The position numbers and the translations under genes are program-made. The notes below the pieces were generated by a model. It did no database searches. It was given only the letters and a program-made list of their open reading frames with translations, and was not told the DNA's origin. From an uncultured Gemmatimonadales bacterium (GTDB lineage Bacteria > Gemmatimonadota > Gemmatimonadetes > JACCXV01 > JAHWKZ01): 64,000 nt of DNA. Where the stretch lies: assembly GCA_947259315.1 (NCBI GenBank), contig CAMYLR010000024.1, positions 29,709 through 93,708 on the forward strand, read 5' to 3'. Within the stretch, counting starts at the first letter, position 1, and every line of letters begins with the position of its first letter. Below are positions 1 to 64,000 of this stretch, piece after piece.

Positions 1-29
1 TGGTTGAGTAACCCCCGGTAAGGAGCTAC

Positions 30-1319
30 GTGGCAAACGAAAAGACACGAAACGCGCCGATTACCAGCGCGATCATCTCGACCGACGAGGAGTTCCGGAC
101 CGTATTCCGCGAAGCCGCGGCCGAGGCCGCCTTGGAGGTCGTGCTCGATCTGCCGGTCCCGATCCCCGACGTCAGCGAGGGGCATACCCGGGACCTCAAG
201 AAGCGGGCGCCAGACCTGATCTTCGTCGATCTGGCCGACGAGCCGGATCTGGGGTGTGAGCTGGCGCAGGCGATTACCGACGCCGGGATCGGGCGTCGCC
301 TGATCGGCGTTGGCCCCTTGCAGTCGCCCGAGTTTCTCCTGGCTGCGATGCAGTCGGGGATCGCCGACTACTTGAGCAAGCCGGTCACCGCCGATCAGAT
401 CGTTGCCGCGGTCGAGCGCTCACGCCGCGCACTTGCCCCACGTGAGGCAGCCGAGCACCACGGAGAGCTGTACGCGTTCTTTAGCCCCAAGGGTGGGGGC
501 GGAGCGACGACGATCGCCACCAATCTGGCGATCCAGCTGCACCGATTGACGGGGCGGCGAACCGCACTCGTCGATCTCGATCTCGAGCTCGGTGGAGCGG
601 CACTGTTTCTAGCGCTCGAGCCGCGCTACAGCCTGATCGACCTGGCGGGTAACCTGCACCGCGTCGACAAGGACCTACTCAGCTCCTATATGGCGACTCA
701 CGAGTCGGGCATCGACCTGCTTTCTGCGCCCTACGATCCGCGCAAGGCCGAGGCCGTCTCGGATCAACAGGTGACTGAGATCCTGAAGTTTCTCAAGCGC
801 CACTACGATTACGTGATCGTCGATTGCCCAAAGGCGCTCACCAATCGGACAGTGCGGGCATTCGAGCGAGCTGACGGCGTGTACATCGTGTCGCAGGTCG
901 ATGTGCCGTCGATCCAGAACATCCAGCGCTCTCAACCTCTTTTCGCCCATATGAGCCGGGGTCGACCGGTGCGGTTGATCGTCAACCGGTACGATCCCAA
1001 CAGCGAAATCACGATCGACGATCTCGAGCACTCCGTCGAGATGGAAGTTTTTTGGACGGTGGCCAACGACTACGATTCGGTGTCGTACTCGACCAATTCC
1101 GGCAAGCCACTGATCATGCGGCCGGGATCGGTGTGCGCACGCGAGCTGGAGGGCCTAGCGGCCCGCATCGCTGGCGTCACCGGTGGTTCCGACTCGAAGA
1201 GCCGGATCCTGGGCTCCGTCTTTGGGCGGCTTCGTGGCCGCCTCGGATCTTCCCCCGGATCGAAGACATCAGAAGCGTACTTAATGCCGCCGACCGCGGC
1301 TGAAAGTGAGGGATCATGA
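30..1319 (+). CDS. cpaE: CpaE-like Tad pilus assembly ATPase
   Basis: A MinD/ParA-type ATPase that localises Tad (Flp) pilus assembly. Residues 12-125 resemble a response-regulator receiver, with an acidic D67 in FVDLAD and a lysine in DYLSKP near 117. A deviant Walker A, KGGGGATT at about 154-161, follows, then DLDLELGG. This receiver-plus-ParA arrangement is typical of CpaE/TadZ. The start is GTG at 30, with AGGAG at 21-25. The stop overlaps the cpaF start (ATGA), so the two are translationally coupled. The operon began upstream of this window. The last 40 residues are low-complexity and probably disordered. Confidence 0.9.
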
Positions 1320-2707
1320 ACCGACGGCAAGATCCTTACGCCGTCCCCCTCTTCGATCACGAGGGCCAGAATGGGGTCGAGGGGATGGAAACCCTGCCCG
1401 TTCGCCATGAAGAAGAGACGGGAGACGCGATTGAAATCAAGAGCCGAATCCACCGGCGGTTGTTGGAACGGCTCAACCTCTCGAACCTCGAGGCGTACGC
1501 ACGCGACGAGGTCGTAGTCGAGATCCGAAAGGTCGTCCACGACCTGCTGGACGAAGAGTCCACCCCGCTGAACTACGACGAGCGGGAGTCGTTGATCGAA
1601 CAGGTCATCGACGAGATCTTCGGGCTGGGTCCACTCGAGCCCCTCGTAAACGATCCGACGATCTCGGACATCCTCGTCAACACCTATCGGCAGGTGTACA
1701 TCGAACGCGACGGACGGCTCGAGAAAACCGACGTGCGCTTCAAGGACGACCGTCACCTGATGCAGGTCATCGACCGCATCGTGTCGGCGGTCGGGCGGCG
1801 GATCGACGACTCGAGCCCGATGGTCGACGCACGACTGGCCGACGGCTCGCGCGTCAACGCGGTGATCCCACCGCTGGCGATCGACGGCCCCCATTTGTCG
1901 ATTCGTAAGTTCAAGAAGGACGCGTTGTCAGCCGAGGATCTGCTGCGCTTTGAGACGGTGACGCCCGAGATGCTGGAGCTGCTCGAAGGCATCGTGAAAG
2001 CTCGGCTCAACGTCTTAATCTCGGGCGGTACGGGTGCCGGTAAAACGACGCTGCTGAACGTGCTGTCGGCGTCGATTCCCGTCACCGAGCGGATCGTCAC
2101 GATCGAGGACTCCGCCGAGCTGCAGATGCGGCAGCCGCATGTGGTGCGGATGGAGACGCGGCCGCCAAACGTGGAAGGCTTGGGCGAGGTGCCCGCGCGC
2201 CAGCTCGTGATCAACGCCCTGCGCATGCGGCCCGACAGGATCATCGTCGGCGAGGTCCGTGGTTCGGAAGCGGTAGACATGCTGCAGGCGATGAACACGG
2301 GTCACGATGGTTCGCTTACCACGTTGCATGCGAACTCCCCGCGCGATGGTCTGCGTCGTCTCGAGACGATGATCGGAATGGCCAACCTGAACCTCCCAGA
2401 GAAGGCGATGCGACAGCAGATCGCGAGTGCCATCGACGTCGTCATCCAGGTCAGCCGCCTGGCCGACGGCACGCGCCGCATATCGTCGATCTCCGCGGTA
2501 GTGGGGATGGAGGGTGACGTGATCACGATGCAGGACATCTTCCTGTTCGAGCGCGAGGGGATCAGCGAGGACGGCATCGTCGTCGGTCACTTCCATGCGA
2601 CCGGTATCCGTCCGCGGTTCACCGACCGGTTGAAGACGGCCGGAGTCGACCTCCCCGTGACGCTGTTCTCGAACACCGATTACGTGGCCGCCGGAGGGAT
2701 GCGCTAA
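1316..2707 (+). CDS. cpaF: CpaF/TadA secretion ATPase
   Basis: Hexameric GspE/VirB11-family ATPase that powers Tad pilus extrusion, and in some species retraction, from the cytoplasmic face. At 463 residues it is normal for CpaF. It has an N-terminal helical domain with the family sequence [18 protein letters not shown], a Walker A (GGTGAGKTT) near residues 237-245, and a Walker B-type segment [10 protein letters not shown] near 305-315, followed by TTLHANS. It overlaps cpaE by 4 bases, and its stop overlaps the tadB start (TAATG), so cpaE-cpaF-tadB-tadC form one tightly coupled operon. Confidence 0.95.
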
Positions 2708-3690
2708 TGGAGATTCAGCCAGGACAGTGGATTCCAGTCCTACTGGCGTTCGCCGCGGTCGCGTTGATGGTGCTGACGCTGGCGTTGCTGTGGGAGTGGG
2801 TACGGGAGCGCAGTCGACATCGGGAGCTCAAACGCCGCATGGACCCGGGGAGAAAGAGCTCGGGAGGCGAGACGATCGACGATCTCTTCAAACGCTCCGA
2901 TGACCGCGGTGGTGGTTTGTTTGGATCGTTCACGGAACGGCTGCCGCACATCTACGACCTCCAGATCCTGCTCGATCAGGCGGATCTCCGTTGGCATTTC
3001 GGGACGTTCATTATCCTCACGATCGGCGCCGTTGCCGCTTTTGGCACCGCGGGCTGGCTCTTTACCAAGTTCTCGCTCGTCGCGATCGGTACCGGGCTGC
3101 TCGGTGGAACGTTCCCGTACCTTTTCGTTCGCTGGAAGAAGCGCAAGCGGATGACGGCGTTCCTTGAGCGGTTCCCCGATGCGATCGATCTGCTGGGACG
3201 CTCGATTCGGGCCGGACACGCGTTCTCGACCGGCCTCCAGATGGTGGCCGAGGAGACGGGTGAACCGGTGGCCGGAGAGTTCCGTCGCGTCTTTGAGGAG
3301 CAGAAGTTCGGGCTCCCGCTTGATGAGACACTGTTCGGATTGGCTGACCGGATCGATCTGGTCGATGTCCAGATTTTCGTTACTGCGGTGCTGATCCAAC
3401 GCGAAGTTGGCGGAAACTTGGCAGAGATTCTCGACACGTTGGCGGATACGATTCGCGAGCGGTTCGTGATCGAGCGCCAGGTTCGCGTCTACACCGCGCA
3501 GGGGAGGCTGACCGGGTACCTGCTGGCGGTTCTTCCACTCGCGCTCGCGTTCGTGATCTACACTTTCAACGCCGAGTACATCACCATCCTGGTCGAGGAA
3601 CCGATCGGCAGGGTGCTGATCGCCATGGCTGCGGTCATGCAGATCCTCGGGTTCTTCACGATCCGTCGGATCGTGGATATCAAGGTATAA
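2707..3690 (+). CDS. tadB: TadB-like inner-membrane platform protein
   Basis: Polytopic membrane protein with a type II secretion F domain, one half of the Tad platform that engages CpaF. An N-terminal membrane helix lies near residues 8-29, a pair of helices near 98-140, and the T2SSF helical bundle near 150-260 includes ERFPDAIDLLGRSIRAGH and a later QREVGGNLAEILDTL signature. Two C-terminal helices close the protein. Length is 327. The ATG overlaps the cpaF stop. It sits directly before tadC, the usual order. Confidence 0.92.
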   Translation: MEIQPGQWIPVLLAFAAVALMVLTLALLWEWVRERSRHRELKRRMDPGRKSSGGETIDDLFKRSDDRGGGLFGSFTERLPHIYDLQILLDQADLRWHFGTFIILTIGAVAAFGTAGWLFTKFSLVAIGTGLLGGTFPYLFVRWKKRKRMTAFLERFPDAIDLLGRSIRAGHAFSTGLQMVAEETGEPVAGEFRRVFEEQKFGLPLDETLFGLADRIDLVDVQIFVTAVLIQREVGGNLAEILDTLADTIRERFVIERQVRVYTAQGRLTGYLLAVLPLALAFVIYTFNAEYITILVEEPIGRVLIAMAAVMQILGFFTIRRIVDIKV

Positions 3691-3699
3691 GGGGGCCCC

Positions 3700-4629
3700 A
3701 TGGTCTACGTAATCGCAGCTCTCATCATGGCCGCCGTCACGATGACGGTGTTTGTCGCGGCGGTGACGGTACCCGCGCGTCCGAGGACGATTCGTCGTCG
3801 GCTGGCGGCGATCGACGACCAGCGAGACCGCTCGACGCCGCGACGGCAACGCAGGAACCGGCAAAAGCGTGAGCAGCTGGAAGCCCTCGCCCAGGCGTTG
3901 GGCGATCGTGTCGTTACCCGTCGCTCGGATGTGAGTGAGACCCGGTTGTCGCTACTGCGGGCGGGATTCAGAAGCCCCAACGCGGTTCCGGTTTACTACA
4001 CGCTGCGCATCTTGTTGAGCGCAGGCTTCGCTTTTGGCGCCACTGTGCTGGCGACGGTCGCCGGTGCGCCGGCATTTGGCTCGATCCTTGGCATGTTGGT
4101 GTTCGCCGTGTTCGGCTGGCTCCTGCCGCAGGTCGTCGTGTCACGACGCAAGCGCAAGCGGTCGTTTGAGATCCAGATCGCGCTGCCCGACATGCTCGAC
4201 ATGATGGTCGTCTGTGTCGAGGCGGGGCTGGGCCTCAACCAAGCGATGGACCGCGTGGCTTCCGAGCTGACGCAACTGAGCCGGATCTTGAGCGACGAGC
4301 TGAGAATCGTCAATCTCGAGATGGAGACCGGCACGCCGCGTGAGGACGCGTTGCGTAACCTCGCTGAACGTTCCGACAATGAAGACCTCCACTCGTTGGT
4401 GGCGATGTTGATTCAAACCGACCGATTCGGCACATCGATCGCGCGCGCGTTGCGTGTGCACTCGAAGTCGCTGCGCACGAAGCGCAGGCAACGTGCCGAA
4501 GAGGCGGCCGCTAAGACGACGATCAAGCTCGTCTTTCCGCTGGTGTTCTTCGTTTTCCCAGCCATGTTCGTGGTGATCCTGGCGCCAGCGGTTCTCCACA
4601 TCATCCGTCAGATGGGGGGATTGGTTTAG
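3700..4629 (+). CDS. tadC: TadC-like inner-membrane platform protein
   Basis: Second T2SSF-domain platform protein of the Tad machine, predicted to pair with TadB in the inner membrane. Membrane helices are visible near residues 4-24, 98-118, 122-142 and 280-302. Between them is the F-domain core with LPDMLDMMVVCVEAGLGLNQ and the typical C-terminal FPLVFFVFPAMFVVILAPA segment. It starts ten bases after tadB behind a GGGGG-type ribosome site, and ends 22 bases before the next ATPase gene. Length (309) is normal for TadC. Confidence 0.92.
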   Translation: MVYVIAALIMAAVTMTVFVAAVTVPARPRTIRRRLAAIDDQRDRSTPRRQRRNRQKREQLEALAQALGDRVVTRRSDVSETRLSLLRAGFRSPNAVPVYYTLRILLSAGFAFGATVLATVAGAPAFGSILGMLVFAVFGWLLPQVVVSRRKRKRSFEIQIALPDMLDMMVVCVEAGLGLNQAMDRVASELTQLSRILSDELRIVNLEMETGTPREDALRNLAERSDNEDLHSLVAMLIQTDRFGTSIARALRVHSKSLRTKRRQRAEEAAAKTTIKLVFPLVFFVFPAMFVVILAPAVLHIIRQMGGLV

Positions 4630-4651
4630 AGCCCATGCAAAGGAGTTCTCA

Positions 4652-5968
4652 ATGACGCTGCAAGAGCGGGTTATGGCCGGCTCCGGGCAGCCGGCAACCG
4701 AATCGAGCGTTCCCCCCGTACCGCGTACGATTCGCGACACTGGCCTTTCGCCGGAGACGATCACGTCGTTAGCCCTAAAGACGCTGTACGTAGCGGGCGC
4801 TAGGAGCGGCCGCGACCTCGCCCGGTACATCCGGCTCCCATTCGAAGTCTTGGACGAAGTGCTTTTCGATATCCAGCAACGGCACATGGTCGAAGTTTCA
4901 GGCGTCCGTGGTCACAGCCGCGGCGGGTACGTGTTCGATCTCACGACCGCCGGTCGAGACCGTGCGCGGGAGCTTTTTCAAGCCAGCCATTACGTCGGAC
5001 CAGCACCCGTTCCGCTCAAGGTGTATCACGAGTGGGTGGAGAAGCAGTCGATGCTGAACGTGACGATCGAGCCCGAAGAGATCGACGCCGGACTCAGTCA
5101 CCTCGTCCTGGGGAAGGAGATCCTGAGGCAGCTGGGGCCAGCGATCAACTCCGGTCGATCGATGTTCCTCTACGGCCATGCCGGCAACGGTAAGACCGAG
5201 GTCGCCCAGTCGATCTCCAAGATGATCAGCGGCTACATCTATGCTCCATACGCGATCGAGGTCGAGGGCCGCGTCATCGTCGCGGTTCAGGACTTCGATC
5301 TTGGCGAGGAGATCAGGCAGAGCGAATCAGAAGGCTGGCTGGCCGAGGAGGCCACCTTTGATATCCGGTTTGCTCACGTGCCTCGGCCGGTGGTCTTTAC
5401 CGGCGGCGAGCTGAGCCTCGAACAGATGGATCTTCGGTTCGATCCCCATGCCCGGTTCTACCGGGCGCCGCTACAAATGAAAGCCAATGGCGGTGTGCTG
5501 ATCATCGACGACTTGGGTCGCCAGCTGGTTCGTCCAGACGAGCTCCTCAACCGGTGGATGGTCCCACTGGAAAAACGGACCGACTTTCTCACGCTTCACA
5601 CCGGGCACTCGTTCCCGGTGCCGTTCGATTGTCTGCTCATCTTCTCGACCAACTTGGAACCGTCCGAGCTGGTTGACGAAGCGTTCCTGCGCCGGATCCA
5701 CTACAAGATCAACATGCGGAGCCCGTCGAGGGAGGAGTACGCCCAGATCCTACAGCGTTGCTGTGAGGAGAAGTCGATCGGTTTTGACCCGAGCAGCGTC
5801 GGGACGATCTTCGACAACTACTACGATCGTCACGGCATCCCGCCCCGTGGTTGTCATCCACGCGACATCGTGCTGCACCTTTGCGATCTGGCACGGTACG
5901 AGCGGAGTGAGCCGACGATGGCGGATGGAAGGCTCGAGGAGGCGTGCGAGTCGTACTTCCTCACATAG
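4652..5968 (+). CDS. AAA+ ATPase with N-terminal winged-helix-like domain, Tad-linked
   Basis: 438 residues. After a flexible 30-residue leader, residues about 30-110 look like a winged-helix domain (SGRDLARYIRLPFEVLDEVL, then a glycine-rich wing and TTAGRDRARELF). An AAA+ domain follows with Walker A GHAGNGKT near residue 175, Walker B LIIDDLGR near 287, and sensor-1 IFSTNLEP near 330. A strong AAGGAG site precedes the ATG. It is the last gene of the Tad operon, only 22 bases after tadC, so a role in pilus control or assembly is likely but is inferred from position. The exact function is not known to me; MoxR-like remodelling is one possibility. Confidence 0.75.
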   Translation: MTLQERVMAGSGQPATESSVPPVPRTIRDTGLSPETITSLALKTLYVAGARSGRDLARYIRLPFEVLDEVLFDIQQRHMVEVSGVRGHSRGGYVFDLTTAGRDRARELFQASHYVGPAPVPLKVYHEWVEKQSMLNVTIEPEEIDAGLSHLVLGKEILRQLGPAINSGRSMFLYGHAGNGKTEVAQSISKMISGYIYAPYAIEVEGRVIVAVQDFDLGEEIRQSESEGWLAEEATFDIRFAHVPRPVVFTGGELSLEQMDLRFDPHARFYRAPLQMKANGGVLIIDDLGRQLVRPDELLNRWMVPLEKRTDFLTLHTGHSFPVPFDCLLIFSTNLEPSELVDEAFLRRIHYKINMRSPSREEYAQILQRCCEEKSIGFDPSSVGTIFDNYYDRHGIPPRGCHPRDIVLHLCDLARYERSEPTMADGRLEEACESYFLT

Positions 5969-6015
5969 GTCGATCGTAGACCGCAAAAGCCCCCGATTCG
6001 GGCCCCGACCGGGCG

Positions 6016-6044
6016 TTGCAATCCGTCCATCGGCGGCATAGGTT
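6016..6044 (+). promoter_or_regulatory. Promoter of SRP RNA
   Basis: TTGCAA at 6016-6021, a 17-base spacer and TAGGTT at 6039-6044. Transcription would begin at about 6051, exactly where the SRP RNA helix begins. Confidence 0.65.
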
Positions 6045-6050
6045 TGGTCT

Positions 6051-6149
6051 TGCCCCAGGCTCACAGGGCTCGACCCTACCAACCCCGTCAGGACCGGAAG
6101 GTAGCAGCGGTACGTAGAAGCTCGGGTGGCTGTGGTCAGCCTGGGGTAT
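6051..6149 (+). ncRNA. ffs: Signal recognition particle RNA (4.5S type)
   Basis: The small bacterial SRP RNA binds Ffh for co-translational targeting. The near-invariant domain IV is present: GTCAGG at 6087-6092, GGAAG at 6096-6100 and AGCAG at 6103-6107. The outer helix is also seen: CCCCAGGCT at 6053-6061 pairs with AGCCTGGGG at 6138-6146. A promoter ends six bases before the RNA. The 3' end is approximate; a small TTCG-capped hairpin follows near 6153-6164. The receptor gene ftsY lies at 22223. dnaX follows directly, a common arrangement. Confidence 0.92.
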
Positions 6150-6203
6150 CTGCTTGTTCGCAAGTTCCCTGGCCACCTAGCTAGAGAGTCGACGACCGCC
6201 CCG

Positions 6204-7853
6204 ATGTCCCATCAGCCGCTGGCGCTGAAGTACCGTCCGACGACGTTCGCGGACGTTATCAGCCAGGAGCACGTCACCCGCACACTGAGAAACGCGCTGG
6301 ATGGTCAGCGGATCGCTCAGGCGTATCTGTTCGCCGGACCGCGCGGAAGCGGGAAGACATCCACGGCGCGGATTCTCGCCAGAGCACTCAACTGTGACCG
6401 CGGTATCAGCGGCGAGCCGTGCGGTGAGTGCGACAATTGCATAGCGATCGCGACCGGTCGATCACTCGATGTGATGGAGATCGATGCCGCTTCGAATCGT
6501 GGAATCGATGACATCAAAGAGCTTCGGGAAACGGTCAAGTACGCACCCGCGCAAGGCCGATTCAAAGTCTATATCGTGGACGAGGTCCACCAGCTCTCAA
6601 AGGACGCGTTCAACGCGTTTCTAAAGACGCTAGAGGAGCCGCCGCCCGGCGTGGTGTTTGTGCTAGCGACCACCGAGCCACACCGGATCTTGGCGACGAT
6701 CCTGTCCCGCTGTCAGCGGTTCGATTTTCGACCCATCCCGCTAGCCGAGATACGTGATCGGCTGGTTTGGATCGCCGAGCGCGAGAAGATCGGCCTCGAA
6801 GCAGAAGCTGCTTTCGCGATCGCGAAGAAGGCCGATGGCAGTCTGAGGGACGCGTTGTCTTTGCTCGACCAGGTGGTGGCGTTCGGCGGGGACGACGTAA
6901 GCCTCGATGCGATCCATCGACTGATCGGGATGCCGGACGAAGAGCGTTACCTCGAGTTGACAACGCTGCTGGCGGCTGGCGATAGCGGCCAGACCCTGAG
7001 CTTTGTGCGGCAGCTACGCGGCGAAGGGTACGATCTGGAGGAGTTCTACGTCGGGCTTCTCGAACATCTTCGGAATTGTCTGCTGTTCGCCATCGGTGAT
7101 GGCAGTTCGCTAGCTGAAGTCCCCGAACGATTGTACGCTCGCTATCAAGAGACGGCGGACGAGCTGGGGGCCGAAGATCTACTGCGCATGCTCACGCTCG
7201 CGACCGAGGAGGAACAGCCGTTCCGGAGATCGAGCCGGCAGTCTCTGGTGCTCGAGGTGTTGCTCGTGCGCTTGGCGCTGTTGGATCGTAGCGTCGATCT
7301 CGAGGTCGTCCTGAGATCACTCGGAAAGGGTGGACATCAACCATTGCCCAGAGCGACCAAGAAACGCTCGACCAAGCAAAGAAAGCGGGCTGATGACGCT
7401 CAACCGGTGAGTGACGGGGCGTCGCTGACCCTCGATCACCTCCTCGCGGCGTGGGACGAGGTCTTGGAGGCCGTTCACGCGCGTCGACCAACGGTCGCGG
7501 CGCTGCTTCAGGGCGTGGCACCGAGTCGGTGCACGGCTGATGAGATCGTGCTTGCCGCTCCGGCCGACGCGGAGTTTCGTTTGGAGCAGTTGTCGCGAGG
7601 TGACATGCTGGAACCGCTGGTGGAGATCCTCGGCCAGCGATGGAGCTTCGGTGGTCGTGTTTCTGTCACCGAGACCGCGGACGCGAAGCCCGACGCCAAG
7701 TCCGCCGAGAAGAACCCGCGACCGAGCGGTCATGAGCTCACCGCCCGCGATATTGAGTCGCGGGTCAAGGGCGATCCGAAGTTGCAGCAAGCGGTAGATC
7801 TTTTTGATGCCAACGTGGTTCGCGTACATCGATCCTCTCCCGCTCAATCGTGA
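6204..7853 (+). CDS. dnaX: DNA polymerase III subunit gamma/tau
   Basis: Clamp-loader ATPase of the replicative polymerase. From the ATG at 6204 the protein has 549 residues: Walker A GPRGSGKTS at 45-53, zinc cysteines C64, C73, C76 and C79, Walker B with VDEVH near 125-129, and the SRC arginine-finger motif at 168-170. The open frame extends to 6126 but would overlap the SRP RNA, and conserved sequence begins at MSHQPLALKYRP, so 6204 is chosen. A basic linker (about 399-415) leads to a short C-terminal tail. I see no A-rich slippery site of the Escherichia coli type, so a separate gamma product is not evident. Confidence 0.93.
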   Translation: MSHQPLALKYRPTTFADVISQEHVTRTLRNALDGQRIAQAYLFAGPRGSGKTSTARILARALNCDRGISGEPCGECDNCIAIATGRSLDVMEIDAASNRGIDDIKELRETVKYAPAQGRFKVYIVDEVHQLSKDAFNAFLKTLEEPPPGVVFVLATTEPHRILATILSRCQRFDFRPIPLAEIRDRLVWIAEREKIGLEAEAAFAIAKKADGSLRDALSLLDQVVAFGGDDVSLDAIHRLIGMPDEERYLELTTLLAAGDSGQTLSFVRQLRGEGYDLEEFYVGLLEHLRNCLLFAIGDGSSLAEVPERLYARYQETADELGAEDLLRMLTLATEEEQPFRRSSRQSLVLEVLLVRLALLDRSVDLEVVLRSLGKGGHQPLPRATKKRSTKQRKRADDAQPVSDGASLTLDHLLAAWDEVLEAVHARRPTVAALLQGVAPSRCTADEIVLAAPADAEFRLEQLSRGDMLEPLVEILGQRWSFGGRVSVTETADAKPDAKSAEKNPRPSGHELTARDIESRVKGDPKLQQAVDLFDANVVRVHRSSPAQS

Positions 7854-7878
7854 TCGAAAGGAGAACACTCGATATTTG

Positions 7879-8193
7879 ATGAACAATCTCGGGAATCTCT
7901 TGAAGCAGGCTCAGAAGATTCAGAGCCAGGTATCGGAAATACAGACCGAGCTGGGGAAGCGCCGTATCGAGGCGTCTTCAGGTGGCGGAATGGTGGTTGC
8001 CGTCGTCAACGGGCGACAGGAGCTGATCTCTCTTGAGATCGACCCGAGCGCGGTAGACCGGGATGACGTGGAGATGCTGGAGGACTTGATCGTAGCGGCG
8101 GTAAACGAGGCCACGCGGAGGGCAAGCGAAATGGCGACGGAAGAGATGCAGAAGCTCACTGGCGGACTCCCTCTGCCTGGTCTCCTCGAGTAG
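7879..8193 (+). CDS. ybaB: YbaB/EbfC nucleoid-associated protein
   Basis: Small DNA-binding protein (104 residues from ATG 7879) that forms a tweezer-like dimer. It begins MNNLGNLLKQAQKIQ and carries the central GGGMVVAVVNGRQELISLEI strand region typical of the family. The AAAGGAG at 7857-7863 is a little far from the ATG; an in-frame TTG at 7876 is an alternative. It sits between dnaX and recR, the widely conserved dnaX-ybaB-recR order, which suggests a supporting role in replication or repair. Confidence 0.92.
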   Translation: MNNLGNLLKQAQKIQSQVSEIQTELGKRRIEASSGGGMVVAVVNGRQELISLEIDPSAVDRDDVEMLEDLIVAAVNEATRRASEMATEEMQKLTGGLPLPGLLE

Positions 8194-8220
8194 CGCGGTC
8201 GGAAGACTGGGGAGGCGCGC

Positions 8221-8811
8221 GTGGCGGATGCGGTCGAGACGCTAATCGAGGAACTGGCGAAGCTCCCGGGTATCGGACGGAAGACCGCGAGCCGGCTCAC
8301 GTTTTACATGTTGAAGCAGCCGCGCGAGGCTGCGTCTCGCCTGTCGGAGGCGATTCTCCAGGTCAAGGATCGGATCGTTTTTTGTGAAACGTGCGCCAAT
8401 ATCTCCGAGGGGCCACAGTGTGTTTATTGCCGCGATCCAAGACGTGACGACGCGTTGATCTGCGTGGTCGAAGAACCCAGCGACATTCAGGTAATCGAAC
8501 GCAGCGCGACCTTCCGCGGGCGGTATCACGTGCTCCACGGTCACCTCTCGCCACTCGACGGGGTGGGGCCCGAGTCACTGACGGTCGACCGACTGCTGGG
8601 TCGTATCCAGAACGGTGACGTCGAGGAGGTTATTCTAGCGACGAACCCGGATGTGGACGGGGAGGCCACCGCGTTGTATCTGCAGCGGACTCTGAACCCA
8701 CTGGGGGTGCGGGTGACCCGCATCGCTCGTGGAGTCCCGATGGGTGGAAGCCTCGAGTTCCTCGACGAGCTGACGGTGGGTGAAGCGTTGACCGGTCGAC
8801 GCGAGCTGTAA
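8221..8811 (+). CDS. recR: Recombination mediator RecR
   Basis: 196 residues, the family length. RecR acts with RecF/RecO to load RecA onto SSB-coated single strands. The helix-hairpin-helix LPGIGRKTASRL lies at about 15-26, a four-cysteine zinc site (C-x2-C ... C-x2-C, in CETC and CVYC) at about 57-72, and a Toprim domain beginning LICVVEEPSDI near 80, ending in ARGVPMGGSLEFLDE. Start is GTG at 8221 after GGGGAGG. Third gene of the dnaX-ybaB-recR unit. Confidence 0.95.
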   Translation: MADAVETLIEELAKLPGIGRKTASRLTFYMLKQPREAASRLSEAILQVKDRIVFCETCANISEGPQCVYCRDPRRDDALICVVEEPSDIQVIERSATFRGRYHVLHGHLSPLDGVGPESLTVDRLLGRIQNGDVEEVILATNPDVDGEATALYLQRTLNPLGVRVTRIARGVPMGGSLEFLDELTVGEALTGRREL

Positions 8812-8834
8812 GTCAGACCCTTTCTCGATCCCCT

Positions 8835-9428
8835 GTGAACACACCCAACAAGATCACCGTGGCCCGGATCGCGGTAACACCGTTGATCGCGTGGTTGATC
8901 TATCAAGACGGGCTCGTCGAGCGCTGGGCGGCGTTCATCGTCTTTATCACCGCCGCCGTGAGCGATGTTGTCGATGGCAGTCTCGCCAGGGACAAAGGAG
9001 AGGTCACTCGCTTCGGTCAATTGCTGGACCCGATCGCCGACAAGATGTTGGTGCTGGTCACGATCCTTCCGTTATTCGGGCTCGGGCTGGTGCCACTTTG
9101 GTTGGTCATCCTGATCTTGGCGCGCGAGGTCATCATCACCGTGTTCCGAGCGTACAACTATCGTGAAGGGCATGTGATCCCGGCGACCCGCTGGGGCAAA
9201 TCGAAGGCATTGAGTCAGAACTGGTTCGTCGGCTCGTTGCTCGTGCTGAGGATCAACCAGATGTACACTGAGTCGCGAGGCTTTAGTGGCGTTGGCTGGG
9301 GTCGTTGGGAGACGTTTACCCGGGGGGTGGTCGAGGTCTCGCTGTGGCTCGTCGTCGGGTTGACTCTGTTGTCGATGCTCGACTACCTGATTCGGCATCG
9401 AGACGTGTCGATCGGTCGTGGACCTTGA
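8835..9428 (+). CDS. pgsA: CDP-diacylglycerol--glycerol-3-phosphate 3-phosphatidyltransferase
   Basis: Membrane enzyme making phosphatidylglycerophosphate. The complete CDP-alcohol phosphotransferase motif is present: D44, D47, G48, A51, R52, G61, D65 and D69. Several hydrophobic helices cover the 197 residues. The start is GTG at 8835. Its stop overlaps the TTG start of pgpA, the enzyme for the next step, so the pair would convert CDP-diacylglycerol to phosphatidylglycerol in one coupled unit. A shorter relative with the same motif lies at 44284. Confidence 0.93.
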   Translation: MNTPNKITVARIAVTPLIAWLIYQDGLVERWAAFIVFITAAVSDVVDGSLARDKGEVTRFGQLLDPIADKMLVLVTILPLFGLGLVPLWLVILILAREVIITVFRAYNYREGHVIPATRWGKSKALSQNWFVGSLLVLRINQMYTESRGFSGVGWGRWETFTRGVVEVSLWLVVGLTLLSMLDYLIRHRDVSIGRGP

Positions 9429-9877
9429 GCCGGGCCGCGGTACTGATCGCCACGCTGGGACCGGTCGGCTACTGGCCGTGGGGACCGGGGACGCTCGCGT
9501 CCGCGATCGTCGCGATCGCGTGGTGGCTGGTCCCGATCGACTTGGCCGCCTGGTTGGTTGCGCTTGCCGCTGTGACCATCGTGGGGGTTGTGTCTGCTGA
9601 TCGCGCAGAAAAGCGGCTCGGACCCGATGACGGTCGCATCGTCATCGACGAGATCGCCGGCATGGGGTTGGCAGTGCTGATGGTACCGCACACTCTTGCC
9701 GGTGCGTTTGTGGCGTTTCTTCTGTTCAGGCTGCTCGATATCGGAAAGCCACCTCCAATCCGCCAGGTACAATCGGTGACCGGTGGCTGGGGTGTCATGC
9801 TGGACGACCTCGTGGCCGGATTGGGCGCCGCGGCACTGGCGCTCGCCGGACGTGGGTTGCTGGGCTCTTACTCGTAG
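9425..9877 (+). CDS. pgpA: Phosphatidylglycerophosphatase A
   Basis: Dephosphorylates phosphatidylglycerophosphate to phosphatidylglycerol in the membrane. 150 residues from TTG at 9425. The N-terminus holds the GYWPWGPGTLAS segment and the middle the IDEIAGMGLAVL segment typical of PgpA; LFRLLDIGKPPPI and GVMLDDLVAG complete the signature. I choose TTG 9425 because the conserved region begins there and it overlaps the pgsA stop (TTGA); the longer open frame from 9305 lies wholly inside pgsA. Confidence 0.9.
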   Translation: MSRAAVLIATLGPVGYWPWGPGTLASAIVAIAWWLVPIDLAAWLVALAAVTIVGVVSADRAEKRLGPDDGRIVIDEIAGMGLAVLMVPHTLAGAFVAFLLFRLLDIGKPPPIRQVQSVTGGWGVMLDDLVAGLGAAALALAGRGLLGSYS

Positions 9878-9890
9878 CGATAGAGAGACC

Positions 9891-11159
9891 ATGGGAGCCG
9901 AGATCGTCGCCATCGGAAACGAGCTCCTGCTCGGCGAAACGGTTGACACCAATAGTGCGCACGTGGCTCGATGTCTGGCTCGAATAGGCGTCCGGGTCCA
10001 CCGGACGACCGTGGTCGGTGATGATCGTGAGCGACTTCGATCGGTGCTGACGGAGGTGCGCGACCGGTCGCGTTTGGTGGTCACGATGGGCGGGTTGGGC
10101 CCGACACACGATGACATCACGCGCGAGGTCGTGGCCGAGGTTTTCGATCGTCGACTTGTCCTGGATGAGCAGTTGCTGTCAGAGCTCAACGAGAGATTTC
10201 GACGGTTTGGTTACGAGATGCCGCCCGGTAACCGATCGCAGGCAGAAGTGCCCGAGGGCGCGAGGGTGATTCCCAACCCTCACGGGACGGCGCCCGGTTT
10301 GATCATCGACGACGGGCGGACGACTTTCTACGTCCTCCCAGGTGTCCCGACCGAGATGAAAGCGTTGCTCGATGACGCCGTACTGCCGGGGATACTCGCT
10401 GCGAGCGACGGGCGGGAGCCGGTGGTTCAGTCACGGGTAGTGCGGACGGTGGGCATCGGGGAGTCGGCGCTGGCTGAGATGTTGGCCGACGTGGTGGCCG
10501 AAGCCGCTCCGCTCGAAGTCGCGTTCCTGCCGCATCTGGGTAGGGTCGACGTTCGCTTGACCGCGACTGGGTTGTCCGTCAGCGATGCCGAGCCACGGCT
10601 CGCCGAGTTGGCGTCTGCGATCGCCGCTCGGGCCTCTCGTTGGTACTATGGAGAGGACGGCACCACGTTGCCCGACGCGATCCTCGAGAAACTGCGGGAT
10701 CGTGGCTGGACGGTGGCGGTGGCGGAGTCGTGCACGGGGGGTGGCTTGGGTGCCGCCCTTACTGAAGCGCCCGGATCGAGTGACGTGTTTCTCGGTGGAA
10801 TCGTGGCCTACTCAAACGATGTCAAGATCGCGGCTCTCGGTGTTGCTCAGGACCTACTGGAGGAGCACGGCGCGGTGAGCGAACCGGTGTGCCGATCGAT
10901 GGCGACGGCGATTCGCGAGCGTTTCGGGGCTGCCGTGGGTTGCGCGATCACCGGTGTGGCTGGACCCGGCGGCGGCACACCCGAGAAGCCGGTTGGACTC
11001 GTCTATTGTGGCGTGGAGACGCCGCTCGACGCGAAGATCCGTCGCCTCGACTATCCAGGTACCCGCGACGCCGTGCGCGAACGAGCGACGTTGTCCACGA
11101 TGGGGTTGTTGCTTTCTATGACTCGGGCGGATGATGGCCCGGCGGAGGTCACCGCGTGA
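9891..11159 (+). CDS. cinA: CinA-family nicotinamide-nucleotide amidase
   Basis: Two-domain CinA of 422 residues from ATG 9891. The N-terminal molybdopterin-binding-like domain starts GAEIVAIGNELLLGE and includes TMGGLGPTHDD. The C-terminal PncC deamidase domain has VAVAESCTGGGLGAAL and later CAITGVAGPGGGTPEKP, including the catalytic serine-lysine region. The enzyme recycles NMN from DNA ligation and other NAD-using reactions. It follows pgpA by 13 bases and overlaps the next gene by 4. pgsA-cinA linkage is common, usually with recA next; here recA is not in that place. Confidence 0.92.
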   Translation: MGAEIVAIGNELLLGETVDTNSAHVARCLARIGVRVHRTTVVGDDRERLRSVLTEVRDRSRLVVTMGGLGPTHDDITREVVAEVFDRRLVLDEQLLSELNERFRRFGYEMPPGNRSQAEVPEGARVIPNPHGTAPGLIIDDGRTTFYVLPGVPTEMKALLDDAVLPGILAASDGREPVVQSRVVRTVGIGESALAEMLADVVAEAAPLEVAFLPHLGRVDVRLTATGLSVSDAEPRLAELASAIAARASRWYYGEDGTTLPDAILEKLRDRGWTVAVAESCTGGGLGAALTEAPGSSDVFLGGIVAYSNDVKIAALGVAQDLLEEHGAVSEPVCRSMATAIRERFGAAVGCAITGVAGPGGGTPEKPVGLVYCGVETPLDAKIRRLDYPGTRDAVRERATLSTMGLLLSMTRADDGPAEVTA

Positions 11160-11998
11160 CACTGCGCGCAGCAGAGTGCTACTTCCGCGCTAGCGATGGC
11201 GCGCTGGTCCACTTTGACGCTCGGGACGCAGAGCCCGAGGCGCGCGGCGTTTGTGTGACGCTTCACGGCATGGGAGAGCATCTGGAGAAGTACGATGAGT
11301 GGGCTCGCTACGCAGTGGAGCGCGGGTACAACATCACGTCCTACGATCAACGCGGTCACGGCTTGACGCGCGGTCGACGGGGTGATTTCGAGTTTGCTGA
11401 CTTGGTTGCAGATCTCGATCGGTTCGTGACCGTGACCGCCGATCGCTATCCCGACTTGCCGCTGTTTGTATTGGCCCACAGCCTAGGTGGATTGGTGGCG
11501 CTCAAGTACGCTGCGGGTGCGACTCATCCGGCGCTCGCGGGGATGGCTCTTTCCGGACCGCCGCTCGTACTCGTCCGCCGTCATCCGCCATGGTATCCAT
11601 GGCTCATTCGCGGGCTGGCGCGAGTGGCTCCGTGGGTGCCGTTACCTCGCGGCACCGACCCCTCACGACTGACCCGTGATCCAGATCGGCTGGAGGCGTT
11701 CCGGAGGGATCCGTACTTCCATCGCGTGATCACACCTCGTGCGATGCTAGGGATCGCCGAAGCGATGGAGACGGTCCGCATGACACCCGAGAAAGTATCG
11801 ATCCCGTTGTTGTTCCTCGTTGCTCGCGCGGATACCGTTGTCAGCGGTGCAGACGTGCTTGCGTACGCGCATTTTGTAGCCTCCAAGGACGTGTCGATCG
11901 AGCAGTACCCGGGCGCCTACCACGAGCTGCTCAACGATCTCGGTCGACGAGCGGTGTTTGATCGGATCTGCACTTGGTTCGATGGTCACGTCAGCTGA
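11156..11998 (+). CDS. Alpha/beta hydrolase, monoacylglycerol-lipase-like
   Basis: 280-residue serine hydrolase of the Hydrolase_4 (S33-like) type. The oxyanion region is LHGMGEHLEKY at 36-46, YDQRGHGLT follows, the nucleophile elbow is AHSLGG with S109, the acid is probably in ARADTVVSG near 224, and the histidine is in AYHELLND near 256. No signal peptide or membrane helix is evident. GTG at 11156 overlaps the cinA stop, and its own 3' end overlaps thpR by 17 bases. Lysophospholipase or monoacylglycerol lipase activity is the likeliest guess; the substrate is unproven. Confidence 0.82.
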   Translation: MTLRAAECYFRASDGALVHFDARDAEPEARGVCVTLHGMGEHLEKYDEWARYAVERGYNITSYDQRGHGLTRGRRGDFEFADLVADLDRFVTVTADRYPDLPLFVLAHSLGGLVALKYAAGATHPALAGMALSGPPLVLVRRHPPWYPWLIRGLARVAPWVPLPRGTDPSRLTRDPDRLEAFRRDPYFHRVITPRAMLGIAEAMETVRMTPEKVSIPLLFLVARADTVVSGADVLAYAHFVASKDVSIEQYPGAYHELLNDLGRRAVFDRICTWFDGHVS

Positions 11999-12566
11999 CC
12001 GGGTCCGCTCTTTCGTCGCTCTCCCCTGTCCGTCCCAACTTCGCGCCTCGATCGCTCGCGCCTTCGAAACGTGGAAGGTGTCGAGCCAAGGGGTTCGCTG
12101 GGTCGACCCCGGCAACAGTCACCTCACGCTCAAGTTCCTCGGAGACGCCAGCGCCGATCAGCTGGATCGGCTCGACGAGCGGTTGCGGACGATCGCGACG
12201 ACTACTGGGCCGGTCGAGTTCCATGCCGGCGAAACCGGCGCGTTTCCGAACTGGAAGCGTCCGCGGGTATTGTGGCTCGGACTGGTAGGGGCAGAGCCGA
12301 TCGTGGCGTTGGCGGAAGCGGTCGAGGCAGCCTCCCGCGACGTCGGCTTCGAGCCCGAGCAACGATCCTTCTCACCACACCTGACGTTGGCGCGTGTGAA
12401 ACGGCCGCAGGCAGCGCGCGGCGTGGCACGCGCGGTTCGCGGTTGGCGACCATCGATTGGTGCTGAACTGGTCTCTGAGATCGTCCTCTACCGCAGCGAC
12501 CTGCTGTCTGATGGGGCGCGCCACACCCCGTTGGCGCGTTACGAATTGAGCGGCCGCATAGAGTGA
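11982..12566 (+). CDS. thpR: RNA 2',3'-cyclic phosphodiesterase
   Basis: 2H-phosphoesterase (LigT family) of 194 residues. Both catalytic motifs are seen: HLTLKFLG with H47, and HLTLARVKR with a histidine near residue 133. The N-terminus RSFVALPCPSQL is typical. ATG 11982 lies inside the end of the hydrolase gene; the longer frame from 11958 adds only eight residues. Known members open 2',3'-cyclic phosphates on RNA. Its stop overlaps the GTG of the nuclease gene that follows, suggesting a shared nucleic-acid end-processing unit. Confidence 0.88.
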   Translation: MVTSADRVRSFVALPCPSQLRASIARAFETWKVSSQGVRWVDPGNSHLTLKFLGDASADQLDRLDERLRTIATTTGPVEFHAGETGAFPNWKRPRVLWLGLVGAEPIVALAEAVEAASRDVGFEPEQRSFSPHLTLARVKRPQAARGVARAVRGWRPSIGAELVSEIVLYRSDLLSDGARHTPLARYELSGRIE

Positions 12567-13684
12567 GCCTCAAGGTCCTTCACCTGGCGGACGTTCATTT
12601 GGGAGCGCGACTGTCGAACTTTGGTCGTTATGCCGACCAGCGTCGGGAGGACGTCGAGGTCGCGTTCCGCCGCGCCATAGACGTCGCGATCGAACGCGAC
12701 GTCGATTTGACTTTATTCGCTGGTGATCTCTTCGATTCGCACCATCCCGCACGCGAGGCGGTAAATGTAGCCCGTCGCGAACTGGCCCGACTGAGAGAAG
12801 CCGGCATTCGCTCGTTTGGCGTGCCAGGGACTCACGATAGTCTGGGCTTCGCGGACAGCGTCTACCGACGTGAGGACCTCCCCTTCGACCATTTCTTTGT
12901 CGATCCCGACTTCGCGAACCCGGTGACGCTCGATGTCGGTGGTCACTCGGTCACCGTCTATGGCATCGCCTATGATCGCGACCACACGTCAGACAGTTGG
13001 CGCTCGTTCGCTCGACGCGAGGCCAGCGGTATTCATATCGCGATCGCTCACGCTGCTTGCCAGGACAATCCCAGCTGGTCGATACCCGCCGACGATTTGC
13101 CGTTTACGTCGGACGATTTGGCGCGTCTGGAGGTCGATTACGTCGCGTTAGGTCACTATCACAACCTGCGGTTCTTTCACCACGGCGAACGCGTGATCGG
13201 CGCCTACAGTGGCTCGATAGAAGGACGAAACTGGAAGGAGGCCGGGGAACGCCATGTCGTGCTGGTCGAATGGGAGGGTGCAGGAAGCCCGCCGGTGGTG
13301 ACTCCGTTGCCGATTCAGGCGCGCACGCTCGAGACGATCGAGATCGATGTCAGCGGTCTTGCCGATTCGCTAGCCATTGCGGCGGCGGTCCGGGATGCTT
13401 GCGAGGCAAGTTCGATCTGGCGGGTCACTCTGACCGGCGACCCGGGCTTTGTTCCGCGCGCGGAAGAGATCGTCGCCGAGCTCGAGGCTCGTTATGGCTA
13501 CATCGAGGTCCAGGATGCGACGACCCTCGTAACGAGCCAGTTGTTAACTGAGAGGCGCGAAGAGGAAACGGTTCGCGGAGAGTTTTTCCGACGCCTGCTC
13601 GATGCGCGCGAGCGAGCCGAAGATGAACGATCTCGAGCGGTCATTGATCGTGCGATCAAGCTCGGGGTCGAGGTGTTCGGATGA
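12563..13684 (+). CDS. SbcD/YhaO-like DNA repair metallophosphoesterase
   Basis: Calcineurin-type nuclease of 373 residues, the partner of the ATPase that follows. Metal-binding motifs in order: DVH at about 10-12, GDLFDSHHP near 50-58, GTHDS near 90 (GNHD in most relatives), IAHAAC, and ALGHYHN near 196-201. A C-terminal capping domain ends in helical, arginine/glutamate-rich sequence, as in YhaO. GTG 12563 overlaps thpR, and its stop overlaps the ATPase start (ATGA). The Mre11/Rad50-type pairing is clear; YhaO/YhaN of Bacillus is the closer analogue by ATPase shape. Confidence 0.87.
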   Translation: MSLKVLHLADVHLGARLSNFGRYADQRREDVEVAFRRAIDVAIERDVDLTLFAGDLFDSHHPAREAVNVARRELARLREAGIRSFGVPGTHDSLGFADSVYRREDLPFDHFFVDPDFANPVTLDVGGHSVTVYGIAYDRDHTSDSWRSFARREASGIHIAIAHAACQDNPSWSIPADDLPFTSDDLARLEVDYVALGHYHNLRFFHHGERVIGAYSGSIEGRNWKEAGERHVVLVEWEGAGSPPVVTPLPIQARTLETIEIDVSGLADSLAIAAAVRDACEASSIWRVTLTGDPGFVPRAEEIVAELEARYGYIEVQDATTLVTSQLLTERREEETVRGEFFRRLLDARERAEDERSRAVIDRAIKLGVEVFG

Positions 13685-15012
13685 CCGAGCGACTCGATCT
13701 CAGGCTGGTCCGATTGCGGGTCGAGGGCTTTGGCCGGTTGCGAGATTTCTCGTTCGAGCCCGCCTCGCACCCGGGAAGCATCGTCTTGGCTCCCAACGAA
13801 GCCGGCAAGTCGACGTTGGCGTCAGCCATCGTCCGGGGCCTGTTCGGTTTTCGGGACAAGGAGGATGAAACGGCGCGGAGTCCATGGGGTGGTGGGCCGT
13901 TTCGGGTCCAACAGGAGTGGGTGCTCGGTGGCCACACGCGATGCGTCATCGCACGCAACTTCGAGACTCAGTCAGTGGTCGTCGAGTGGCACCAGCTGGA
14001 CGAAGCGACAGGTCAGATCTCGATCGAGGGCCGCTGGGAGGGGCAACCCAACCCGCGGGGGCGATCCGTTGACCGGGAACGGTACGAAACGGAGTTGCGG
14101 CGGCTACTCGGTTTTGCGAGTCCGGGGGTGTTCCTGCAAACAGCTTACGTCGGGCCGGGTGGACTCACCGTGCGGCCGATCGAGACCGAGTTGTTGAGAA
14201 TCCTCTCGGGTAGCGAGCGGGCTGACTTCCGAGCCGCAATGGAAGCGCTCGAAGCCGGCTACTATCGCCTCACTCAAGCTGACATCACCGACCCCTCGAA
14301 GATGGCCAAACAGAAACCCCGCGAGCTGGAAGCGCTGGCAACCGATCGCCGTGAAACGATGCGCCGTCAAGCCGAGGTGAAACGCGCGCGGGTGGGGCGG
14401 GATCGGCTCGAGACGGAGTTGACGACGAACCGATCACTACTGGCAGAGATCGACGCCGAACGCGAATCGCGAGCGGTCGTCGAGAAAGCGATCCGCCGGC
14501 TGCATGAGATCCGGCAGGAAGAAGAGCGGGCACAACAGCGCCGTGACGAACTGGAGCAAGCCATTGGTCGGATCACGGATTGGGAAGCGGGGGTCCGAGA
14601 GAAGACCAAAGAGCTGCAACCGTTGGTCAGTTATCTGCGCCAGGAAGCTGACTTTGCCACCCAGTTGGGTGATCTGCGCAGGCTAGCCAAGGAACGCGAT
14701 CGCGCACTCGAGGAGTTGCGAGCAGCGCAGAGCGATACGTCGCCACGAGCCCGTCAACTGAAGTTTTTGGGTGGTGCCGGTGGAGCGGTCCTGATCGGTG
14801 GTGTGGTCGGGATCCTGGCTGGGGGGTCGATCGGCTTGTTCGGTGCGGTGACCGTGGCTGGGTTGCTCGTGCTGAGCGCCTACGGCTGGAGCGCACGATA
14901 TCAAAGGGCGAAGATCCACGAACTCGAGGAAAGCGAGCGAGCGATCAAGCGGAATGCAACAAGCACGGGCCGCGCTTGGGGACCATCAAGCGCTCGACCA
15001 GGAGCGCCGTGA
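13681..15012 (+). CDS. SbcC/YhaN-like ATPase, N-terminal part (frame broken)
   Basis: N-terminal half of a Rad50/SbcC-type ATPase. The Walker A (APNEAGKSTLASAIV) is near residues 38-52, and the rest is a coiled coil interrupted by two adjacent membrane-like helices (about 360-400), a feature also known in YhaN. The frame ends with RNATSTGRAWGP..., unlike the heptads before it. The missing signature motif and Walker B lie in the next frame (14954-15760). Removing one base between about 14941 and 14981 would give a single 692-residue protein. It is either a natural or sequencing +1 shift, or a two-polypeptide gene. Confidence 0.75.
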   Translation: MTERLDLRLVRLRVEGFGRLRDFSFEPASHPGSIVLAPNEAGKSTLASAIVRGLFGFRDKEDETARSPWGGGPFRVQQEWVLGGHTRCVIARNFETQSVVVEWHQLDEATGQISIEGRWEGQPNPRGRSVDRERYETELRRLLGFASPGVFLQTAYVGPGGLTVRPIETELLRILSGSERADFRAAMEALEAGYYRLTQADITDPSKMAKQKPRELEALATDRRETMRRQAEVKRARVGRDRLETELTTNRSLLAEIDAERESRAVVEKAIRRLHEIRQEEERAQQRRDELEQAIGRITDWEAGVREKTKELQPLVSYLRQEADFATQLGDLRRLAKERDRALEELRAAQSDTSPRARQLKFLGGAGGAVLIGGVVGILAGGSIGLFGAVTVAGLLVLSAYGWSARYQRAKIHELEESERAIKRNATSTGRAWGPSSARPGAP

Positions 15013-15760
15013 GATTGGAGAGAAGACGCTCGATGTCCTGCGTCTGGAGCGACGGAAGATCGTCGAGGAGCACCCGTTTCTAGACCAAGACGAGCAGCTC
15101 GAGCCGCGGTTCGCCGCTGATAGACGACGACTCGAGGATGAAAGGCGCGAGCTTGTCGAGCGCGAGCTCGAGCTGCGGCGAAAGCTGGCCGATCTTCCGC
15201 CCGCGCCGGACGATCCACGAGAGTTGGAAGCACGCGTCCAGGAGCTCGATGAAGTCACCCAACGAGTGGCGATCGAGCGCGACGCGCATCGCCTCGCCTA
15301 TACAACGCTGGCCACGTGTCGAGACGAGTTCGTGACGATAATGACTGGTCGCCTCGAGGGCCGGATCGGAGAGTTGTTCGGCCAGCTGACCGACGGCCGT
15401 TACGGCGGCGTAACGATCGACCCACGATCGTTCGAGGTAACCGTCGCCGGGGTCGAAAAGGTCGCGGTGCCGGCCGCCAGCCTGAGTCGTGGTGCACGGG
15501 ACCAACTGTACTTCGCCATGCGCGTGGCGGTAGTCGAGATAATGGCCGCCGATCGGGCGTTGCCACTCATCCTCGATGATCCGTTCCTGCATTTCGACGA
15601 TCGCCGATTGGCTCGGGTCGAACGACTGCTCGAGCGGGTCGGTGCCACCCATCAGATCATTCTCTTGACTCATGATGCTCGACTCTCTAAGTGGTCGTTT
15701 CCGTGCGCGCGGCTCCCCGAGCTGGTGGCGCCCACTGACGGTGCACTGTCGGCCGATTGA
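14954..15760 (+). CDS. SbcC/YhaN-like ATPase, C-terminal part (frame broken)
   Basis: C-terminal half of the preceding ATPase. It begins with coiled coil (QQARAALGDHQALDQERREI), then the ABC signature SRGARDQLYFAMR near 178-190, and Walker B LPLILDDPFLHFDD near 205-218, followed by a switch histidine in ILLTHD. It cannot hydrolyse ATP without the Walker A carried upstream. An ATG is present at 14954, but GAGGA is about 20 bases away, too far for a good ribosome site. It overlaps the first part by 59 bases in the +1 frame. Confidence 0.7.
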   Translation: MQQARAALGDHQALDQERREIGEKTLDVLRLERRKIVEEHPFLDQDEQLEPRFAADRRRLEDERRELVERELELRRKLADLPPAPDDPRELEARVQELDEVTQRVAIERDAHRLAYTTLATCRDEFVTIMTGRLEGRIGELFGQLTDGRYGGVTIDPRSFEVTVAGVEKVAVPAASLSRGARDQLYFAMRVAVVEIMAADRALPLILDDPFLHFDDRRLARVERLLERVGATHQIILLTHDARLSKWSFPCARLPELVAPTDGALSAD

Positions 15761-15773
15761 CGATTCTGGCCGC

Positions 15774-15796
15774 GCGCGACGCTCTGGGCGTCGTGC
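15774..15796 (+). terminator. Possible terminator hairpin after the ATPase gene
   Basis: A nine-pair stem (15774-15782 with 15788-15796) with a five-base loop lies 13 bases after the stop. No T-tract follows, so termination is uncertain. Confidence 0.35.
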
Positions 15797-15841
15797 CCGG
15801 CTCTGCTGTCAAAGTCCGTAAGCCGTTACATGATAAAGTCT

Positions 15842-16043
15842 TGAGGGCTTGAAAAAGCGCCCCGGCGTGGCAGTGGCTCGACACCTGCGAAGGGGTTCGT
15901 CAGGCGCTCGGACCCACCGGGGGAGCGGAGCGGCTGGGCGCCGATCTTTGCGGGGGCGGATCGCACGCCTGTAGTGGATGTTGGGGTCGGCCAGGGAGGG
16001 GGTCGGCCCAGCTGGCGGTGGTGCGCGACCGTCCCCGCGATCC
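15842..16043 (+). other. Candidate structured RNA in the gap before ispH
   Basis: This is most of the 298-base gap. It contains nested complementary segments: GCGCC near 15857 with GGCGC near 15903, enclosing GCAG/CTGC arms; GGCG-GATC near 15938-15947 with GATC-CGCC near 15959-15969; and GGTCG-GCCAG near 15984 with CTGGC-CGACC near 16012-16030. A weak promoter (CTGTCA 15806-15811, 17 bases, CATGAT 15829-15834) could start an RNA at about 15842. I recognise no known family: RNase P, tmRNA and common riboswitch cores are absent. A GTG frame at 15867-15974 gives an arginine-rich 35-mer that I do not believe. Confidence 0.3.
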
Positions 16044-16049
16044 TAGCTT
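16044..16049 (+). promoter_or_regulatory. -10 element of ispH, leaderless type
   Basis: TAGCTT at 16044-16049 ends nine bases before the ispH ATG, with no ribosome site between. The same hexamer precedes pyk, gltA and hrcA. The -35 region (16020-16026) is poor. Confidence 0.5.
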
Positions 16050-16058
16050 TCGCCAATC

Positions 16059-17273
16059 ATGACCGAATTGATTGGTGAAGAGCAGCTCTATTATCGCAAG
16101 GGGTTTGGCCTCAAGCAGGAAGTGGCGGGCGACCTGGCCCATGCCTACCACTCCGATCTGGTCGAACGAATCGTCGCGGCAGGCCATCGCTTGGATGTCG
16201 AGGGCATGACGATTCGCTTGGCGCAGGAGTTCGGCAACTGTTACGGCGTGGACCGGGCGGTTCAATACGCGTACGAGACGCGGCAGCGATTTCCGGACCG
16301 GCGCTTGTTCCTGACCGGCGAGCTGATTCACAACCCGCACGTCAACAAAGAGATGTTGGCTAACGGAATCGGGTTCCTCACCGGCAGCTATGCCGAAGAT
16401 GTGTCGTACGAAGATCTGACCGAAGAAGACGTCGTCCTGCTACCAGCGTTTGGTGCGCCTACTGACGTCATGCGCAAGCTCCGAGACATCGGGTGTGTTC
16501 TCGTAGACACCACCTGTGGGTCGGTGCTACTCGTCTGGAAAACCGTTGAGCGGTTCGCGCAGGACGGTTACACGGCGATTATTCACGGCAAGTACTACCA
16601 CGAAGAGACGCAGGCGACAGCCTCGCGGGCGTTGGAGTACGCCGATGGGGCGTACTTGGTGGTTCGCGATCTCGAAGAAGCCGGATTGGTGACCGACTTC
16701 GTTCGTCATGGGGGCGATGCGACCGCGCTCCGGGAACGATTCGTGAACGCCACCAGCCCGGGGTTCGATTTTGAGGTTGACCTCGAGCGCGTTGGCATCG
16801 CCAACCAGACGACGATGCTGATGCGCGAGACCGAGGCCGTCGCCGAGATGTTCCGGTCGGCGATGATCGACAGTTACGGCGAAGCCGACCTCGATGATCA
16901 TTATCGGGCGCTTGACACCATTTGTTCCGCGACCCAAGAACGCCAGGACGCGGTCGAGGAGCTGCTTCTCACCCCACCCCAGCTGATGATTGTCCTGGGG
17001 GGCTATAACTCAAGTAATACCAACAACTTAACAGAGATCTGCCAAGCCGTTGTACCGACCTATCACATCGATGACTCGTCGTGCATCGAGGGACCGAACT
17101 CGATCCGGCACAAACCGGTTGACCAGGACGAGGAGACACGCACCGAAGAGTGGCTCCCACCGGGTCCGATCGAGATCGGGATGACCGCGGGTGCGTCGAC
17201 CCCAAACAACAAGGTTGGCGAAACGATCGAACGTCTGTTGGCCTGCCGCGGCCAAACGATGCCCGTAAGCTAG
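16059..17273 (+). CDS. ispH: 4-hydroxy-3-methylbut-2-enyl diphosphate reductase, long form
   Basis: Iron-sulfur enzyme for the last step of the MEP isoprenoid pathway. At 404 residues it is of the long type known from cyanobacteria and plastids, rather than the ~315-residue enterobacterial type. Candidate cluster cysteines are C61 (NCYGV), about C153 (TTCGS) and about C328 (LTEIC). Other signatures are LIHNPHVN, GYNSSNTNNL and SCIEGPNSI, ending in TAGASTPNNKV. The ATG is nine bases after a TAGCTT -10 box, with no Shine-Dalgarno. Confidence 0.93.
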   Translation: MTELIGEEQLYYRKGFGLKQEVAGDLAHAYHSDLVERIVAAGHRLDVEGMTIRLAQEFGNCYGVDRAVQYAYETRQRFPDRRLFLTGELIHNPHVNKEMLANGIGFLTGSYAEDVSYEDLTEEDVVLLPAFGAPTDVMRKLRDIGCVLVDTTCGSVLLVWKTVERFAQDGYTAIIHGKYYHEETQATASRALEYADGAYLVVRDLEEAGLVTDFVRHGGDATALRERFVNATSPGFDFEVDLERVGIANQTTMLMRETEAVAEMFRSAMIDSYGEADLDDHYRALDTICSATQERQDAVEELLLTPPQLMIVLGGYNSSNTNNLTEICQAVVPTYHIDDSSCIEGPNSIRHKPVDQDEETRTEEWLPPGPIEIGMTAGASTPNNKVGETIERLLACRGQTMPVS

Positions 17274-17288
17274 ATCGATGCCAAAGTC

Positions 17289-18302
17289 GTGATCGGTTCG
17301 CTCATGCACCAGCTCGAACGACGCTTGGCGGCGCGCGATACGGAGCGACGACCGTACGACTTCGATTGGGGGTTGGAGCACCTCGATCCGTCGCCCCCGC
17401 CCGCGCGCGATCCGGCCAGGGCTCTTTTCCAGTGGGCGCGTGACGTCGTCGAAGCCCCCGCTCGTTTTTACGTCGACCCCGGTGCACCGCCGTTCGTCGA
17501 GGAGTGCGGCGATGATCGAGTTCGCTTTCCGAGCGCGGTGCGTATGCCGCACGCGAGCGCCAACTGGGCGTCACTGCGGCTGTTCACGAGCCAGCAGCCG
17601 ACACAGCGCGCAATGCTCGTCTTGCCGCAATGGAATGCCGACGCTGAGAGCCATGTCGGGTTGTGCCGGATGTTGGCCGAACGTGGGATCACGGCGGCTC
17701 GGCTGACGTTGCCGTACCACGAGGAGCGGAGTCCGCACGATAGCATTCGAGCCGATATGGCGGTCAGTGCCAACATCGGTCGCACGTTGCGAGTGAGCCA
17801 GCAAGCGGTCAGTGATGTTCGACGCGCGCGGGCATGGCTCGAACAGCGCGGCCACGATCGGATCGGCATCGTCGGTACCAGCCTGGGGTCGTGCATCGGC
17901 TTCTTAGCGCTGGCGCAGGAGCCTGCGTTCAAGGTCGGCGTCTTGCACCACGTCTCGAGCTACTTCGGGGATGTCGTATGGCGCGGGATCTCGACTCGAC
18001 ATGTGAGGGCCGAACTGCAGGCCCATTGCTCGCAGGCCGCCGTGCGCCGTTTCTGGGCGCCGATCAGCCCCATCCATTTCGTGGGTCAGGTCACTAAACA
18101 GACCCACACGCTGCTCCTCACCGGTCGCTACGATCTCACGTTTCCGTACGATCTATCGCAGCGCTTCCACCGCGCTTTCCGACAATACGGATTGCCACAC
18201 CAAGTTGTCGTGGTGCCGTGGGGGCACTACACGAGCGGCGTGTTCCCGTTCAACGCGATTACCGTGCGTCGCGTTCTACGCTACTTGGATCAGTATTTGT
18301 AA
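17289..18302 (+). CDS. Alpha/beta hydrolase family protein
   Basis: 337-residue hydrolase. The nucleophile elbow is VGTSLGS near residue 198-204, the acid is probably the Asp of TGRYDLTFP near 280, and the histidine is in PWGHYTSG near 313. The first 80 residues lack a signal peptide and are charged, so a cytoplasmic location is likely. It resembles the family 18 / DUF2048-like hydrolases; I cannot name a substrate. GTG 17289 is used; an ATG five codons later (17304) is an alternative. It follows ispH by 15 bases and probably shares its transcript. A GC-rich hairpin ends the unit. Confidence 0.75.
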   Translation: MIGSLMHQLERRLAARDTERRPYDFDWGLEHLDPSPPPARDPARALFQWARDVVEAPARFYVDPGAPPFVEECGDDRVRFPSAVRMPHASANWASLRLFTSQQPTQRAMLVLPQWNADAESHVGLCRMLAERGITAARLTLPYHEERSPHDSIRADMAVSANIGRTLRVSQQAVSDVRRARAWLEQRGHDRIGIVGTSLGSCIGFLALAQEPAFKVGVLHHVSSYFGDVVWRGISTRHVRAELQAHCSQAAVRRFWAPISPIHFVGQVTKQTHTLLLTGRYDLTFPYDLSQRFHRAFRQYGLPHQVVVVPWGHYTSGVFPFNAITVRRVLRYLDQYL

Positions 18303-18313
18303 GTCGGGCTCGG

Positions 18314-18338
18314 GACGCCGGCTCGCGACCGGCGTCCG
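18314..18338. terminator. Hairpin between convergent genes
   Basis: A perfect nine-pair GC-rich stem (18314-18322 with 18330-18338), seven-base loop, in the 42-base gap between the hydrolase (+) and the small gene (-). There is no T-tract on either strand, but the placement suits a shared terminator. Confidence 0.5.
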
Positions 18339-18344
18339 CGGGAA

Positions 18345-18551
18345 CTACAGCAGTTTGGCCGCGTAGCCGGGCTCGAAGGGATAGACGAGCTCGTCGGCGG
18401 GAAGTTGTCTCACGCTTTCGTTCTCGACATGCCTGACAGATGTGTCGTCGACCTTTGCGTACACCTGGCTGACGATCGTCCGCTCTTGGATCTCGCTCGC
18501 CAGCATGAGCGTATCTCCTGTTTCCATATCGCGCAGCGTTTTTGGTTCCAT
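18345..18551 (-). CDS. Small protein of unknown function, 68 residues
   Basis: I do not recognise this protein. It is acidic, with no membrane segment, and begins MEPKTLRDMETGDTLMLASE; there is no cysteine. The case for a real gene is good: an AGGGGGG ribosome site about ten bases before the ATG, a promoter (TTGTCC, 17 bases, TAGTTT) about 55 bases upstream, GC-ending codon choice like its neighbours, and a hairpin just after the stop. It stands alone, convergent to the hydrolase and divergent from tRNA-Sec. Confidence 0.6.
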   Translation of the reverse strand: MEPKTLRDMETGDTLMLASEIQERTIVSQVYAKVDDTSVRHVENESVRQLPADELVYPFEPGYAAKLL

Positions 18552-18605
18552 CGTGTCTGCATCCCCCCTGTTCGATTCTGTTCAAAGCACAATCGACGTG
18601 GGGCG

Positions 18606-18634
18606 AAACTAGCCCCGTGGTATGAGTTGGACAA
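18606..18634 (-). promoter_or_regulatory. Promoter of the 68-residue protein gene
   Basis: On the minus strand TTGTCC (18629-18634), a 17-base spacer and TAGTTT (18606-18611). The -10 lies in the loop of a GGGGC/GCCCC hairpin. Predicted start about 18599. Confidence 0.55.
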
Positions 18635-18638
18635 CCGG

Positions 18639-18666
18639 TTGCTGATGATCGACCGGCTCGTACCTT
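18639..18666 (+). promoter_or_regulatory. Possible promoter of tRNA-Sec
   Basis: TTGCTG (18639-18644), a 16-base spacer and TACCTT (18661-18666). The same -10 hexamer precedes tRNA-Ala. The start would fall about 38 bases before the tRNA. Confidence 0.4.
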
Positions 18667-18711
18667 AACCATCGAGCGTTGCGATGGACCGGGCTCGCAT
18701 TGGTCGTACTG

Positions 18712-18810
18712 GGGAGCGGATGGGGTCTGGTGGCCCCTGCGGTCTTCAAAACCGTTATCGGGCGCGCGTGCCGCGTCCGAGGTGGGTTCGATTCCCACAC
18801 GTTCCCGCCA
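18712..18810 (+). tRNA. selC: tRNA-Sec (anticodon UCA)
   Basis: Selenocysteine tRNA. The anticodon loop CTTCAAA (UCA, which reads UGA) closes on CGGT/ACCG. A long variable arm (about 18757-18780) and a GGGG/CCCC D-stem are typical of tRNA-Sec. The T-arm is GTGGG-TTCGATT-CCCAC, the acceptor stem GGGAGCG/CGTTCCC, with discriminator G and encoded CCA. At 99 bases it is longer than any canonical tRNA except Ser/Leu/Sec types. No selA, selB, selD or selenoprotein gene is visible in the window. Confidence 0.93.
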
Positions 18811-18865
18811 TCGTCAGCAGTCGGGGTTGCTCGCGGGTCCCGGAACAGATGGTATTGGTCTCGGG

Positions 18866-18894
18866 TTGTACCCTGAACTGTGGTTTCCGATCTT
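18866..18894 (+). promoter_or_regulatory. Promoter of the DUF5683 gene
   Basis: TTGTAC (18866-18871), a 17-base spacer and GATCTT (18889-18894). The start near 18901 would give a leader of about 29 bases containing the GGGGAAG ribosome site. Confidence 0.5.
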
Positions 18895-18929
18895 GCAAGC
18901 GTCCCATCACGACCGCTGAGCGGGGAAGA

Positions 18930-19637
18930 ATGATTTCGAGTGCAAGCACTAGGCGTTGGTTGATCGCGACGACGGGTCTGCTGGCAGTCATGGCAGCGAG
19001 ATCGGCGACCGCACAAGAGATTCGACCGTCCGAACCGGTTCCGATCGACTCGATGGACTTCGTTGCCGCTCCGGTGGATACGATCCCGTTGCTTGCACCG
19101 CGGTTCCGCGAAGCCGGGGGACCCGAAGAGCTATCTGCGGTCCCGAGCGTGGACGCGCTTCCGAAAAATCCTCGCAACGCGGCGATCCGGGCCTTCCTTC
19201 TACCGGGCTGGGGCCAGGTTTACGCTGGGCACCCGTGGCGGGCGGTGTTGTTTGCCAGCGCGGAAATTGGGTTCTTTGCGCTTGGCTATTCAAAGCAGCG
19301 TGAAGCGCTCGACCGGAAGTCCGACCTGCGGGAGGCGCGTGAGGAGTTCTTCGCTACCGCACCCGACAGTCTGCTCGCTGACTCGTTAGCGGCTGAAGAG
19401 GCTTTTGAGGTGACGCCCGAGGCGGTTGCGATCCGAGGTGACATTGACGAGATCGAGGAGCGGCGTGAGGACTTCTACGCGTACTTCGCGGCCAGCGTCA
19501 TCTTTGCGGCGGTTGACGCGTACGTTTCCGCACAACTCGACCCGGTTACGCTCGATCTCGACCCGGCAACGGGGCGGATTCGCGCCGGTGTCGAGTTTCC
19601 GATCGGTCGCCGACGAAGTACGAGTGGGAAGCGGTGA
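18930..19637 (+). CDS. Secreted DUF5683-domain protein
   Basis: 235 residues from ATG 18930, with GGGGAAG just before it. A signal peptide (basic ends, hydrophobic core LIATTGLLAVMAA, cleavage near SATAQ) opens the protein. The DUF5683 signature is AAIRAFLLPGWGQVYAGHPWRAVLF, followed by further membrane helices near 105-125 and 185-205 around an acidic, helical middle. DUF5683 proteins are common in Bacteroidota and relatives; their role is unknown to me. The longer open frame that runs through tRNA-Sec is rejected. The stop overlaps the GTG of murI. Confidence 0.78.
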   Translation: MISSASTRRWLIATTGLLAVMAARSATAQEIRPSEPVPIDSMDFVAAPVDTIPLLAPRFREAGGPEELSAVPSVDALPKNPRNAAIRAFLLPGWGQVYAGHPWRAVLFASAEIGFFALGYSKQREALDRKSDLREAREEFFATAPDSLLADSLAAEEAFEVTPEAVAIRGDIDEIEERREDFYAYFAASVIFAAVDAYVSAQLDPVTLDLDPATGRIRAGVEFPIGRRRSTSGKR

Positions 19638-20443
19638 GCGGTAACGATCGCCCAATCGGGGTGTTCGACTCCGGTATCGGCGGTCTCACCGTGATGCACG
19701 CGTTGATGACGCGTCTGCCACACGAGTCCTTGGTGTACTTCGGTGATACCGCGCGCGTACCGTACGGCCCAAAGTCACCGGCCACCGTCAGCCGATTTGC
19801 ATTCGAAAACGTTGATCTGTTGACAACGTGTGACGTCAAGGCCGTCGTCGTCGCATGCAACACCGCCACGGCGCACGCGCTGGGCCCGCTTCGCGAGCGC
19901 TTCGAACTGCCCATTGTCGGTGTGATCGGGCCTGGCGCGCGAGCCGCGGAGAGGAAAACTGCGAGCCGGCGCGTGGGCGTCATCGGCACTCACGGCACGG
20001 TCGGAAGTGGAGCCTATCAGAAGGCACTTCAGACCATAAACGGAGATCTCGTCGTCGTGGCGCGAGCGTGCCCACTGTTTGTCCCGTTAGCGGAAGAGGG
20101 GATGACCGATCACCCAGCGGCTCGACTGATTGCGACCGACTATCTAGCTCCGTTCAAGGACGACGGGATCGATACGCTGATTCTCGGTTGCACGCACTAC
20201 CCGTTGCTCAAGGCGGTGATCGCCGCGACGGTCGGGGAAGGCGTAACGCTGATCGATTCGGCCGACGAGACCGCCAGCGAGGTGGCTGCCCTGCTCGCTG
20301 AGCGCGAGCTCGCGCGCGCGGCGGGGGAACCTGCGTACCGTTTCCTGGTGAGCGATCTGCCCGACCAGTTCCTCAAGATCGGGCAGCGATTCTTGGGCCG
20401 CGAGATCGGCGCCGTCGAGGTCGTCTCCGCCGGCGCCGTCTAA
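19634..20443 (+). CDS. murI: Glutamate racemase
   Basis: Makes D-glutamate for peptidoglycan. 269 residues. The start [13 protein letters not shown] is diagnostic. The two catalytic cysteines are C75 in VACNTATA and about C186 in [19 protein letters not shown] and an ASGVPRR-like VGVIGTHGT stretch are also present. GTG 19634 overlaps the DUF5683 stop by four bases, so the two are coupled, although no functional link is obvious. Confidence 0.94.
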
Positions 20444-20467
20444 AGCTGCCGCACTCGTCAGAAGTCT

Positions 20468-20473
20468 CATATT
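20468..20473 (+). promoter_or_regulatory. Possible -10 element of cheR, leaderless type
   Basis: CATATT ends eight bases before the GTG at 20482; a CTGCCG at 20446-20451 sits 16 bases upstream. The spacing matches the leaderless promoters elsewhere in the window, but both boxes are imperfect. Confidence 0.35.
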
Positions 20474-20481
20474 CCCTCTTC

Positions 20482-21297
20482 GTGAAAGACACTGAATGCG
20501 TCAATCTCCTTCAGTGGGCGCTGCCGAGGCTGAAGCTGCGCTGGCCGGGCTATCGCAAAGTCCGGCGCCAGGTGTGCAAGCGTATCGGGCGCCGACTGCG
20601 AACTCTCGAGCTCGACGACATCGACGCCTACCGAGCCTACCTCGCGACTCACCCCGACGAGTGGGGCGAGCTCGACGCGATGTGCCGGATTACGATCTCT
20701 CGGTTCCATCGCGACCGCGGCGTCTTCGACCTCATCCGTGGGGAACTGCTTCCCGAGCTCGCGCGGAATGCGATCGACCGTGGCGATACTGCGCTGCGCT
20801 GCTGGTCGGTCGGTTGTGGCTCTGGTGAGGAAGCGTACTCGCTTGCGATCCTCTGGGTGCGTGAGGGTCAGCACGACTTTCCGGCGATCGATTTCCAGAT
20901 AACAGCATCGGATGTCGAGCCCCACATGCTCAAACGAGCGCGAAGCGGCTGCTACTCGCGCAGTTCGCTCGCCGAGCTTCCAAACGATTTGATCGAGGAT
21001 GCGTTTGACGCGTCAGATGACGAGTACCGCATCCACGACCCTTATCGCGATGGGATCGAATGGGTGCAGCAGGACGTCCGCCACGCAATGCCGACTGGGC
21101 TGTTCGATCTCGTTCTCTGCCGCAACCTCGTCTTTACGTATTTTGTCGAACCGCTGCAGCGCGAGTGCCTGACGCGGATCGCTGACCGGTTGTTCCCGAA
21201 CGGTTTCCTCGTCCTTGGCAAGCACGAGACGCTGCCAGAAGGCGCGGAGGGTTTCATTGCGCACGATGAGCACAACCGGGTCTACCAAAAGGCGTAG
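20482..21297 (+). CDS. CheR-type methyltransferase, orphan
   Basis: 271-residue S-adenosylmethionine-dependent methyltransferase of the CheR family. An N-terminal helical domain (about 1-75) precedes the catalytic domain with [15 protein letters not shown] near 110-124 and [12 protein letters not shown] near 212-223. CheR methylates glutamates on chemoreceptors, but no che, mcp or flagellar gene is nearby, and NLVFTYF replaces the more usual NVxIYF. A different protein substrate is possible. Start GTG 20482, no ribosome site. Confidence 0.75.
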
Positions 21298-21300
21298 TGG

Positions 21301-21387
21301 ATGGTCCAGATGCACCCGGGGAAGTCCGCCACTCTGTTGATCGGTTTGTCTATAGTCGTCACGTTGGCGTTCCGAACCCGCCGCTGA
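21301..21387 (+). CDS. Possible 28-residue membrane peptide
   Basis: ATG at 21301, three bases after the cheR stop, opens a 28-codon frame with one hydrophobic stretch (ATLLIGLSIVVTLAF) flanked by basic residues. It would be coupled to cheR. It has no ribosome site of its own and could be chance; evidence from conservation is lacking. Confidence 0.2.
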   Translation: MVQMHPGKSATLLIGLSIVVTLAFRTRR

Positions 21388-21393
21388 ACAGAG

Positions 21394-21408
21394 CCCGCCT
21401 ATCGCGGG
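21394..21408. terminator. Weak hairpin between cheR and lpxH
   Basis: CCCGC (21394-21398) pairs with GCGGG (21404-21408) around a five-base loop in the convergent gap. Short, without a T-tract. Confidence 0.25.
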
Positions 21409-21448
21409 TCGTCCGCCTGGGTCGTCAAACGTCGTCTCGATGAGTCGA

Positions 21449-22189
21449 TCAGTTAAACTTTTCGAGCGTCAACTTTCCGCCTTCGAGTCGACCGTAAGTG
21501 CGGTGCTCGATCCAATCACCGAGATTGAGATAGATCCCGTCGTCGGTAGTCAAGAGCTCCGGGCGGTGGACATGGCCCGCGACGACGACATCGTATCGGT
21601 CGCTGGACAACACTGCACGCGCAGCGGATCGGAGTCGATCTTCGTGGATGACCTGTGCTTCGGGCCGATGTGAGCGACGGCTCAGGGCGCTCATGCGCGC
21701 CGCTAGCCAGTGTCCGATTCGGGGTCCCAGGAGCCGAAAGCCGAAGATCGCCGCCGGATGGTGTAGCACCGCGCGAACGACGCGGTATGTTCCGCGCGTG
21801 CCACCCAGCGCGTCGCCGTGGCATAACAGAAGCCGCATTCCTTCGACGACGAGCGTGTGGGGGTCGTCGATCAGCTCGAGCCCGACGATCGTTTCGAGGT
21901 ATCCCGGGTGGCGAGCGGTGCGGGCCCAGTAATCGTGGTTTCCGCCCATAAAGGCGATACTCGCTCCGCGGTCAGTCGCCGCGGCGAGCGCCGCGAGTAC
22001 GGGGCCGTGATTGGCCGGGGGCGGGGTGCCGAAATCGAACCAGAAATCGAAGACATCACCCAGCAGGTACAATCGATCACCGTGGCGCAGTTGATCGATA
22101 AACGCCACCAGGTCCTGTCTCTTTTGCGACTCGATCGACTCGTCGTCGCCGCCGAGGTGGGCATCGGAGAGGAAGTAGATGACCGACAT
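21449..22189 (-). CDS. lpxH: UDP-2,3-diacylglucosamine diphosphatase, LpxH-like
   Basis: Metallophosphoesterase of 246 residues. It begins SVIYFLSDAHLGG (DxH motif at about 8-10), then LLGDVFDFWFDF, MGGNHDYW, LLLCHGDALG and AGHVHRPE, the ordered metal ligands of LpxH, which removes UMP to make lipid X in lipid A synthesis. The C-terminus NLGDWIEHRTYGRL is also LpxH-like. I use ATG 22189, which is eight bases after a TAAGTT -10 box on this strand; the open frame extends 33 codons further but lacks conservation. Divergent from ftsY. It implies a Gram-negative envelope. Confidence 0.85.
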   Translation of the reverse strand: MSVIYFLSDAHLGGDDESIESQKRQDLVAFIDQLRHGDRLYLLGDVFDFWFDFGTPPPANHGPVLAALAAATDRGASIAFMGGNHDYWARTARHPGYLETIVGLELIDDPHTLVVEGMRLLLCHGDALGGTRGTYRVVRAVLHHPAAIFGFRLLGPRIGHWLAARMSALSRRSHRPEAQVIHEDRLRSAARAVLSSDRYDVVVAGHVHRPELLTTDDGIYLNLGDWIEHRTYGRLEGGKLTLEKFN

Positions 22190-22197
22190 CGGACCGC

Positions 22198-22203
22198 AAC
22201 TTA
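22198..22203 (-). promoter_or_regulatory. -10 element of lpxH, leaderless type
   Basis: Minus-strand TAAGTT (22198-22203) ends eight bases before the ATG. The -35 position (22221-22226) is poor and lies at the ftsY start. Confidence 0.45.
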
Positions 22204-22222
22204 GCAATCGCGTGGGCGGGCC

Positions 22223-23158
22223 GTGAGCCAGCAGCTCGATCGTTCCGATAGCGATCGTGAGTTCGGACCGCGGCGCGGCCTGTGGCAACGGATCAAAGAC
22301 GTCGCCCTGATGGACGTCGCAGTGCTCGTCAAGGGCGTCGACGACGCCGCGCTCGAGCAGTTCGAGGAGCGGCTGTTGGGCGCTGACTTTGGGGTCTCGG
22401 CGACGCTCTATCTGGTGGATGAGCTCAACACTGAGTCAAGAAAGGGAAAGCTGAGGAGCGCGGAAGATTTTCGAGCGTTTCTCGCGGCTCGCGTCGAACA
22501 ACTGTTGGCTACCGAGCGCGATCGGCATCTAGCGGTTGCTGCCAGCCCACCCACCGTCGTGTTGCTGGTTGGCGTCAACGGGGTTGGCAAGACGACCACC
22601 GCCGCTCGGCTGGCACGCAGGCTTCAGGCGGCGGGTGAGAGCGTGCTGTTGGTGGCCGCCGACACGTTTCGCGCTGGTGCTATCGAGCAGGTGGAAGCGT
22701 GGGGCACGAAGCTCGACGTGCCGGTTGTTTCGGGTGCGGCCGGCGGTGACCCGGCGGCGGTGGTATTTGACGCGATCGAAGCGGCGTCGAGTCGCAAGCT
22801 GTCGCACGTGATAGCCGACACCGCTGGACGGCTCCACACCCAGGGAGACTTGATGGCCGAACTCGAGAAGGTCGTCAGGGTTGCGGCATCCCGTATCGAC
22901 GACGCGCCACACGAGGTGCTGTTGTGTCTCGACGCCACCACTGGCCAGAACGCGGTCGCTCAGGCGAGGGTGTTTGGAAGCCGGCTGCCCGTCACTGGGC
23001 TTGTGGTGTGCAAGCTGGATGGCACCGCGCGCGGTGGCGTAGTGGTGGCGGTCCAGCGCGATCTCGGGGTGCCGATCAAGTTTGTAGGTCTCGGCGAGGG
23101 GCCTGATGATCTCATCCCGTTTGACCCGCATCGCTTCGCTGAAGGGTTAATCAGCTGA
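22223..23158 (+). CDS. ftsY: SRP receptor GTPase FtsY
   Basis: 311 residues. NG-domain only, without the long acidic A-domain of enterobacteria. The helical N domain spans about 20-95; the G domain has G1 GVNGVGKTTTAARLA near 113-127, the DTFRAGAIEQ segment, G3 DTAGRLHTQG near 203-212, and G4 CKLDGTARGGV. It binds the Ffh-ffs particle whose RNA is at 6051. GTG start at 22223. The TGA overlaps the apparent CTG start of recG. Confidence 0.94.
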   Translation: MSQQLDRSDSDREFGPRRGLWQRIKDVALMDVAVLVKGVDDAALEQFEERLLGADFGVSATLYLVDELNTESRKGKLRSAEDFRAFLAARVEQLLATERDRHLAVAASPPTVVLLVGVNGVGKTTTAARLARRLQAAGESVLLVAADTFRAGAIEQVEAWGTKLDVPVVSGAAGGDPAAVVFDAIEAASSRKLSHVIADTAGRLHTQGDLMAELEKVVRVAASRIDDAPHEVLLCLDATTGQNAVAQARVFGSRLPVTGLVVCKLDGTARGGVVVAVQRDLGVPIKFVGLGEGPDDLIPFDPHRFAEGLIS

Positions 23159-25224
23159 GCGACGACCTGAGTCTCGATACGGCGGTTCGGTTTCTGCCGG
23201 GCGTTGGGCCGCGGCGGGCGGAAGAGCTCGCGCGTCTCGAGATCACCAACATCGGTGAGCTCCTGCACCACTATCCACGCGACTACTTCGATGCCCGGGA
23301 AGTCGTTCCGTTGTCACAGCTAACGGTCGGGGAGACGGTCAGCGTCGAGGGCCACGTGCAAGCGATCGGCAAGCGGCGTCTCAAGGGCCGCCGGACACTC
23401 GTGACGGCACTGCTCGACGATGGCACGGCCGCGGTCGAAGTCGTGTGGTTCAATCAGCCCTGGGTCGCCGACCGGATCCAGCGCGGCGACGAGCTTCGGA
23501 TCATCGGTTCTGTGAACCGATTTGGCAAACGGGTCAACATCGCACCCAGCGAGTTCGAACAACTCGATGCGAGCGAGGGGCCGAGCGCGCCCATTCTGCC
23601 GGTCTACCCGCTGACTCAGGGCGTATCCCAACGCATGTTGCGGCGCTGGACCAGAACCGCGCTCGATCGTTTGGGCGAGATCGACGACCCGTTGCCGAAC
23701 GGACTGCTCGATCAGCATGACTTGCCGCCGCTCGGCGATGCCTTGGCCGACCTCCATTACCCCGAAACCCCTGCTGACCGAGACCGAGCCCGGCGTCGCT
23801 TTATCTGGGAGGAGTTCTTCTGGTGGGAACTTCGGCTCGCGCTCAAGGCGGTGTTGCGACGCCGACCCGACACCGGCATCGCGATGGGCGACGAAGGCCA
23901 GCTCGTCCCGCTTCTTGGCAAGAGTCTGCCTTTCGAGCTCACCCGAGCTCAGCGCCGGGTGTTGTCAGACATCTTCCGCGACATGCGCTCGGCGCGCCCC
24001 ATGAACCGCTTGCTACAGGGTGACGTAGGGTCGGGTAAGACGATCGTGGCGCTGTTGGCGCTCCTCCGAGCGGTCGAGAACGGGTACCAAGGGGCGCTCA
24101 TGGCGCCGACCGAGATCCTGGCCGAGCAGCACGCCAGGAAGTTGGGTGCACTGCTCGAACCGTTGCCGGTTCAAACGGCGCTGCTGACTGGTGCCGTCAC
24201 CGGACGCGAGCGTGAAACGGTACTGGCCCGATTGGCGACCGGTGAGCTGGATGTCGCGATTGGGACCCACGCGCTCATCCAGGAGGGTGTGGAGTTCGGG
24301 CGGCTCGGTTTGGCGATCGTCGACGAGCAACACCGATTCGGCGTGGCGCAGCGCCTCGCGTTGACACACAAGGGCGGCCACCCCGATGTGCTCGTCATGA
24401 CCGCCACGCCGATTCCGCGCTCGCTCGCGCTTACGTTCTACGGTGACCTGGACGTTTCGAGGCTCGACGAGATGCCGCCCGGCCGACAACCGGTCACGAC
24501 GCGATTGGTACCGGAGAACCGTCGTGCTGAGATGTACCAGTTCATCGAGCGCTGTCTCGAGGTCGGGCAGCAAGGTTACGTCGTCTATCCGCTGGTCGAG
24601 GAATCGGAGGCGATGGACCTGAAGGACGCCACCAGCGGGTACGAGAGCCTGGCCCGACGGTTCGAGGGCAGCAAGGTGGCCCTCGTTCACGGTCGCTTGA
24701 GCAGCGAAGACAAGGAACGCGTGATGCGTGAGTTTGGCGACGGTCACATCGATCTTTTGGTGGCGACGACCGTCATCGAGGTCGGGGTCGACGTCGCCAA
24801 CGCGACGTTTCTCGTCGTCGAACACGCCGAACGCTTTGGTCTCTCGCAGCTCCACCAGCTCCGCGGTCGCATTGGGCGCGGCGATCAGCAGTCGCGTTGC
24901 TTCTTGTTGCTGTCTCCGGGAGCGGGTCGAACGGCTCGCGAGCGAGTTCGGGTATTGACCAGCCAGAACGATGGTTTCGTGATCGCCGAGGAGGACCTGC
25001 GATTGCGTGGCCAAGGCGATGTCTTCGGGACCCGTCAACATGGAGTGCCGGACTTCGCCATTGCTGACATCGATCGCGATGTGGAGCTGCTGGCAGTTGC
25101 CCGTGACACCGCATTCGATGTCGTCGACTCCGACCCCGAGCTTGTGCGCCCGGAGCATGACTGCCTGCGGCGGTGGCTGACCGAGCTCGAGACGCGGGAT
25201 CGAGAGCTCGCTCGTCAGGGCTGA
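23155..25224 (+). CDS. recG: ATP-dependent DNA helicase RecG, apparent CTG start
   Basis: Remodels stalled forks and branched DNA. Read from 23155 the protein has 689 residues, the family size. An N-terminal hairpin motif (FLPGVGPRRAEEL) and the OB-fold wedge precede the helicase: Walker A GDVGSGKT near 288, DEQHRFGV near 389, TATPIPRSLALT, and motif VI LHQLRGRIGRG. The first ATG/GTG/TTG in frame is TTG 23311, which would remove 52 residues including the FLPGVG motif. The frame is open upstream only to 23143. CTG 23155, overlapping the ftsY stop as CTGA, is therefore the best start. Confidence 0.88.
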   Translation: MSDDLSLDTAVRFLPGVGPRRAEELARLEITNIGELLHHYPRDYFDAREVVPLSQLTVGETVSVEGHVQAIGKRRLKGRRTLVTALLDDGTAAVEVVWFNQPWVADRIQRGDELRIIGSVNRFGKRVNIAPSEFEQLDASEGPSAPILPVYPLTQGVSQRMLRRWTRTALDRLGEIDDPLPNGLLDQHDLPPLGDALADLHYPETPADRDRARRRFIWEEFFWWELRLALKAVLRRRPDTGIAMGDEGQLVPLLGKSLPFELTRAQRRVLSDIFRDMRSARPMNRLLQGDVGSGKTIVALLALLRAVENGYQGALMAPTEILAEQHARKLGALLEPLPVQTALLTGAVTGRERETVLARLATGELDVAIGTHALIQEGVEFGRLGLAIVDEQHRFGVAQRLALTHKGGHPDVLVMTATPIPRSLALTFYGDLDVSRLDEMPPGRQPVTTRLVPENRRAEMYQFIERCLEVGQQGYVVYPLVEESEAMDLKDATSGYESLARRFEGSKVALVHGRLSSEDKERVMREFGDGHIDLLVATTVIEVGVDVANATFLVVEHAERFGLSQLHQLRGRIGRGDQQSRCFLLLSPGAGRTARERVRVLTSQNDGFVIAEEDLRLRGQGDVFGTRQHGVPDFAIADIDRDVELLAVARDTAFDVVDSDPELVRPEHDCLRRWLTELETRDRELARQG

Positions 25225-25240
25225 AAGAGAGCGCCTTCGC

Positions 25241-25270
25241 TTGACCGATTTGCAATCCGTCGGCTAGTTT
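25241..25270 (+). promoter_or_regulatory. Promoter of manC, leaderless type
   Basis: TTGACC (25241-25246), an 18-base spacer and TAGTTT (25265-25270). The start falls at about 25277-25278, at the GTG itself. Confidence 0.65.
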
Positions 25271-25277
25271 TGCTCAT

Positions 25278-26342
25278 GTGAACTACGCCGTAATCCTCGC
25301 CGGCGGGGTGGGGGAGCGATTCTGGCCGGCGTCGACGCCCGAAATGCCCAAACAGCTCCTTGCGCTCATCTCCGACAAGTCGATGCTGCTGGAAACGGCC
25401 GAACGACTGGACGGCGTAGTCGCGGCCGACCACCAATACGTCTTCACCAACGCCGCGCTGCTGGATGCCGTGTCTGCGGAGTGTCCCGCCGTGCCTGCAG
25501 CGATGTTGGTCGGTGAGCCCGAGGGCAAGAACACCGCACCCGCGATCGGGCTGGCGGCGGGTTTGGTAGCCGCGAGTGATTCTGATGGGGTGTTGCTCGC
25601 TTTGCCCGCTGACCATGCGGTCGCAAACGTGGAAGCGTTCCGAGAGAGCGTCCAGACGGCTTTCCAAATCGCTGCCGAAAACGACGTGTTGGTGCTCTTT
25701 GGGGTGGTGCCGGACCGGCCCGAAGTGGGTTACGGATACGTGGAGCGCGGATCGACCCTTGGCCCTGGGGCGGGAGAGGGCTTTGAGGTAGCGGCGTTTC
25801 TGGAAAAGCCGGACGCCAAGACGGCTCGGGATTTCCACGCTGGTGGACGTCACTATTGGAACAGCGGGTTGTTCTGCGGTCAGGCACGAGTTTTTCTCGC
25901 CGAGTACGAGAAGCACTTGCCGCTGATGCACCGGGCGATCGAGGTCGCCGTTGGGGATTGGATTGATGACCCGGTAACCGCTTGCGAGCGGTACTACGCG
26001 ACCGTCGAGTCAACCTCGATCGATTATGGAATCATGCAGAAGACCGATCGCGCGGTCGTTGTTCCGGCGGCTGACTGGGGCTGGGACGACGTCGGTTCGT
26101 GGGAGGCGCTCGCCCGTTGGGTTAAGACGACGCCCGAGGGCAACACCCAGCTAGGAGATTGCCTTCTCGAGGAGTGTCGAGACGTCATCGCGTTCTGCCG
26201 TCACGGACAGGTGGCAGCGCTCGGCGTTTCAGACTGCGTCATCGTGCGCACCGAGGAGGCGACACTTGTCGTCAGTCGTGACATGCTCGACAAGCTGAAG
26301 CCCTTTGTGCGAGCGGCAACGACCGACCGCCCGGACCGATGA
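25278..26342 (+). CDS. manC: Mannose-1-phosphate guanylyltransferase
   Basis: Makes GDP-mannose from GTP and mannose 1-phosphate. 354 residues, single-domain type without a fused isomerase. The pyrophosphorylase motif LAGGVGERFWPAS is at 7-19; PKQLL, LPADHAV, FLEKPD and GLFCG follow, and WGWDDVGSWEAL is typical of the family. The GTG must be the start because conservation begins at once; it lies seven bases after the -10 box. It overlaps the next gene by four bases and probably supplies the nucleotide-sugar enzyme at 28207. Confidence 0.93.
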   Translation: MNYAVILAGGVGERFWPASTPEMPKQLLALISDKSMLLETAERLDGVVAADHQYVFTNAALLDAVSAECPAVPAAMLVGEPEGKNTAPAIGLAAGLVAASDSDGVLLALPADHAVANVEAFRESVQTAFQIAAENDVLVLFGVVPDRPEVGYGYVERGSTLGPGAGEGFEVAAFLEKPDAKTARDFHAGGRHYWNSGLFCGQARVFLAEYEKHLPLMHRAIEVAVGDWIDDPVTACERYYATVESTSIDYGIMQKTDRAVVVPAADWGWDDVGSWEALARWVKTTPEGNTQLGDCLLEECRDVIAFCRHGQVAALGVSDCVIVRTEEATLVVSRDMLDKLKPFVRAATTDRPDR

Positions 26343-26929
26343 AGCTGACCCCTTTCGTGTCATCTATCCTGATTGCGGCCGTGGCGTGCGCGTCTCCCTA
26401 TCGTGACGCTCCGCCCGAGACCACCGCTCGACGCCCGACCGCTGAACGTCCGACTCCCATTGAAGATGAGCCGACACTGGAGCCCCAGCCCACCCTCCGT
26501 GAGGTCGACGACCAACCGACACCTGTTGCCGACGCGTCGGAGCAGACATTGGTCGGCTCCGTCTCGGCGGATGGGACACTACATGCGGATACACTGGCGG
26601 GTGCCCAGTCCGATACGTCGCGAGTGGTGCGCGAAACAGTCGTAACCGGTGCGATCCGCTCGACGATCGGCGTCGGTCCTTTGGCCACCGGTTACCGCGT
26701 ACAGGTATTTGCCGCCCGCGATCGAGACGTGGCGGCCGATGCCGTCGGTCGCCTGCGGGAACAGCAGGTCGCCGATCCAGTTTATATGGAGTGGGTCGAC
26801 CCTTGGTACAAGGTGCGGGTCGGCGACTTCACCGATCGCGAGTCGGCCGAGCGGCTGCGCGACCGGCTGGTCGAGCTTGGATTCCCCGAGGCGTGGATCG
26901 TACGCACGACGATTCGGACCACCCGTTGA
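26339..26929 (+). CDS. SPOR-domain lipoprotein
   Basis: 196 residues. The signal ends in a lipobox, AAVAC, with C17 as the probable lipid site, so it is anchored in a membrane facing the periplasm. A proline/threonine-rich, acidic linker (about 20-110) leads to a C-terminal SPOR domain (about 118-190: YRVQVFAARDRDVAADAV, WYKVRVGDF). SPOR domains bind glycan strands lacking stem peptides at division sites. It overlaps manC (ATGA) and the following TTG start. Confidence 0.82.
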   Translation: MKLTPFVSSILIAAVACASPYRDAPPETTARRPTAERPTPIEDEPTLEPQPTLREVDDQPTPVADASEQTLVGSVSADGTLHADTLAGAQSDTSRVVRETVVTGAIRSTIGVGPLATGYRVQVFAARDRDVAADAVGRLREQQVADPVYMEWVDPWYKVRVGDFTDRESAERLRDRLVELGFPEAWIVRTTIRTTR

Positions 26930-28152
26930 GCGCCGCCCCGCTAGTCCTTTGCGATCCGGAGCGCTCGCTGTTCTGGCCGCTTGCCGAGACGCGACCGGTG
27001 GCCGAGTTGCTGGCTGGAACGCGCTCCTTTCGGCGGCGGTGGGAAGCGCACGCCGGTCCCGTTGCCATGGTCTTTTGTGATACGGAAGTCACCGGATGTG
27101 CCTTCCACGCAGACGAGCGGCCGGGGTTGAATTCATGGCCCGAAACCGATCGCGGCCTGCGGGTCGCGATCGCCAGTTGGGTCCCGCCTCGCGATTGGGG
27201 GTTTGGGGTCGAGGTAGCCGAGTATCGCGTCGGAAAACGACCCGTGGCGTGGCAGCTCGACCCGACGGCCGCTCGAGAGGCTGCGGAGCTCAACGGTGGC
27301 CCGGTCGCTCTGGTGGAGTGGTTGTCGGCCCTGAATCTCCCGCCCGAGGAAGCCGGCGGTCGAGTCTTCGACTCGCTCTGGGCGATTGTCGAGGCCAACG
27401 CCGAGTTGATCCAGCGCGACGCCGAGGAGTTCACGACCGCGGAGACAGTTACCGGGGTCGATCCTGTGGCGCTGCTCGGTGACGGTCTCAAGGTCCAGCG
27501 GGACGTGACGATCGGTCCCTTTGTCGCGCTCGACACAGAGCCCGGTCCGATCGTGCTCGGCACCGGAGTCAAAGTCGCGCCGCACACCTTGCTCGAGGGC
27601 CCGCTGTACGTCGGTCCCGGCAGCGTCATCCTGGGTGGCCGGGTCGGCAGTGGGACTTCGATCGGAGCGGGTTGCCGTATCCGAGGCGAGGTCGAGGCGT
27701 CGATCGTTCAGGAGTATTCCAACAAGGCACACGACGGTTTCGTTGGCCACTCGGTTTTGGGCGCGTGGGTCAACCTCGGCGCCGGCACGACCACCAGTGA
27801 TCTCAAGAACACCTACGGACCGGTCCGGTTAACCGGACCCGATGGCGCGATCGACACCGGTGTTCTCAAGCTGGGCGCCTTTCTCGGCGATCACGTCAAG
27901 ACAGGAATCGGTTCGCTGTTGACGACCGGCGCTCGGTTCGGGGTCGGTACGCATTTCTTTGGCGGGCGTCGCGTCTCGCCCACTTTTTTGCCGGAGTTCT
28001 GCTGGTTCGATGGCGACGAGCAACAGGTGGTGCGGTTAGAACCGTTCTTGCGTACGGCGGAAAAGGTGATGGGTCGACGCGATCAAGTGCTGACCGAGGA
28101 TGAACGAGTGATGCTCGAGACCTTGCACCGCCTGAGGACAACGCCCGGCTGA
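26926..28152 (+). CDS. GlmU-like sugar nucleotidyltransferase with left-handed beta-helix
   Basis: 408 residues from TTG 26926, which overlaps the SPOR gene stop (TTGA). The N-terminal part (LVLCDPERSLFWPLAETRPV) matches the divergent GlmU-like transferase group and lacks the classic GxGTRM loop. The C-terminal part (about 215-370) is a hexapeptide beta-helix with repeated IGPF, VAPHTLLEGPLYVGPGSVI and IGAGCRIRGEV turns, ending in the GlmU-type NLGAGTTTSDLKNTYG stretch. It probably activates or acetylates a sugar phosphate; the exact sugar is unknown. The longer frame to 26791 lies within the previous gene. Confidence 0.78.
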   Translation: MSAAPLVLCDPERSLFWPLAETRPVAELLAGTRSFRRRWEAHAGPVAMVFCDTEVTGCAFHADERPGLNSWPETDRGLRVAIASWVPPRDWGFGVEVAEYRVGKRPVAWQLDPTAAREAAELNGGPVALVEWLSALNLPPEEAGGRVFDSLWAIVEANAELIQRDAEEFTTAETVTGVDPVALLGDGLKVQRDVTIGPFVALDTEPGPIVLGTGVKVAPHTLLEGPLYVGPGSVILGGRVGSGTSIGAGCRIRGEVEASIVQEYSNKAHDGFVGHSVLGAWVNLGAGTTTSDLKNTYGPVRLTGPDGAIDTGVLKLGAFLGDHVKTGIGSLLTTGARFGVGTHFFGGRRVSPTFLPEFCWFDGDEQQVVRLEPFLRTAEKVMGRRDQVLTEDERVMLETLHRLRTTPG

Positions 28153-28168
28153 GATCCCACAAGGTAGG

Positions 28169-28198
28169 TTGCTGCTCACCTCCAACAATCGCTAAATT
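28169..28198 (+). promoter_or_regulatory. Promoter of the sugar-nucleotide dehydratase gene
   Basis: TTGCTG (28169-28174), an 18-base spacer and TAAATT (28193-28198). The start near 28205-28206 falls just before an in-frame GTG at 28207. Confidence 0.55.
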
Positions 28199-28206
28199 TT
28201 CTTTTT

Positions 28207-29235
28207 GTGCGCCTTATCAAAACGCTTGGCGCCCCTCCCACACCACGCGAAATCACTGAACGCATGCGTATTCTCATAACCGGCATCGAGGGTTTCGTCG
28301 GGCGGCACTTGGCCACCCGGTTGGCGGCCGACGGTCACACCGTGGTCGGGTCGGCCTATCAGTCCGCGTTGACGATCAGTGAGGCCGAAGGGGTGGCTCG
28401 GCTCGACATCCGCGACCGCAGCAGCGTGAGCGCCGTGATCACCGACGCGCGACCTGACGTCGTCGTGCATCTGGCCGGGGAGACGAGCGTTGGTGAGTCT
28501 TTCCGCGACCCCGCAACGACGTTCGATATCAACGCGGTAGGTGCGATGAACGTTTTGGAGGCGTGCCGTGAGGCATCCGTGGGGCGGGTTCTGCTGGTGA
28601 CGTCATGCGAAGTGTACGGCGATCCGGATCCGAGTCAGGGCTTGATCGTTGAAACCGCTCCCTTGGTACCGATCAATCCGTATGGTGCGAGCAAGGTCGC
28701 CCAGGATGTCCTCGGGTATCAGTATTGGCACGGGTTTGGGGTCCCGGTGATCCGCGCGCGGCCGTTTCCACACACCGGGCCGGGGCAGGCCAGCCAGTAC
28801 TTGTTTCCATCGGTGGCGCGACGGATCGCGCTGGCCGAAACGGGTCGCGGGGCGGCGACCGTCAGCGTCGGAAACGTCGCGACCATTCGCGACTTGCTGG
28901 ATGTTCGCGACGTGGTCGAGGCGTATGTCGGTTTGATCGAGACCGGTGAGCCTGGTGCGGTGTACAACGTGTGTTCCGGAAAGGAGCATCGATTGGTTGA
29001 AGCTCTTGACGTACTATGTGAGCTCGCGGAGACGCCGGTGCGAATCGAGGTCGATTCGGGACAGCGCCGGCCGGCTGATTTTGCGTGGATGGTGGGTGAC
29101 CCCACCGAGCTGAAGGCGGCTACCGGTTGGCGACCCCGCGTCCGCTGGGAACAGACGATGCGAGATCTGCTCTCGGACATGCGCGCGAGAATCGACGCTG
29201 ACGCTCCGATCGAGGCGGTGAAGCGCGATGTTTAG
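28207..29235 (+). CDS. Extended SDR, GDP-mannose 4,6-dehydratase/reductase-like
   Basis: NAD(P)-binding short-chain dehydrogenase of the extended type. The nucleotide loop is ITGIEGFVGRH, D-R and VVHLAGETSV follow, and the catalytic pair is YGASK with the upstream TSCEVYG serine region; RPFPHTGPGQ is typical of GDP-mannose dehydratases and GDP-6-deoxy-lyxo-hexulose reductases. Conservation begins at ATG 28264 (323 residues), but the promoter points to GTG 28207 (342 residues) as a leaderless start; neither has a ribosome site. With manC nearby, a GDP-6-deoxysugar such as GDP-rhamnose is a reasonable product. Confidence 0.8.
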   Translation: MRLIKTLGAPPTPREITERMRILITGIEGFVGRHLATRLAADGHTVVGSAYQSALTISEAEGVARLDIRDRSSVSAVITDARPDVVVHLAGETSVGESFRDPATTFDINAVGAMNVLEACREASVGRVLLVTSCEVYGDPDPSQGLIVETAPLVPINPYGASKVAQDVLGYQYWHGFGVPVIRARPFPHTGPGQASQYLFPSVARRIALAETGRGAATVSVGNVATIRDLLDVRDVVEAYVGLIETGEPGAVYNVCSGKEHRLVEALDVLCELAETPVRIEVDSGQRRPADFAWMVGDPTELKAATGWRPRVRWEQTMRDLLSDMRARIDADAPIEAVKRDV

Positions 29236-29827
29236 GCAAGCAACCATGAGGTTTCTCCTGGTCGCCGGGACGGTGTTCTTCGGGACTACCGCGTGCGACG
29301 AAGAAAACCCGTTTCGCACCGTAGAACCGGTCATCAACGAGGGCGACGACCAGGTGTGGGAGATCGCACTGCCGGGGTTCCCGAGTGGTTGGGATTTCCC
29401 TTCTGGCGAACGGTTCTTTGTCGGGACCAGCGAGACTGGGAGCACCTTTGGGACATGGGTTCTCGACTCGCGCGCCGATGGCACGTTGATCTTTCGGCCG
29501 TTTTCGACGCTCGCACCCAACCTGTCCTTTATCCGAACCGGAATCATCGATCTCGGCACGGTGCCGTTCGATGCTGTTGAGAGCGCGCCGGCGGGTGGAT
29601 ACAGCTCGGTCAACGATTCAGCCGGTGTGCCGGTGATCGAGGGTCATACCTACGCTTTTCGAATCAGCTTCATCAACACCGGCACCATTGTGCCGATCAA
29701 CTACGCCAAGCTCTCGGTGATCGACGTAGGCGAGGAATTCGCCGGGGACCCGAGCTCACGGTTCATACGTTTCGAGTGGGCCTACCAAGTTCAACCTCTC
29801 AATCGCCAACTCGTAGCGGACTTGTAA
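29228..29827 (+). CDS. Lipoprotein of unknown function
   Basis: 199 residues. A signal with lipobox FGTTAC ends at C23 followed by DEEN; the acidic +2 residue might favour inner-membrane retention if Lol rules apply. The rest is rich in beta-strand, aromatic and glycine residues (WEIALPGFPSGWDFPSGERF, TWVLDSRADGTLIF) and looks like a compact extracytoplasmic beta domain. I do not recognise the family. It overlaps the previous gene by eight bases, and its stop overlaps the serS ATG (TAATG), so it is in the same transcript. Confidence 0.72.
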   Translation: MFRQATMRFLLVAGTVFFGTTACDEENPFRTVEPVINEGDDQVWEIALPGFPSGWDFPSGERFFVGTSETGSTFGTWVLDSRADGTLIFRPFSTLAPNLSFIRTGIIDLGTVPFDAVESAPAGGYSSVNDSAGVPVIEGHTYAFRISFINTGTIVPINYAKLSVIDVGEEFAGDPSSRFIRFEWAYQVQPLNRQLVADL

Positions 29828-31107
29828 TGCTCGATCTACGGCTGCTAAGAACCGATGCCGATCGACTGCGAAGCGGGATCGCCAAGCGGGGCGAGAAGAT
29901 CGACATCGATCGGTTGGTGGCGCTCGACGCCGAGCACAGGCGGGCTCTCAGTGAGGTTGAGAAGCTGAAGGCTGAGCGCAACGCGCGCTCGAAGGAGATC
30001 GGCAAACTGCTGGCGGCGGGGGAGCAGGATGACGCCGAGTCGCTGAAGTCGACCATGCGCCAAGTCAGCGAGCGCATCAAGGAGCTCGACGAGCGCTCGG
30101 AAACGCTCAAGGGGAACCTCGATGGATGGTGGCTCGAGATACCCAACCTGCCGCACGAAACGGTTCCCGCGGGCGGTGTCGAGCAGAATGAAATCGTCCG
30201 CACGTGGGGAAAGCCTCGCGAGCTGGACTTCGCACCCCAGCCGCATTGGGATCTCGGTGACGGATTGGGGGTGCTCGATCTGGGGCGGGCGGCCAAGATC
30301 TCGGGCTCGGGGTTCGTCGGGCTGATCGGCGACGGAGCGGCGTTATCGAGAGCGTTGATCGCTTTCATGCTCGACCGCCATCGCGAGACCGGCTATCTAG
30401 AGATCGCGCCGCCGGTGTTGGTAAACCCGGCGACCGCCACCGCGACCGGGCACCTGCCAAAGTTCGAGGATCAGCTCTACGCGGTCGAGCGCGACGAGCT
30501 GTACCTCATCCCGACGGCGGAGGTACCGATCATGGGCTGGCACCGGGATGAGATCCTGTCCGCCGACGTGCTGCCGCTTCGCTACTGCTCTTACACGCCC
30601 TGTTTTCGACGCGAAGCCGGTGCGCACGGGAGTGACACACGTGGCCTGATTCGCGTCCATCAGTTTGACAAGGTGGAGCTCGTCAAGATCACGCGTCCCG
30701 ATGACTCGTACGATGAGCTCGAATCGCTGACTACGGATGCAGAGTGGGTCCTGCAGGCGCTCGATCTGCCATACCGCGTCGTGTTGCTGGCCGCTGGTGA
30801 CATGGGGAACGCCGCCGCCAAGACGTATGACCTCGAGGTGTGGTCGCCCGGCGTCGAGAAGTGGCTCGAGGTGTCGTCGTGCTCCAACTGTGAGGCGTAT
30901 CAGGCGCGGCGTGGCAACCTGCGGTATCGATCTGAATCGAATGACGGAGTTCAGTTTCCACACACTCTCAATGGATCTGCGGTTGCGCTGCCGCGCACGT
31001 TGATCGCGATCCTCGAGAACTATCAGAACGCCGACGGCACTTTGACGGTGCCGACCGTGTTGCGTCCCTACCTCGGGGGGAGCGAGACCTTGGCTCCGGG
31101 CGGATGA
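29827..31107 (+). CDS. serS: Seryl-tRNA synthetase
   Basis: 426 residues from ATG 29827. The N-terminal coiled-coil arm (about 30-100, KLKAERNARSKEIGKLL) contacts the long variable arm of tRNA-Ser and also serylates tRNA-Sec, which this genome encodes at 18712. The class II motifs are present: motif 2 CFRREAGAHGSDTRGL near 260, and motif 3 NGSAVALPRTLIAILENYQ near 385. The longer frame from 29776 lies in the lipoprotein gene. The stop overlaps the kinase ATG (ATGA). Confidence 0.95.
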   Translation: MLDLRLLRTDADRLRSGIAKRGEKIDIDRLVALDAEHRRALSEVEKLKAERNARSKEIGKLLAAGEQDDAESLKSTMRQVSERIKELDERSETLKGNLDGWWLEIPNLPHETVPAGGVEQNEIVRTWGKPRELDFAPQPHWDLGDGLGVLDLGRAAKISGSGFVGLIGDGAALSRALIAFMLDRHRETGYLEIAPPVLVNPATATATGHLPKFEDQLYAVERDELYLIPTAEVPIMGWHRDEILSADVLPLRYCSYTPCFRREAGAHGSDTRGLIRVHQFDKVELVKITRPDDSYDELESLTTDAEWVLQALDLPYRVVLLAAGDMGNAAAKTYDLEVWSPGVEKWLEVSSCSNCEAYQARRGNLRYRSESNDGVQFPHTLNGSAVALPRTLIAILENYQNADGTLTVPTVLRPYLGGSETLAPGG

Positions 31108-32351
31108 ATCTCGACCGCGGCCCCCAGCATCGGCCGCGGATCTGGCCGATCGTCGCCATCGTGGCCACGATCGCGCTGTTCGGCGGATACGTGTGGTATA
31201 CACGGGCGTTGGTGTCCGACATCCGCCTGGACACCGAGCGCCTGGCGACTTTGTACGCGAGGGCGTTGAGGATCTCGTCGCCTGAGGACGCTCAGATCCT
31301 CGTCTTCGAAGAAGTCATACAAGAGTTTCCCTACCCGGTCGTTCTCACCGATCCGGAAGGCAACCCGCTTGCGTTCCGTAATCTGGCCAAGCTCGAGATC
31401 GCGAATGAGACCGGTCCATGGTCACCTGCTGAACGACTTGCGTTGCGCCAGGAGACGGCGCGTATGGATCGCATCGCCGATCCCTACCCAGTCACCGATG
31501 AGACGGGTGCGATCATTCAGCAGATCCACGTGAGCGAGGCCGGCACCATTACGTTGCTCAGATACCTGCCTTACATCCAAGGTCTCGGGTTGGCGACGAT
31601 CGGTTTGATCGCGTTCTGGCTGATCCGGTACAACTTGCGGGTACAACGCGGACAGATCTGGGTCGCCATGGCTCGTGAGAGTGCGCACCAGCTGGGGACC
31701 CCGATTTCGTCACTGTATGGCTGGGTCGAACTCTTGCGTGCCGAGCGCAAGGCGGTCGCTCTCCCGGGAACCAGCGGTGGTCAACCGGAAGTCGACGCCG
31801 CGATGGCGCTTGACGCCATGCAACAGGATGTCGACCGGTTATCGAAGGTCGCCAACCGTTTCGAACTCATCGGCCGACAGCCACAGTTGACCCGCATCGA
31901 CGTGACCGACGTGATGCGCGATCTGGAACAGTACTGCCGCGCTCGGTTGCCACACCGCGGCAAATCGATCCGACTGATCACTCAGTTCGAGGTTGTGCCT
32001 CCGGTAGCCGCCAACTTGACGTTGCTCGAGTGGGCGTTGGAGAACTTGGTCAAGAACGCGGTCGACGCGCTCGAGGATCGAGGCGGGGAGATCACGCTCA
32101 GAACCGCTCGCGATGTGGTGAGTGAAACCGTCGAAGTCGAAGTGTCCGACGATGGGCCTGGTATTCCACGCGCGTTGCGGAAGAGGATCTTCGAAACCGG
32201 CGTGTCGACCAAGCCTCAGGGCTGGGGCGTCGGGCTCTCGCTATCCCGTCGTATCGTCGAGGACTATCACGGCGGAAGCCTGGACCTGGTGACGGCGGAT
32301 GATGCGCAGGGCACGACGTTCCGAATCACCCTGCCAGTGGCCAAATCGTGA
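31104..32351 (+). CDS. Membrane sensor histidine kinase, orphan
   Basis: 415 residues. Membrane helices near 12-32 and about 155-175 flank a periplasmic sensor of some 120 residues. The H-box is ARESAHQLGTPISSLYGW with the phospho-acceptor histidine near 196; N-box ENLVKNAVDALED near 312, G1 DDGPGIP near 350, and G2 GWGVGLSLSRRIV near 373. No HAMP domain is apparent between helix 2 and the H-box. No response regulator is in the window. It is sandwiched by overlaps between serS and the helicase gene. Confidence 0.87.
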   Translation: MNLDRGPQHRPRIWPIVAIVATIALFGGYVWYTRALVSDIRLDTERLATLYARALRISSPEDAQILVFEEVIQEFPYPVVLTDPEGNPLAFRNLAKLEIANETGPWSPAERLALRQETARMDRIADPYPVTDETGAIIQQIHVSEAGTITLLRYLPYIQGLGLATIGLIAFWLIRYNLRVQRGQIWVAMARESAHQLGTPISSLYGWVELLRAERKAVALPGTSGGQPEVDAAMALDAMQQDVDRLSKVANRFELIGRQPQLTRIDVTDVMRDLEQYCRARLPHRGKSIRLITQFEVVPPVAANLTLLEWALENLVKNAVDALEDRGGEITLRTARDVVSETVEVEVSDDGPGIPRALRKRIFETGVSTKPQGWGVGLSLSRRIVEDYHGGSLDLVTADDAQGTTFRITLPVAKS

Positions 32352-34597
32352 CCCACTCGCTACTCGAAGGACTCAACCCGACCCAGCGAGCGGCCGTCGA
32401 GCACGGACCGGGGCCGCTCCTCATTCTTGCTGGTGCCGGTAGCGGCAAGACTCGCGTACTCACGCATCGCGTCGCGTACATGATCGACGCTCACGACGTC
32501 GACCCGGGCAACATCCTGGCGGTCACATTCACCAACAAGGCGGCCCAGGAGATGCGCGAACGGATCGTGCGTCTTCTGACCGCCCGCCCGGATGGCATCC
32601 AGGGCGTCTGGGTCGGAACGTTCCACTCGGTGTGTGCGCGCGTGCTCCGCATCATCGCCGATCGCTTCGACTACCCGCGCTCGTTCACGATATACGACGG
32701 CGACGACACGCTACAGCTCATCAAGCGCGTGATGGACGGCATGAGTTGGTCGATCGGTTCTGTTGATGCCTACGGAGTTCGGCGTCGAATATCGGATGCC
32801 AAGAATCAACTGTTGTCGCCCGACGAGTACGCCGCCACCCATCGTGGACACGTTGAAGAGGCGATAGCAGAAGCGTATCGCGAATACCGCCGCGCGTTGC
32901 GAGCCAACCGGGCGTTCGACTTTGATGACTTGTTGATGGAGACTGTGGTCGCGCTACGCGATGACGAACGGCTGTTGGCCGGGTATCGCCGCAAGTTCCG
33001 GCACGTGCTGGTGGACGAGTACCAAGACACCAATCATGCCCAATACCAATTGGTTCGACTGTTGACCGCCGAGCATCGCTCGATCACCGTTGTTGGCGAC
33101 GATGATCAATCGATCTACGGGTGGAGAGGAGCGGACATCACGAACATCTTGTCGTTCGAGGACGATTACCCCGAAGCCACCGCCGTTCGACTCGAGCAGA
33201 ATTACCGCTCCACCCAAACGATCCTCGAGGCTGCCCACGCGGTCGTCGTTAAGAACCGCGAGCGCAAGGCCAAGAAACTGTGGACCGATCGCGAAGGCGG
33301 TGACCCTCTCCACGTCCGCGCCGCGGCGGATGCTGGCAGTGAGGCGAGTTGGGTGGGAAAGACGATTCGCCAGTTGGAGAGAGATGGATATCGCGCCAAC
33401 GATGTCGCCGTTCTCTACCGCACAAATGCTCAGTCGCGGGCTTTGGAAGAAGGGATGCGTCGGCGCGGGCTGCCGTACGTAATCGTCGGCGGGACACGGT
33501 TCTATGAGCGGCTCGAGATAAAGGACGCGATCGCCTACCTGCGCGTCTTGTCGAACCCCGAGGACGACTGGTCGATGACACGTGTCTTGAGGGTGCCCAA
33601 GCGCGGAGTCGGCCCCGCCACGCTGCAGTTGCTGGAGGACGTTGCCGCCGAGCGGGGCGTACCGCTGTCGGTCGCGATCGGCGATCCGATGACGGGCCTT
33701 GGGGTCAACGCACCCACGGTTGAGGCGCTGCGCGCCCTGGCCGACCTGCTGCGGGAGTTTCGGGCCCGTGCGGCCGAGGAGCCGGCCGGGGTTTGGGTGG
33801 CCGAGTACTTCGAGCGCGCTGGGCTCTTCGCTCACTATCGGGCGTCCAGCGACCCGCGGCGCGAGGAGCGACTCGAGAACCTCCATGAGCTGGTGGCTGG
33901 TGTGCAGACGTTTAGCGGTGAGCACGGGGAACAGGGGCGCGACCTCGGCGCGTTTCTGGAAGAGGTGAGCCTCTTGACCGATATCGATCAAGCCAACCTC
34001 AGCGGCGGCGTGGTGACGCTCATGACGCTGCACAACGCGAAGGGGTTGGAGTTTCCGATCGTCTTTCTGACCGGATGCGAGGAGGGGCTCTTCCCGCTCG
34101 CTCGCGCCATCGACTCGCCCCGCGAGTTCGAGGAGGAGCGGAGGTTGTTTTACGTCGGCCTGACTCGCGCGAAGGACAGAGTCTTTCTGGTCTACGCCTA
34201 CGAGCGATATCGCTGGGGCCAGGCCTCGGCCGGCGGGCCGTCACCCTTTTTGCTCGAGTTGCCCGAGCAGCTGATCGAGTGGGAGGAAGAGCCGCTATCC
34301 GGTTGGGGCGGTTCGTATGGCCGGCGAGCGTCAGCGCACGATGGGACCGGGGGAGCGGCGTCGGCCTGGGAGACGCTCGCGGTTGACGATGTGGAGGCTG
34401 AAGTGACCGCCCAGGACGTGTCGGACTTGGCGCCCGATTACCGACCCGGAGAGCGCGTCCAGCACAACGAGTTTGGCGCTGGCACGATTTTGGGAGTGAA
34501 TGGCGCGGGCCGTGATCTGAAGGTCACCGTGCGTTTTGATCGTGGGGGTGAGAAGCGGCTAGTGGCTCGTTTCGCGCGACTCGAGAAGGAGTGGTGA
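32348..34597 (+). CDS. pcrA: UvrD/PcrA-type superfamily 1 helicase
   Basis: 749 residues, 3'-5' helicase for repair and removal of roadblocks. Motif I AGAGSGKTRVLTHRV is near 31-45, Ia FTNKAAQEM, II VDEYQDTN near 225, III GDDDQSIYGWRGAD, IV LEQNYRST, V TLHNAKGLEFP near 562, VI FYVGLTRAKD near 600. The C-terminal end carries a Tudor-like PcrA tail (GERVQHNEFGAGTILGV...). GTG 32348 overlaps the kinase stop. PcrA fits slightly better than UvrD because of that tail. Confidence 0.93.
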   Translation: MTHSLLEGLNPTQRAAVEHGPGPLLILAGAGSGKTRVLTHRVAYMIDAHDVDPGNILAVTFTNKAAQEMRERIVRLLTARPDGIQGVWVGTFHSVCARVLRIIADRFDYPRSFTIYDGDDTLQLIKRVMDGMSWSIGSVDAYGVRRRISDAKNQLLSPDEYAATHRGHVEEAIAEAYREYRRALRANRAFDFDDLLMETVVALRDDERLLAGYRRKFRHVLVDEYQDTNHAQYQLVRLLTAEHRSITVVGDDDQSIYGWRGADITNILSFEDDYPEATAVRLEQNYRSTQTILEAAHAVVVKNRERKAKKLWTDREGGDPLHVRAAADAGSEASWVGKTIRQLERDGYRANDVAVLYRTNAQSRALEEGMRRRGLPYVIVGGTRFYERLEIKDAIAYLRVLSNPEDDWSMTRVLRVPKRGVGPATLQLLEDVAAERGVPLSVAIGDPMTGLGVNAPTVEALRALADLLREFRARAAEEPAGVWVAEYFERAGLFAHYRASSDPRREERLENLHELVAGVQTFSGEHGEQGRDLGAFLEEVSLLTDIDQANLSGGVVTLMTLHNAKGLEFPIVFLTGCEEGLFPLARAIDSPREFEEERRLFYVGLTRAKDRVFLVYAYERYRWGQASAGGPSPFLLELPEQLIEWEEEPLSGWGGSYGRRASAHDGTGGAASAWETLAVDDVEAEVTAQDVSDLAPDYRPGERVQHNEFGAGTILGVNGAGRDLKVTVRFDRGGEKRLVARFARLEKEW

Positions 34598-34701
34598 GCG
34601 TCCACCGGGCGATCCACGAGGGGAAAGGGCACTCTGCAAGCGAGTCGAAGGTATGAGGCTTGGAGCCGCGCGCACCGATGTCCCGGTACGGAGAACCCCC
34701 C

Positions 34702-34730
34702 TTGAAACGGCTTGGATATTGCAGGATAAT
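34702..34730 (+). promoter_or_regulatory. Promoter of the 34776 gene
   Basis: TTGAAA (34702-34707), a 17-base spacer and GATAAT (34725-34730). Start near 34737, leader about 39 bases. The rest of the gap (34598-34701) shows nothing I can name. Confidence 0.6.
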
Positions 34731-34775
34731 CGGGGAGCGTTAACGTCGATATTCTCAAACTAGGGCCCTGTCCAA

Positions 34776-35459
34776 ATGACCGCTAAGCATGCCATTTGCA
34801 CCCTTTTGGGTGCCTTTCTTTTCGGTATCGGCGTCGTCGATGCGTTCGCCCAATCGGGCTCGACCCACAACACAGCCCCGGCGGCGAGCGCCAAGATCAT
34901 CGGCACCGTGTTCGACAGCGAAAGTCGCGAGCCGCTGATCGGCGGCATGGTGATGATCGACGGTACCGGACTGGGCAACGTGACCAACAACGACGGCTAC
35001 TACTTCATCACCGATGTACCGAGCGGTGTGGTTACGATTCGGGCCGAGTACCTCGGCTACGCTTCGATCTCACGAGAGCTCGAGATTCCGTCCGGAGAGA
35101 CGCTGACCGTCGACTTTGGCTTGCCCAGCGAGGTCGTGCTCGCCGATGCGATCCTAGCGGTGGTCGAGCGCGAGCCGATCCCGATCAGCGAGAACATCGA
35201 CAAGTCGTACACGATGACCTCAGAGATCCAAGTCAACGTGCCGGATGCACTGCCAGAGGAGACGTGTCGCGCACCGGTGATCGTGCATGGCTCGTACATC
35301 GTGAACGGAAAGTGGCAGATGCAAGCCACAGTCGGGCAGCTCATATGTGGCAATCAGCGCATCGAGTGCCGCCCGGTGGTCGTCTATCAACCCCTCGATG
35401 GTAGCGATCCCACAGTCGTCACCGAGGCGACCGAAGCACCGACCGGCGAGCCCCGGTAA
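34776..35459 (+). CDS. Secreted protein with carboxypeptidase-regulatory-like domain
   Basis: 227 residues. A signal peptide (hydrophobic LLGAFLFGIGVVDAFA, cleavage near AFAQ) precedes a CarboxypepD_reg-like beta-sandwich at about 38-125 (GTVFDSESREPLIGGMVMI, GYYFITDVPSGVVTIRAEYLGY). This fold is often the N-terminal plug-side domain of TonB-dependent receptors, but the protein ends after about 100 more residues with two cysteines in ATVGQLICGNQRIEC. It may be a stand-alone periplasmic or surface protein. I cannot assign a role. Confidence 0.72.
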   Translation: MTAKHAICTLLGAFLFGIGVVDAFAQSGSTHNTAPAASAKIIGTVFDSESREPLIGGMVMIDGTGLGNVTNNDGYYFITDVPSGVVTIRAEYLGYASISRELEIPSGETLTVDFGLPSEVVLADAILAVVEREPIPISENIDKSYTMTSEIQVNVPDALPEETCRAPVIVHGSYIVNGKWQMQATVGQLICGNQRIECRPVVVYQPLDGSDPTVVTEATEAPTGEPR

Positions 35460-35493
35460 TCAACCCACAAATCAGCTCTAGCTAGCCAGCGCG

Positions 35494-35522
35494 CTGCCAG
35501 CCGCGGTGGGGGCCTGTATCTT
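35494..35522 (+). promoter_or_regulatory. Promoter of gatCAB, leaderless type
   Basis: CTGCCA (35494-35499), a 17-base spacer and TATCTT (35517-35522), ending ten bases before the gatC ATG with no ribosome site. Confidence 0.5.
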
Positions 35523-35532
35523 GGCGTCTGCC

Positions 35533-35811
35533 ATGAAGATCACACCTGAAGAGGTACGTCATATAGCGCGCCTGGTGCGGCTCGAGCTAACCGCCGATGA
35601 AGTCACTCGGTTTCAGGTCGAGTTGTCGCAGATCTTGGACTACGTGGCCCAGCTGGAGGACATCGAAAGCGGTGTATCGGCTGAGCCACCACGTCCCGAT
35701 CAACCGCTGCGACAGGATGTCGTCGAGCCCTGCGCCGATCCGTCAGCGCTGCATCGCCAGGCGCCCGATTTCGTGGATGGTCTGTTCCGCGTCCCGAGGG
35801 TCGTCGAATGA
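35533..35811 (+). CDS. gatC: Asp/Glu-tRNA amidotransferase subunit C
   Basis: 92 residues from ATG 35533; the open frame runs nine codons further up but conservation starts at MKITPEEVRHIARLVRLEL. GatC wraps around and stabilises GatA. Other features are LSQILDYVAQLEDI and the C-terminal APDFVDGLFRVPRVVE. First gene of a gatC-gatA-gatB operon; its stop overlaps the gatA start (ATGA). Confidence 0.94.
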   Translation: MKITPEEVRHIARLVRLELTADEVTRFQVELSQILDYVAQLEDIESGVSAEPPRPDQPLRQDVVEPCADPSALHRQAPDFVDGLFRVPRVVE

Positions 35812-37241
35812 CCCCCACCGTTTCTGCGACCGCGATCTCGGGCGACGTCGGGAGCGGTGAAACGAGCGCAGTCGACGTCGTCGATGCTGCTTTACAGCGC
35901 GTGGCAACCCTCGACCTGAACGCTTTTCTTTCGGTGCGTACCGAAGCGGCGCAGACCGAAGCTGCGGAAGTCGATCGTCGAGTCGCCGAAGGCGAATCGC
36001 TGGCGCTGGCTGGCGTGCCGATCGCCGTAAAAGACAACATCGCGTTGAAGGATGGCCCGACCACTTGTGGCTCGCGTCTTCTGGAGCCGTACGTCTCTCC
36101 GTATGACGCCACCGTAGTGACGCGCCTCAAAGCGGCAGGTGCGGTCGTCGTTGGCAAGACGAACCTGGACGAGTTCGCAATGGGATCGTCGACCGAGAAC
36201 TCGGCGTACGGACCGACTTGTAATCCACACGATCGGGATCGCGTGGCGGGTGGTTCATCGGGTGGGTCGGCGGCCGCCGTCGCAGCGGGGGCGGTTCCCG
36301 TCGCGCTGGGCAGCTCGACCGGTGGCTCGGTGCGACAGCCGGCGGCGTTCTGCGGGGTCGTCGGCATCAAACCGACGTACGGACGCGTCTCGCGTTACGG
36401 GTTGGTCGCGTTTGGATCGAGCTTCGACCAGATAGGAACGTTAGCGACGTCAGTCGAGGACGCGGCCCAGCTACTGGAAGTCGTGGCCGGTTCGGATCCG
36501 TCGGACGCCACCACGCGTCCCGAGCCGGTTGGAGAACTAGCCGCCGGTATCGACGATTGGGAGCCGCGCGGGGCTCGAATCGGGTGGCCCAAGGAGTACT
36601 TTGCCGCCGGATTGGACTCGAAGATCCGTCGCGCGTGCGAAACAGCGCTCGAACGACTGGCGGCTGGTGGTGCGGAGATCGTCGAGGTGTCACTGCCGCA
36701 CTCAGACTACGGCATCGCGGCCTATTACATCGTCGCCATCGCCGAGGCGTCGTCGAACCTGGCTCGGTACGACGGCGTGCGGTATGGCTTTCGGGCACCA
36801 GCCGACGACCTGCAGTCGATGTACTTCCGCACTCGGGCCGCGTTTGGCGCCGAGGTCAAGCGCCGCATAATGCTCGGTACCTATGTGTTATCGGCCGGGT
36901 ACTACGAGGCGTTCTACAGCAAGGGCACGGCGGTGCGCGCTCGGATCAGGTCCGATTTCGATGCTGCGTGGGAACAGGTCGATGCGCTGCTCGCACCGAC
37001 GACACCGACGCCAGCGTTCAGGATCGGCGCGAAGATCGAGGATCCGCTCGAGATGTACTTGAACGATATCTACACCGTTAGCGCCAACTTGGCGGGGGTA
37101 CCAGCGATCTCTATCCCATACGGGGCGATCGATGGATTACCGATCGGCGTACAGCTCATGGGGCCACCGCTGAGTGAGCGCCGGTTGTTCGAGGTCGCTC
37201 GATTCCTCGAGCGCGACGTCGGTTCTGGATCGAGCCCGTGA
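35808..37241 (+). CDS. gatA: Asp/Glu-tRNA amidotransferase subunit A
   Basis: Amidase-signature glutaminase of 477 residues that supplies ammonia for converting Glu-tRNA-Gln or Asp-tRNA-Asn. The Ser-cisSer-Lys triad is seen in AVKDNI (lysine near 73) and GGSSGGSAAAVAAGAVP (about 147-163). DEFAMGSSTENSAYGPT and PAISIPYG are typical. Flanked by gatC and gatB with four-base overlaps on both sides, ensuring equal expression. Confidence 0.95.
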   Translation: MTPTVSATAISGDVGSGETSAVDVVDAALQRVATLDLNAFLSVRTEAAQTEAAEVDRRVAEGESLALAGVPIAVKDNIALKDGPTTCGSRLLEPYVSPYDATVVTRLKAAGAVVVGKTNLDEFAMGSSTENSAYGPTCNPHDRDRVAGGSSGGSAAAVAAGAVPVALGSSTGGSVRQPAAFCGVVGIKPTYGRVSRYGLVAFGSSFDQIGTLATSVEDAAQLLEVVAGSDPSDATTRPEPVGELAAGIDDWEPRGARIGWPKEYFAAGLDSKIRRACETALERLAAGGAEIVEVSLPHSDYGIAAYYIVAIAEASSNLARYDGVRYGFRAPADDLQSMYFRTRAAFGAEVKRRIMLGTYVLSAGYYEAFYSKGTAVRARIRSDFDAAWEQVDALLAPTTPTPAFRIGAKIEDPLEMYLNDIYTVSANLAGVPAISIPYGAIDGLPIGVQLMGPPLSERRLFEVARFLERDVGSGSSP

Positions 37242-38707
37242 AGGCGGCTGAGCTGGACTTGGTGCTCGACCGCTACGAGCCGGTGATCGGCCTGGAGGTG
37301 CACGCCCAACTCAAGACCGCGAGCAAGATCTTCTGTGGGTGCGCGACGACGTACGGGGCGCCGCCCAACACTCAGGTTTGCCCCGTATGTTTGGGCTATC
37401 CAGGTGTTCTGCCGGTCCTGAACGCTGGTGCCGTTGAGTTGGCGATTACCGCCGCGCTGGCGCTCGGCTGTGTCGTGCACGAGACATCGCTCTTCGCTCG
37501 CAAGCACTACTTCTACCCCGATCTTCCGAAGGGGTACCAGATCTCGCAGTTCGATCGACCGTTGGCGACCGGCGGCTCGCTGGCGATCGTGCTCGATGAC
37601 GATACGGAAAAGTCGATCGGCATCACCAGGGTTCACCTCGAAGAAGACGCCGGTAAGTCGACGCACACCGGGTCGGGCACGTTGGTCGATTTCAATCGTT
37701 GCGGAACCCCTTTGATCGAGATCGTGAGCGAGCCCGATCTGCGGAGCCCGCGCGAGGCGTACTTGTATCTACGGTGTCTCAAGCAAGTCCTCGAGTATCT
37801 CGAGGTATCCGATTGCAACATGGAGGAGGGCAGCCTGAGGTGTGACGCCAACGTATCGCTTCGCCCGGTGGGGAGGTCTGAGTTTGGCACCAAGACCGAG
37901 GTCAAGAACGTCAACTCGTTCCGCTATGTAGAGGATGCGCTGATGTTTGAGATCGAGCGTCAGGCAGGGCTGTTGGAAGCCGGCGAGCAGGTCGTTCACG
38001 AGACGCGCCTCTGGGATAGTGGGCGCGGGGAGGCTCGACCGATGCGCTCCAAGGAGGAGTCACACGACTACCGCTACTTCCCCGAGCCCGACCTCGAGTC
38101 TTTGGCGGTTGACGCCGCGATGAGCGAAGGGATTCGGTCAAGATTGCCGGAGATGCCCCGGGTCCGCGCCGCCAGGTTGGTATCCGAACACGGGCTGCCA
38201 GCGTACGACGCCGAGGTGCTGACGGCGACCCGCGCGCTTGCCGATTACTACGAGGCGGCAGTCGAGCTATTCAATGAACCCAAAGAAGTATCGAATTGGG
38301 TCATGGGAGAGGTCTTGCGGCTGGCCAACGAGCGCGGTCAATCGGTTCGGCTCGAGCCGACCCCACAGCCAATTGCGCCCACAGATCTGGCGCGACTCCT
38401 CGAGAACAAACAAGAAGGGAGGATCTCAGGCAGTGCGGCCAAGGAAGTCTTAGCGATCATGGTCGACGAAGGCGGCGGTGATCCTCTTGCCATTATCGAA
38501 GACCGCGGCCTCGAGCAGATCTCCGACGCGACCGCGCTGGAAACCGAGATCGAAGCCGTGATCGAGGCTCACCCCGATGAGGTCGAAGCCTACCGCGGAG
38601 GCAAGGCGGGGTTGCTGGGTTTCTTTGTAGGTCAGGTGATGAAACGGACCAAGGGCCAAGCGAACCCCGAGCTGGTCAACAAGATCCTGCGTGAAAAGCT
38701 AGGCTAG
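37238..38707 (+). CDS. gatB: Asp/Glu-tRNA amidotransferase subunit B
   Basis: 489 residues. It binds the misacylated tRNA and transfers the amide. It starts near YEPVIGLEVHAQLKTASKIFCGC, with zinc cysteines in this stretch and in CPVCLGYPG; DFNRCGTPLIEIVSEPD and MRSKEESHDYRYFPEPD are family hallmarks. The C-terminal YqeY-like tail ends GFFVGQVMKRTKGQANPELV. GTG 37238 overlaps gatA. Its 3' end overlaps the convergent phospholipase gene by nine bases. Confidence 0.95.
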   Translation: MKAAELDLVLDRYEPVIGLEVHAQLKTASKIFCGCATTYGAPPNTQVCPVCLGYPGVLPVLNAGAVELAITAALALGCVVHETSLFARKHYFYPDLPKGYQISQFDRPLATGGSLAIVLDDDTEKSIGITRVHLEEDAGKSTHTGSGTLVDFNRCGTPLIEIVSEPDLRSPREAYLYLRCLKQVLEYLEVSDCNMEEGSLRCDANVSLRPVGRSEFGTKTEVKNVNSFRYVEDALMFEIERQAGLLEAGEQVVHETRLWDSGRGEARPMRSKEESHDYRYFPEPDLESLAVDAAMSEGIRSRLPEMPRVRAARLVSEHGLPAYDAEVLTATRALADYYEAAVELFNEPKEVSNWVMGEVLRLANERGQSVRLEPTPQPIAPTDLARLLENKQEGRISGSAAKEVLAIMVDEGGGDPLAIIEDRGLEQISDATALETEIEAVIEAHPDEVEAYRGGKAGLLGFFVGQVMKRTKGQANPELVNKILREKLG

Positions 38708-39718
38708 CGAGTAAGCGAACGCTGACCAGAAACGGTCGATGTCACTGGCATCGAGACCGCTCGCTGACGATGCGGGCCACGGCGGCTCGGGGAAATGCTC
38801 TTCGACGCGACGCTCTATCATTGCCTGCGTCTTGGCGCGGTTTGCGAAGAACCGGGTTGCGTCGTTCAGGGTTAGCGTCGAGATCGGTGCGTTGGCCAGA
38901 TCGCGCGTCGTCTCACGGCGCGCGGCGCGAAAGTGTCCGCGCCGCAACCGCTTCGCCAGAGCCAATCGCTCGCGTCCGATCGGATCGAGTTGCTGTGACA
39001 AGCTCGATCCGCCCAACGTCAGAAGGTCCCGCACGTAGGCAAGCGTCAGCTCGATATGCCGATCCACGGTTTCTGGGGCCAGCCCCCACCGCGAACCATC
39101 CGCCATCCGGATCCACAAGCTGTTCCAGCGATCGCGATTGGAGAGATGGATAATGTGCTGGAAGATCCGCTTGTTGGTTTGAAACGAGAAGAACGGTTGG
39201 GTTAGCACCTGTTCGAGCAGCGCGTCGGGCTCGGTGTGATCATCGGTCACGATCTCACGCGCCAGACGTAGGTACTCGTCCCCGAGGTGTGTGTCGAAGC
39301 GGTACTCCCAATACGTGTGGCCGAGCTTCTTGACGTGCGGGGTCGATACCAGCTGCCGGGGGACAAAAACGTTGTGGGCGATTGTGTCCGCCGCCAGATG
39401 GCTCAGGTAGCCCAGTCCGAACGCCTGCAATTCGGGTGTGTCGGCTTCTTCGAGGACCTCGAAACCGACCGCCCAGTTGTGACAGTGGCGGTTGTACTCG
39501 GCGTACTCCTTGGCCTGGGTGATGTCGGCCGAGAGGTTGCCGTACAGAAACCGTTGTGGATGGGCCGACAACAGTTCACGCACAAGCGGTGGCAAAAGCG
39601 CCAAATCACCGAGAATCTGGGACCCCAGGAAGGCGTGCGTCGGTGGGCCCCAAGCCCATGCCGCCTCAGGGGTAACGAGCAGCAGCAGCAGGGCGATCGT
39701 TAGGATCGCAGCGACCAT
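38699..39718 (-). CDS. Secreted zinc-dependent phospholipase C-like protein
   Basis: 339 residues. A signal peptide (AAILTIALLLLLVTPEAAWA) is followed directly by WGPPTHAFLG, the N-terminal tryptophan and histidine placement of the zinc-dependent phospholipase C / S1-P1 nuclease fold. Other metal-ligand candidates are HCHNWAVG and LGYLSHLAADTIAHN near 100-115, and the histidine/aspartate in YRFDTHLGDE. The long helical C-terminus has no assigned role. It may cleave a phosphodiester outside the cytoplasm; the substrate is not shown. Four bases separate it from the gene upstream. Confidence 0.75.
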   Translation of the reverse strand: MVAAILTIALLLLLVTPEAAWAWGPPTHAFLGSQILGDLALLPPLVRELLSAHPQRFLYGNLSADITQAKEYAEYNRHCHNWAVGFEVLEEADTPELQAFGLGYLSHLAADTIAHNVFVPRQLVSTPHVKKLGHTYWEYRFDTHLGDEYLRLAREIVTDDHTEPDALLEQVLTQPFFSFQTNKRIFQHIIHLSNRDRWNSLWIRMADGSRWGLAPETVDRHIELTLAYVRDLLTLGGSSLSQQLDPIGRERLALAKRLRRGHFRAARRETTRDLANAPISTLTLNDATRFFANRAKTQAMIERRVEEHFPEPPWPASSASGLDASDIDRFWSAFAYSLA

Positions 39719-39722
39719 CGAG

Positions 39723-40100
39723 TTAGTGGAAGAGTTTCCGCTTTCTTTTCTTGGTCAATCTGCGCTCCATGTCGTGGAGCTCTTCGGCGACCGTCTTCCG
39801 GATCGATCGCATGCCGTCCTCGACGACTGCCGAGAGTTCCTCGCTCAGCGTCCCGAAACGATCCTCGGCCTCACCCAGCCACTCCTCGCCTGCTTCACGG
39901 GCCAACTGACTGGCCTCGTCGAGGTGTTTGCGGGCGTCCTTCTTGAGACGCTTGCCCTGCTTGTTGACCCGCTTGCGCACGTCTTTCGCAGTTTTCCGAC
40001 GTGGACGTGGCGTCACGAGCATGATGATTCCGGCTCCGAACAAGGCGCCGAGTATGAATGCCGCGCCAAAATCGATGGCGCTCGTATCACGATCGTTCAT
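39723..40100 (-). CDS. YtxH-like small membrane protein
   Basis: 125 residues. One membrane helix (FGAAFILGALFGAGIIMLV) near 11-29, then a long basic helical tail rich in lysine, arginine and glutamate, ending KKRKRKLFH. The shape matches YtxH-type envelope proteins, whose function is poorly known. An AGGAG ribosome site lies six bases before the ATG. It leads a two-gene transcript with the phospholipase-like gene. Confidence 0.65.
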   Translation of the reverse strand: MNDRDTSAIDFGAAFILGALFGAGIIMLVTPRPRRKTAKDVRKRVNKQGKRLKKDARKHLDEASQLAREAGEEWLGEAEDRFGTLSEELSAVVEDGMRSIRKTVAEELHDMERRLTKKRKRKLFH

Positions 40101-40158
40101 CGGTTCTCCTAGCTAGCGGCCCGGTTTTGTTGATAACACATCGTACGACAATGACGCA

Positions 40159-40548
40159 TCACAAGTAACGCGACAGAAAACGACGCGCTCCCGACAGCGT
40201 CGCCACTGACTTGAGCAGCGGTTGCTGAATCTCGTCCTGGACTACTTCGATCAATGAGGCCAGATCATCGATGCGAGAGCTCACGCGATCGACTGAGGAA
40301 CCCATCCGATTGACCTCGCGCTTGGCGGTCGACGTCATCTCCTGGAGGTCGTCGGCCATCGACTGCGCGCTGAAGAGGATCGGGTCCATCTTGACCCGTA
40401 CCTCATCGACGGTTCCCTGCAAGCGCTTGGCGGACCGCTTGATGTCCAGCGCTACCGGGATCCCGACGAAGATCAGGAGCAGGGTTAGCACCAGGAAGAA
40501 CGAAGCGATGATCCAGAGCGCGATCGTGTTCCAGAGGGCGTACTCCAT
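40159..40548 (-). CDS. DUF948-like membrane protein
   Basis: 129 residues from ATG 40548. An N-terminal membrane helix (ALWIIASFFLVLTLLLIFVGIP) precedes a helical, coiled-coil-like region (VKMDPILFSAQSMADDLQEM, SVDRVSSRIDDLASL) as in DUF948 proteins. TTG 40560 is an alternative, but the TATATT box at 40559-40564 covers it and ends ten bases before the ATG, so 40548 is preferred. The role is unknown; membrane association is likely. It precedes the YtxH-like gene by 58 bases on the same strand. Confidence 0.65.
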   Translation of the reverse strand: MEYALWNTIALWIIASFFLVLTLLLIFVGIPVALDIKRSAKRLQGTVDEVRVKMDPILFSAQSMADDLQEMTSTAKREVNRMGSSVDRVSSRIDDLASLIEVVQDEIQQPLLKSVATLSGARRFLSRYL

Positions 40549-40558
40549 GCAGCTGATC

Positions 40559-40564
40559 AATATA
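40559..40564 (-). promoter_or_regulatory. -10 element of the DUF948-like gene, leaderless type
   Basis: Minus-strand TATATT ends ten bases before ATG 40548. The -35 is not obvious. The divergent clpB promoter lies 24-52 bases away. Confidence 0.45.
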
Positions 40565-40587
40565 CAAGGTCGATGCCAAAATCGCGC

Positions 40588-40616
40588 ATGACCCGGCTCC
40601 TCGTTCTTCGTATTTT
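40588..40616 (+). promoter_or_regulatory. Promoter of clpB, leaderless type
   Basis: ATGACC (40588-40593), a 17-base spacer and TATTTT (40611-40616), ending nine bases before the ATG. No CIRCE inverted repeat is present. Confidence 0.5.
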
Positions 40617-40625
40617 TCCCGCCTC

Positions 40626-43235
40626 ATGCAACTCGAGCGATTGACCCAGCGCCTCCAGGAAGCGCTCGTGGCCGCCCAGTCAGCGGCCCGACGGGCCGAT
40701 CATCCCGAGGTTCACACTGAGCACGTAGCCCGGGAGCTGCTCGCGCAGAGCGAGGGGCTTTTCCCGACGCTCCTATCGAGGCTCGGGATCGACGCTCGCA
40801 CCACCACCGAACGGATCGAAGAGGCCGTCGGTCGTCTGGCGAGGGTCACCGGTGGGGCCGAGCCGCGGTTGTCGCGTGAGCTCATCCGATTGTTGGACGA
40901 GGCAGAAGACGAAGCTCGCGGTCTCGACGATGAGTACACATCGATCGAGCACCTGCTGCTGGCGTGGGTCGAGACGAAAGCCGGCGCGATGGGTCGCATC
41001 CTGGATACAGCGGGGCTCACACGTGACGACGTATTGGCGGTCCTTAAAGACGTTCGTGGTTCTCAACGAGTAACCGACCCAAATCCCGAGGACAAGTATC
41101 AGGCGCTCGAACGGTATGGCAACGATCTGGTCGAGCAGGCTCGGCGCGGAAAGATCGATCCGGTGATCGGCCGCGACGAGGAGATCCGCCGGGTGGTCCA
41201 AGTCCTGTCACGGCGGACCAAGAACAACCCGGTGCTGATCGGTGAACCGGGTGTCGGGAAGACGGCCATCGTTGAAGGGTTGGCACAGCGGATCGTGGCC
41301 GGCGACGTCCCCGAGAGCTTGATGGAAAAGCGTCTGATCGAGCTCGACGTCGGGGCGATGGTCGCGGGAGCCAAGTACCGGGGCGAGTTCGAGGAACGGT
41401 TCAAGGCGGTGCTAAAGGAGATCACCGCATCTGAAGGCGAGGTCGTCACGTTCATCGACGAGCTCCACACGCTGGTTGGCGCGGGAGCAGCTGAGGGCGC
41501 GGTCGACGCGTCGAACATGATCAAGCCACCGCTCGCACGCGGTGAGTTGAGAATGATCGGGGCCACGACGCTTGACGAGTATCGCAAGCACATCGAGAAA
41601 GACGCCGCGCTCGAACGCCGCTTTCAGCCAGTGTTCGTGGGCGAGCCCACGGTAGAAGACACAATCGCGATCCTGCGCGGGTTAAAGGAACGCTATGAAG
41701 TCCATCATGGTGTTCGCATCACCGATGGCGCTCTGGTCGCGGCGGCGACGCTTTCTCATCGTTACATCGCCGATCGATTCCTACCCGACAAGGCGATCGA
41801 CCTGGTCGACGAAGCCGCCAGCCGACTGAAGATGGAGATCGACTCGGTGCCGATCGAGATCGATGTCATCCAGCGGCGGATCATCCAGTTGGAGATCGAG
41901 AAACAAGCCTTGGCCAAAGAAGACGATGCGGCGTCCCGTCAGCGGTTGGCGCGGATCGAGTCGGATCTCGCGGACCTAAACGAGGAGGCCGATCGCCTGA
42001 AGGTCCACTGGCAGGCCGAAAAGGAGGGGATCCAGGCGATCCGCGAGCTCAAGCAACGCATCGAGAACACCCGAATCGCGGCCGAGAAGGCTCAACGCGC
42101 GGGCGAGCTCGAGAAGGCCGCCGAGCTTCAGTACGGCAAGCTGGCCGAGCTCACCGACGACCTCGAGCAGCGCGAGGCAGAGTTGTCAAAGAAACAGGCC
42201 ACACAGCGCATCTTGAAGGAAGAAGTCGACGAGGAGGACATCGCTGAGGTGGTCTCGAATTGGACCGGCATTCCAGTCGCTCGGTTGGTCGAGGGCGAGC
42301 GCGAGAAGCTGCTCCGGATGGAGGATCGATTGCACCGCCGCGTGGTGGGACAGGATCCGGCGATCCGCGCGGTATCCGATGCGGTGCGCCGGGCTCGCGC
42401 CGGGCTTCAGGACCCGAACCGTCCGATCGGAGCGTTCCTGTTCCTGGGCCCGACGGGTGTCGGCAAGACCGAGCTGGCGCGCGCCCTGGCGGAGTTTTTG
42501 TTTGACGACGAAGACGCGATGGTACGGATCGACATGTCGGAGTACATGGAGCGTCACGCGGTCGCTCGATTGATCGGCGCCCCGCCGGGATACGTGGGGT
42601 TCGAGGAGGGAGGGCAGTTAACCGAGGCTGTGCGTCGACGACCCTACGCGGTGTTGCTCATGGACGAGATCGAGAAAGCCCACCCCGAGGTGTTCAACAT
42701 CCTGCTTCAGGTATTGGACGATGGCCGGCTGACGGATGGCCAGGGTCGCACGGTCGATTTCAAGCACACGGTGATCATTATGACCTCGAACATCGGAAGC
42801 CAGCACATTACGGAGGATGCGGACGCACCCACGATCGAGGCGCGTGTCACCGAGGCTCTTCGCAGCCACTTCCGGCCCGAGTTTCTCAACCGCGTCGACG
42901 AGACGGTGATCTTCCATCGACTCGATCCAGCCCAACTCGGTCAGATCGTCGACATTCAGCTCGAGCGGATCGCCGGCGTGCTGGCGACACGCGGTCTTTC
43001 GATCGGCGTGACGGACGGGGCCAAGGCTTTTCTCGCCGAGCGGGGCTTTGATCCCGCCTACGGAGCGCGCCCGCTAAAACGGGCGATCCAAGCCCATCTC
43101 ATGAACCAGCTCGCGGTCGCGCTTCTCGAGGGTCGATTGTCAGAGGGTGATCACGTGACGGTCGATGTAGACGAGGGCGGAGAGGGTCTTGCCTTCGAAC
43201 GCGAGCCGGCAGATGCCGAGGAACCGCCGGCCTAG
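40626..43235 (+). CDS. clpB: ClpB disaggregase
   Basis: Hsp104-type chaperone that frees proteins from aggregates with DnaK/DnaJ. 869 residues: an N domain (about 1-145), the first AAA+ with Walker [10 protein letters not shown] near 205 and [16 protein letters not shown], the M-domain coiled coil (about 410-530) that marks ClpB rather than ClpC, the second AAA+ with [19 protein letters not shown] near 605, and the D2 small domain ending [11 protein letters not shown]. The ATG has no ribosome site and lies nine bases after a -10 box. Convergent with the epimerase gene; the two stops share CTAG. Confidence 0.95.
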
Positions 43236-43669
43236 TCCTGTTCGTGGACGTGTGAGACCGGTGCGTCGTTCTTCGGGCCCGCCACTTCGATCAGGACACC
43301 GTGGGTGAACAGCGGGTGAAAGAACGCGATCTCCCGGCCCTCAGCACCGGGTCGGGGCGCCTCGCCAACCGTTTCCACACCGTGCTCGATACCCGCTAGG
43401 ATCGCTTTTCTGACGTCTGGCACGTCGAACGAGATATGGTGTAGCCCCTCGCCATGCTTGGCCACGAAGCGTCCCACCGGAGTGTCTGGGTCTAGCGCCT
43501 CGAGCAGCTCTATCTCACCGCCGGGAAACGGCAAGAGGGCGACGCGCACGCCCTCGCTCGCGATCTCCTCGATCTTCTCGACTTTGAGGCCCAACACCTC
43601 TTCGTAGAAGATCCGCGCATCGACGATCGATCGAACGGCGATACCGATATGGGCGAGGCGGACACTCAT
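43232..43669 (-). CDS. mce: Methylmalonyl-CoA epimerase
   Basis: 145 residues from ATG 43669. A glyoxalase/VOC fold: [13 protein letters not shown] (metal histidine), [29 protein letters not shown], and [17 protein letters not shown] with a metal-ligand glutamate. It interconverts R- and S-methylmalonyl-CoA in propionate breakdown. The frame extends to 43711, but the first 14 residues show no conservation. No mutase is in the window. It ends on the same four bases as clpB. Confidence 0.88.
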
Positions 43670-43721
43670 TCGGTGTGGATTCGCATCGGGAACAGGCCCC
43701 CGGTTCAACACGTGTACTCGG

Positions 43722-43751
43722 TTGGCACTCGGAATTAACGGTGGCTATTAT
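43722..43751 (+). promoter_or_regulatory. Promoter of trxA
   Basis: TTGGCA (43722-43727), an 18-base spacer and TATTAT (43746-43751). Start near 43758, leader about 63 bases with a GGGAGACGGAG ribosome site. Confidence 0.65.
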
Positions 43752-43820
43752 AGCCGCTCGATCGGGCCGCCGTCGAGCCAGTTTCGGCCCGTTGGCGAGA
43801 AGAAAGGGAGACGGAGATAA

Positions 43821-44150
43821 ATGACATCGAATGGTACTCACGCTGTAACCGACGACAACTTTGATGCCGAGGTCAAGCAGTCAGACAAGCTGACCCTGGT
43901 CGACTTTTGGGCCGAGTGGTGCGGCCCCTGTAAGATGATCGCCCCAACGATCGACGAGTTGGCGGAGCAGTACAACGACCAACTCAAAGTCTGCAAGATG
44001 GACGTCGATTCGAATCAGCGCACCGCCCAGGAGTACGCCGTGCGCTCGATCCCGAGCCTGTTGTTTTTCAAAGGTGGGGAGGTCATCGAGACGGTCGTCG
44101 GTGCTGTGCCCAAGCAGCGCCTCGAAGAAGTCATCGAAGCGCATCTCTAA
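43821..44150 (+). CDS. trxA: Thioredoxin
   Basis: 109 residues. Active site WCGPC near residues 34-38, with the cis-proline in RSIPSLLFFKGG near 77. It reduces disulfides in the cytoplasm (no signal peptide). It is a single-gene unit with its own promoter, an ordinary leader and a strong intrinsic terminator. Confidence 0.96.
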   Translation: MTSNGTHAVTDDNFDAEVKQSDKLTLVDFWAEWCGPCKMIAPTIDELAEQYNDQLKVCKMDVDSNQRTAQEYAVRSIPSLLFFKGGEVIETVVGAVPKQRLEEVIEAHL

Positions 44151-44195
44151 GTTGGCGCTTGGGGCCGCCTGAATAGCGCGATCCCGCTGAGCGCT

Positions 44196-44240
44196 CGGGG
44201 CTCATTGTCGAGTCGATCGACGATGAGCCCCGTTGTTTTG
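44196..44240 (+). terminator. Intrinsic terminator of trxA
   Basis: A 16-pair stem (44196-44211 with 44217-44232, one G-T pair) and five-base loop, followed by TTGTTTTG. It is the clearest one-sided terminator in the window. Confidence 0.88.
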
Positions 44241-44283
44241 TAACGCTGGCACTTAAGAGCCGCTTCCGGCTGCGACGATAGAC

Positions 44284-44922
44284 ATGCCCGATTGGCTGAA
44301 GAACGGTTTCGTTCGGTTGCTTGACCCGATCGTCTTTGGGCTGGTTCGCAGAGGCGTGCACCCGAATCTGATCAGCACGGTCGGTTTCCTGGTCACTTTG
44401 GCGGCGGCGGGCGTCATATTCTCTCGTTATCTAGTGCTGGGCATTATGATCTTCCTGGCCGGCGGGATGATGGATACTCTCGACGGGAGGGTCGCCCGAG
44501 AATCCGGATTGGCGTCTAAGTTTGGTTCGTTCTACGATTCGACGTTGGATCGTATCTCTGAGATCGCCGTCTACTTCTCGCTGTACGCGTACTTCCGGCC
44601 GTTGCCCAGCTTTTGGTGGGTCGGCTACGTCGTAATCCTGGCGATGGTCGGGTCGTTGATGGTCTCGTACACTCGGGCTCGGGCTGAGGCGCTCGGGATC
44701 GAGTGCGCTGTTGGATTGATGCAGCGTCCAGAGCGAGTCGTTGCGCTCGGAGTTGGCGGATTGCTCGTGGGTGTGATCCGCTTCGTAGATCCGGCCTGGC
44801 AATACACCCCGCTGTTGGTCGCGCTGGTGCTGATCGCCATATTGGCAAACCTGACCGCGGTCGAGCGCATCTACAGCGTTTACAAAGTCGCCCACGGGGT
44901 TCCATTGACCCCACAGGATTGA
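44284..44922 (+). CDS. CDP-alcohol phosphotransferase, probable inositol-phospholipid synthase
   Basis: 212-residue membrane enzyme. The motif reads DTLDGRVARESGLASKFGSF and continues YDSTLD, with all catalytic aspartates in place (D-x2-D-G-x2-A-R-x8-G-x3-D-x3-D). Five or six membrane helices surround it. The next gene, 32 bases on, makes inositol 3-phosphate, so phosphatidylinositol-phosphate or a related inositol lipid is the best guess; a distinct role from pgsA at 8835 is then clear. The proof of substrate rests on context only. Confidence 0.8.
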   Translation: MPDWLKNGFVRLLDPIVFGLVRRGVHPNLISTVGFLVTLAAAGVIFSRYLVLGIMIFLAGGMMDTLDGRVARESGLASKFGSFYDSTLDRISEIAVYFSLYAYFRPLPSFWWVGYVVILAMVGSLMVSYTRARAEALGIECAVGLMQRPERVVALGVGGLLVGVIRFVDPAWQYTPLLVALVLIAILANLTAVERIYSVYKVAHGVPLTPQD

Positions 44923-44953
44923 GCGGACCATAAAAACCGGATGAGAGAAACCG

Positions 44954-46294
44954 ATGAACGATGAGCCGATGACCCAGCCCGCTCCCATTTCGTCGCCGGA
45001 CGGGACTCTCGGGGTGCTGCTTCCCGGGATGGGCGCTGTCGCGACGACTTTCATGGCCGGGGTCGAGGCTGTTCGGCGGGGAATAGCTCAGCCGTTTGGC
45101 TCATTGACACAGATGGGCACGATCCGGCTCGGCGGAAGACCCGAAAGGCGGACCCCGCGGATCAACGACTTTGCGCCTATCGCACGGCTCGACCAGTTGG
45201 TGTTTGGCGCCTGGGATGTCTTCCCGGACGATGCCTACGAATCAGCTCGTAACGCCGGCGTCCTGGGAGAGAACCAGGTCGAGGAACTGGGCGATTTCTT
45301 GCGCACGATTCAGCCCATGCGTGGCGCCTTTGACCAACGCTACGTCAAGAAGCTGAACGGTACACACATCATCGAGAGTCGCTCAAAGCGGGCGTGGGCA
45401 GACCAGTTGATCGATGACATCGAGCGTTTCCGGGAAGAGAACGGATGCGATCGAATGGTGATGGTTTGGTGCGGCTCGACGGAGGTCTTCCTCGAACCGG
45501 CGGCAGTACACCAGGACCTGGACGCGTTCGAGAAGGGGCTCGACGCGAACGACGACTCCATCCCCCCGTCCATGGTCTATGCCTATGCGGCGATAAAGTG
45601 CGGGATACCCTATGCGAACGGAGCGCCCAACCTGTCGGCCGACGTACCCGCGTTGCTCGATCTGGCCGCCCAAAACACCGTTCCGGTCAGTGGAAAAGAC
45701 TTCAAGACCGGCCAGACCTTGATGAAGACGATCCTCGCACCGGGGTTCAAAGCCCGCATGTTGGGTATTCGTGGCTGGTACTCGACCAACATCCTCGGGA
45801 ACCGGGACGGAGAGGTGCTCGACGACCCTGAGTCGTTCAAGACCAAGGAGGAATCGAAGCTCGGTGTGCTCGACTACATCCTTCAGCCGGATCTCTATCC
45901 GGAGTTGTACGGCGACATCTCACACGTCGTGCGGATCAACTACTACCCGCCGCGTGGCGACAACAAGGAAGGTTGGGACAACGTCGACATCTTCGGGTGG
46001 CTCGGCTACCCGATGCAAATCAAGATCGACTTCCTTTGTCGCGACTCGATCCTCGCAGCGCCGATCGTCCTCGATCTCGTGTTGTTCCTTGACCTCGCCG
46101 CTCGGGCCGGCATGAAGGGGGTTCAGGAGTGGTTGTCTTTCTACTGGAAAAGTCCGATGCACGCACCCCAGCTCTACCCGGAGCATGACCTCTTCATTCA
46201 GCTGACAAAGCTGAAGAACACGCTCCGTTTCCTGATGGGCGAAGAGCAGATTACCCACCTCGGACTCGAGTACTACCAACCTCCCTCGCCGTGA
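44954..46294 (+). CDS. ino1: Myo-inositol-3-phosphate synthase
   Basis: 446 residues. NAD-dependent isomerisation of glucose 6-phosphate to inositol 3-phosphate. The dinucleotide loop is LLPGMGAVATTFMAG near 22-36; other family segments are SGKDFKTGQTLMKTILAP near 250-267, YSTNILGNRDGEVL and HVVRINYYPPRGDNKEGWDN, close to the active site. GATGAGAGA precedes the ATG. It sits between a CDP-alcohol phosphotransferase and an M1 peptidase whose GTG overlaps its stop, so inositol phosphate is probably used for a membrane lipid. Confidence 0.93.
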   Translation: MNDEPMTQPAPISSPDGTLGVLLPGMGAVATTFMAGVEAVRRGIAQPFGSLTQMGTIRLGGRPERRTPRINDFAPIARLDQLVFGAWDVFPDDAYESARNAGVLGENQVEELGDFLRTIQPMRGAFDQRYVKKLNGTHIIESRSKRAWADQLIDDIERFREENGCDRMVMVWCGSTEVFLEPAAVHQDLDAFEKGLDANDDSIPPSMVYAYAAIKCGIPYANGAPNLSADVPALLDLAAQNTVPVSGKDFKTGQTLMKTILAPGFKARMLGIRGWYSTNILGNRDGEVLDDPESFKTKEESKLGVLDYILQPDLYPELYGDISHVVRINYYPPRGDNKEGWDNVDIFGWLGYPMQIKIDFLCRDSILAAPIVLDLVLFLDLAARAGMKGVQEWLSFYWKSPMHAPQLYPEHDLFIQLTKLKNTLRFLMGEEQITHLGLEYYQPPSP

Positions 46295-47976
46295 GCCCAG
46301 TGACTACGCGCGACCGGACTGTGGTGCTCTCGGTCGTGTGTCTCCTTTTGACAGCCGGTTCGTTGTTAGCCCAAGATGCGATCGAAGTCGGGATCCCAAG
46401 CGGCGAAGTCGATGGTTACGAGCGGCGTTCGGGGGTTGACGTGCTTCATTACGACATATCTCTCGAATTGCCAACCAACGGGCGCGAGATCACCGGTCGC
46501 ACTACGATTCTGTATGAAGCCGAGCACTCGTCCCTGCATCCCACGCTAGACCTCGACTTTGGAGCCATGACCGTCGACAGCGTGCGCGTCGACGGCCAAC
46601 GCGCGCAGTTTCTGCACGAGGACGAAACGCTCACCGTGCGCGCCCCCCGCGAGCCGATCGCTACCCGGCATACCACCAGCGTCTGGTACCACGGCGAGCC
46701 CCAAGATGGCCTGATAATCCAACCGAATCGTCACGGCGACGTGGTCGTTTTCGCTGACAACTGGCCCGATCGGGCACGCTACTGGTTCCCATCGATTGAC
46801 CACCCGTCAGACAAGGCGACGGTGGCGTTCGAGATCGTCGCGCCAGAGGAATGGCAGGTCGTGGCGAACGGTTATCGGCACGAGCAGACGAAGCTCGGAG
46901 ACGGGCGCGTGCGAACGCGTTGGATCGAAACGGCGAGCATCCCGACGTACTGCATGGTGTTGGGTGCAGCGCCGTTCAGTATCACGAACGCCGGTGTCGT
47001 CAACGGCGTCGAGGTCACGCACTGGACGTACCGGGCCGACTCGTTAGCGGGTGAGGCCGCGTTTTCGCGGTCGACCGAGATCCTGTCGTTTTATGATTCG
47101 TTGTTCGGTCCGTTTCCCTACGAGAAGCTGGCTCACGTCCAATCATCGACGCGGTACGGCGGGATGGAGAACGCGAGCGCGATCTTCTACGGTGAGTCGA
47201 CGATCGGTGACGCACTCACGGCCGGTGCCGGGGATCCGGGCCAAGCAGCCGATGGATTGACTTCTCTGGTCGCACACGAAACCGTTCACCAATGGTTTGG
47301 CGACGCAGTCACTGAAAACGATTGGCATCATCTTTGGTTATCGGAAGGGTTCGCTTCGTACTTCGCGGCGGTCTTCTTCGAGTTTCACGGAAGCTCAACC
47401 GGAAACGGGCCGTCAGAGTTGGCGCGTCGCATGCGCGCCATGACCGAGAGGATCCTCGCCTATCATCTGCAGAACCCGGAGCCGATCTACGTCCAGAACC
47501 GCCGCGAGTACGAGAGCCTCCTGACCCCAAATAACTACCAGAAGGGGGCCTGGGTCTTGCATATGTTGCGTCGAAGAGTGGGCGATCAGGCCTTTTTTGA
47601 TGCAGTTCGCAGCTTCTACGGTGAACTGCGCGGTCAAACGGCTTGGACCGCCGACTTCGAGCGTGTCTCGGAACGCGTGTCAGGGATGGATCTGGGGTGG
47701 TTTTTCGCTCAGTGGGTGGGGCGTCCAGGGGTGCCCGTTTTGGTCGTCGATCGGCGGGGCGATCGACTGATCGTGCGTCAACTGCAACCCGGCGATCCGT
47801 ATCGGCTGGATCTCGAGTTGGGGTTGACGACCGATACCGGCGAACGACGACTCGAGGTGGAGATGAAGACGAGCGAGGTCGAGGTCGACCTCGAGCCGTT
47901 TGGTGCGGTGACCGGCGTCGAGATCGATCCCGACGGTTGGCTGCTGTACGCGACACCGGATCAGGTGCAGGGCTAG
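46291..47976 (+). CDS. Secreted M1-family aminopeptidase
   Basis: 561 residues. A signal peptide (SVVCLLLTAGSLLAQ) sends it out of the cytoplasm. The exopeptidase motif is YGGMENASA near 289-297; the zinc site is VAHETVHQWFGD near 328-339, with the third ligand glutamate in WLSEGFASYFA about 20 residues later. It lacks the long C-terminal helical domain of PepN, as many secreted M1 members do. GTG 46291 overlaps the inositol synthase stop; a functional link is not obvious. Confidence 0.87.
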   Translation: MSPVTTRDRTVVLSVVCLLLTAGSLLAQDAIEVGIPSGEVDGYERRSGVDVLHYDISLELPTNGREITGRTTILYEAEHSSLHPTLDLDFGAMTVDSVRVDGQRAQFLHEDETLTVRAPREPIATRHTTSVWYHGEPQDGLIIQPNRHGDVVVFADNWPDRARYWFPSIDHPSDKATVAFEIVAPEEWQVVANGYRHEQTKLGDGRVRTRWIETASIPTYCMVLGAAPFSITNAGVVNGVEVTHWTYRADSLAGEAAFSRSTEILSFYDSLFGPFPYEKLAHVQSSTRYGGMENASAIFYGESTIGDALTAGAGDPGQAADGLTSLVAHETVHQWFGDAVTENDWHHLWLSEGFASYFAAVFFEFHGSSTGNGPSELARRMRAMTERILAYHLQNPEPIYVQNRREYESLLTPNNYQKGAWVLHMLRRRVGDQAFFDAVRSFYGELRGQTAWTADFERVSERVSGMDLGWFFAQWVGRPGVPVLVVDRRGDRLIVRQLQPGDPYRLDLELGLTTDTGERRLEVEMKTSEVEVDLEPFGAVTGVEIDPDGWLLYATPDQVQG

Positions 47977-47985
47977 GCGCCGAGC

Positions 47986-48014
47986 TTGAGTATAAACCAG
48001 GCGGCCGCAATATT
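47986..48014 (+). promoter_or_regulatory. Promoter of tmk, leaderless type
   Basis: TTGAGT (47986-47991), a 17-base spacer and AATATT (48009-48014), ending seven bases before the GTG at 48022. It therefore occupies the alternative TTG start. Confidence 0.5.
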
Positions 48015-48021
48015 GGGTTTG

Positions 48022-48693
48022 GTGAGCGACGAGCGGTCACCGGGAGCTGGTGTTGGCGCCCTCATTACCTTCGAGGGCGGCGAGGCTAGCGGGAAGTCGA
48101 CTCAGGTCGAGTTGCTCGCCGCTTGGCTGACGGATCGGGGTTACTCGGTAGTCACCGCGCGCGAGCCGGGCACGACCGAGGTTGGTTTGGCGGCGCGACG
48201 CGCATTGCTGGATGTCGACGACGAGCTCGCGCCCCACGCGGAGCTGGCGCTATTCATCGCCGCTCGCGCTCAGTTGGCAGCGACTGTGGTCACACCCGCG
48301 CTGACCGCAGGCAAGATCGTGCTGCTCGACCGGTTCGGCGATTCGTCAGTGGCCTACCAGGGCTACGGTCGGGGCCTCGAGCCGGAGCGGATCGCGGAGT
48401 GGAATCGTTGGGCCACCGGGGGTTTGGTCCCCGATCTGACGATTCTGATCGACGTTCCGGTCAGCGATGCCGTCGAGAGACGCGGAGACAAGCCCCCGGA
48501 TCGACTGGAGCGCGCTGGGGATGAGTTCCACGAACGGGTCCGAGCGGGGTATGAGAGGCTAGCTGCGAATGAACCGTTTAGATTCTGCGTACTAGACGGT
48601 AGGCAACCGATCGACGAGCTGCAAAGCGCGATCCGCAGTCGGGTCGGAGAGTTACTCGAGACACGGGGCTCGCAAAGGATGGCACCTAGATGA
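48022..48693 (+). CDS. tmk: Thymidylate kinase
   Basis: Phosphorylates dTMP to dTDP. 223 residues from GTG 48022. P-loop ITFEGGEASGKSTQ near 15-28, EPGTTEVG, the DR motif in LLDRFGDSSVAYQGYGRG near 104, and LID-like RRGDKPPDRLE. A longer frame starts at TTG 47986, but a leaderless promoter sits on that stretch and conservation begins after GTG 48022. Its stop overlaps the ATG of the protease gene (ATGA). Confidence 0.92.
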   Translation: MSDERSPGAGVGALITFEGGEASGKSTQVELLAAWLTDRGYSVVTAREPGTTEVGLAARRALLDVDDELAPHAELALFIAARAQLAATVVTPALTAGKIVLLDRFGDSSVAYQGYGRGLEPERIAEWNRWATGGLVPDLTILIDVPVSDAVERRGDKPPDRLERAGDEFHERVRAGYERLAANEPFRFCVLDGRQPIDELQSAIRSRVGELLETRGSQRMAPR

Positions 48694-50357
48694 TCAGAAA
48701 GCGATTCGGCACTTTCTTCATATTGTTGTTCTTCCTCGCGGTTCTAACCGGCGGGATCATCTACGACGATCTTTCGGCGTCGGACAGCGAGGATCCCTAC
48801 GCCGCAATCAAGCTCCTCAACGAAGCGATCCACCAGGTCTCGGAGAAGTACGTCGACGAAATCGAATCTGACAGCTTGTACATGCGCGCTCTCGAGGGCA
48901 TGCTGGGATCACTCGATCCCTATTCGCAGCTATTGAGCCCGACCGAATACAATGATCTGAGGATCCACACCCAAGGCAATTACGAGGGCCTCGGGATTCG
49001 GATCGACATCGTCGATCAGATACTGACCGTAATCGCGCCAATCGAAGGCACGCCGGCCTATCGGGCTGGACTCCAGGCGGGTGACAAGATCCTCGCCGTC
49101 GACGGTGCCTCGACCAAGGGATGGAGCGAGGAGAAGGCGGTCCAGCAACTTCGTGGGCCGCGCGGATCGACGGTCACTCTGTTGATCGGGCGTTCGGGGC
49201 TCACCGAGCCGTTTGACACCGACGTCACGCGGCGTCCGATAAAACTATCCGCGGTTCCGTACTCCTTCTTGATGCGGGACGGCATCGGATACGTTCGCTT
49301 CACGCAGTTCGCCGAGCGGGGCCGCGACGAGCTTCGTGATGCGATCCGTAAGCTCGAGCGCAGCGGGATGCGGGCGCTCGTCCTCGATGTTAGGGGCAAC
49401 CCCGGCGGGCTGCTTGACCAGGCGATCGAAGTTTCGGATCTCTTCCTGCCGAAAGGCGTTGAGATCGTGGCCACGCGAGGTCGCGCTGCGGAATCAGACC
49501 GCGCTTATCACGCTCGCGACAACGACGATTTTTCGGTCCACCCGATGATCGTATTGATCAACGGCTCCTCGGCCTCGGCCAGCGAGATCCTTGCTGGAGC
49601 GCTGCAGGATCACGATCGCGCGTTGCTGGTCGGCGAGTCCTCGTGGGGGAAAGGCCTCGTCCAGAGCTTGTTTTCTCTCGACGACGGGTACTTCCTCAAG
49701 CTGACGACGGCCCGCTATTACACGCCAAGCGGGCGCAGCATCCAACGCGCGGGCGAACCCGGTTTGCCGACGACCAGAACAGGGGAAGAGATCCCGTCGA
49801 TGTTCGAAGGTGAAGGCGACACGTTCCCGGACAGCCTGGTGTTCCACACGGATATGGGACGGACCATCTACGGTGGTGGCGGAGTTATGCCGGATGTGGT
49901 CGTGCGTGGTGACCGTCTGGCAGAAGTTTCGCAGCAGCTCATCGAAGACATCGCGATCCAGAACGCGTTCTTCCTGTTCGCGGTGACGTACCGATCGACA
50001 CACGACGCGATTCCCAGGGACTTCAAGCCGAATCAAGCGTTGCTGGACGAGTTCAAGGCGTATCTCCGCCAAGAGCAGGGGATCGACTTCTCGGATGAGG
50101 CGTTCCTGGGAGAGCTCGAGTACATCCGCGACTCGATGCAGTTCACGCTGATCAGCCAGTACCATGGTGAGGGCGCGGCCCGCCAAGCGGTGCTGCGCGC
50201 CGATCTGGCGCTCGCGAAGGCGGTCGACTTGCTGACCGAGGCGGACACCCTTGCCGACCTGTTCCGGCTAGCCGACCGGGAGCGCCAGGCATCGCTCGAT
50301 GAAAGCGAGACGATGACCACCGCGTCGCGCAAGCCGGCAGCGATAACCCAGCCGTAG
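48690..50357 (+). CDS. S41 C-terminal processing peptidase
   Basis: 555 residues. One N-terminal membrane helix (FFILLFFLAVLTGGIIY) anchors it, facing the periplasm. A PDZ domain (about 90-165: GLGIRIDIVDQILTVIAP, AGDKILAVDG) precedes the S41 core with the nucleophile in NGSSASASEILAGAL near 294-297 and the lysine in GESSWGKGLVQ near 320. The C-terminal 150 residues are helical. CtpA/Prc-type enzymes trim cell-wall or secreted proteins. ATG overlaps tmk. Confidence 0.9.
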   Translation: MIRKRFGTFFILLFFLAVLTGGIIYDDLSASDSEDPYAAIKLLNEAIHQVSEKYVDEIESDSLYMRALEGMLGSLDPYSQLLSPTEYNDLRIHTQGNYEGLGIRIDIVDQILTVIAPIEGTPAYRAGLQAGDKILAVDGASTKGWSEEKAVQQLRGPRGSTVTLLIGRSGLTEPFDTDVTRRPIKLSAVPYSFLMRDGIGYVRFTQFAERGRDELRDAIRKLERSGMRALVLDVRGNPGGLLDQAIEVSDLFLPKGVEIVATRGRAAESDRAYHARDNDDFSVHPMIVLINGSSASASEILAGALQDHDRALLVGESSWGKGLVQSLFSLDDGYFLKLTTARYYTPSGRSIQRAGEPGLPTTRTGEEIPSMFEGEGDTFPDSLVFHTDMGRTIYGGGGVMPDVVVRGDRLAEVSQQLIEDIAIQNAFFLFAVTYRSTHDAIPRDFKPNQALLDEFKAYLRQEQGIDFSDEAFLGELEYIRDSMQFTLISQYHGEGAARQAVLRADLALAKAVDLLTEADTLADLFRLADRERQASLDESETMTTASRKPAAITQP

Positions 50358-50371
50358 CCGACTCGCGGCCG

Positions 50372-50761
50372 GTGGCCGTCCTGGTGGACGGCTACAACAT
50401 CCTTCACGCCATCCGGAGATTCGCGCCCCGAGGCGGTGACCCCGCCCCGAAGCGCGCGGCGTTTGAGCGCTGGCTCGCAAATGCGGCGATGCAACAAGGC
50501 GTGACCGACTGCGTTGTGGTGTGGGATGGCGTGATCGCTCCGAACGAAGCCCCACCCATCCAGCCGCTCGATGTGATCTACTCGGGCCGATCGAGAAGTG
50601 CCGACAGCAAGCTGCTCGAACTGTGTCGGGGTGGTTATGCGAAGCGCGCTGCCCGAACCTGGGTTGTTACGTCGGACCGCGGGGTGCAACGTCCAGCGCG
50701 AGAGCTCGGTTTCGTGGTGTTGGGTGCGATGACTTTTTACCGCCGGTGGTCGACAGCGTGA
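50372..50761 (+). CDS. NYN-domain (YacP-like) putative RNase
   Basis: 129 residues with a PIN-like NYN fold: LVDGYNILHAIRRFAP at 4-19 holds the first acidic pair position, VVVWDGV near 48-54 the second, and WVVTSDRGVQRPARELG near 96-112 the third. YacP (Rae1) in Bacillus cuts mRNA at the ribosome; here I infer only RNase-like chemistry. GTG 50372 lies 14 bases after the protease stop, so it probably ends that transcript, before a strong terminator. Confidence 0.8.
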   Translation: MAVLVDGYNILHAIRRFAPRGGDPAPKRAAFERWLANAAMQQGVTDCVVVWDGVIAPNEAPPIQPLDVIYSGRSRSADSKLLELCRGGYAKRAARTWVVTSDRGVQRPARELGFVVLGAMTFYRRWSTA

Positions 50762-50776
50762 TACTTCGGCCATGGC

Positions 50777-50814
50777 AAAACCCCCGACCCTCGCTTCGAG
50801 GATCGGGGGTTTTT
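50777..50814. terminator. Bidirectional intrinsic terminator
   Basis: AAAA-flanked stem CCCCCGA...TCGGGGG (50777-50814) with A- and T-tracts on both sides, between the NYN gene (+) and the sigma factor gene (-). It serves both. Confidence 0.9.
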
Positions 50815-50838
50815 GACCCCACTAGCGGCAGTCCCGTT

Positions 50839-51720
50839 CTAGTGGTAGGGCTCCAGGCGTCGCGATCGCGACGTGTGGCGCAGACGCTCGATCGCGCGTT
50901 CCTTGATCTGCCGGATCCGCTCACGGGAGAGATTGAAGATCGAACCGATCTCGCGGAGCGTGAGCGGCTCGTTACCGTCTAGCCCGTAATAGAGCTTGAC
51001 GATCTTCGCTTCCCGCGGCTGTAGCGAGCCCAGCGTTTCCCGGATCTCCTTCTCCCGGGCGCTCTCGAAGGTCTGCTCTTCGGGATCCATCGTCTCGTCA
51101 TCCGAGAGATAGCTGAAGAGCGTCTTCTCCTCGCCCTCGAACAGCGGGGCGTCGAGCGATAGCGAACGACGCGAGACGTTCATCAACTTCCGTACCTCGT
51201 CGACGTCCATGTCCATCGCCTCGGCCACTTCCTCGGGCTTGGGCTCCCGGCCGAGCTTCTGCGTCAGCTCGGCTTCCTTCTTGGAGATCTTGTTGAGCGT
51301 CGTCGCCCGATTGATCGGCAGCCGGAACGTCTTCGAGTTCTCGGCCAACGCTTTCAAGATCGCCTGCCGGATCCACCACACGGCGTACGAGATGAACTTT
51401 ACGCCCTTGGTTTCATCGAACTTCTGTGCCGCCCGCACCAGACCGACGTTGCCCTCGCAGATCAGGTCGGGCAGGCTCATGCCCAGATTCTGGTATTTCT
51501 TGGCTACTGAAACCACGAAACGGAGGTTGGATCGGACGAGTTTCTCGAGCGCCAACTGGTCGCCGTCGCGGATACGCCGCGCGAGCTCCGCCTCCTCCGC
51601 CCGCGTCAGCAGCGGGTGGTTCTTGATGTCCTCCAGATAGAGCGCCAAGGCCCCTTCGTCGACCTTGTCGGCGCTCGCTCCGAGAGACATGCTGGTGGTC
51701 TTTCTGCGCTTATTTGCCAT
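50839..51720 (-). CDS. rpoD: Primary-type sigma-70 factor, short (RpoD/SigA family)
   Basis: 293 residues. Region 1.2 (ALALYLEDIKNHPLLTRAEE), region 2 (LRFVVSVAKKYQNLGMSLPDLICEG, and KFISYAVWWIRQAI for -10 melting), region 3, and region 4 with LTLREIGSIFNLSRERIRQIKERA. Region 1.1 and the large non-conserved insert of Escherichia coli RpoD are absent, as in the primary factors of Bacteroidota and relatives. A perfect-consensus promoter drives it. Whether it is the only housekeeping factor cannot be told here; a group 2 role is the alternative. Confidence 0.88.
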   Translation of the reverse strand: MANKRRKTTSMSLGASADKVDEGALALYLEDIKNHPLLTRAEEAELARRIRDGDQLALEKLVRSNLRFVVSVAKKYQNLGMSLPDLICEGNVGLVRAAQKFDETKGVKFISYAVWWIRQAILKALAENSKTFRLPINRATTLNKISKKEAELTQKLGREPKPEEVAEAMDMDVDEVRKLMNVSRRSLSLDAPLFEGEEKTLFSYLSDDETMDPEEQTFESAREKEIRETLGSLQPREAKIVKLYYGLDGNEPLTLREIGSIFNLSRERIRQIKERAIERLRHTSRSRRLEPYH

Positions 51721-51790
51721 GTTTTGGGTGCCTGCTCTCCAACACTTCCGGGGTGCGCGTGGAAAACCGCGTAAATATAGAAATCGCAGT

Positions 51791-51820
51791 ATTATATCCG
51801 ACGGACCTCGATCCTGTCAA
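51791..51820 (-). promoter_or_regulatory. Consensus promoter of the sigma factor gene
   Basis: On the minus strand TTGACA (51815-51820), an 18-base spacer and TATAAT (51791-51796): both boxes perfect. The leader is about 60 bases. Confidence 0.85.
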
Positions 51821-51850
51821 CAGGGTATTAGATAGGCGTTTCTAACCGTT

Positions 51851-51879
51851 TTGACTAGGCCTCGGACCGGACGTAGGAT
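51851..51879 (+). promoter_or_regulatory. Promoter of the 51890 gene, near-leaderless
   Basis: TTGACT (51851-51856), a 17-base spacer and TAGGAT (51874-51879), ending ten bases before the ATG. The leader would be three or four bases. Confidence 0.65.
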
Positions 51880-51889
51880 AGATACACCG

Positions 51890-52597
51890 ATGAGCGACAA
51901 AGGTTTGTGCCTCCTGCTGGCGATGCTGATCAGCCTGATCTTCGTCCCCCAGATTCACGGCCAGGAACCCGAAGATCGGCCCGGTTTTCGCCTTCAGTAC
52001 CTCGACGTCGAACCCTATCGGGACCAGAAGATCCTGCTGCGCGACTGGCCTGCCCTCTCGCGCCTGGTCGCCTGGTCCGCGGCGCTCGAGGAGAGCGTGG
52101 CCCAGGAAGCAGACACGCTGTCGACCGAGATGTTCGAGGAGTTCCGAGTCCGTGCCGACTCGTTGGCTGCCCAGCCCTTGCCGCCCTTCTTCTCCGGGGA
52201 GGCGGCTGACAGCGTCCGAGCGACGCTGGAGGAGCTCCTCGCGATCCTCGGCGAGGCCGATTCGCTATTGGGCGAGGCTCCCGAGACGCCCGAGAGAGTG
52301 GTCGGTGAACAACTCAACACGCCGTCCGAGGAGCGGACGCTGGTTACCGGCAATACCGCGGTCACCGTTCCAGCCGGGGTGGCCGTTGGTGAGGCGGACT
52401 CGCTACCACGTGCCGAGCTAGGACCTGAGGAGTTGAACTTCGTCGATCGATTGACGCTGGCGCTGACCGCGGTCGATCGGCTGGTCCACCTGACGCGAGC
52501 GGCCGGCGGTGATCAAACCGGGGAGGCTAACCGGGAACCCACTGCTGAAGAGTCCAGCTCGCCAACAGATAGAGCACCACCCCCGCCAGAACCGTAA
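51890..52597 (+). CDS. Secreted acidic protein of unknown function
   Basis: 235 residues. A signal peptide (LCLLLAMLISLIFVPQIHGQ) is followed by an acidic, helical, alanine/leucine/glutamate-rich region and a proline-rich end (SPTDRAPPPPEP). I do not recognise a family. ATG 51890 is chosen because a good promoter ends ten bases before it and the signal peptide starts there; the frame extends 13 codons up, through the promoter. Its last 71 bases overlap the convergent ZIP transporter gene. Confidence 0.65.
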   Translation: MSDKGLCLLLAMLISLIFVPQIHGQEPEDRPGFRLQYLDVEPYRDQKILLRDWPALSRLVAWSAALEESVAQEADTLSTEMFEEFRVRADSLAAQPLPPFFSGEAADSVRATLEELLAILGEADSLLGEAPETPERVVGEQLNTPSEERTLVTGNTAVTVPAGVAVGEADSLPRAELGPEELNFVDRLTLALTAVDRLVHLTRAAGGDQTGEANREPTAEESSSPTDRAPPPPEP

Positions 52598-53252
52598 GCG
52601 CGAGATTGTGGCCGACCTCTTTGTTGACTTCCGGCAGGAGATCCGTGGCCGCGACATACAGCGTCACGCCTGTGGCGAGCGACAAGCCGACCCCAGCCAA
52701 ATCGGGCCGCTCGGCCAACATCAAAGCGCCGAGGACGCACATCGCGCCGACCAGCGTAGCGGCGCCCACCGCGTGTCGACGCGACTGCCCGCTGGCCAAG
52801 ACGATCGATGCGATGGTGAAGCCCTCCGGCAGCTTGTGGAGCGCGATCGCCACGAACACGAGCCATCCGAGGACCGGTGATACCGCATAGCCGGCCGCAA
52901 TCGAGACACCGTCAAACAACGAGTGGAGCCCCAGACCGAACACCGCGGCAAAGCTCGATCGACCGTGAACGACCTCGTGGTGTGTCTCCTCGCCGAAGTG
53001 GAAGTGGGGGACGGCTGCGTGCTCGAAGACGTGGGTCAAGAAGTACCCGGTGACGACGAGCGGCAACGCCCGCGTGGGCTCGAGTGCCAGCGCCTCCGGC
53101 AACATCCTGAGCAGTGCGACCGATAGCAGAAACCCGGCACCGACAGCGACGAAGAGCTGCAGCATGACGCGGCTCCAGCGGCGGCCTACACTGACCAGCA
53201 GGCCACCGATCAGGTTGCCGACGCCAGCGACGATTGCAAGCAAGACACCCAT
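52527..53252 (-). CDS. ZIP-family metal transporter
   Basis: 241 residues, about eight membrane helices. The metal path lies in helices 4 and 5: GLGLHSLFDGVSIAAGY near 107-123 (H-x3-D) and ALHKLPEGFTIAS near 137-149 (H-x3-E). A histidine-rich loop, HVFEHAAVPHFHFGEETHHEVVH, lies between helices 3 and 4; it is likely to be a zinc sensor or ligand. It probably imports zinc or iron. Its 3' end runs 71 bases into the gene at 51890. Confidence 0.87.
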   Translation of the reverse strand: MGVLLAIVAGVGNLIGGLLVSVGRRWSRVMLQLFVAVGAGFLLSVALLRMLPEALALEPTRALPLVVTGYFLTHVFEHAAVPHFHFGEETHHEVVHGRSSFAAVFGLGLHSLFDGVSIAAGYAVSPVLGWLVFVAIALHKLPEGFTIASIVLASGQSRRHAVGAATLVGAMCVLGALMLAERPDLAGVGLSLATGVTLYVAATDLLPEVNKEVGHNLALTVLAGVVLYLLASWTLQQWVPG

Positions 53253-53314
53253 AGTCTGCGGGCGGCGAACATAGCCGACCCGAGGAAGGCTGGAAAGCGA
53301 CGCTGAAAGCCCCG

Positions 53315-53956
53315 GTGTTCCCGCTCGCGAACGTAGTCTTTTTTCCGCACACGTTCCTGCCGCTCCACGTCTTCGAGCCCCGCTACGTGGAGATGGTCTC
53401 GGTCGCCCTGTCCGGGGACGGGTTGATCGCCATGGTCCTAGCTCGCGAGGAGCGGCCCGCTGGTCAAGATCTCGCGGTCTACCGTGTCGGATCGGTCGGC
53501 CGGGTGGTGGTTGCCGACGAATTGGACGACGGGCGGTACAACATCGTCCTCGACGGCTTGGCGCGAGTGGCGCTCGACGAGTTTGAGGTCGCGCCCGGCG
53601 AGTACTTTACCGCCCGGCTGGAGATCTTGGGTGAGGCGCTGCCCGACCTGCAAGACCCCCGAGTGGCGGAGGAAAAGGCGGGGCTGGTAATGACCGCCCG
53701 TCAGTACGGCGAGCAGGTGTTGCGGGGTCGGGTGCCGATCGATTTCTTGAGCGAGGCGCTACCGTACGCCACGCTGGTGAATCGATGCGCCAGCCTGCTA
53801 CAGGTAAGCGTCGACGCGAAGCAGGAGTTGTTGGCACTCGACGACGTCGGAACGCGAGCCGAGATCGTGACCTACAAAATGGTAGAGCAGATCCAATCGC
53901 ACGCAGTGATCGATCGATTCACCGATCGTCGCCCGGACGATCCGCGTTCGAACTAG
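53315..53956 (+). CDS. Lon N-terminal-like (LON substrate-binding) protein
   Basis: 213 residues of the Lon substrate-binding domain without ATPase or protease parts. It begins FPLANVVFFPHTFLPLHVFEPRY, the family signature, and has LVFDGLARV-like NIVLDGLARVALDEF near 70-84. Such free-standing proteins are widespread in bacteria, with no firm role. GTG 53315 is used; since relatives have a few residues before FPL, an upstream CTG at 53303 is possible. It starts 62 bases from the divergent ZIP gene. Confidence 0.82.
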   Translation: MFPLANVVFFPHTFLPLHVFEPRYVEMVSVALSGDGLIAMVLAREERPAGQDLAVYRVGSVGRVVVADELDDGRYNIVLDGLARVALDEFEVAPGEYFTARLEILGEALPDLQDPRVAEEKAGLVMTARQYGEQVLRGRVPIDFLSEALPYATLVNRCASLLQVSVDAKQELLALDDVGTRAEIVTYKMVEQIQSHAVIDRFTDRRPDDPRSN

Positions 53957-53985
53957 TCACGCGTGGATCTGGTGCGTTGGGGGGT

Positions 53986-54072
53986 TGGTGCCGGGGGAGG
54001 GAATCGAACCCACACGGCCTCGCGGCCACCGGATTTTGAGTCCGGCGCGTCTACCAGTTCCGCCACCCCGGC
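53986..54072 (-). tRNA. tRNA-Leu (anticodon CAA)
   Basis: Type II tRNA with a long variable arm. Loop CTCAAAA on stem CCGGA/TCCGG gives CAA, reading UUG. Acceptor GCCGGGG/CCCCGGC, T-arm GTGGG-TTCGATT-CCCTC region, discriminator A, and CCA encoded (53986-53988). Confidence 0.95.
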
Positions 54073-54082
54073 CGAAAACGAA

Positions 54083-54088
54083 AAGCTA
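54083..54088 (-). promoter_or_regulatory. -10 element of tRNA-Leu
   Basis: Minus-strand TAGCTT ends ten bases before the tRNA 5' end. No convincing -35. Confidence 0.4.
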
Positions 54089-54135
54089 GAGCGACGTCTG
54101 GAGCAGTGCTAGGGTCCCGCGAGCTCCGGAATGCG

Positions 54136-54762
54136 TTATCGCACCCAACCTCGGTACTCGAGCAGTACCCTCCCCCGCGGGAGCGAGTCGGGTGGTTTCC
54201 GCTCGACGGTCACCAATAGCGCAGCCCAGCCAACCAGGAAGGAGTCGCTAGGCAAGCCGGCGAGAACCCGACCATCGAGCGCGTTCCCGAGATCGGCCAG
54301 CGGGTGGAACCCAAGGTCGTTCTCGAGCCAGAACGCGTACGTCGAATCACCGCTCAGCGACGCCAAACCGGCGGCGGTAATGACCGCCCGGCCCTGACTC
54401 GCGATCAATCGTCCGCGGGCCGGCTCTTGACCAAACAGCGGTACCTCGTGACGGTCGGGTGCGGCCAGGACCGTCAGCAGCTCATCCGTCTTGGCGGCCA
54501 CGGTCAGCAGCGAGTCTCGAACCACCAGCTGGGCAGCGAGCGAATCGGCGCGCGCGTCGGCCGCCGCACCGACCGCAGCCAGCTCGGTAACGCGTTGGTT
54601 CTCGCGGACCGCGAAGGCGATCGCCGCCAGCGCCACCAGTCCGGCCCCAGCGGCTGCCCACTTCCACCTGCGCGCGTGGGCGCGATCGGAAGACGGGGCC
54701 GTAACCGCCGCCAACGCGCGGCGCTCGGCCGACCCGGTTTGGGCTTGCGGGATCACAGCCAC
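54136..54762 (-). CDS. RskA-like anti-sigma C-terminal domain protein
   Basis: 208 residues. A cytoplasmic N-terminus of about 32 residues, one membrane helix (WAAAGAGLVALAAIAFAV) near 34-52, a coiled coil, and a periplasmic RskA-type domain (VPLFGQEPARGRLIASQGRAVI, YAFWLENDLGFHPLADLG). The N-terminal sigma-binding zinc domain of real anti-sigma factors is missing, and no ECF sigma gene is near. It starts GTG. It lies between tRNA-Ala and tRNA-Leu on the same strand. Confidence 0.72.
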   Translation of the reverse strand: MAVIPQAQTGSAERRALAAVTAPSSDRAHARRWKWAAAGAGLVALAAIAFAVRENQRVTELAAVGAAADARADSLAAQLVVRDSLLTVAAKTDELLTVLAAPDRHEVPLFGQEPARGRLIASQGRAVITAAGLASLSGDSTYAFWLENDLGFHPLADLGNALDGRVLAGLPSDSFLVGWAALLVTVERKPPDSLPRGRVLLEYRGWVR

Positions 54763-54814
54763 GTCTCGCGAGCGTCGATGGTCAGCGTTGTGTCAATGAG
54801 TAGAGAGGGGATGT

Positions 54815-54890
54815 TGGTGGAGCTGATCGGGATCGAACCGACGACCTCCTGAATGCCATTCAGGCGCTCTCCCAGCTGAGCTACAGCCCC
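54815..54890 (-). tRNA. tRNA-Ala (anticodon GGC)
   Basis: Acceptor GGGGCTG/CAGCTCC, D-arm GCTCAGCTGGGAGAGC, anticodon loop ATGGCAT (GGC, reading GCC) on CCTGA/TCAGG, T-arm with GTTCGATCC, discriminator A, CCA encoded at 54815-54817. Confidence 0.96.
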
Positions 54891-54904
54891 AAAAATCGAA
54901 ATCC

Positions 54905-54934
54905 AAGGTAGATCGCGAGCCTCTGGATCGTCAA
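54905..54934 (-). promoter_or_regulatory. Promoter of tRNA-Ala
   Basis: On the minus strand TTGACG (54929-54934), an 18-base spacer and TACCTT (54905-54910). Start near 54897. It overlaps the divergent pyk promoter. Confidence 0.65.
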
Positions 54935-54951
54935 CCCGATTCGGATAGCTT
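54923..54951 (+). promoter_or_regulatory. Promoter of pyk, leaderless type
   Basis: CTGGAT (54923-54928), a 17-base spacer and TAGCTT (54946-54951), ending seven bases before ATG 54959. Confidence 0.5.
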
Positions 54952-54958
54952 CGTGGCG

Positions 54959-56419
54959 ATGACTCGACCCACCCGAACCAAAATCTTGGCGACTCTCGGA
55001 CCCGCGAGCGACACGCCTGAACGACTCGAGGCGATGATCCTCGCGGGAATGGACTGTGCCCGGCTCAACTTCTCGCACGGGGATTATGACGAGTATGCTC
55101 GTACGATCGCATTGGTGCGCGAGACAGCGGAGCGGCTCGATCGCCCGATAGCGATCTTGCAGGATCTGCAAGGGCCCAAGATCCGGATCGGCAGTATCGA
55201 GGGTGATTCGGTCGAGCTGGCGGTCGGAGAGACGGTCCATCTGCAGGCCAGTGATGAAGTCGGTACACGGGACTTGTTGACGACCACGTACCGTGAGTTG
55301 CCGCAAGACGTCACACCAGGTGATCGGATCCTCCTGGATGACGGGCGGCTGGTGTTGGTGGTCGAAGAGATCGAGGGCGATATCGTGATTGGCCGCGTGG
55401 TTGAAGGCGGCGTGCTCAAGGAGAAGAAGGGGATCAACCTGCCGGGGGTGCAGATCAGCGCGCCGGTGCTAACCGAGAAAGACCGTCAAGACATCGCGTT
55501 CGGGTGCGAGCACGGAGTCGACTACGTGGCCTTGTCGTTTGTTCGCAGCGGCCATGACCTACGGATGTTAAAGCAAGAGATGCGGAGATACGGCAGCGAG
55601 GTTCCGGTGATCGCGAAGCTCGAACGGCCGCTGGCCTTGGACAACCTGGACGAGATCTTGGCCGAAGCCGCGGGCGTCATGGTCGCGCGCGGTGATCTTG
55701 GGGTCGAGCTGCCACCGGAACGTGTGCCGATCTTGCAGAAGGAGATCATTCGTCGCGCCAATCGTTCCAAGCGGTTGGTGATCGTCGCCACTCAGATGCT
55801 GGAGTCGATGACCAAGAGCTTGAGACCGACCCGGGCCGAAGCTTCTGACGTGGCGAATGCGATCTTCGACGGAACCGATGCGGTCATGCTGTCGGCCGAG
55901 ACCGCGACCGGAGACCATCCCGTGGAGACGATCGAGATGATGGAGCGGATCATCGTCGCCGCCGAGCTCGAGATCGAGCGCACCCCTTGGCGCCGTCGAC
56001 GGGACCCCCAGCGGACCGAGGACTTTGGCGAGGCTATCGGGGACGCCGCGACGGTCGTTGCCGCAGCGGTCGGGGCGAAGTACGTCGTGGCTTTTACCCA
56101 GTCCGGTTCGACCGCAGGGTTATTGGCGAAGTACCGGCCCTCGGTCCCACTGATCGCGTTCACGCCAAACCAGCGAATCCGCAATCGATTGGCGATCCAC
56201 TGGGGGGTCAAACCGTTGGTCGCTGAGATCGCCGACACGATCGATCGCTTGATCTCGGAGCTCGAGAGGCGATTGGTGGTCGAGAATCTGGCCCAGGAGG
56301 GCGAGGTCATCGTGATCGTGTGTGGAGCACCGCTCGATATCGCGGGTCGAACCAACCTCATGAAGGTGCATCGGATCGGTGACAAACCGCGCCTGGGAGA
56401 TAGCGAAGACGATTCTTGA
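54959..56419 (+). CDS. pyk: Pyruvate kinase
   Basis: Last step of glycolysis. 486 residues from ATG 54959. It begins TRPTRTKILATLGPAS; RLNFSHGD holds the substrate arginine and asparagine; KGINLPGV, the lysine in VIAKLERP near 220, VARGDLGVELP near 242 (metal glutamate/aspartate), and SAETATGDHPVE are all present. The C-terminal domain is complete. GTG 54953 is a possible start, but the -10 box at 54946-54951 would put it before +1, so the ATG is preferred. gltA and icd follow. Confidence 0.95.
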   Translation: MTRPTRTKILATLGPASDTPERLEAMILAGMDCARLNFSHGDYDEYARTIALVRETAERLDRPIAILQDLQGPKIRIGSIEGDSVELAVGETVHLQASDEVGTRDLLTTTYRELPQDVTPGDRILLDDGRLVLVVEEIEGDIVIGRVVEGGVLKEKKGINLPGVQISAPVLTEKDRQDIAFGCEHGVDYVALSFVRSGHDLRMLKQEMRRYGSEVPVIAKLERPLALDNLDEILAEAAGVMVARGDLGVELPPERVPILQKEIIRRANRSKRLVIVATQMLESMTKSLRPTRAEASDVANAIFDGTDAVMLSAETATGDHPVETIEMMERIIVAAELEIERTPWRRRRDPQRTEDFGEAIGDAATVVAAAVGAKYVVAFTQSGSTAGLLAKYRPSVPLIAFTPNQRIRNRLAIHWGVKPLVAEIADTIDRLISELERRLVVENLAQEGEVIVIVCGAPLDIAGRTNLMKVHRIGDKPRLGDSEDDS

Positions 56420-56426
56420 GGCCCGT

Positions 56427-56455
56427 TTGACGGCTCTAGAACCCTCGGATAGCTT
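56427..56455 (+). promoter_or_regulatory. Promoter of gltA, leaderless type
   Basis: TTGACG (56427-56432), a 17-base spacer and TAGCTT (56450-56455), ending eight bases before the ATG. The best example of the class. Confidence 0.7.
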
Positions 56456-56463
56456 CGCTTTTC

Positions 56464-57606
56464 ATGGCTGATATCGCTGCAGCAAAGAAGCCGATCGCCG
56501 GTTTACAGGGCGTCGTGGTCGCCGACTCCGAGATCTCATATGTCGACGGGCAGGCCGGAAAACTCGTCTATCGCGGCTATTCGATCGAGGATCTGGCTGC
56601 GAACTCGACGTTCGAAGAGACGACAAAGCTCTTGCTTGACGGCGCGCTTCCCAGCCGGTCCGAGTTGGACCAGTTTGAGGCCGAACTGAGTGGGGCCAGG
56701 GTTCTAGATAGCGAGATCATCGACCTGATTCGCGCCTACCCGACGGACGCCCAACCGATGGCGGTGCTGAGAACGGCTGTTTCCGCGCTCGGGTTGTTCG
56801 ATCCCGACAGCGAAGACATCGGACCCGATGCAACGCGCCGCAAGGCGATTCGGTTGGTGGCCAAGTTCCCCGTCATCGTGGCCGCGTTCGAGCGCCATCG
56901 GAATGGCCACGATCCGATTGACCCGCGTGATGACTTGGCTCATGCGGCGAACTTCCTCTACATGCTTACCGGTTCCGATCCCGATCCCGAAGACGCTCGC
57001 GTCATGGACGTGTGTCTCATTCTGCACGCCGAGCACGGGATGAACGCCTCGACGTTTTCGGCTCGGGTGACCGCAGCCACGCTCTCGGACATCCACTCGG
57101 CGGTAACATCCGCGATCGGGACACTCAAGGGGGCGTTGCACGGCGGCGCGAATCAAGAAGTGATGAAGATGCTTCTCGAAATCGATCAACGCGGGATCGA
57201 GCCGGCCGATTTCGTGCGGGCGATGCTGGATCGCAAAGAGCGAGTGATGGGCTTTGGGCATCGCGTATACAAAACAATGGACCCGCGGGCACCGATACTG
57301 AGGCGATTCTCTCGGGACCTGACCGCCCGCGCTGGACAGCAAAAATGGTTCACGATAAGCGAGCAAATCCTGGAGACGATGGCGGCCGAAAAGGGGATCG
57401 ATCCAAACGTAGACTTCTTCTCAGCTTCCACGTACCACGCGCTGGGGATTCCGGCCGATCTTTTTACGCCGATTTTCGCGATCTCTCGCGTCAGCGGCTG
57501 GTCTACTCATGTCGAGGCTCAATACCGACACAACCGGCTGATACGACCGCGCGCGAACTACGTTGGACCGCGAGATCTGACGTACGTCCCGATCGAAAAG
57601 CGGTAG
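56464..57606 (+). CDS. gltA: Citrate synthase
   Basis: 380 residues, the compact type found in Gram-positives and archaea. It begins KKPIAGLQGVVVADSEISYVDGQAGKLVYRGYSI; catalytic histidines are in LHAEHGMNASTF near 190 and GFGHRVYKTMDPRA near 260-273, with the aspartate in PNVDFFSA near 317. No ribosome site precedes the ATG; transcription should start one or two bases before it. icd follows 90 bases on, so two TCA-cycle steps are adjacent. Confidence 0.96.
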   Translation: MADIAAAKKPIAGLQGVVVADSEISYVDGQAGKLVYRGYSIEDLAANSTFEETTKLLLDGALPSRSELDQFEAELSGARVLDSEIIDLIRAYPTDAQPMAVLRTAVSALGLFDPDSEDIGPDATRRKAIRLVAKFPVIVAAFERHRNGHDPIDPRDDLAHAANFLYMLTGSDPDPEDARVMDVCLILHAEHGMNASTFSARVTAATLSDIHSAVTSAIGTLKGALHGGANQEVMKMLLEIDQRGIEPADFVRAMLDRKERVMGFGHRVYKTMDPRAPILRRFSRDLTARAGQQKWFTISEQILETMAAEKGIDPNVDFFSASTYHALGIPADLFTPIFAISRVSGWSTHVEAQYRHNRLIRPRANYVGPRDLTYVPIEKR

Positions 57607-57695
57607 TCTCCGGTCAGTCCCGAAAATCCATCCACCGTTTCCGCGGTGAACCTTGTGCTAAGCTCAAATCTTGCGTGCGTGAAAGGAGCAAGTAG

Positions 57696-58931
57696 ATGAC
57701 ATACGAACGTTTGACGCCCCCTTCGGGTGGCGAGATCATAGGCTACGACGGGGCGTTTCGGGTAACGACCCCGGACCGGCCGATTATCCCGTTTATCGAG
57801 GGTGATGGGATCGGACCCGACATCTGGGCCGCCGCGCGTCAGGTTTTTGACGCCGCGGTCAAATCGGCATACGGCACGGAGCGATCGGTGTGTTGGTTCG
57901 AGATCTTCGCCGGTGACAAGGCGGTGGCGGAGTATGGCGACGGGTTGGTCCTGCCCGACGACACGCTGCAAGCGATTCGCGATTATCGCGTCGCGATCAA
58001 GGGCCCGCTGACAACACCTGTCGGTGGCGGCATTCGGTCACTCAACGTCACCCTGAGGCAACGGCTCGATCTGTATTGCTGTGTCCGACCCGCACGATAC
58101 TACGCCGGTACGCCGTCTCCGATGCGCGAACCGCACAAGCTCGATGTCGTCGTGTTTCGCGAGAACACCGAGGATGTGTATGCCGGCATCGAGTGGGAGG
58201 TCGGCAGCCCAGAACAGCAGCGCGTGCGCGAGTTCCTAAACGGCGAGATGGGGACGGAGATCCCGACCGACGCGGGTATCGGGGTAAAGCCGATCAGCGA
58301 GCGCAATACCAAGCGGCTGGTTGCCGCAGCGATTCGCTATGCGCTGGACAAGAAGCGGGCCTCGGTGACGCTGGTTCACAAAGGCAACATCATGAAGTTC
58401 ACCGAAGGGGCGTTTCGGCGATGGGGCTACGAGGTGGCAGCCCAAGAGTTTGGCGATCGGACCGTGACCGAGGCCGACCTGAAAGGAGATCGCGGCGATC
58501 GCATGATCATGAAGGATCGAATCGCCGACGCGATGTTCCAGCAACTGTTGCTGCGGCCCGACGAATACGACGTGATCGCGCTGCCGAACCTGAATGGCGA
58601 TTACCTGTCAGACGCGGCGGCCGCCCAGGTCGGCGGTCTGGGGATGGCGCCTGGAGCCAACATCGGAGACACGGGGGCGGTGTTCGAAGCGACCCACGGC
58701 TCAGCGCCCAAGTACACCGGGCTCGACAAGGTCAATCCCGCGAGTCTCATCCTGTCGGGGGCGTTCATGTTCGATTTCCTGGGATGGGGTGAGGTCAAGT
58801 CGAAGATCGAGCACGGCCTCGAGGCGGCGATCGGTGACAAGGTGGTGACCTACGATTTGGCTCGTCAGATGGAGGGTGCCACCGAGGTCAAGTGCTCAGA
58901 GTTCGCGACCGCGATTATTGACCGCATGTAG
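57696..58931 (+). CDS. icd: Isocitrate dehydrogenase (NADP-type)
   Basis: 411 residues. [14 protein letters not shown] at 29-42, the substrate serine region [17 protein letters not shown] near 110-125, [14 protein letters not shown] near 153-166, [15 protein letters not shown] near 225-240, and the nucleotide segment [17 protein letters not shown] near 325. Unlike gltA it has a leader with a strong AAAGGAG, and a TAAGCT box (57659-57664) might be its -10, giving about 25 bases of leader. Confidence 0.95.
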
Positions 58932-58938
58932 AAAGTGA

Positions 58939-60850
<1,912 letters not shown>

Positions 60851-60854
60851 TCAG

Positions 60855-61700
60855 GTGCGCCGTCCTCTCCACGTGTACGTCCACGTCCCTTTTTGCGCCC
60901 GCAAGTGTCCCTACTGTCATTTCTACAACCTCCGCCACGATGCCGGCCGCGAAGCACTCTTCGTCGACGCCTTGGCGCGCGAGATCGACACGTCACGTCG
61001 ACAGAGCGCGCTCGAGGGTGTCGAGCTGGCGACGCTCTACTGGGGCGGCGGCACGCCGTCGATTCTATCCGAGGCCGGATTCTCGAGGTTGGCCGATTTG
61101 TGTCTCGACATAGGACCGATGGCGCACGAGTTCGAGTGGACGATCGAGCTAAACCCGGCGGACGCCGAAGCCGGCAAGCTGTCTGACTACCGGGCCCGTG
61201 GCGTCAACCGCCTCTCGATCGGAGCGCAGTCCTTCGATGTCGAACGGCTGACGTTTCTCGAGCGGGGCCACTCTGGTGCAGAATCGCGGCGGGCCGTGTT
61301 GGCCGCGGTTCAGGCGGGGTTCGACGACATCTCGATAGATCTGATGTTCAACCTCGCGGTGTCTGGGCGCCGGAGATCGTGGGTAACCGATCTGGGGTCG
61401 GCGTTTGATCTGCCGATCACCCATCTCTCCTTGTATGGGCTCACCATCGAGTCGGGTACCCCGTTCGGGGTTCGTGACCGCGCCGGTCCTCGACGACGAC
61501 GGCCGTACGGATCACGTCATCGAGGGCGCGAGCGAGCTGCACGTGACGTTCGACGACGAGACCAGAGTTCCCGCGAGCGTGGTCGGCTTCGATCCGGCCT
61601 ACTGGTCGGGTCGTCCCTACCTCGGCTTGGGTCCTTCGGCGCACTCGTTCGATGGCCAGCGACGCTGGGCCAACGCGTCTTCGCTGACGAAGTGGGCTGA
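60855..61700 (+). CDS. hemW: HemW-like radical SAM protein, N-terminal part (frame broken)
   Basis: Heme chaperone of the coproporphyrinogen-oxidase-like family. GTG 60855, four bases after dprA. The radical SAM cluster motif CARKCPYC is at about 14-21; YWGGGTPSIL, NPADAEAGKL, and GVNRLSIGAQSF follow. After GLTIESGTPFG (to about 61470) the frame turns to arginine-rich nonsense and ends at 61700. The rest of the protein is in the +1 frame. Removing one G from the GGGG run at 61467-61470 restores a 383-residue HemW, the expected length. It may be a mutation or an assembly error. Confidence 0.75.
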   Translation: MRRPLHVYVHVPFCARKCPYCHFYNLRHDAGREALFVDALAREIDTSRRQSALEGVELATLYWGGGTPSILSEAGFSRLADLCLDIGPMAHEFEWTIELNPADAEAGKLSDYRARGVNRLSIGAQSFDVERLTFLERGHSGAESRRAVLAAVQAGFDDISIDLMFNLAVSGRRRSWVTDLGSAFDLPITHLSLYGLTIESGTPFGVRDRAGPRRRRPYGSRHRGRERAARDVRRRDQSSRERGRLRSGLLVGSSLPRLGSFGALVRWPATLGQRVFADEVG

Positions 61701-62007
61701 GGCGTTCGCGATCGGCGCTGACCCGCGCGCATTCGTGGAGAGATTGGATCCGTCTCAGCGCGCGCTTGAGACCTTGTACCTCGGATTGCGCACCGCGGAC
61801 GGCGTCGGGGTCGATCACCCGCTGCTCGGCTCGATAAACGTCAAGCCAGTGGTAGCAGAGCTGGTCGCCGAGGGTCTGTGCCGGCTCTCAGCAGATCGGT
61901 TGGCATGCACCGAGCGGGGGTTTCTGGTGTACGACGCGATACTCGACCGGCTGGTTGGCATCGCTCGTCCTCCTGAATCGACGCCGGCCGCCACCACGGT
62001 GAATTGA
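61474..62007 (+). CDS. hemW: HemW-like protein, C-terminal part (frame broken)
   Basis: Continuation of hemW in the +1 frame. It opens APVLDDDGRTDHVIEGASEL, then AYWSGRPYLGLGPSAHSFDGQRRWAN, a conserved HemW segment, and ends with the winged-helix-like C-terminus (LVAEGLCRLSADRLACTERGFLVYDAIL). GTG 61474 is only the first start-like codon; independent translation is doubtful because it lacks a ribosome site. The stop lies inside the -35 box of hrcA. Confidence 0.7.
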   Translation: MTAPVLDDDGRTDHVIEGASELHVTFDDETRVPASVVGFDPAYWSGRPYLGLGPSAHSFDGQRRWANASSLTKWAEAFAIGADPRAFVERLDPSQRALETLYLGLRTADGVGVDHPLLGSINVKPVVAELVAEGLCRLSADRLACTERGFLVYDAILDRLVGIARPPESTPAATTVN

Positions 62008-62032
62008 TATGGCTCTCAACGGCAGGTAGCTT
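62004..62032 (+). promoter_or_regulatory. Promoter of hrcA, leaderless type
   Basis: TTGATA (62004-62009), a 17-base spacer and TAGCTT (62027-62032), ending nine bases before the ATG. No CIRCE repeat is found between 61981 and 62041. Confidence 0.65.
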
Positions 62033-62041
62033 TTAAGCGTC

Positions 62042-63082
62042 ATGCACACGGACGAACAGGAACTGACACTCCGCGAGCGGCGGGTTCTCGAGGCTGTCAT
62101 TCACACCTTTGTGGATACCGCCGCCCCGGCTGCGTCTCGCGCGGTAGCGCTGGATTTCAATCTCGGCGTCAGCCCGGCTACGATTCGCAACACCATGAGC
62201 GATCTGGCACGCAAGGGGTACCTAACCCAGACCCACCCAAGCGCTGGACGTACTCCAACCGATAAGGCGTATCGCTACTACGTCGACACGCTGATGAAGA
62301 TCCAACAGCTCTCCGCTGACGAGGTGGCGCAGGTTCAGGCGACGGTCGCTGAGACGAATGCCGAGCAGGAGTTGCTCTCGCGTGCGGTGTTAGCGCTTTC
62401 GGTTCTATCTCACGAGCTCGGACTGGGGCTCGGCCCACAGATTGGCGGTGGAGTGCTCGAGCGTATCGAGCTGGTCGGGCTTTCGAGCGAACGAATGCTC
62501 ATCGTGCTCGCTGTCGACTCGGGACCGGTAAGAACGATCTACGTCGAAGCTCCGCGACCGGTGACCGACGACGTTCTTTCGTCGTTGGCACAGTTCCTCA
62601 ACGAACGCTTGGCGGGCCGAAAGCTACAAGAGATCCGCGAAACCTATCGCGATCGATTGTCGGATGGCCCCAGCGAGCATGCTGATCTGCTGAACATCTT
62701 TCTCGAACAGGCCGATACCGCGTTTGCTACCGAGCCATCGATCGAAAGCGTGGTGCTTGGTCCTGCGTCGAGCCTCGCCGATCAGCCGGAGTTTGCCGAT
62801 CGCGAAGGTCTGCGCACGCTGATCGAGCTGACCGAGCAGAAAGAGCTGCTGGCGCGGGCGCTCGAAAAACGTCGCGCCGAAGGGATCGTCATCTCGATCG
62901 GTGGCGAGCACGCTCAAGAGCCGCTGCTCGACTTCAGCTTGGTCACCACGCAGTACGAGATGGCTGGGGTGCGAGGCACGATCGGCGTCATAGGGCCGAC
63001 TAGGATGCCATACGAGCGCGTCGTCGCGCTGGTCGAATACACTGCCAGACTCCTCTCGTCGCTTCCTGACCGGAGCGCCTAG
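62042..63082 (+). CDS. hrcA: Heat-inducible transcription repressor HrcA
   Basis: 346 residues. The N-terminal winged helix (about 5-75: LTLRERRVLEAVIHTFVDTA, SPATIRNTMSDLARKGYLTQTHPSAGRTPTDKAYR) binds CIRCE operators in other bacteria. The inserted and GAF-like domains follow, with SIGGEH near 283 and VTTQYEMAGVRGTIGVIGPTRMPY near 300-323. dnaJ follows 15 bases on, without grpE or dnaK between. No CIRCE site lies in front of this gene or clpB, so its operator must be elsewhere. Confidence 0.94.
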   Translation: MHTDEQELTLRERRVLEAVIHTFVDTAAPAASRAVALDFNLGVSPATIRNTMSDLARKGYLTQTHPSAGRTPTDKAYRYYVDTLMKIQQLSADEVAQVQATVAETNAEQELLSRAVLALSVLSHELGLGLGPQIGGGVLERIELVGLSSERMLIVLAVDSGPVRTIYVEAPRPVTDDVLSSLAQFLNERLAGRKLQEIRETYRDRLSDGPSEHADLLNIFLEQADTAFATEPSIESVVLGPASSLADQPEFADREGLRTLIELTEQKELLARALEKRRAEGIVISIGGEHAQEPLLDFSLVTTQYEMAGVRGTIGVIGPTRMPYERVVALVEYTARLLSSLPDRSA

Positions 63083-63097
63083 CCGACCACCAAACCA

Positions 63098-64000
63098 ATG
63101 ACGAGACGAGATTACTACGAGATCCTGGGCGTCTCGACGGACGCATCGGACGAAGCGATCAAGCGGGCCTATCGCAAGGTGGCGATGGAAAACCATCCCG
63201 ATCGCAATCCGAACGACCCCGGGGCTGAGGAGCGTTTCAAAGAAGCGTCCGAAGCGTACTCCGTTTTACGCGATGGAGATCTAAGGGCGCGGTACGATCG
63301 GTTCGGACATGCTGGAGTCGGTCAGGCAGCGGGGGCCGGTGGTTTTCAGGATTTTGACCTGGCCGATGCGTTGCGTGCCTTTATGCGGGATTTTGGCGGT
63401 TTCGAGGACTTCTTTGGCGCGCCCCGTAGGCAGCGCCGACGCCAGGGGCCGCTCCGTGGGAGTGACGTTCAGATGCGGATGCACGTCACGCTCGAGGAGG
63501 TGGCGTCAGGCGTCGAGAAAACGATTCGCGTGAAGCTGTATCAACGCTGCGAAAGGTGCGACGGCAACGGCAGCGAAAGCGGTGAGCGTACACCGTGCCC
63601 AACATGCGATGGACAGGGGGAGGTGCGACGCGCCCAGCGATCGATCTTTGGTCAGTTTGTAAGCATCGAGCCGTGCTCGGATTGTCACGGTGAGGGCCAG
63701 GTGGTGAAGGACCCGTGTCGTGACTGCAGCGGCAACGGACGCGTGCGTGAGGACCGCAGGATCAAGGTCCGCATCCCGGCGGGTGTAGAGACCGGTAACT
63801 ACCTGACGTTGCGCGGAGAGGGAAACGCCGGCCCCCGTGGGGGGCCGCTCGGCGATCTTATCGTCGTGCTCGAGGTCCGGCCGCACGAACGCTTTCACAG
63901 GGACGGTGATGATGTACGGATGGAACTCGCGTTGTCGTTCCCGATGGCCGCGTTGGGAACCGAAGTCGAGGTACCGACGTTGCATGGTGAAGCGACGCTC
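63098..64000 (+). CDS. dnaJ: Chaperone DnaJ, cut off by the window end
   Basis: The frame is open from ATG 63098 to the last base, 301 codons of an expected 370 or so. The J domain has MTRRDYYEILGVSTDAS and the HPD tripeptide near 34. A short glycine/phenylalanine-rich region (about 70-110) follows, then the four zinc repeats CERCDGNG, CPTCDGQG, CSDCHGEG and CRDCSGNG (about 153-225) and the first C-terminal substrate domain. It is co-transcribed with hrcA and partners DnaK and ClpB. Confidence 0.95.
   Translation, partial: MTRRDYYEILGVSTDASDEAIKRAYRKVAMENHPDRNPNDPGAEERFKEASEAYSVLRDGDLRARYDRFGHAGVGQAAGAGGFQDFDLADALRAFMRDFGGFEDFFGAPRRQRRRQGPLRGSDVQMRMHVTLEEVASGVEKTIRVKLYQRCERCDGNGSESGERTPCPTCDGQGEVRRAQRSIFGQFVSIEPCSDCHGEGQVVKDPCRDCSGNGRVREDRRIKVRIPAGVETGNYLTLRGEGNAGPRGGPLGDLIVVLEVRPHERFHRDGDDVRMELALSFPMAALGTEVEVPTLHGEATL

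Follow-up and report, generated by a model that had tools for sequence, protein, structure and literature searches.

The window analysed here is a 64,000-nucleotide stretch of DNA from an uncultured Gemmatimonadales bacterium. It contains thirteen genes whose start codons closely follow a hexamer resembling a -10 box (Table 1). All thirteen hexamers and start codons listed in an earlier note were found at their positions when each was located on its own strand, with gaps of 7-10 nt. Eleven of the hexamers fit TANNNT, and the exceptions are those of cheR and tmk. Most of the gene names are backed by Pfam, with matches to LytB/IspH, CheR, calcineurin-type phosphoesterase (lpxH-like), ManC-type nucleotidyltransferase, GDP-mannose dehydratase/epimerase, GatC, ClpB, thymidylate kinase, pyruvate kinase, citrate synthase and HrcA. 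Two names are less secure: the DUF948 match lies below the curated cut-off, and the Pfam search returned no matching family for the gene at 51890. As a separate observation, gltA looks laterally transferred.

Table 1. Hexamers, -35 elements and start codons of the thirteen genes, and the sigma factor locus of the window (positions in the window; gap, nucleotides between the hexamer and the start codon; fractions, matches to TTGACA)
Feature	Promoter or gene span	Strand	-35 element	Spacer	-10-like hexamer	Start codon	Gap	Remark
ispH		+			TAGCTT 16044-16049	ATG 16059	9	no convincing -35
cheR		+			CATATT 20468-20473	GTG 20482	8	weakly supported
metallophosphoesterase, lpxH-like		-	weak (3/6)		TAAGTT 22198-22203	ATG 22189	8	
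manC promoter	25241-25270	+	TTGACC 25241-25246 (5/6)	18	TAGTTT 25265-25270	GTG 25278	7	
SDR / GDP-mannose dehydratase-like gene		+	weak (3/6)		TAAATT 28193-28198	GTG 28207	8	
gatC promoter	35494-35522	+	CTGCCA (4/6), -35-like	17	TATCTT 35517-35522	ATG 35533	10	
DUF948-like gene		-			TATATT 40559-40564	ATG 40548	10	no -35
clpB promoter	40588-40616	+	ATGACC (4/6), -35-like	17	TATTTT 40611-40616	ATG 40626	9	
tmk		+	TTGAGT, -35-like		AATATT 48009-48014	GTG 48022	7	weakly supported
sigma-70 group factor with region 1.2	50842-51720							
51890 gene promoter	51851-51879	+	TTGACT (5/6)	17	TAGGAT 51874-51879	ATG 51890	10	
pyk		+	weak (3/6)		TAGCTT 54946-54951	ATG 54959	7	
gltA promoter	56427-56455	+	TTGACG (5/6)	17	TAGCTT 56450-56455	ATG 56464	8	
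hrcA promoter	62004-62032	+	TTGATA (5/6)	17	TAGCTT 62027-62032	ATG 62042	9	

The surroundings of the hexamers agree only in part with their first description. A -35 box had been claimed at nine of the genes; at least four matches to TTGACA at a spacing of 15-19 were obtained at seven of the thirteen, a level that 14% of random window positions reach. The best boxes precede manC, the 51890 gene, gltA and hrcA, and the same range of spacings held no -35 box worth naming at ispH and the DUF948-like gene. The statement that a Shine-Dalgarno site is lacking at all thirteen genes is true, except that the -10 box of the 51890 gene itself contains AGGA. The genes had also been described as the first of their operons. 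Five of them (cheR, manC, the SDR gene, tmk and gltA) begin 39-55 nt past a gene on the same strand and are thus not plainly first, so that co-transcription from upstream is possible. A stop-codon origin of the TAG in the thirteen boxes was also considered and rejected, since every box is clear of the end of the upstream gene.

The host assembly consists of 2.40 Mb in 33 contigs, of which 1.157 Mb was sampled as stretches. Genes were predicted with a home-made coding-potential model that is blind to upstream signals, and starts were picked without reference to the motif. Divergent, co-directional first and internal genes were compared, and expected counts were derived from upstream positions. 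Among the 181 divergent genes, 44 carried TANNNT ending 6-10 nt before the start, while 6.7 were expected (Poisson p 1.2e-21), and when the window was left out, the count was 42 of 173. The signal was weak in co-directional first genes (16/247, or 6.5%, with 8.0 expected), and internal genes gave 16/387 against 5.6 expected. The first-versus-internal scan suggested earlier was clearly positive, at 24% for divergent, 14% for all first and 4% for internal genes (Fisher p 3e-12, divergent versus internal). Stop codons probably account for part of the internal count, since TAG is far commoner than expected at the box position of these genes (32 versus 4.0). TANNNT ranked first among the three-letter patterns scanned in the six-base box (52 versus 11.9 in first genes), and the gap peaked at 6-9 nt, where a -10 box places +1 at the start codon. 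The hexamer types of cheR and tmk displayed no genome-wide excess at the gap (CANNNT, 15 versus 20.2 expected; AANNNT, 7 versus 14.8), which makes these two the weakest of the thirteen sites.

The 60 box-bearing genes of the sample share further properties. Shine-Dalgarno sites precede 3 of them, compared with 115 of 368 other first genes (Fisher p 4e-6), and 54 start with ATG (p 1e-4). A -35 box with at least four matches at 16-18 bp accompanies 38% of the candidates and 6% of control positions (p 5e-10). The TAGCTT-like flavour of the box noted in the window is supported as well. TAGCTT is the commonest single variant, making up 11.7% of the candidate boxes (7/60) but 1.6% of all sampled TANNNT, and position 5 is T in 55% of candidates but in 14% of all TANNNT (p 2e-13). 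In promoters with a good -35 box away from starts, T occupies this position in 29% of 38 cases, but numbers are small for this contrast with leadered promoters. A sigma-70 group factor with region 1.2 is encoded at three loci in the genome, one of them in the window. The 3' end of the 16S rRNA reads GGATCACCTCCTTT, with an intact anti-Shine-Dalgarno sequence (CCTCC), and an excess of SD-like 4-mers precedes internal genes; leadered and leaderless genes therefore appear to coexist.

Leaderless transcription from sigma-70 promoters is very probably the best explanation of the -10-adjacent starts. A sigma-70 -10 box ends 6 nt before +1, so that a gap of 6 puts +1 on the first base of the codon and gaps of 7-10 put it 1-4 nt before. 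A box 6-10 nt from the start codon thus implies a message that should begin at or next to that codon, and as such a message lacks a leader that could carry a Shine-Dalgarno site, initiation would have to be of the leaderless type. Housekeeping promoters of the sigma-70 type would be placed so that transcription starts at the start codon or 1-4 nt before it. No Shine-Dalgarno site would fit on the mRNA ahead of the start codon, and ribosomes would engage the 5'-terminal AUG or GUG directly. Two modes would then operate side by side in the genome, one for leaderless -10-adjacent genes and one for Shine-Dalgarno genes. The promoter part of this reading is well supported by the sequence comparisons; the 5' end of the transcript and the mode of translation are what we infer from it. 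Accordingly, the proposal that many first genes start from leaderless mRNAs is supported by the enrichment, the link to -35 boxes and the depletion of Shine-Dalgarno sites, with leaderlessness itself deduced from box position. After chance is subtracted, the share of leaderless genes would amount to at least about 20% of divergent genes and about 10% of all first genes. Points that weigh against this reading are the gap of 10 at some window sites, the two hexamers outside TANNNT, the faint signal in co-directional first genes and the home-made origin of the gene starts. Any single gene may also possess a second promoter further upstream.

Orthologous loci in the class point in the same direction, with some exceptions. 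In hrcA orthologues of the same genus and of other families, TANNNT remains at a distance of 6-10 nt from the ATG, with diverging bases in the interval (loci L145, L148, L151 and L167, and L146, L150, L155, L157, L159 and L172, the last six with a TTGACA-like -35 box 17-18 bp up, so that at least six have one). G023 and G029 differ at hrcA (L152, L171), where a longer stretch separates the -10 box from the start favoured by alignment. The -10/ATG architecture of clpB is kept in one relative of the same genus (G001) and one of the same family (G002), whereas an SD-like leader is present in most of the class, which indicates that genes switch mode. These exceptions at hrcA and clpB speak for an alternative in which the hexamers are -10 boxes of leadered transcripts and the start codons are mis-assigned, the real ones lying downstream behind a short leader. 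We consider this improbable, because the peak follows the in-frame start, which was determined from coding potential alone: among ATGs near the start, a box precedes 14.4% of those in frame and 2-4% of those off frame. Moreover, the candidates lack Shine-Dalgarno sites and favour ATG, and a box at this distance (6-10 nt) sets +1 at the codon or immediately ahead of it.

The hexamers could also be no promoters at all, only A+T-rich unstructured or S1-binding sequence before the starts; genes without Shine-Dalgarno sites are known to use low-structure and U-rich upstream sequence as an alternative (PMC5397173). This is highly unlikely, as the enrichment is confined to TANNNT and is absent from permuted motifs and single-letter variants, and both the -35 box at 16-18 bp and the difference between first and internal genes point to transcription. 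Chance combined with post-hoc picking of starts is scarcely credible for the promoter class as a whole: although cheR and tmk are non-consensus and a permuted motif precedes some start codon within ±60 nt of the first gene's start in about 9% of genes, TANNNT reaches about 25% of first genes (about 8% at other distances), and the motif-blind enrichment outside the window refutes it. Individual sites, for example those of cheR, tmk and gatC, may nevertheless be coincidental.

The leaderless reading was also compared with other replicons by means of the same pipeline. The plasmid MP1 of D. radiodurans, the species in which experiments demonstrated -10-adjacent expression (PMC12340547), gave 8 of 30 divergent genes against 1.1 expected, a rate similar to that of the host, and T. 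thermophilus pTT27 gave 5 of 32 against 0.9. There was no excess in the GC-matched Sinorhizobium pSymB (2/46, 1.4 expected) or in pooled haloarchaea (3/90, 2.9 expected). In Gemmatirosa plasmid 2, a modest excess was present over 200 kb (6 of 70 first genes, 1.0 expected; p 6e-4). Within the class, 200-kb samples gave a strong signal in family f7 (9 of 38 divergent genes, 0.9 expected) and a moderate one in f5 (12 of 91 first genes, 3.5 expected). The TANNNT signal was not significant in f3, f6, f8 and f9. These family samples are of limited size, and genes were poorly called in the GC-richest of them; the gene finder seemingly called the wrong strand in G010, so the negatives in the very GC-rich relatives (f6, f8) carry little weight. 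Whole-genome counts of TTGAC-N17/19-TANNNT-ATG at gaps of 6-9 and of 26-29, taken over the first 161 of 295 genomes, yielded 15 per genome versus 2 in the window's own family f1 (ratio 7.5). The ratio was 2.8-3.4 in f2, f4, f5, f6, f7 and f10 and 1.6-2.2 in f3, f8 and f9. Taken together, the family counts and ratios indicate that the style is widespread in the class, uneven, and strongest in f1.

Leaderless expression of this kind is already known; what is new is the lineage, the uneven spread among families and, perhaps, the TANNTT flavour. Zheng et al. 2011 (PMC3160421) described TA-led leaderless genes across many bacteria, mainly Actinobacteria, Deinococcus-Thermus, Aquificae and Acidobacteria. 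Those genes resemble the present ones in having TANNNT about 12 bp upstream, high GC, little information in the middle three bases and Shine-Dalgarno genes alongside, but the group table of that survey does not name Gemmatimonadota, and the host studied here favours T at position 5. In Deinococcus-Thermus, Zhong et al. 2025 (PMC12340547) showed that the '-10-motif' adjoining ORFs acts as a promoter. It similarly lies 6-7 bp before the ORF, beside SD-type genes; its commonest Deinococcus variant is TACACT, whereas the host has TAGCTT and a broader peak (6-10). In Mycobacterium tuberculosis, where Cortes et al. 2013 (PMC3898074) measured 22-26% of genes as leaderless, the -10 box is likewise TANNNT but no -35 consensus was found, while the host is enriched for TTGAC-like -35 boxes. 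GeneMarkS-2 (Lomsadze 2018), as quoted in the StartLink paper (PMC9581028), has a leaderless bacterial group, and that paper describes the FCB clade as using AT-rich non-canonical RBSs; the lineage studied here appears FCB-affiliated, yet uses -10-adjacent starts. PMC10783764 mentions the gemmatimonad group for its anti-SD type. A literature search found no report of the leaderless style in Gemmatimonadota, although the supplementary tables of the surveys may list a genome of this phylum.

The -10-adjacent mode of leaderless expression is thereby extended to a lineage for which no report was found. The style seems to differ between families of one class, which makes its gain, its loss and gene-by-gene switching (as at clpB, leaderless in the window's family and SD-led elsewhere) accessible to comparative study. 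Furthermore, gene-calling software that relies on Shine-Dalgarno sites may put starts in the wrong place in such genomes. A more speculative idea, which we regard as rather doubtful, is that the leaderless promoters form a sub-class of their own with a TANNTT (TAGCTT) -10 box unlike that of leadered promoters, in which box, start-site choice and 5'-AUG would be tuned together. The uneven spread, with a strong signal in f1 and f7 but little or none in the samples of f3, f6, f8 and f9, would then reflect gains or losses of a genome-wide style of initiation.

Several minor observations concern the placement of the class and its relatives. The window's assembly yielded no RpoB, and 16S was found in few relatives. 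An RpoB tree and a plasmid protein match together suggest that the class belongs to Gemmatimonadota. In the RpoB tree, the class stands apart from Acidobacteria, Chloroflexi and Latescibacterota and adjoins a branch with KSB1 and Latescibacterota. Two MAGs labelled Gemmatimonadetes fall with Latescibacterota in this tree, and for this reason their labels were not used. The comparison of ClpB with plasmids carried no taxonomic signal. A protein of the class member G010 had its best plasmid match in Gemmatirosa kalamazoonensis, at 45% identity, and the next match was at 36%.

Among the internal genes of the sampled genome (non-first operon genes in 1.16 Mb of the window's host assembly, with starts chosen by coding potential), TAG is strongly in excess approximately 12–15 nt upstream of the start codons, where 32 occurrences were counted and 4.0 were expected. 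This excess is probably formed by the stop codons of the preceding genes, which perhaps overlap the SD site.

Many genomes of f5, a family of the window's class, share a recurrent promoter, TTGACGCAAGTCCCACAAGGGTTTAGCTTCGCT..ATG, whose spacer hardly varies; this conserved spacer may contain an operator. In the window, clpB and the DUF948-like gene are divergent and are separated by only 77 bp. Both start codons are adjoined by their own -10 box, and the two -35 positions stand back to back within the gap.

A CIRCE-like element was sought beside hrcA, and none was found there. One near-perfect copy, TTAGCACTGATGGTGTGAGAGTGCTAA, is located in genome G000 on the same contig as groEL.

Positions of individual features (in the window unless a genome and contig are given)
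Feature	Position	Strand	Remark
Sigma-70 group factor	50842-51720	(-)	regions 1.2 to 4 present
Citrate synthase gene	56464-57606
tRNA-Sec call	18712-18810		falls within reading frame 18684-19637
clpB/DUF948-like gap	40549-40625
f5 promoter, example	G047:C55:83313-83352
CIRCE-like element (L019)	G000:C16:7888

Domain 6 of RpoB is interrupted by an insertion in most class members, with open frames of 1413–1848 aa; the relatives listed with a split RpoB are G008, G010, G011, G013, G027, and G039 (L246–L251). In G005, a genome of the window's order, RpoB (1284 aa) lacks the domain 6 split. In the window's assembly, rpoB was looked for and not found. In the RpoB tree, two MAGs labelled Gemmatimonadetes (L115, L132) cluster with Latescibacterota, while L128, a MAG that carries the label Acidimicrobiia, falls among the Acidobacteria; the three taxon labels are doubtful.

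Region 1.2 of sigma-70 group factors occurs at three loci in the genome, including the window gene. The nearest proteins to the window's citrate synthase come from Acidobacteria MAGs, Chloroflexi, and haloarchaea (identity at most 58%), and this pattern of best similarity suggests that the gene was laterally transferred. The tRNA-Sec called by ARAGORN is probably a false positive.
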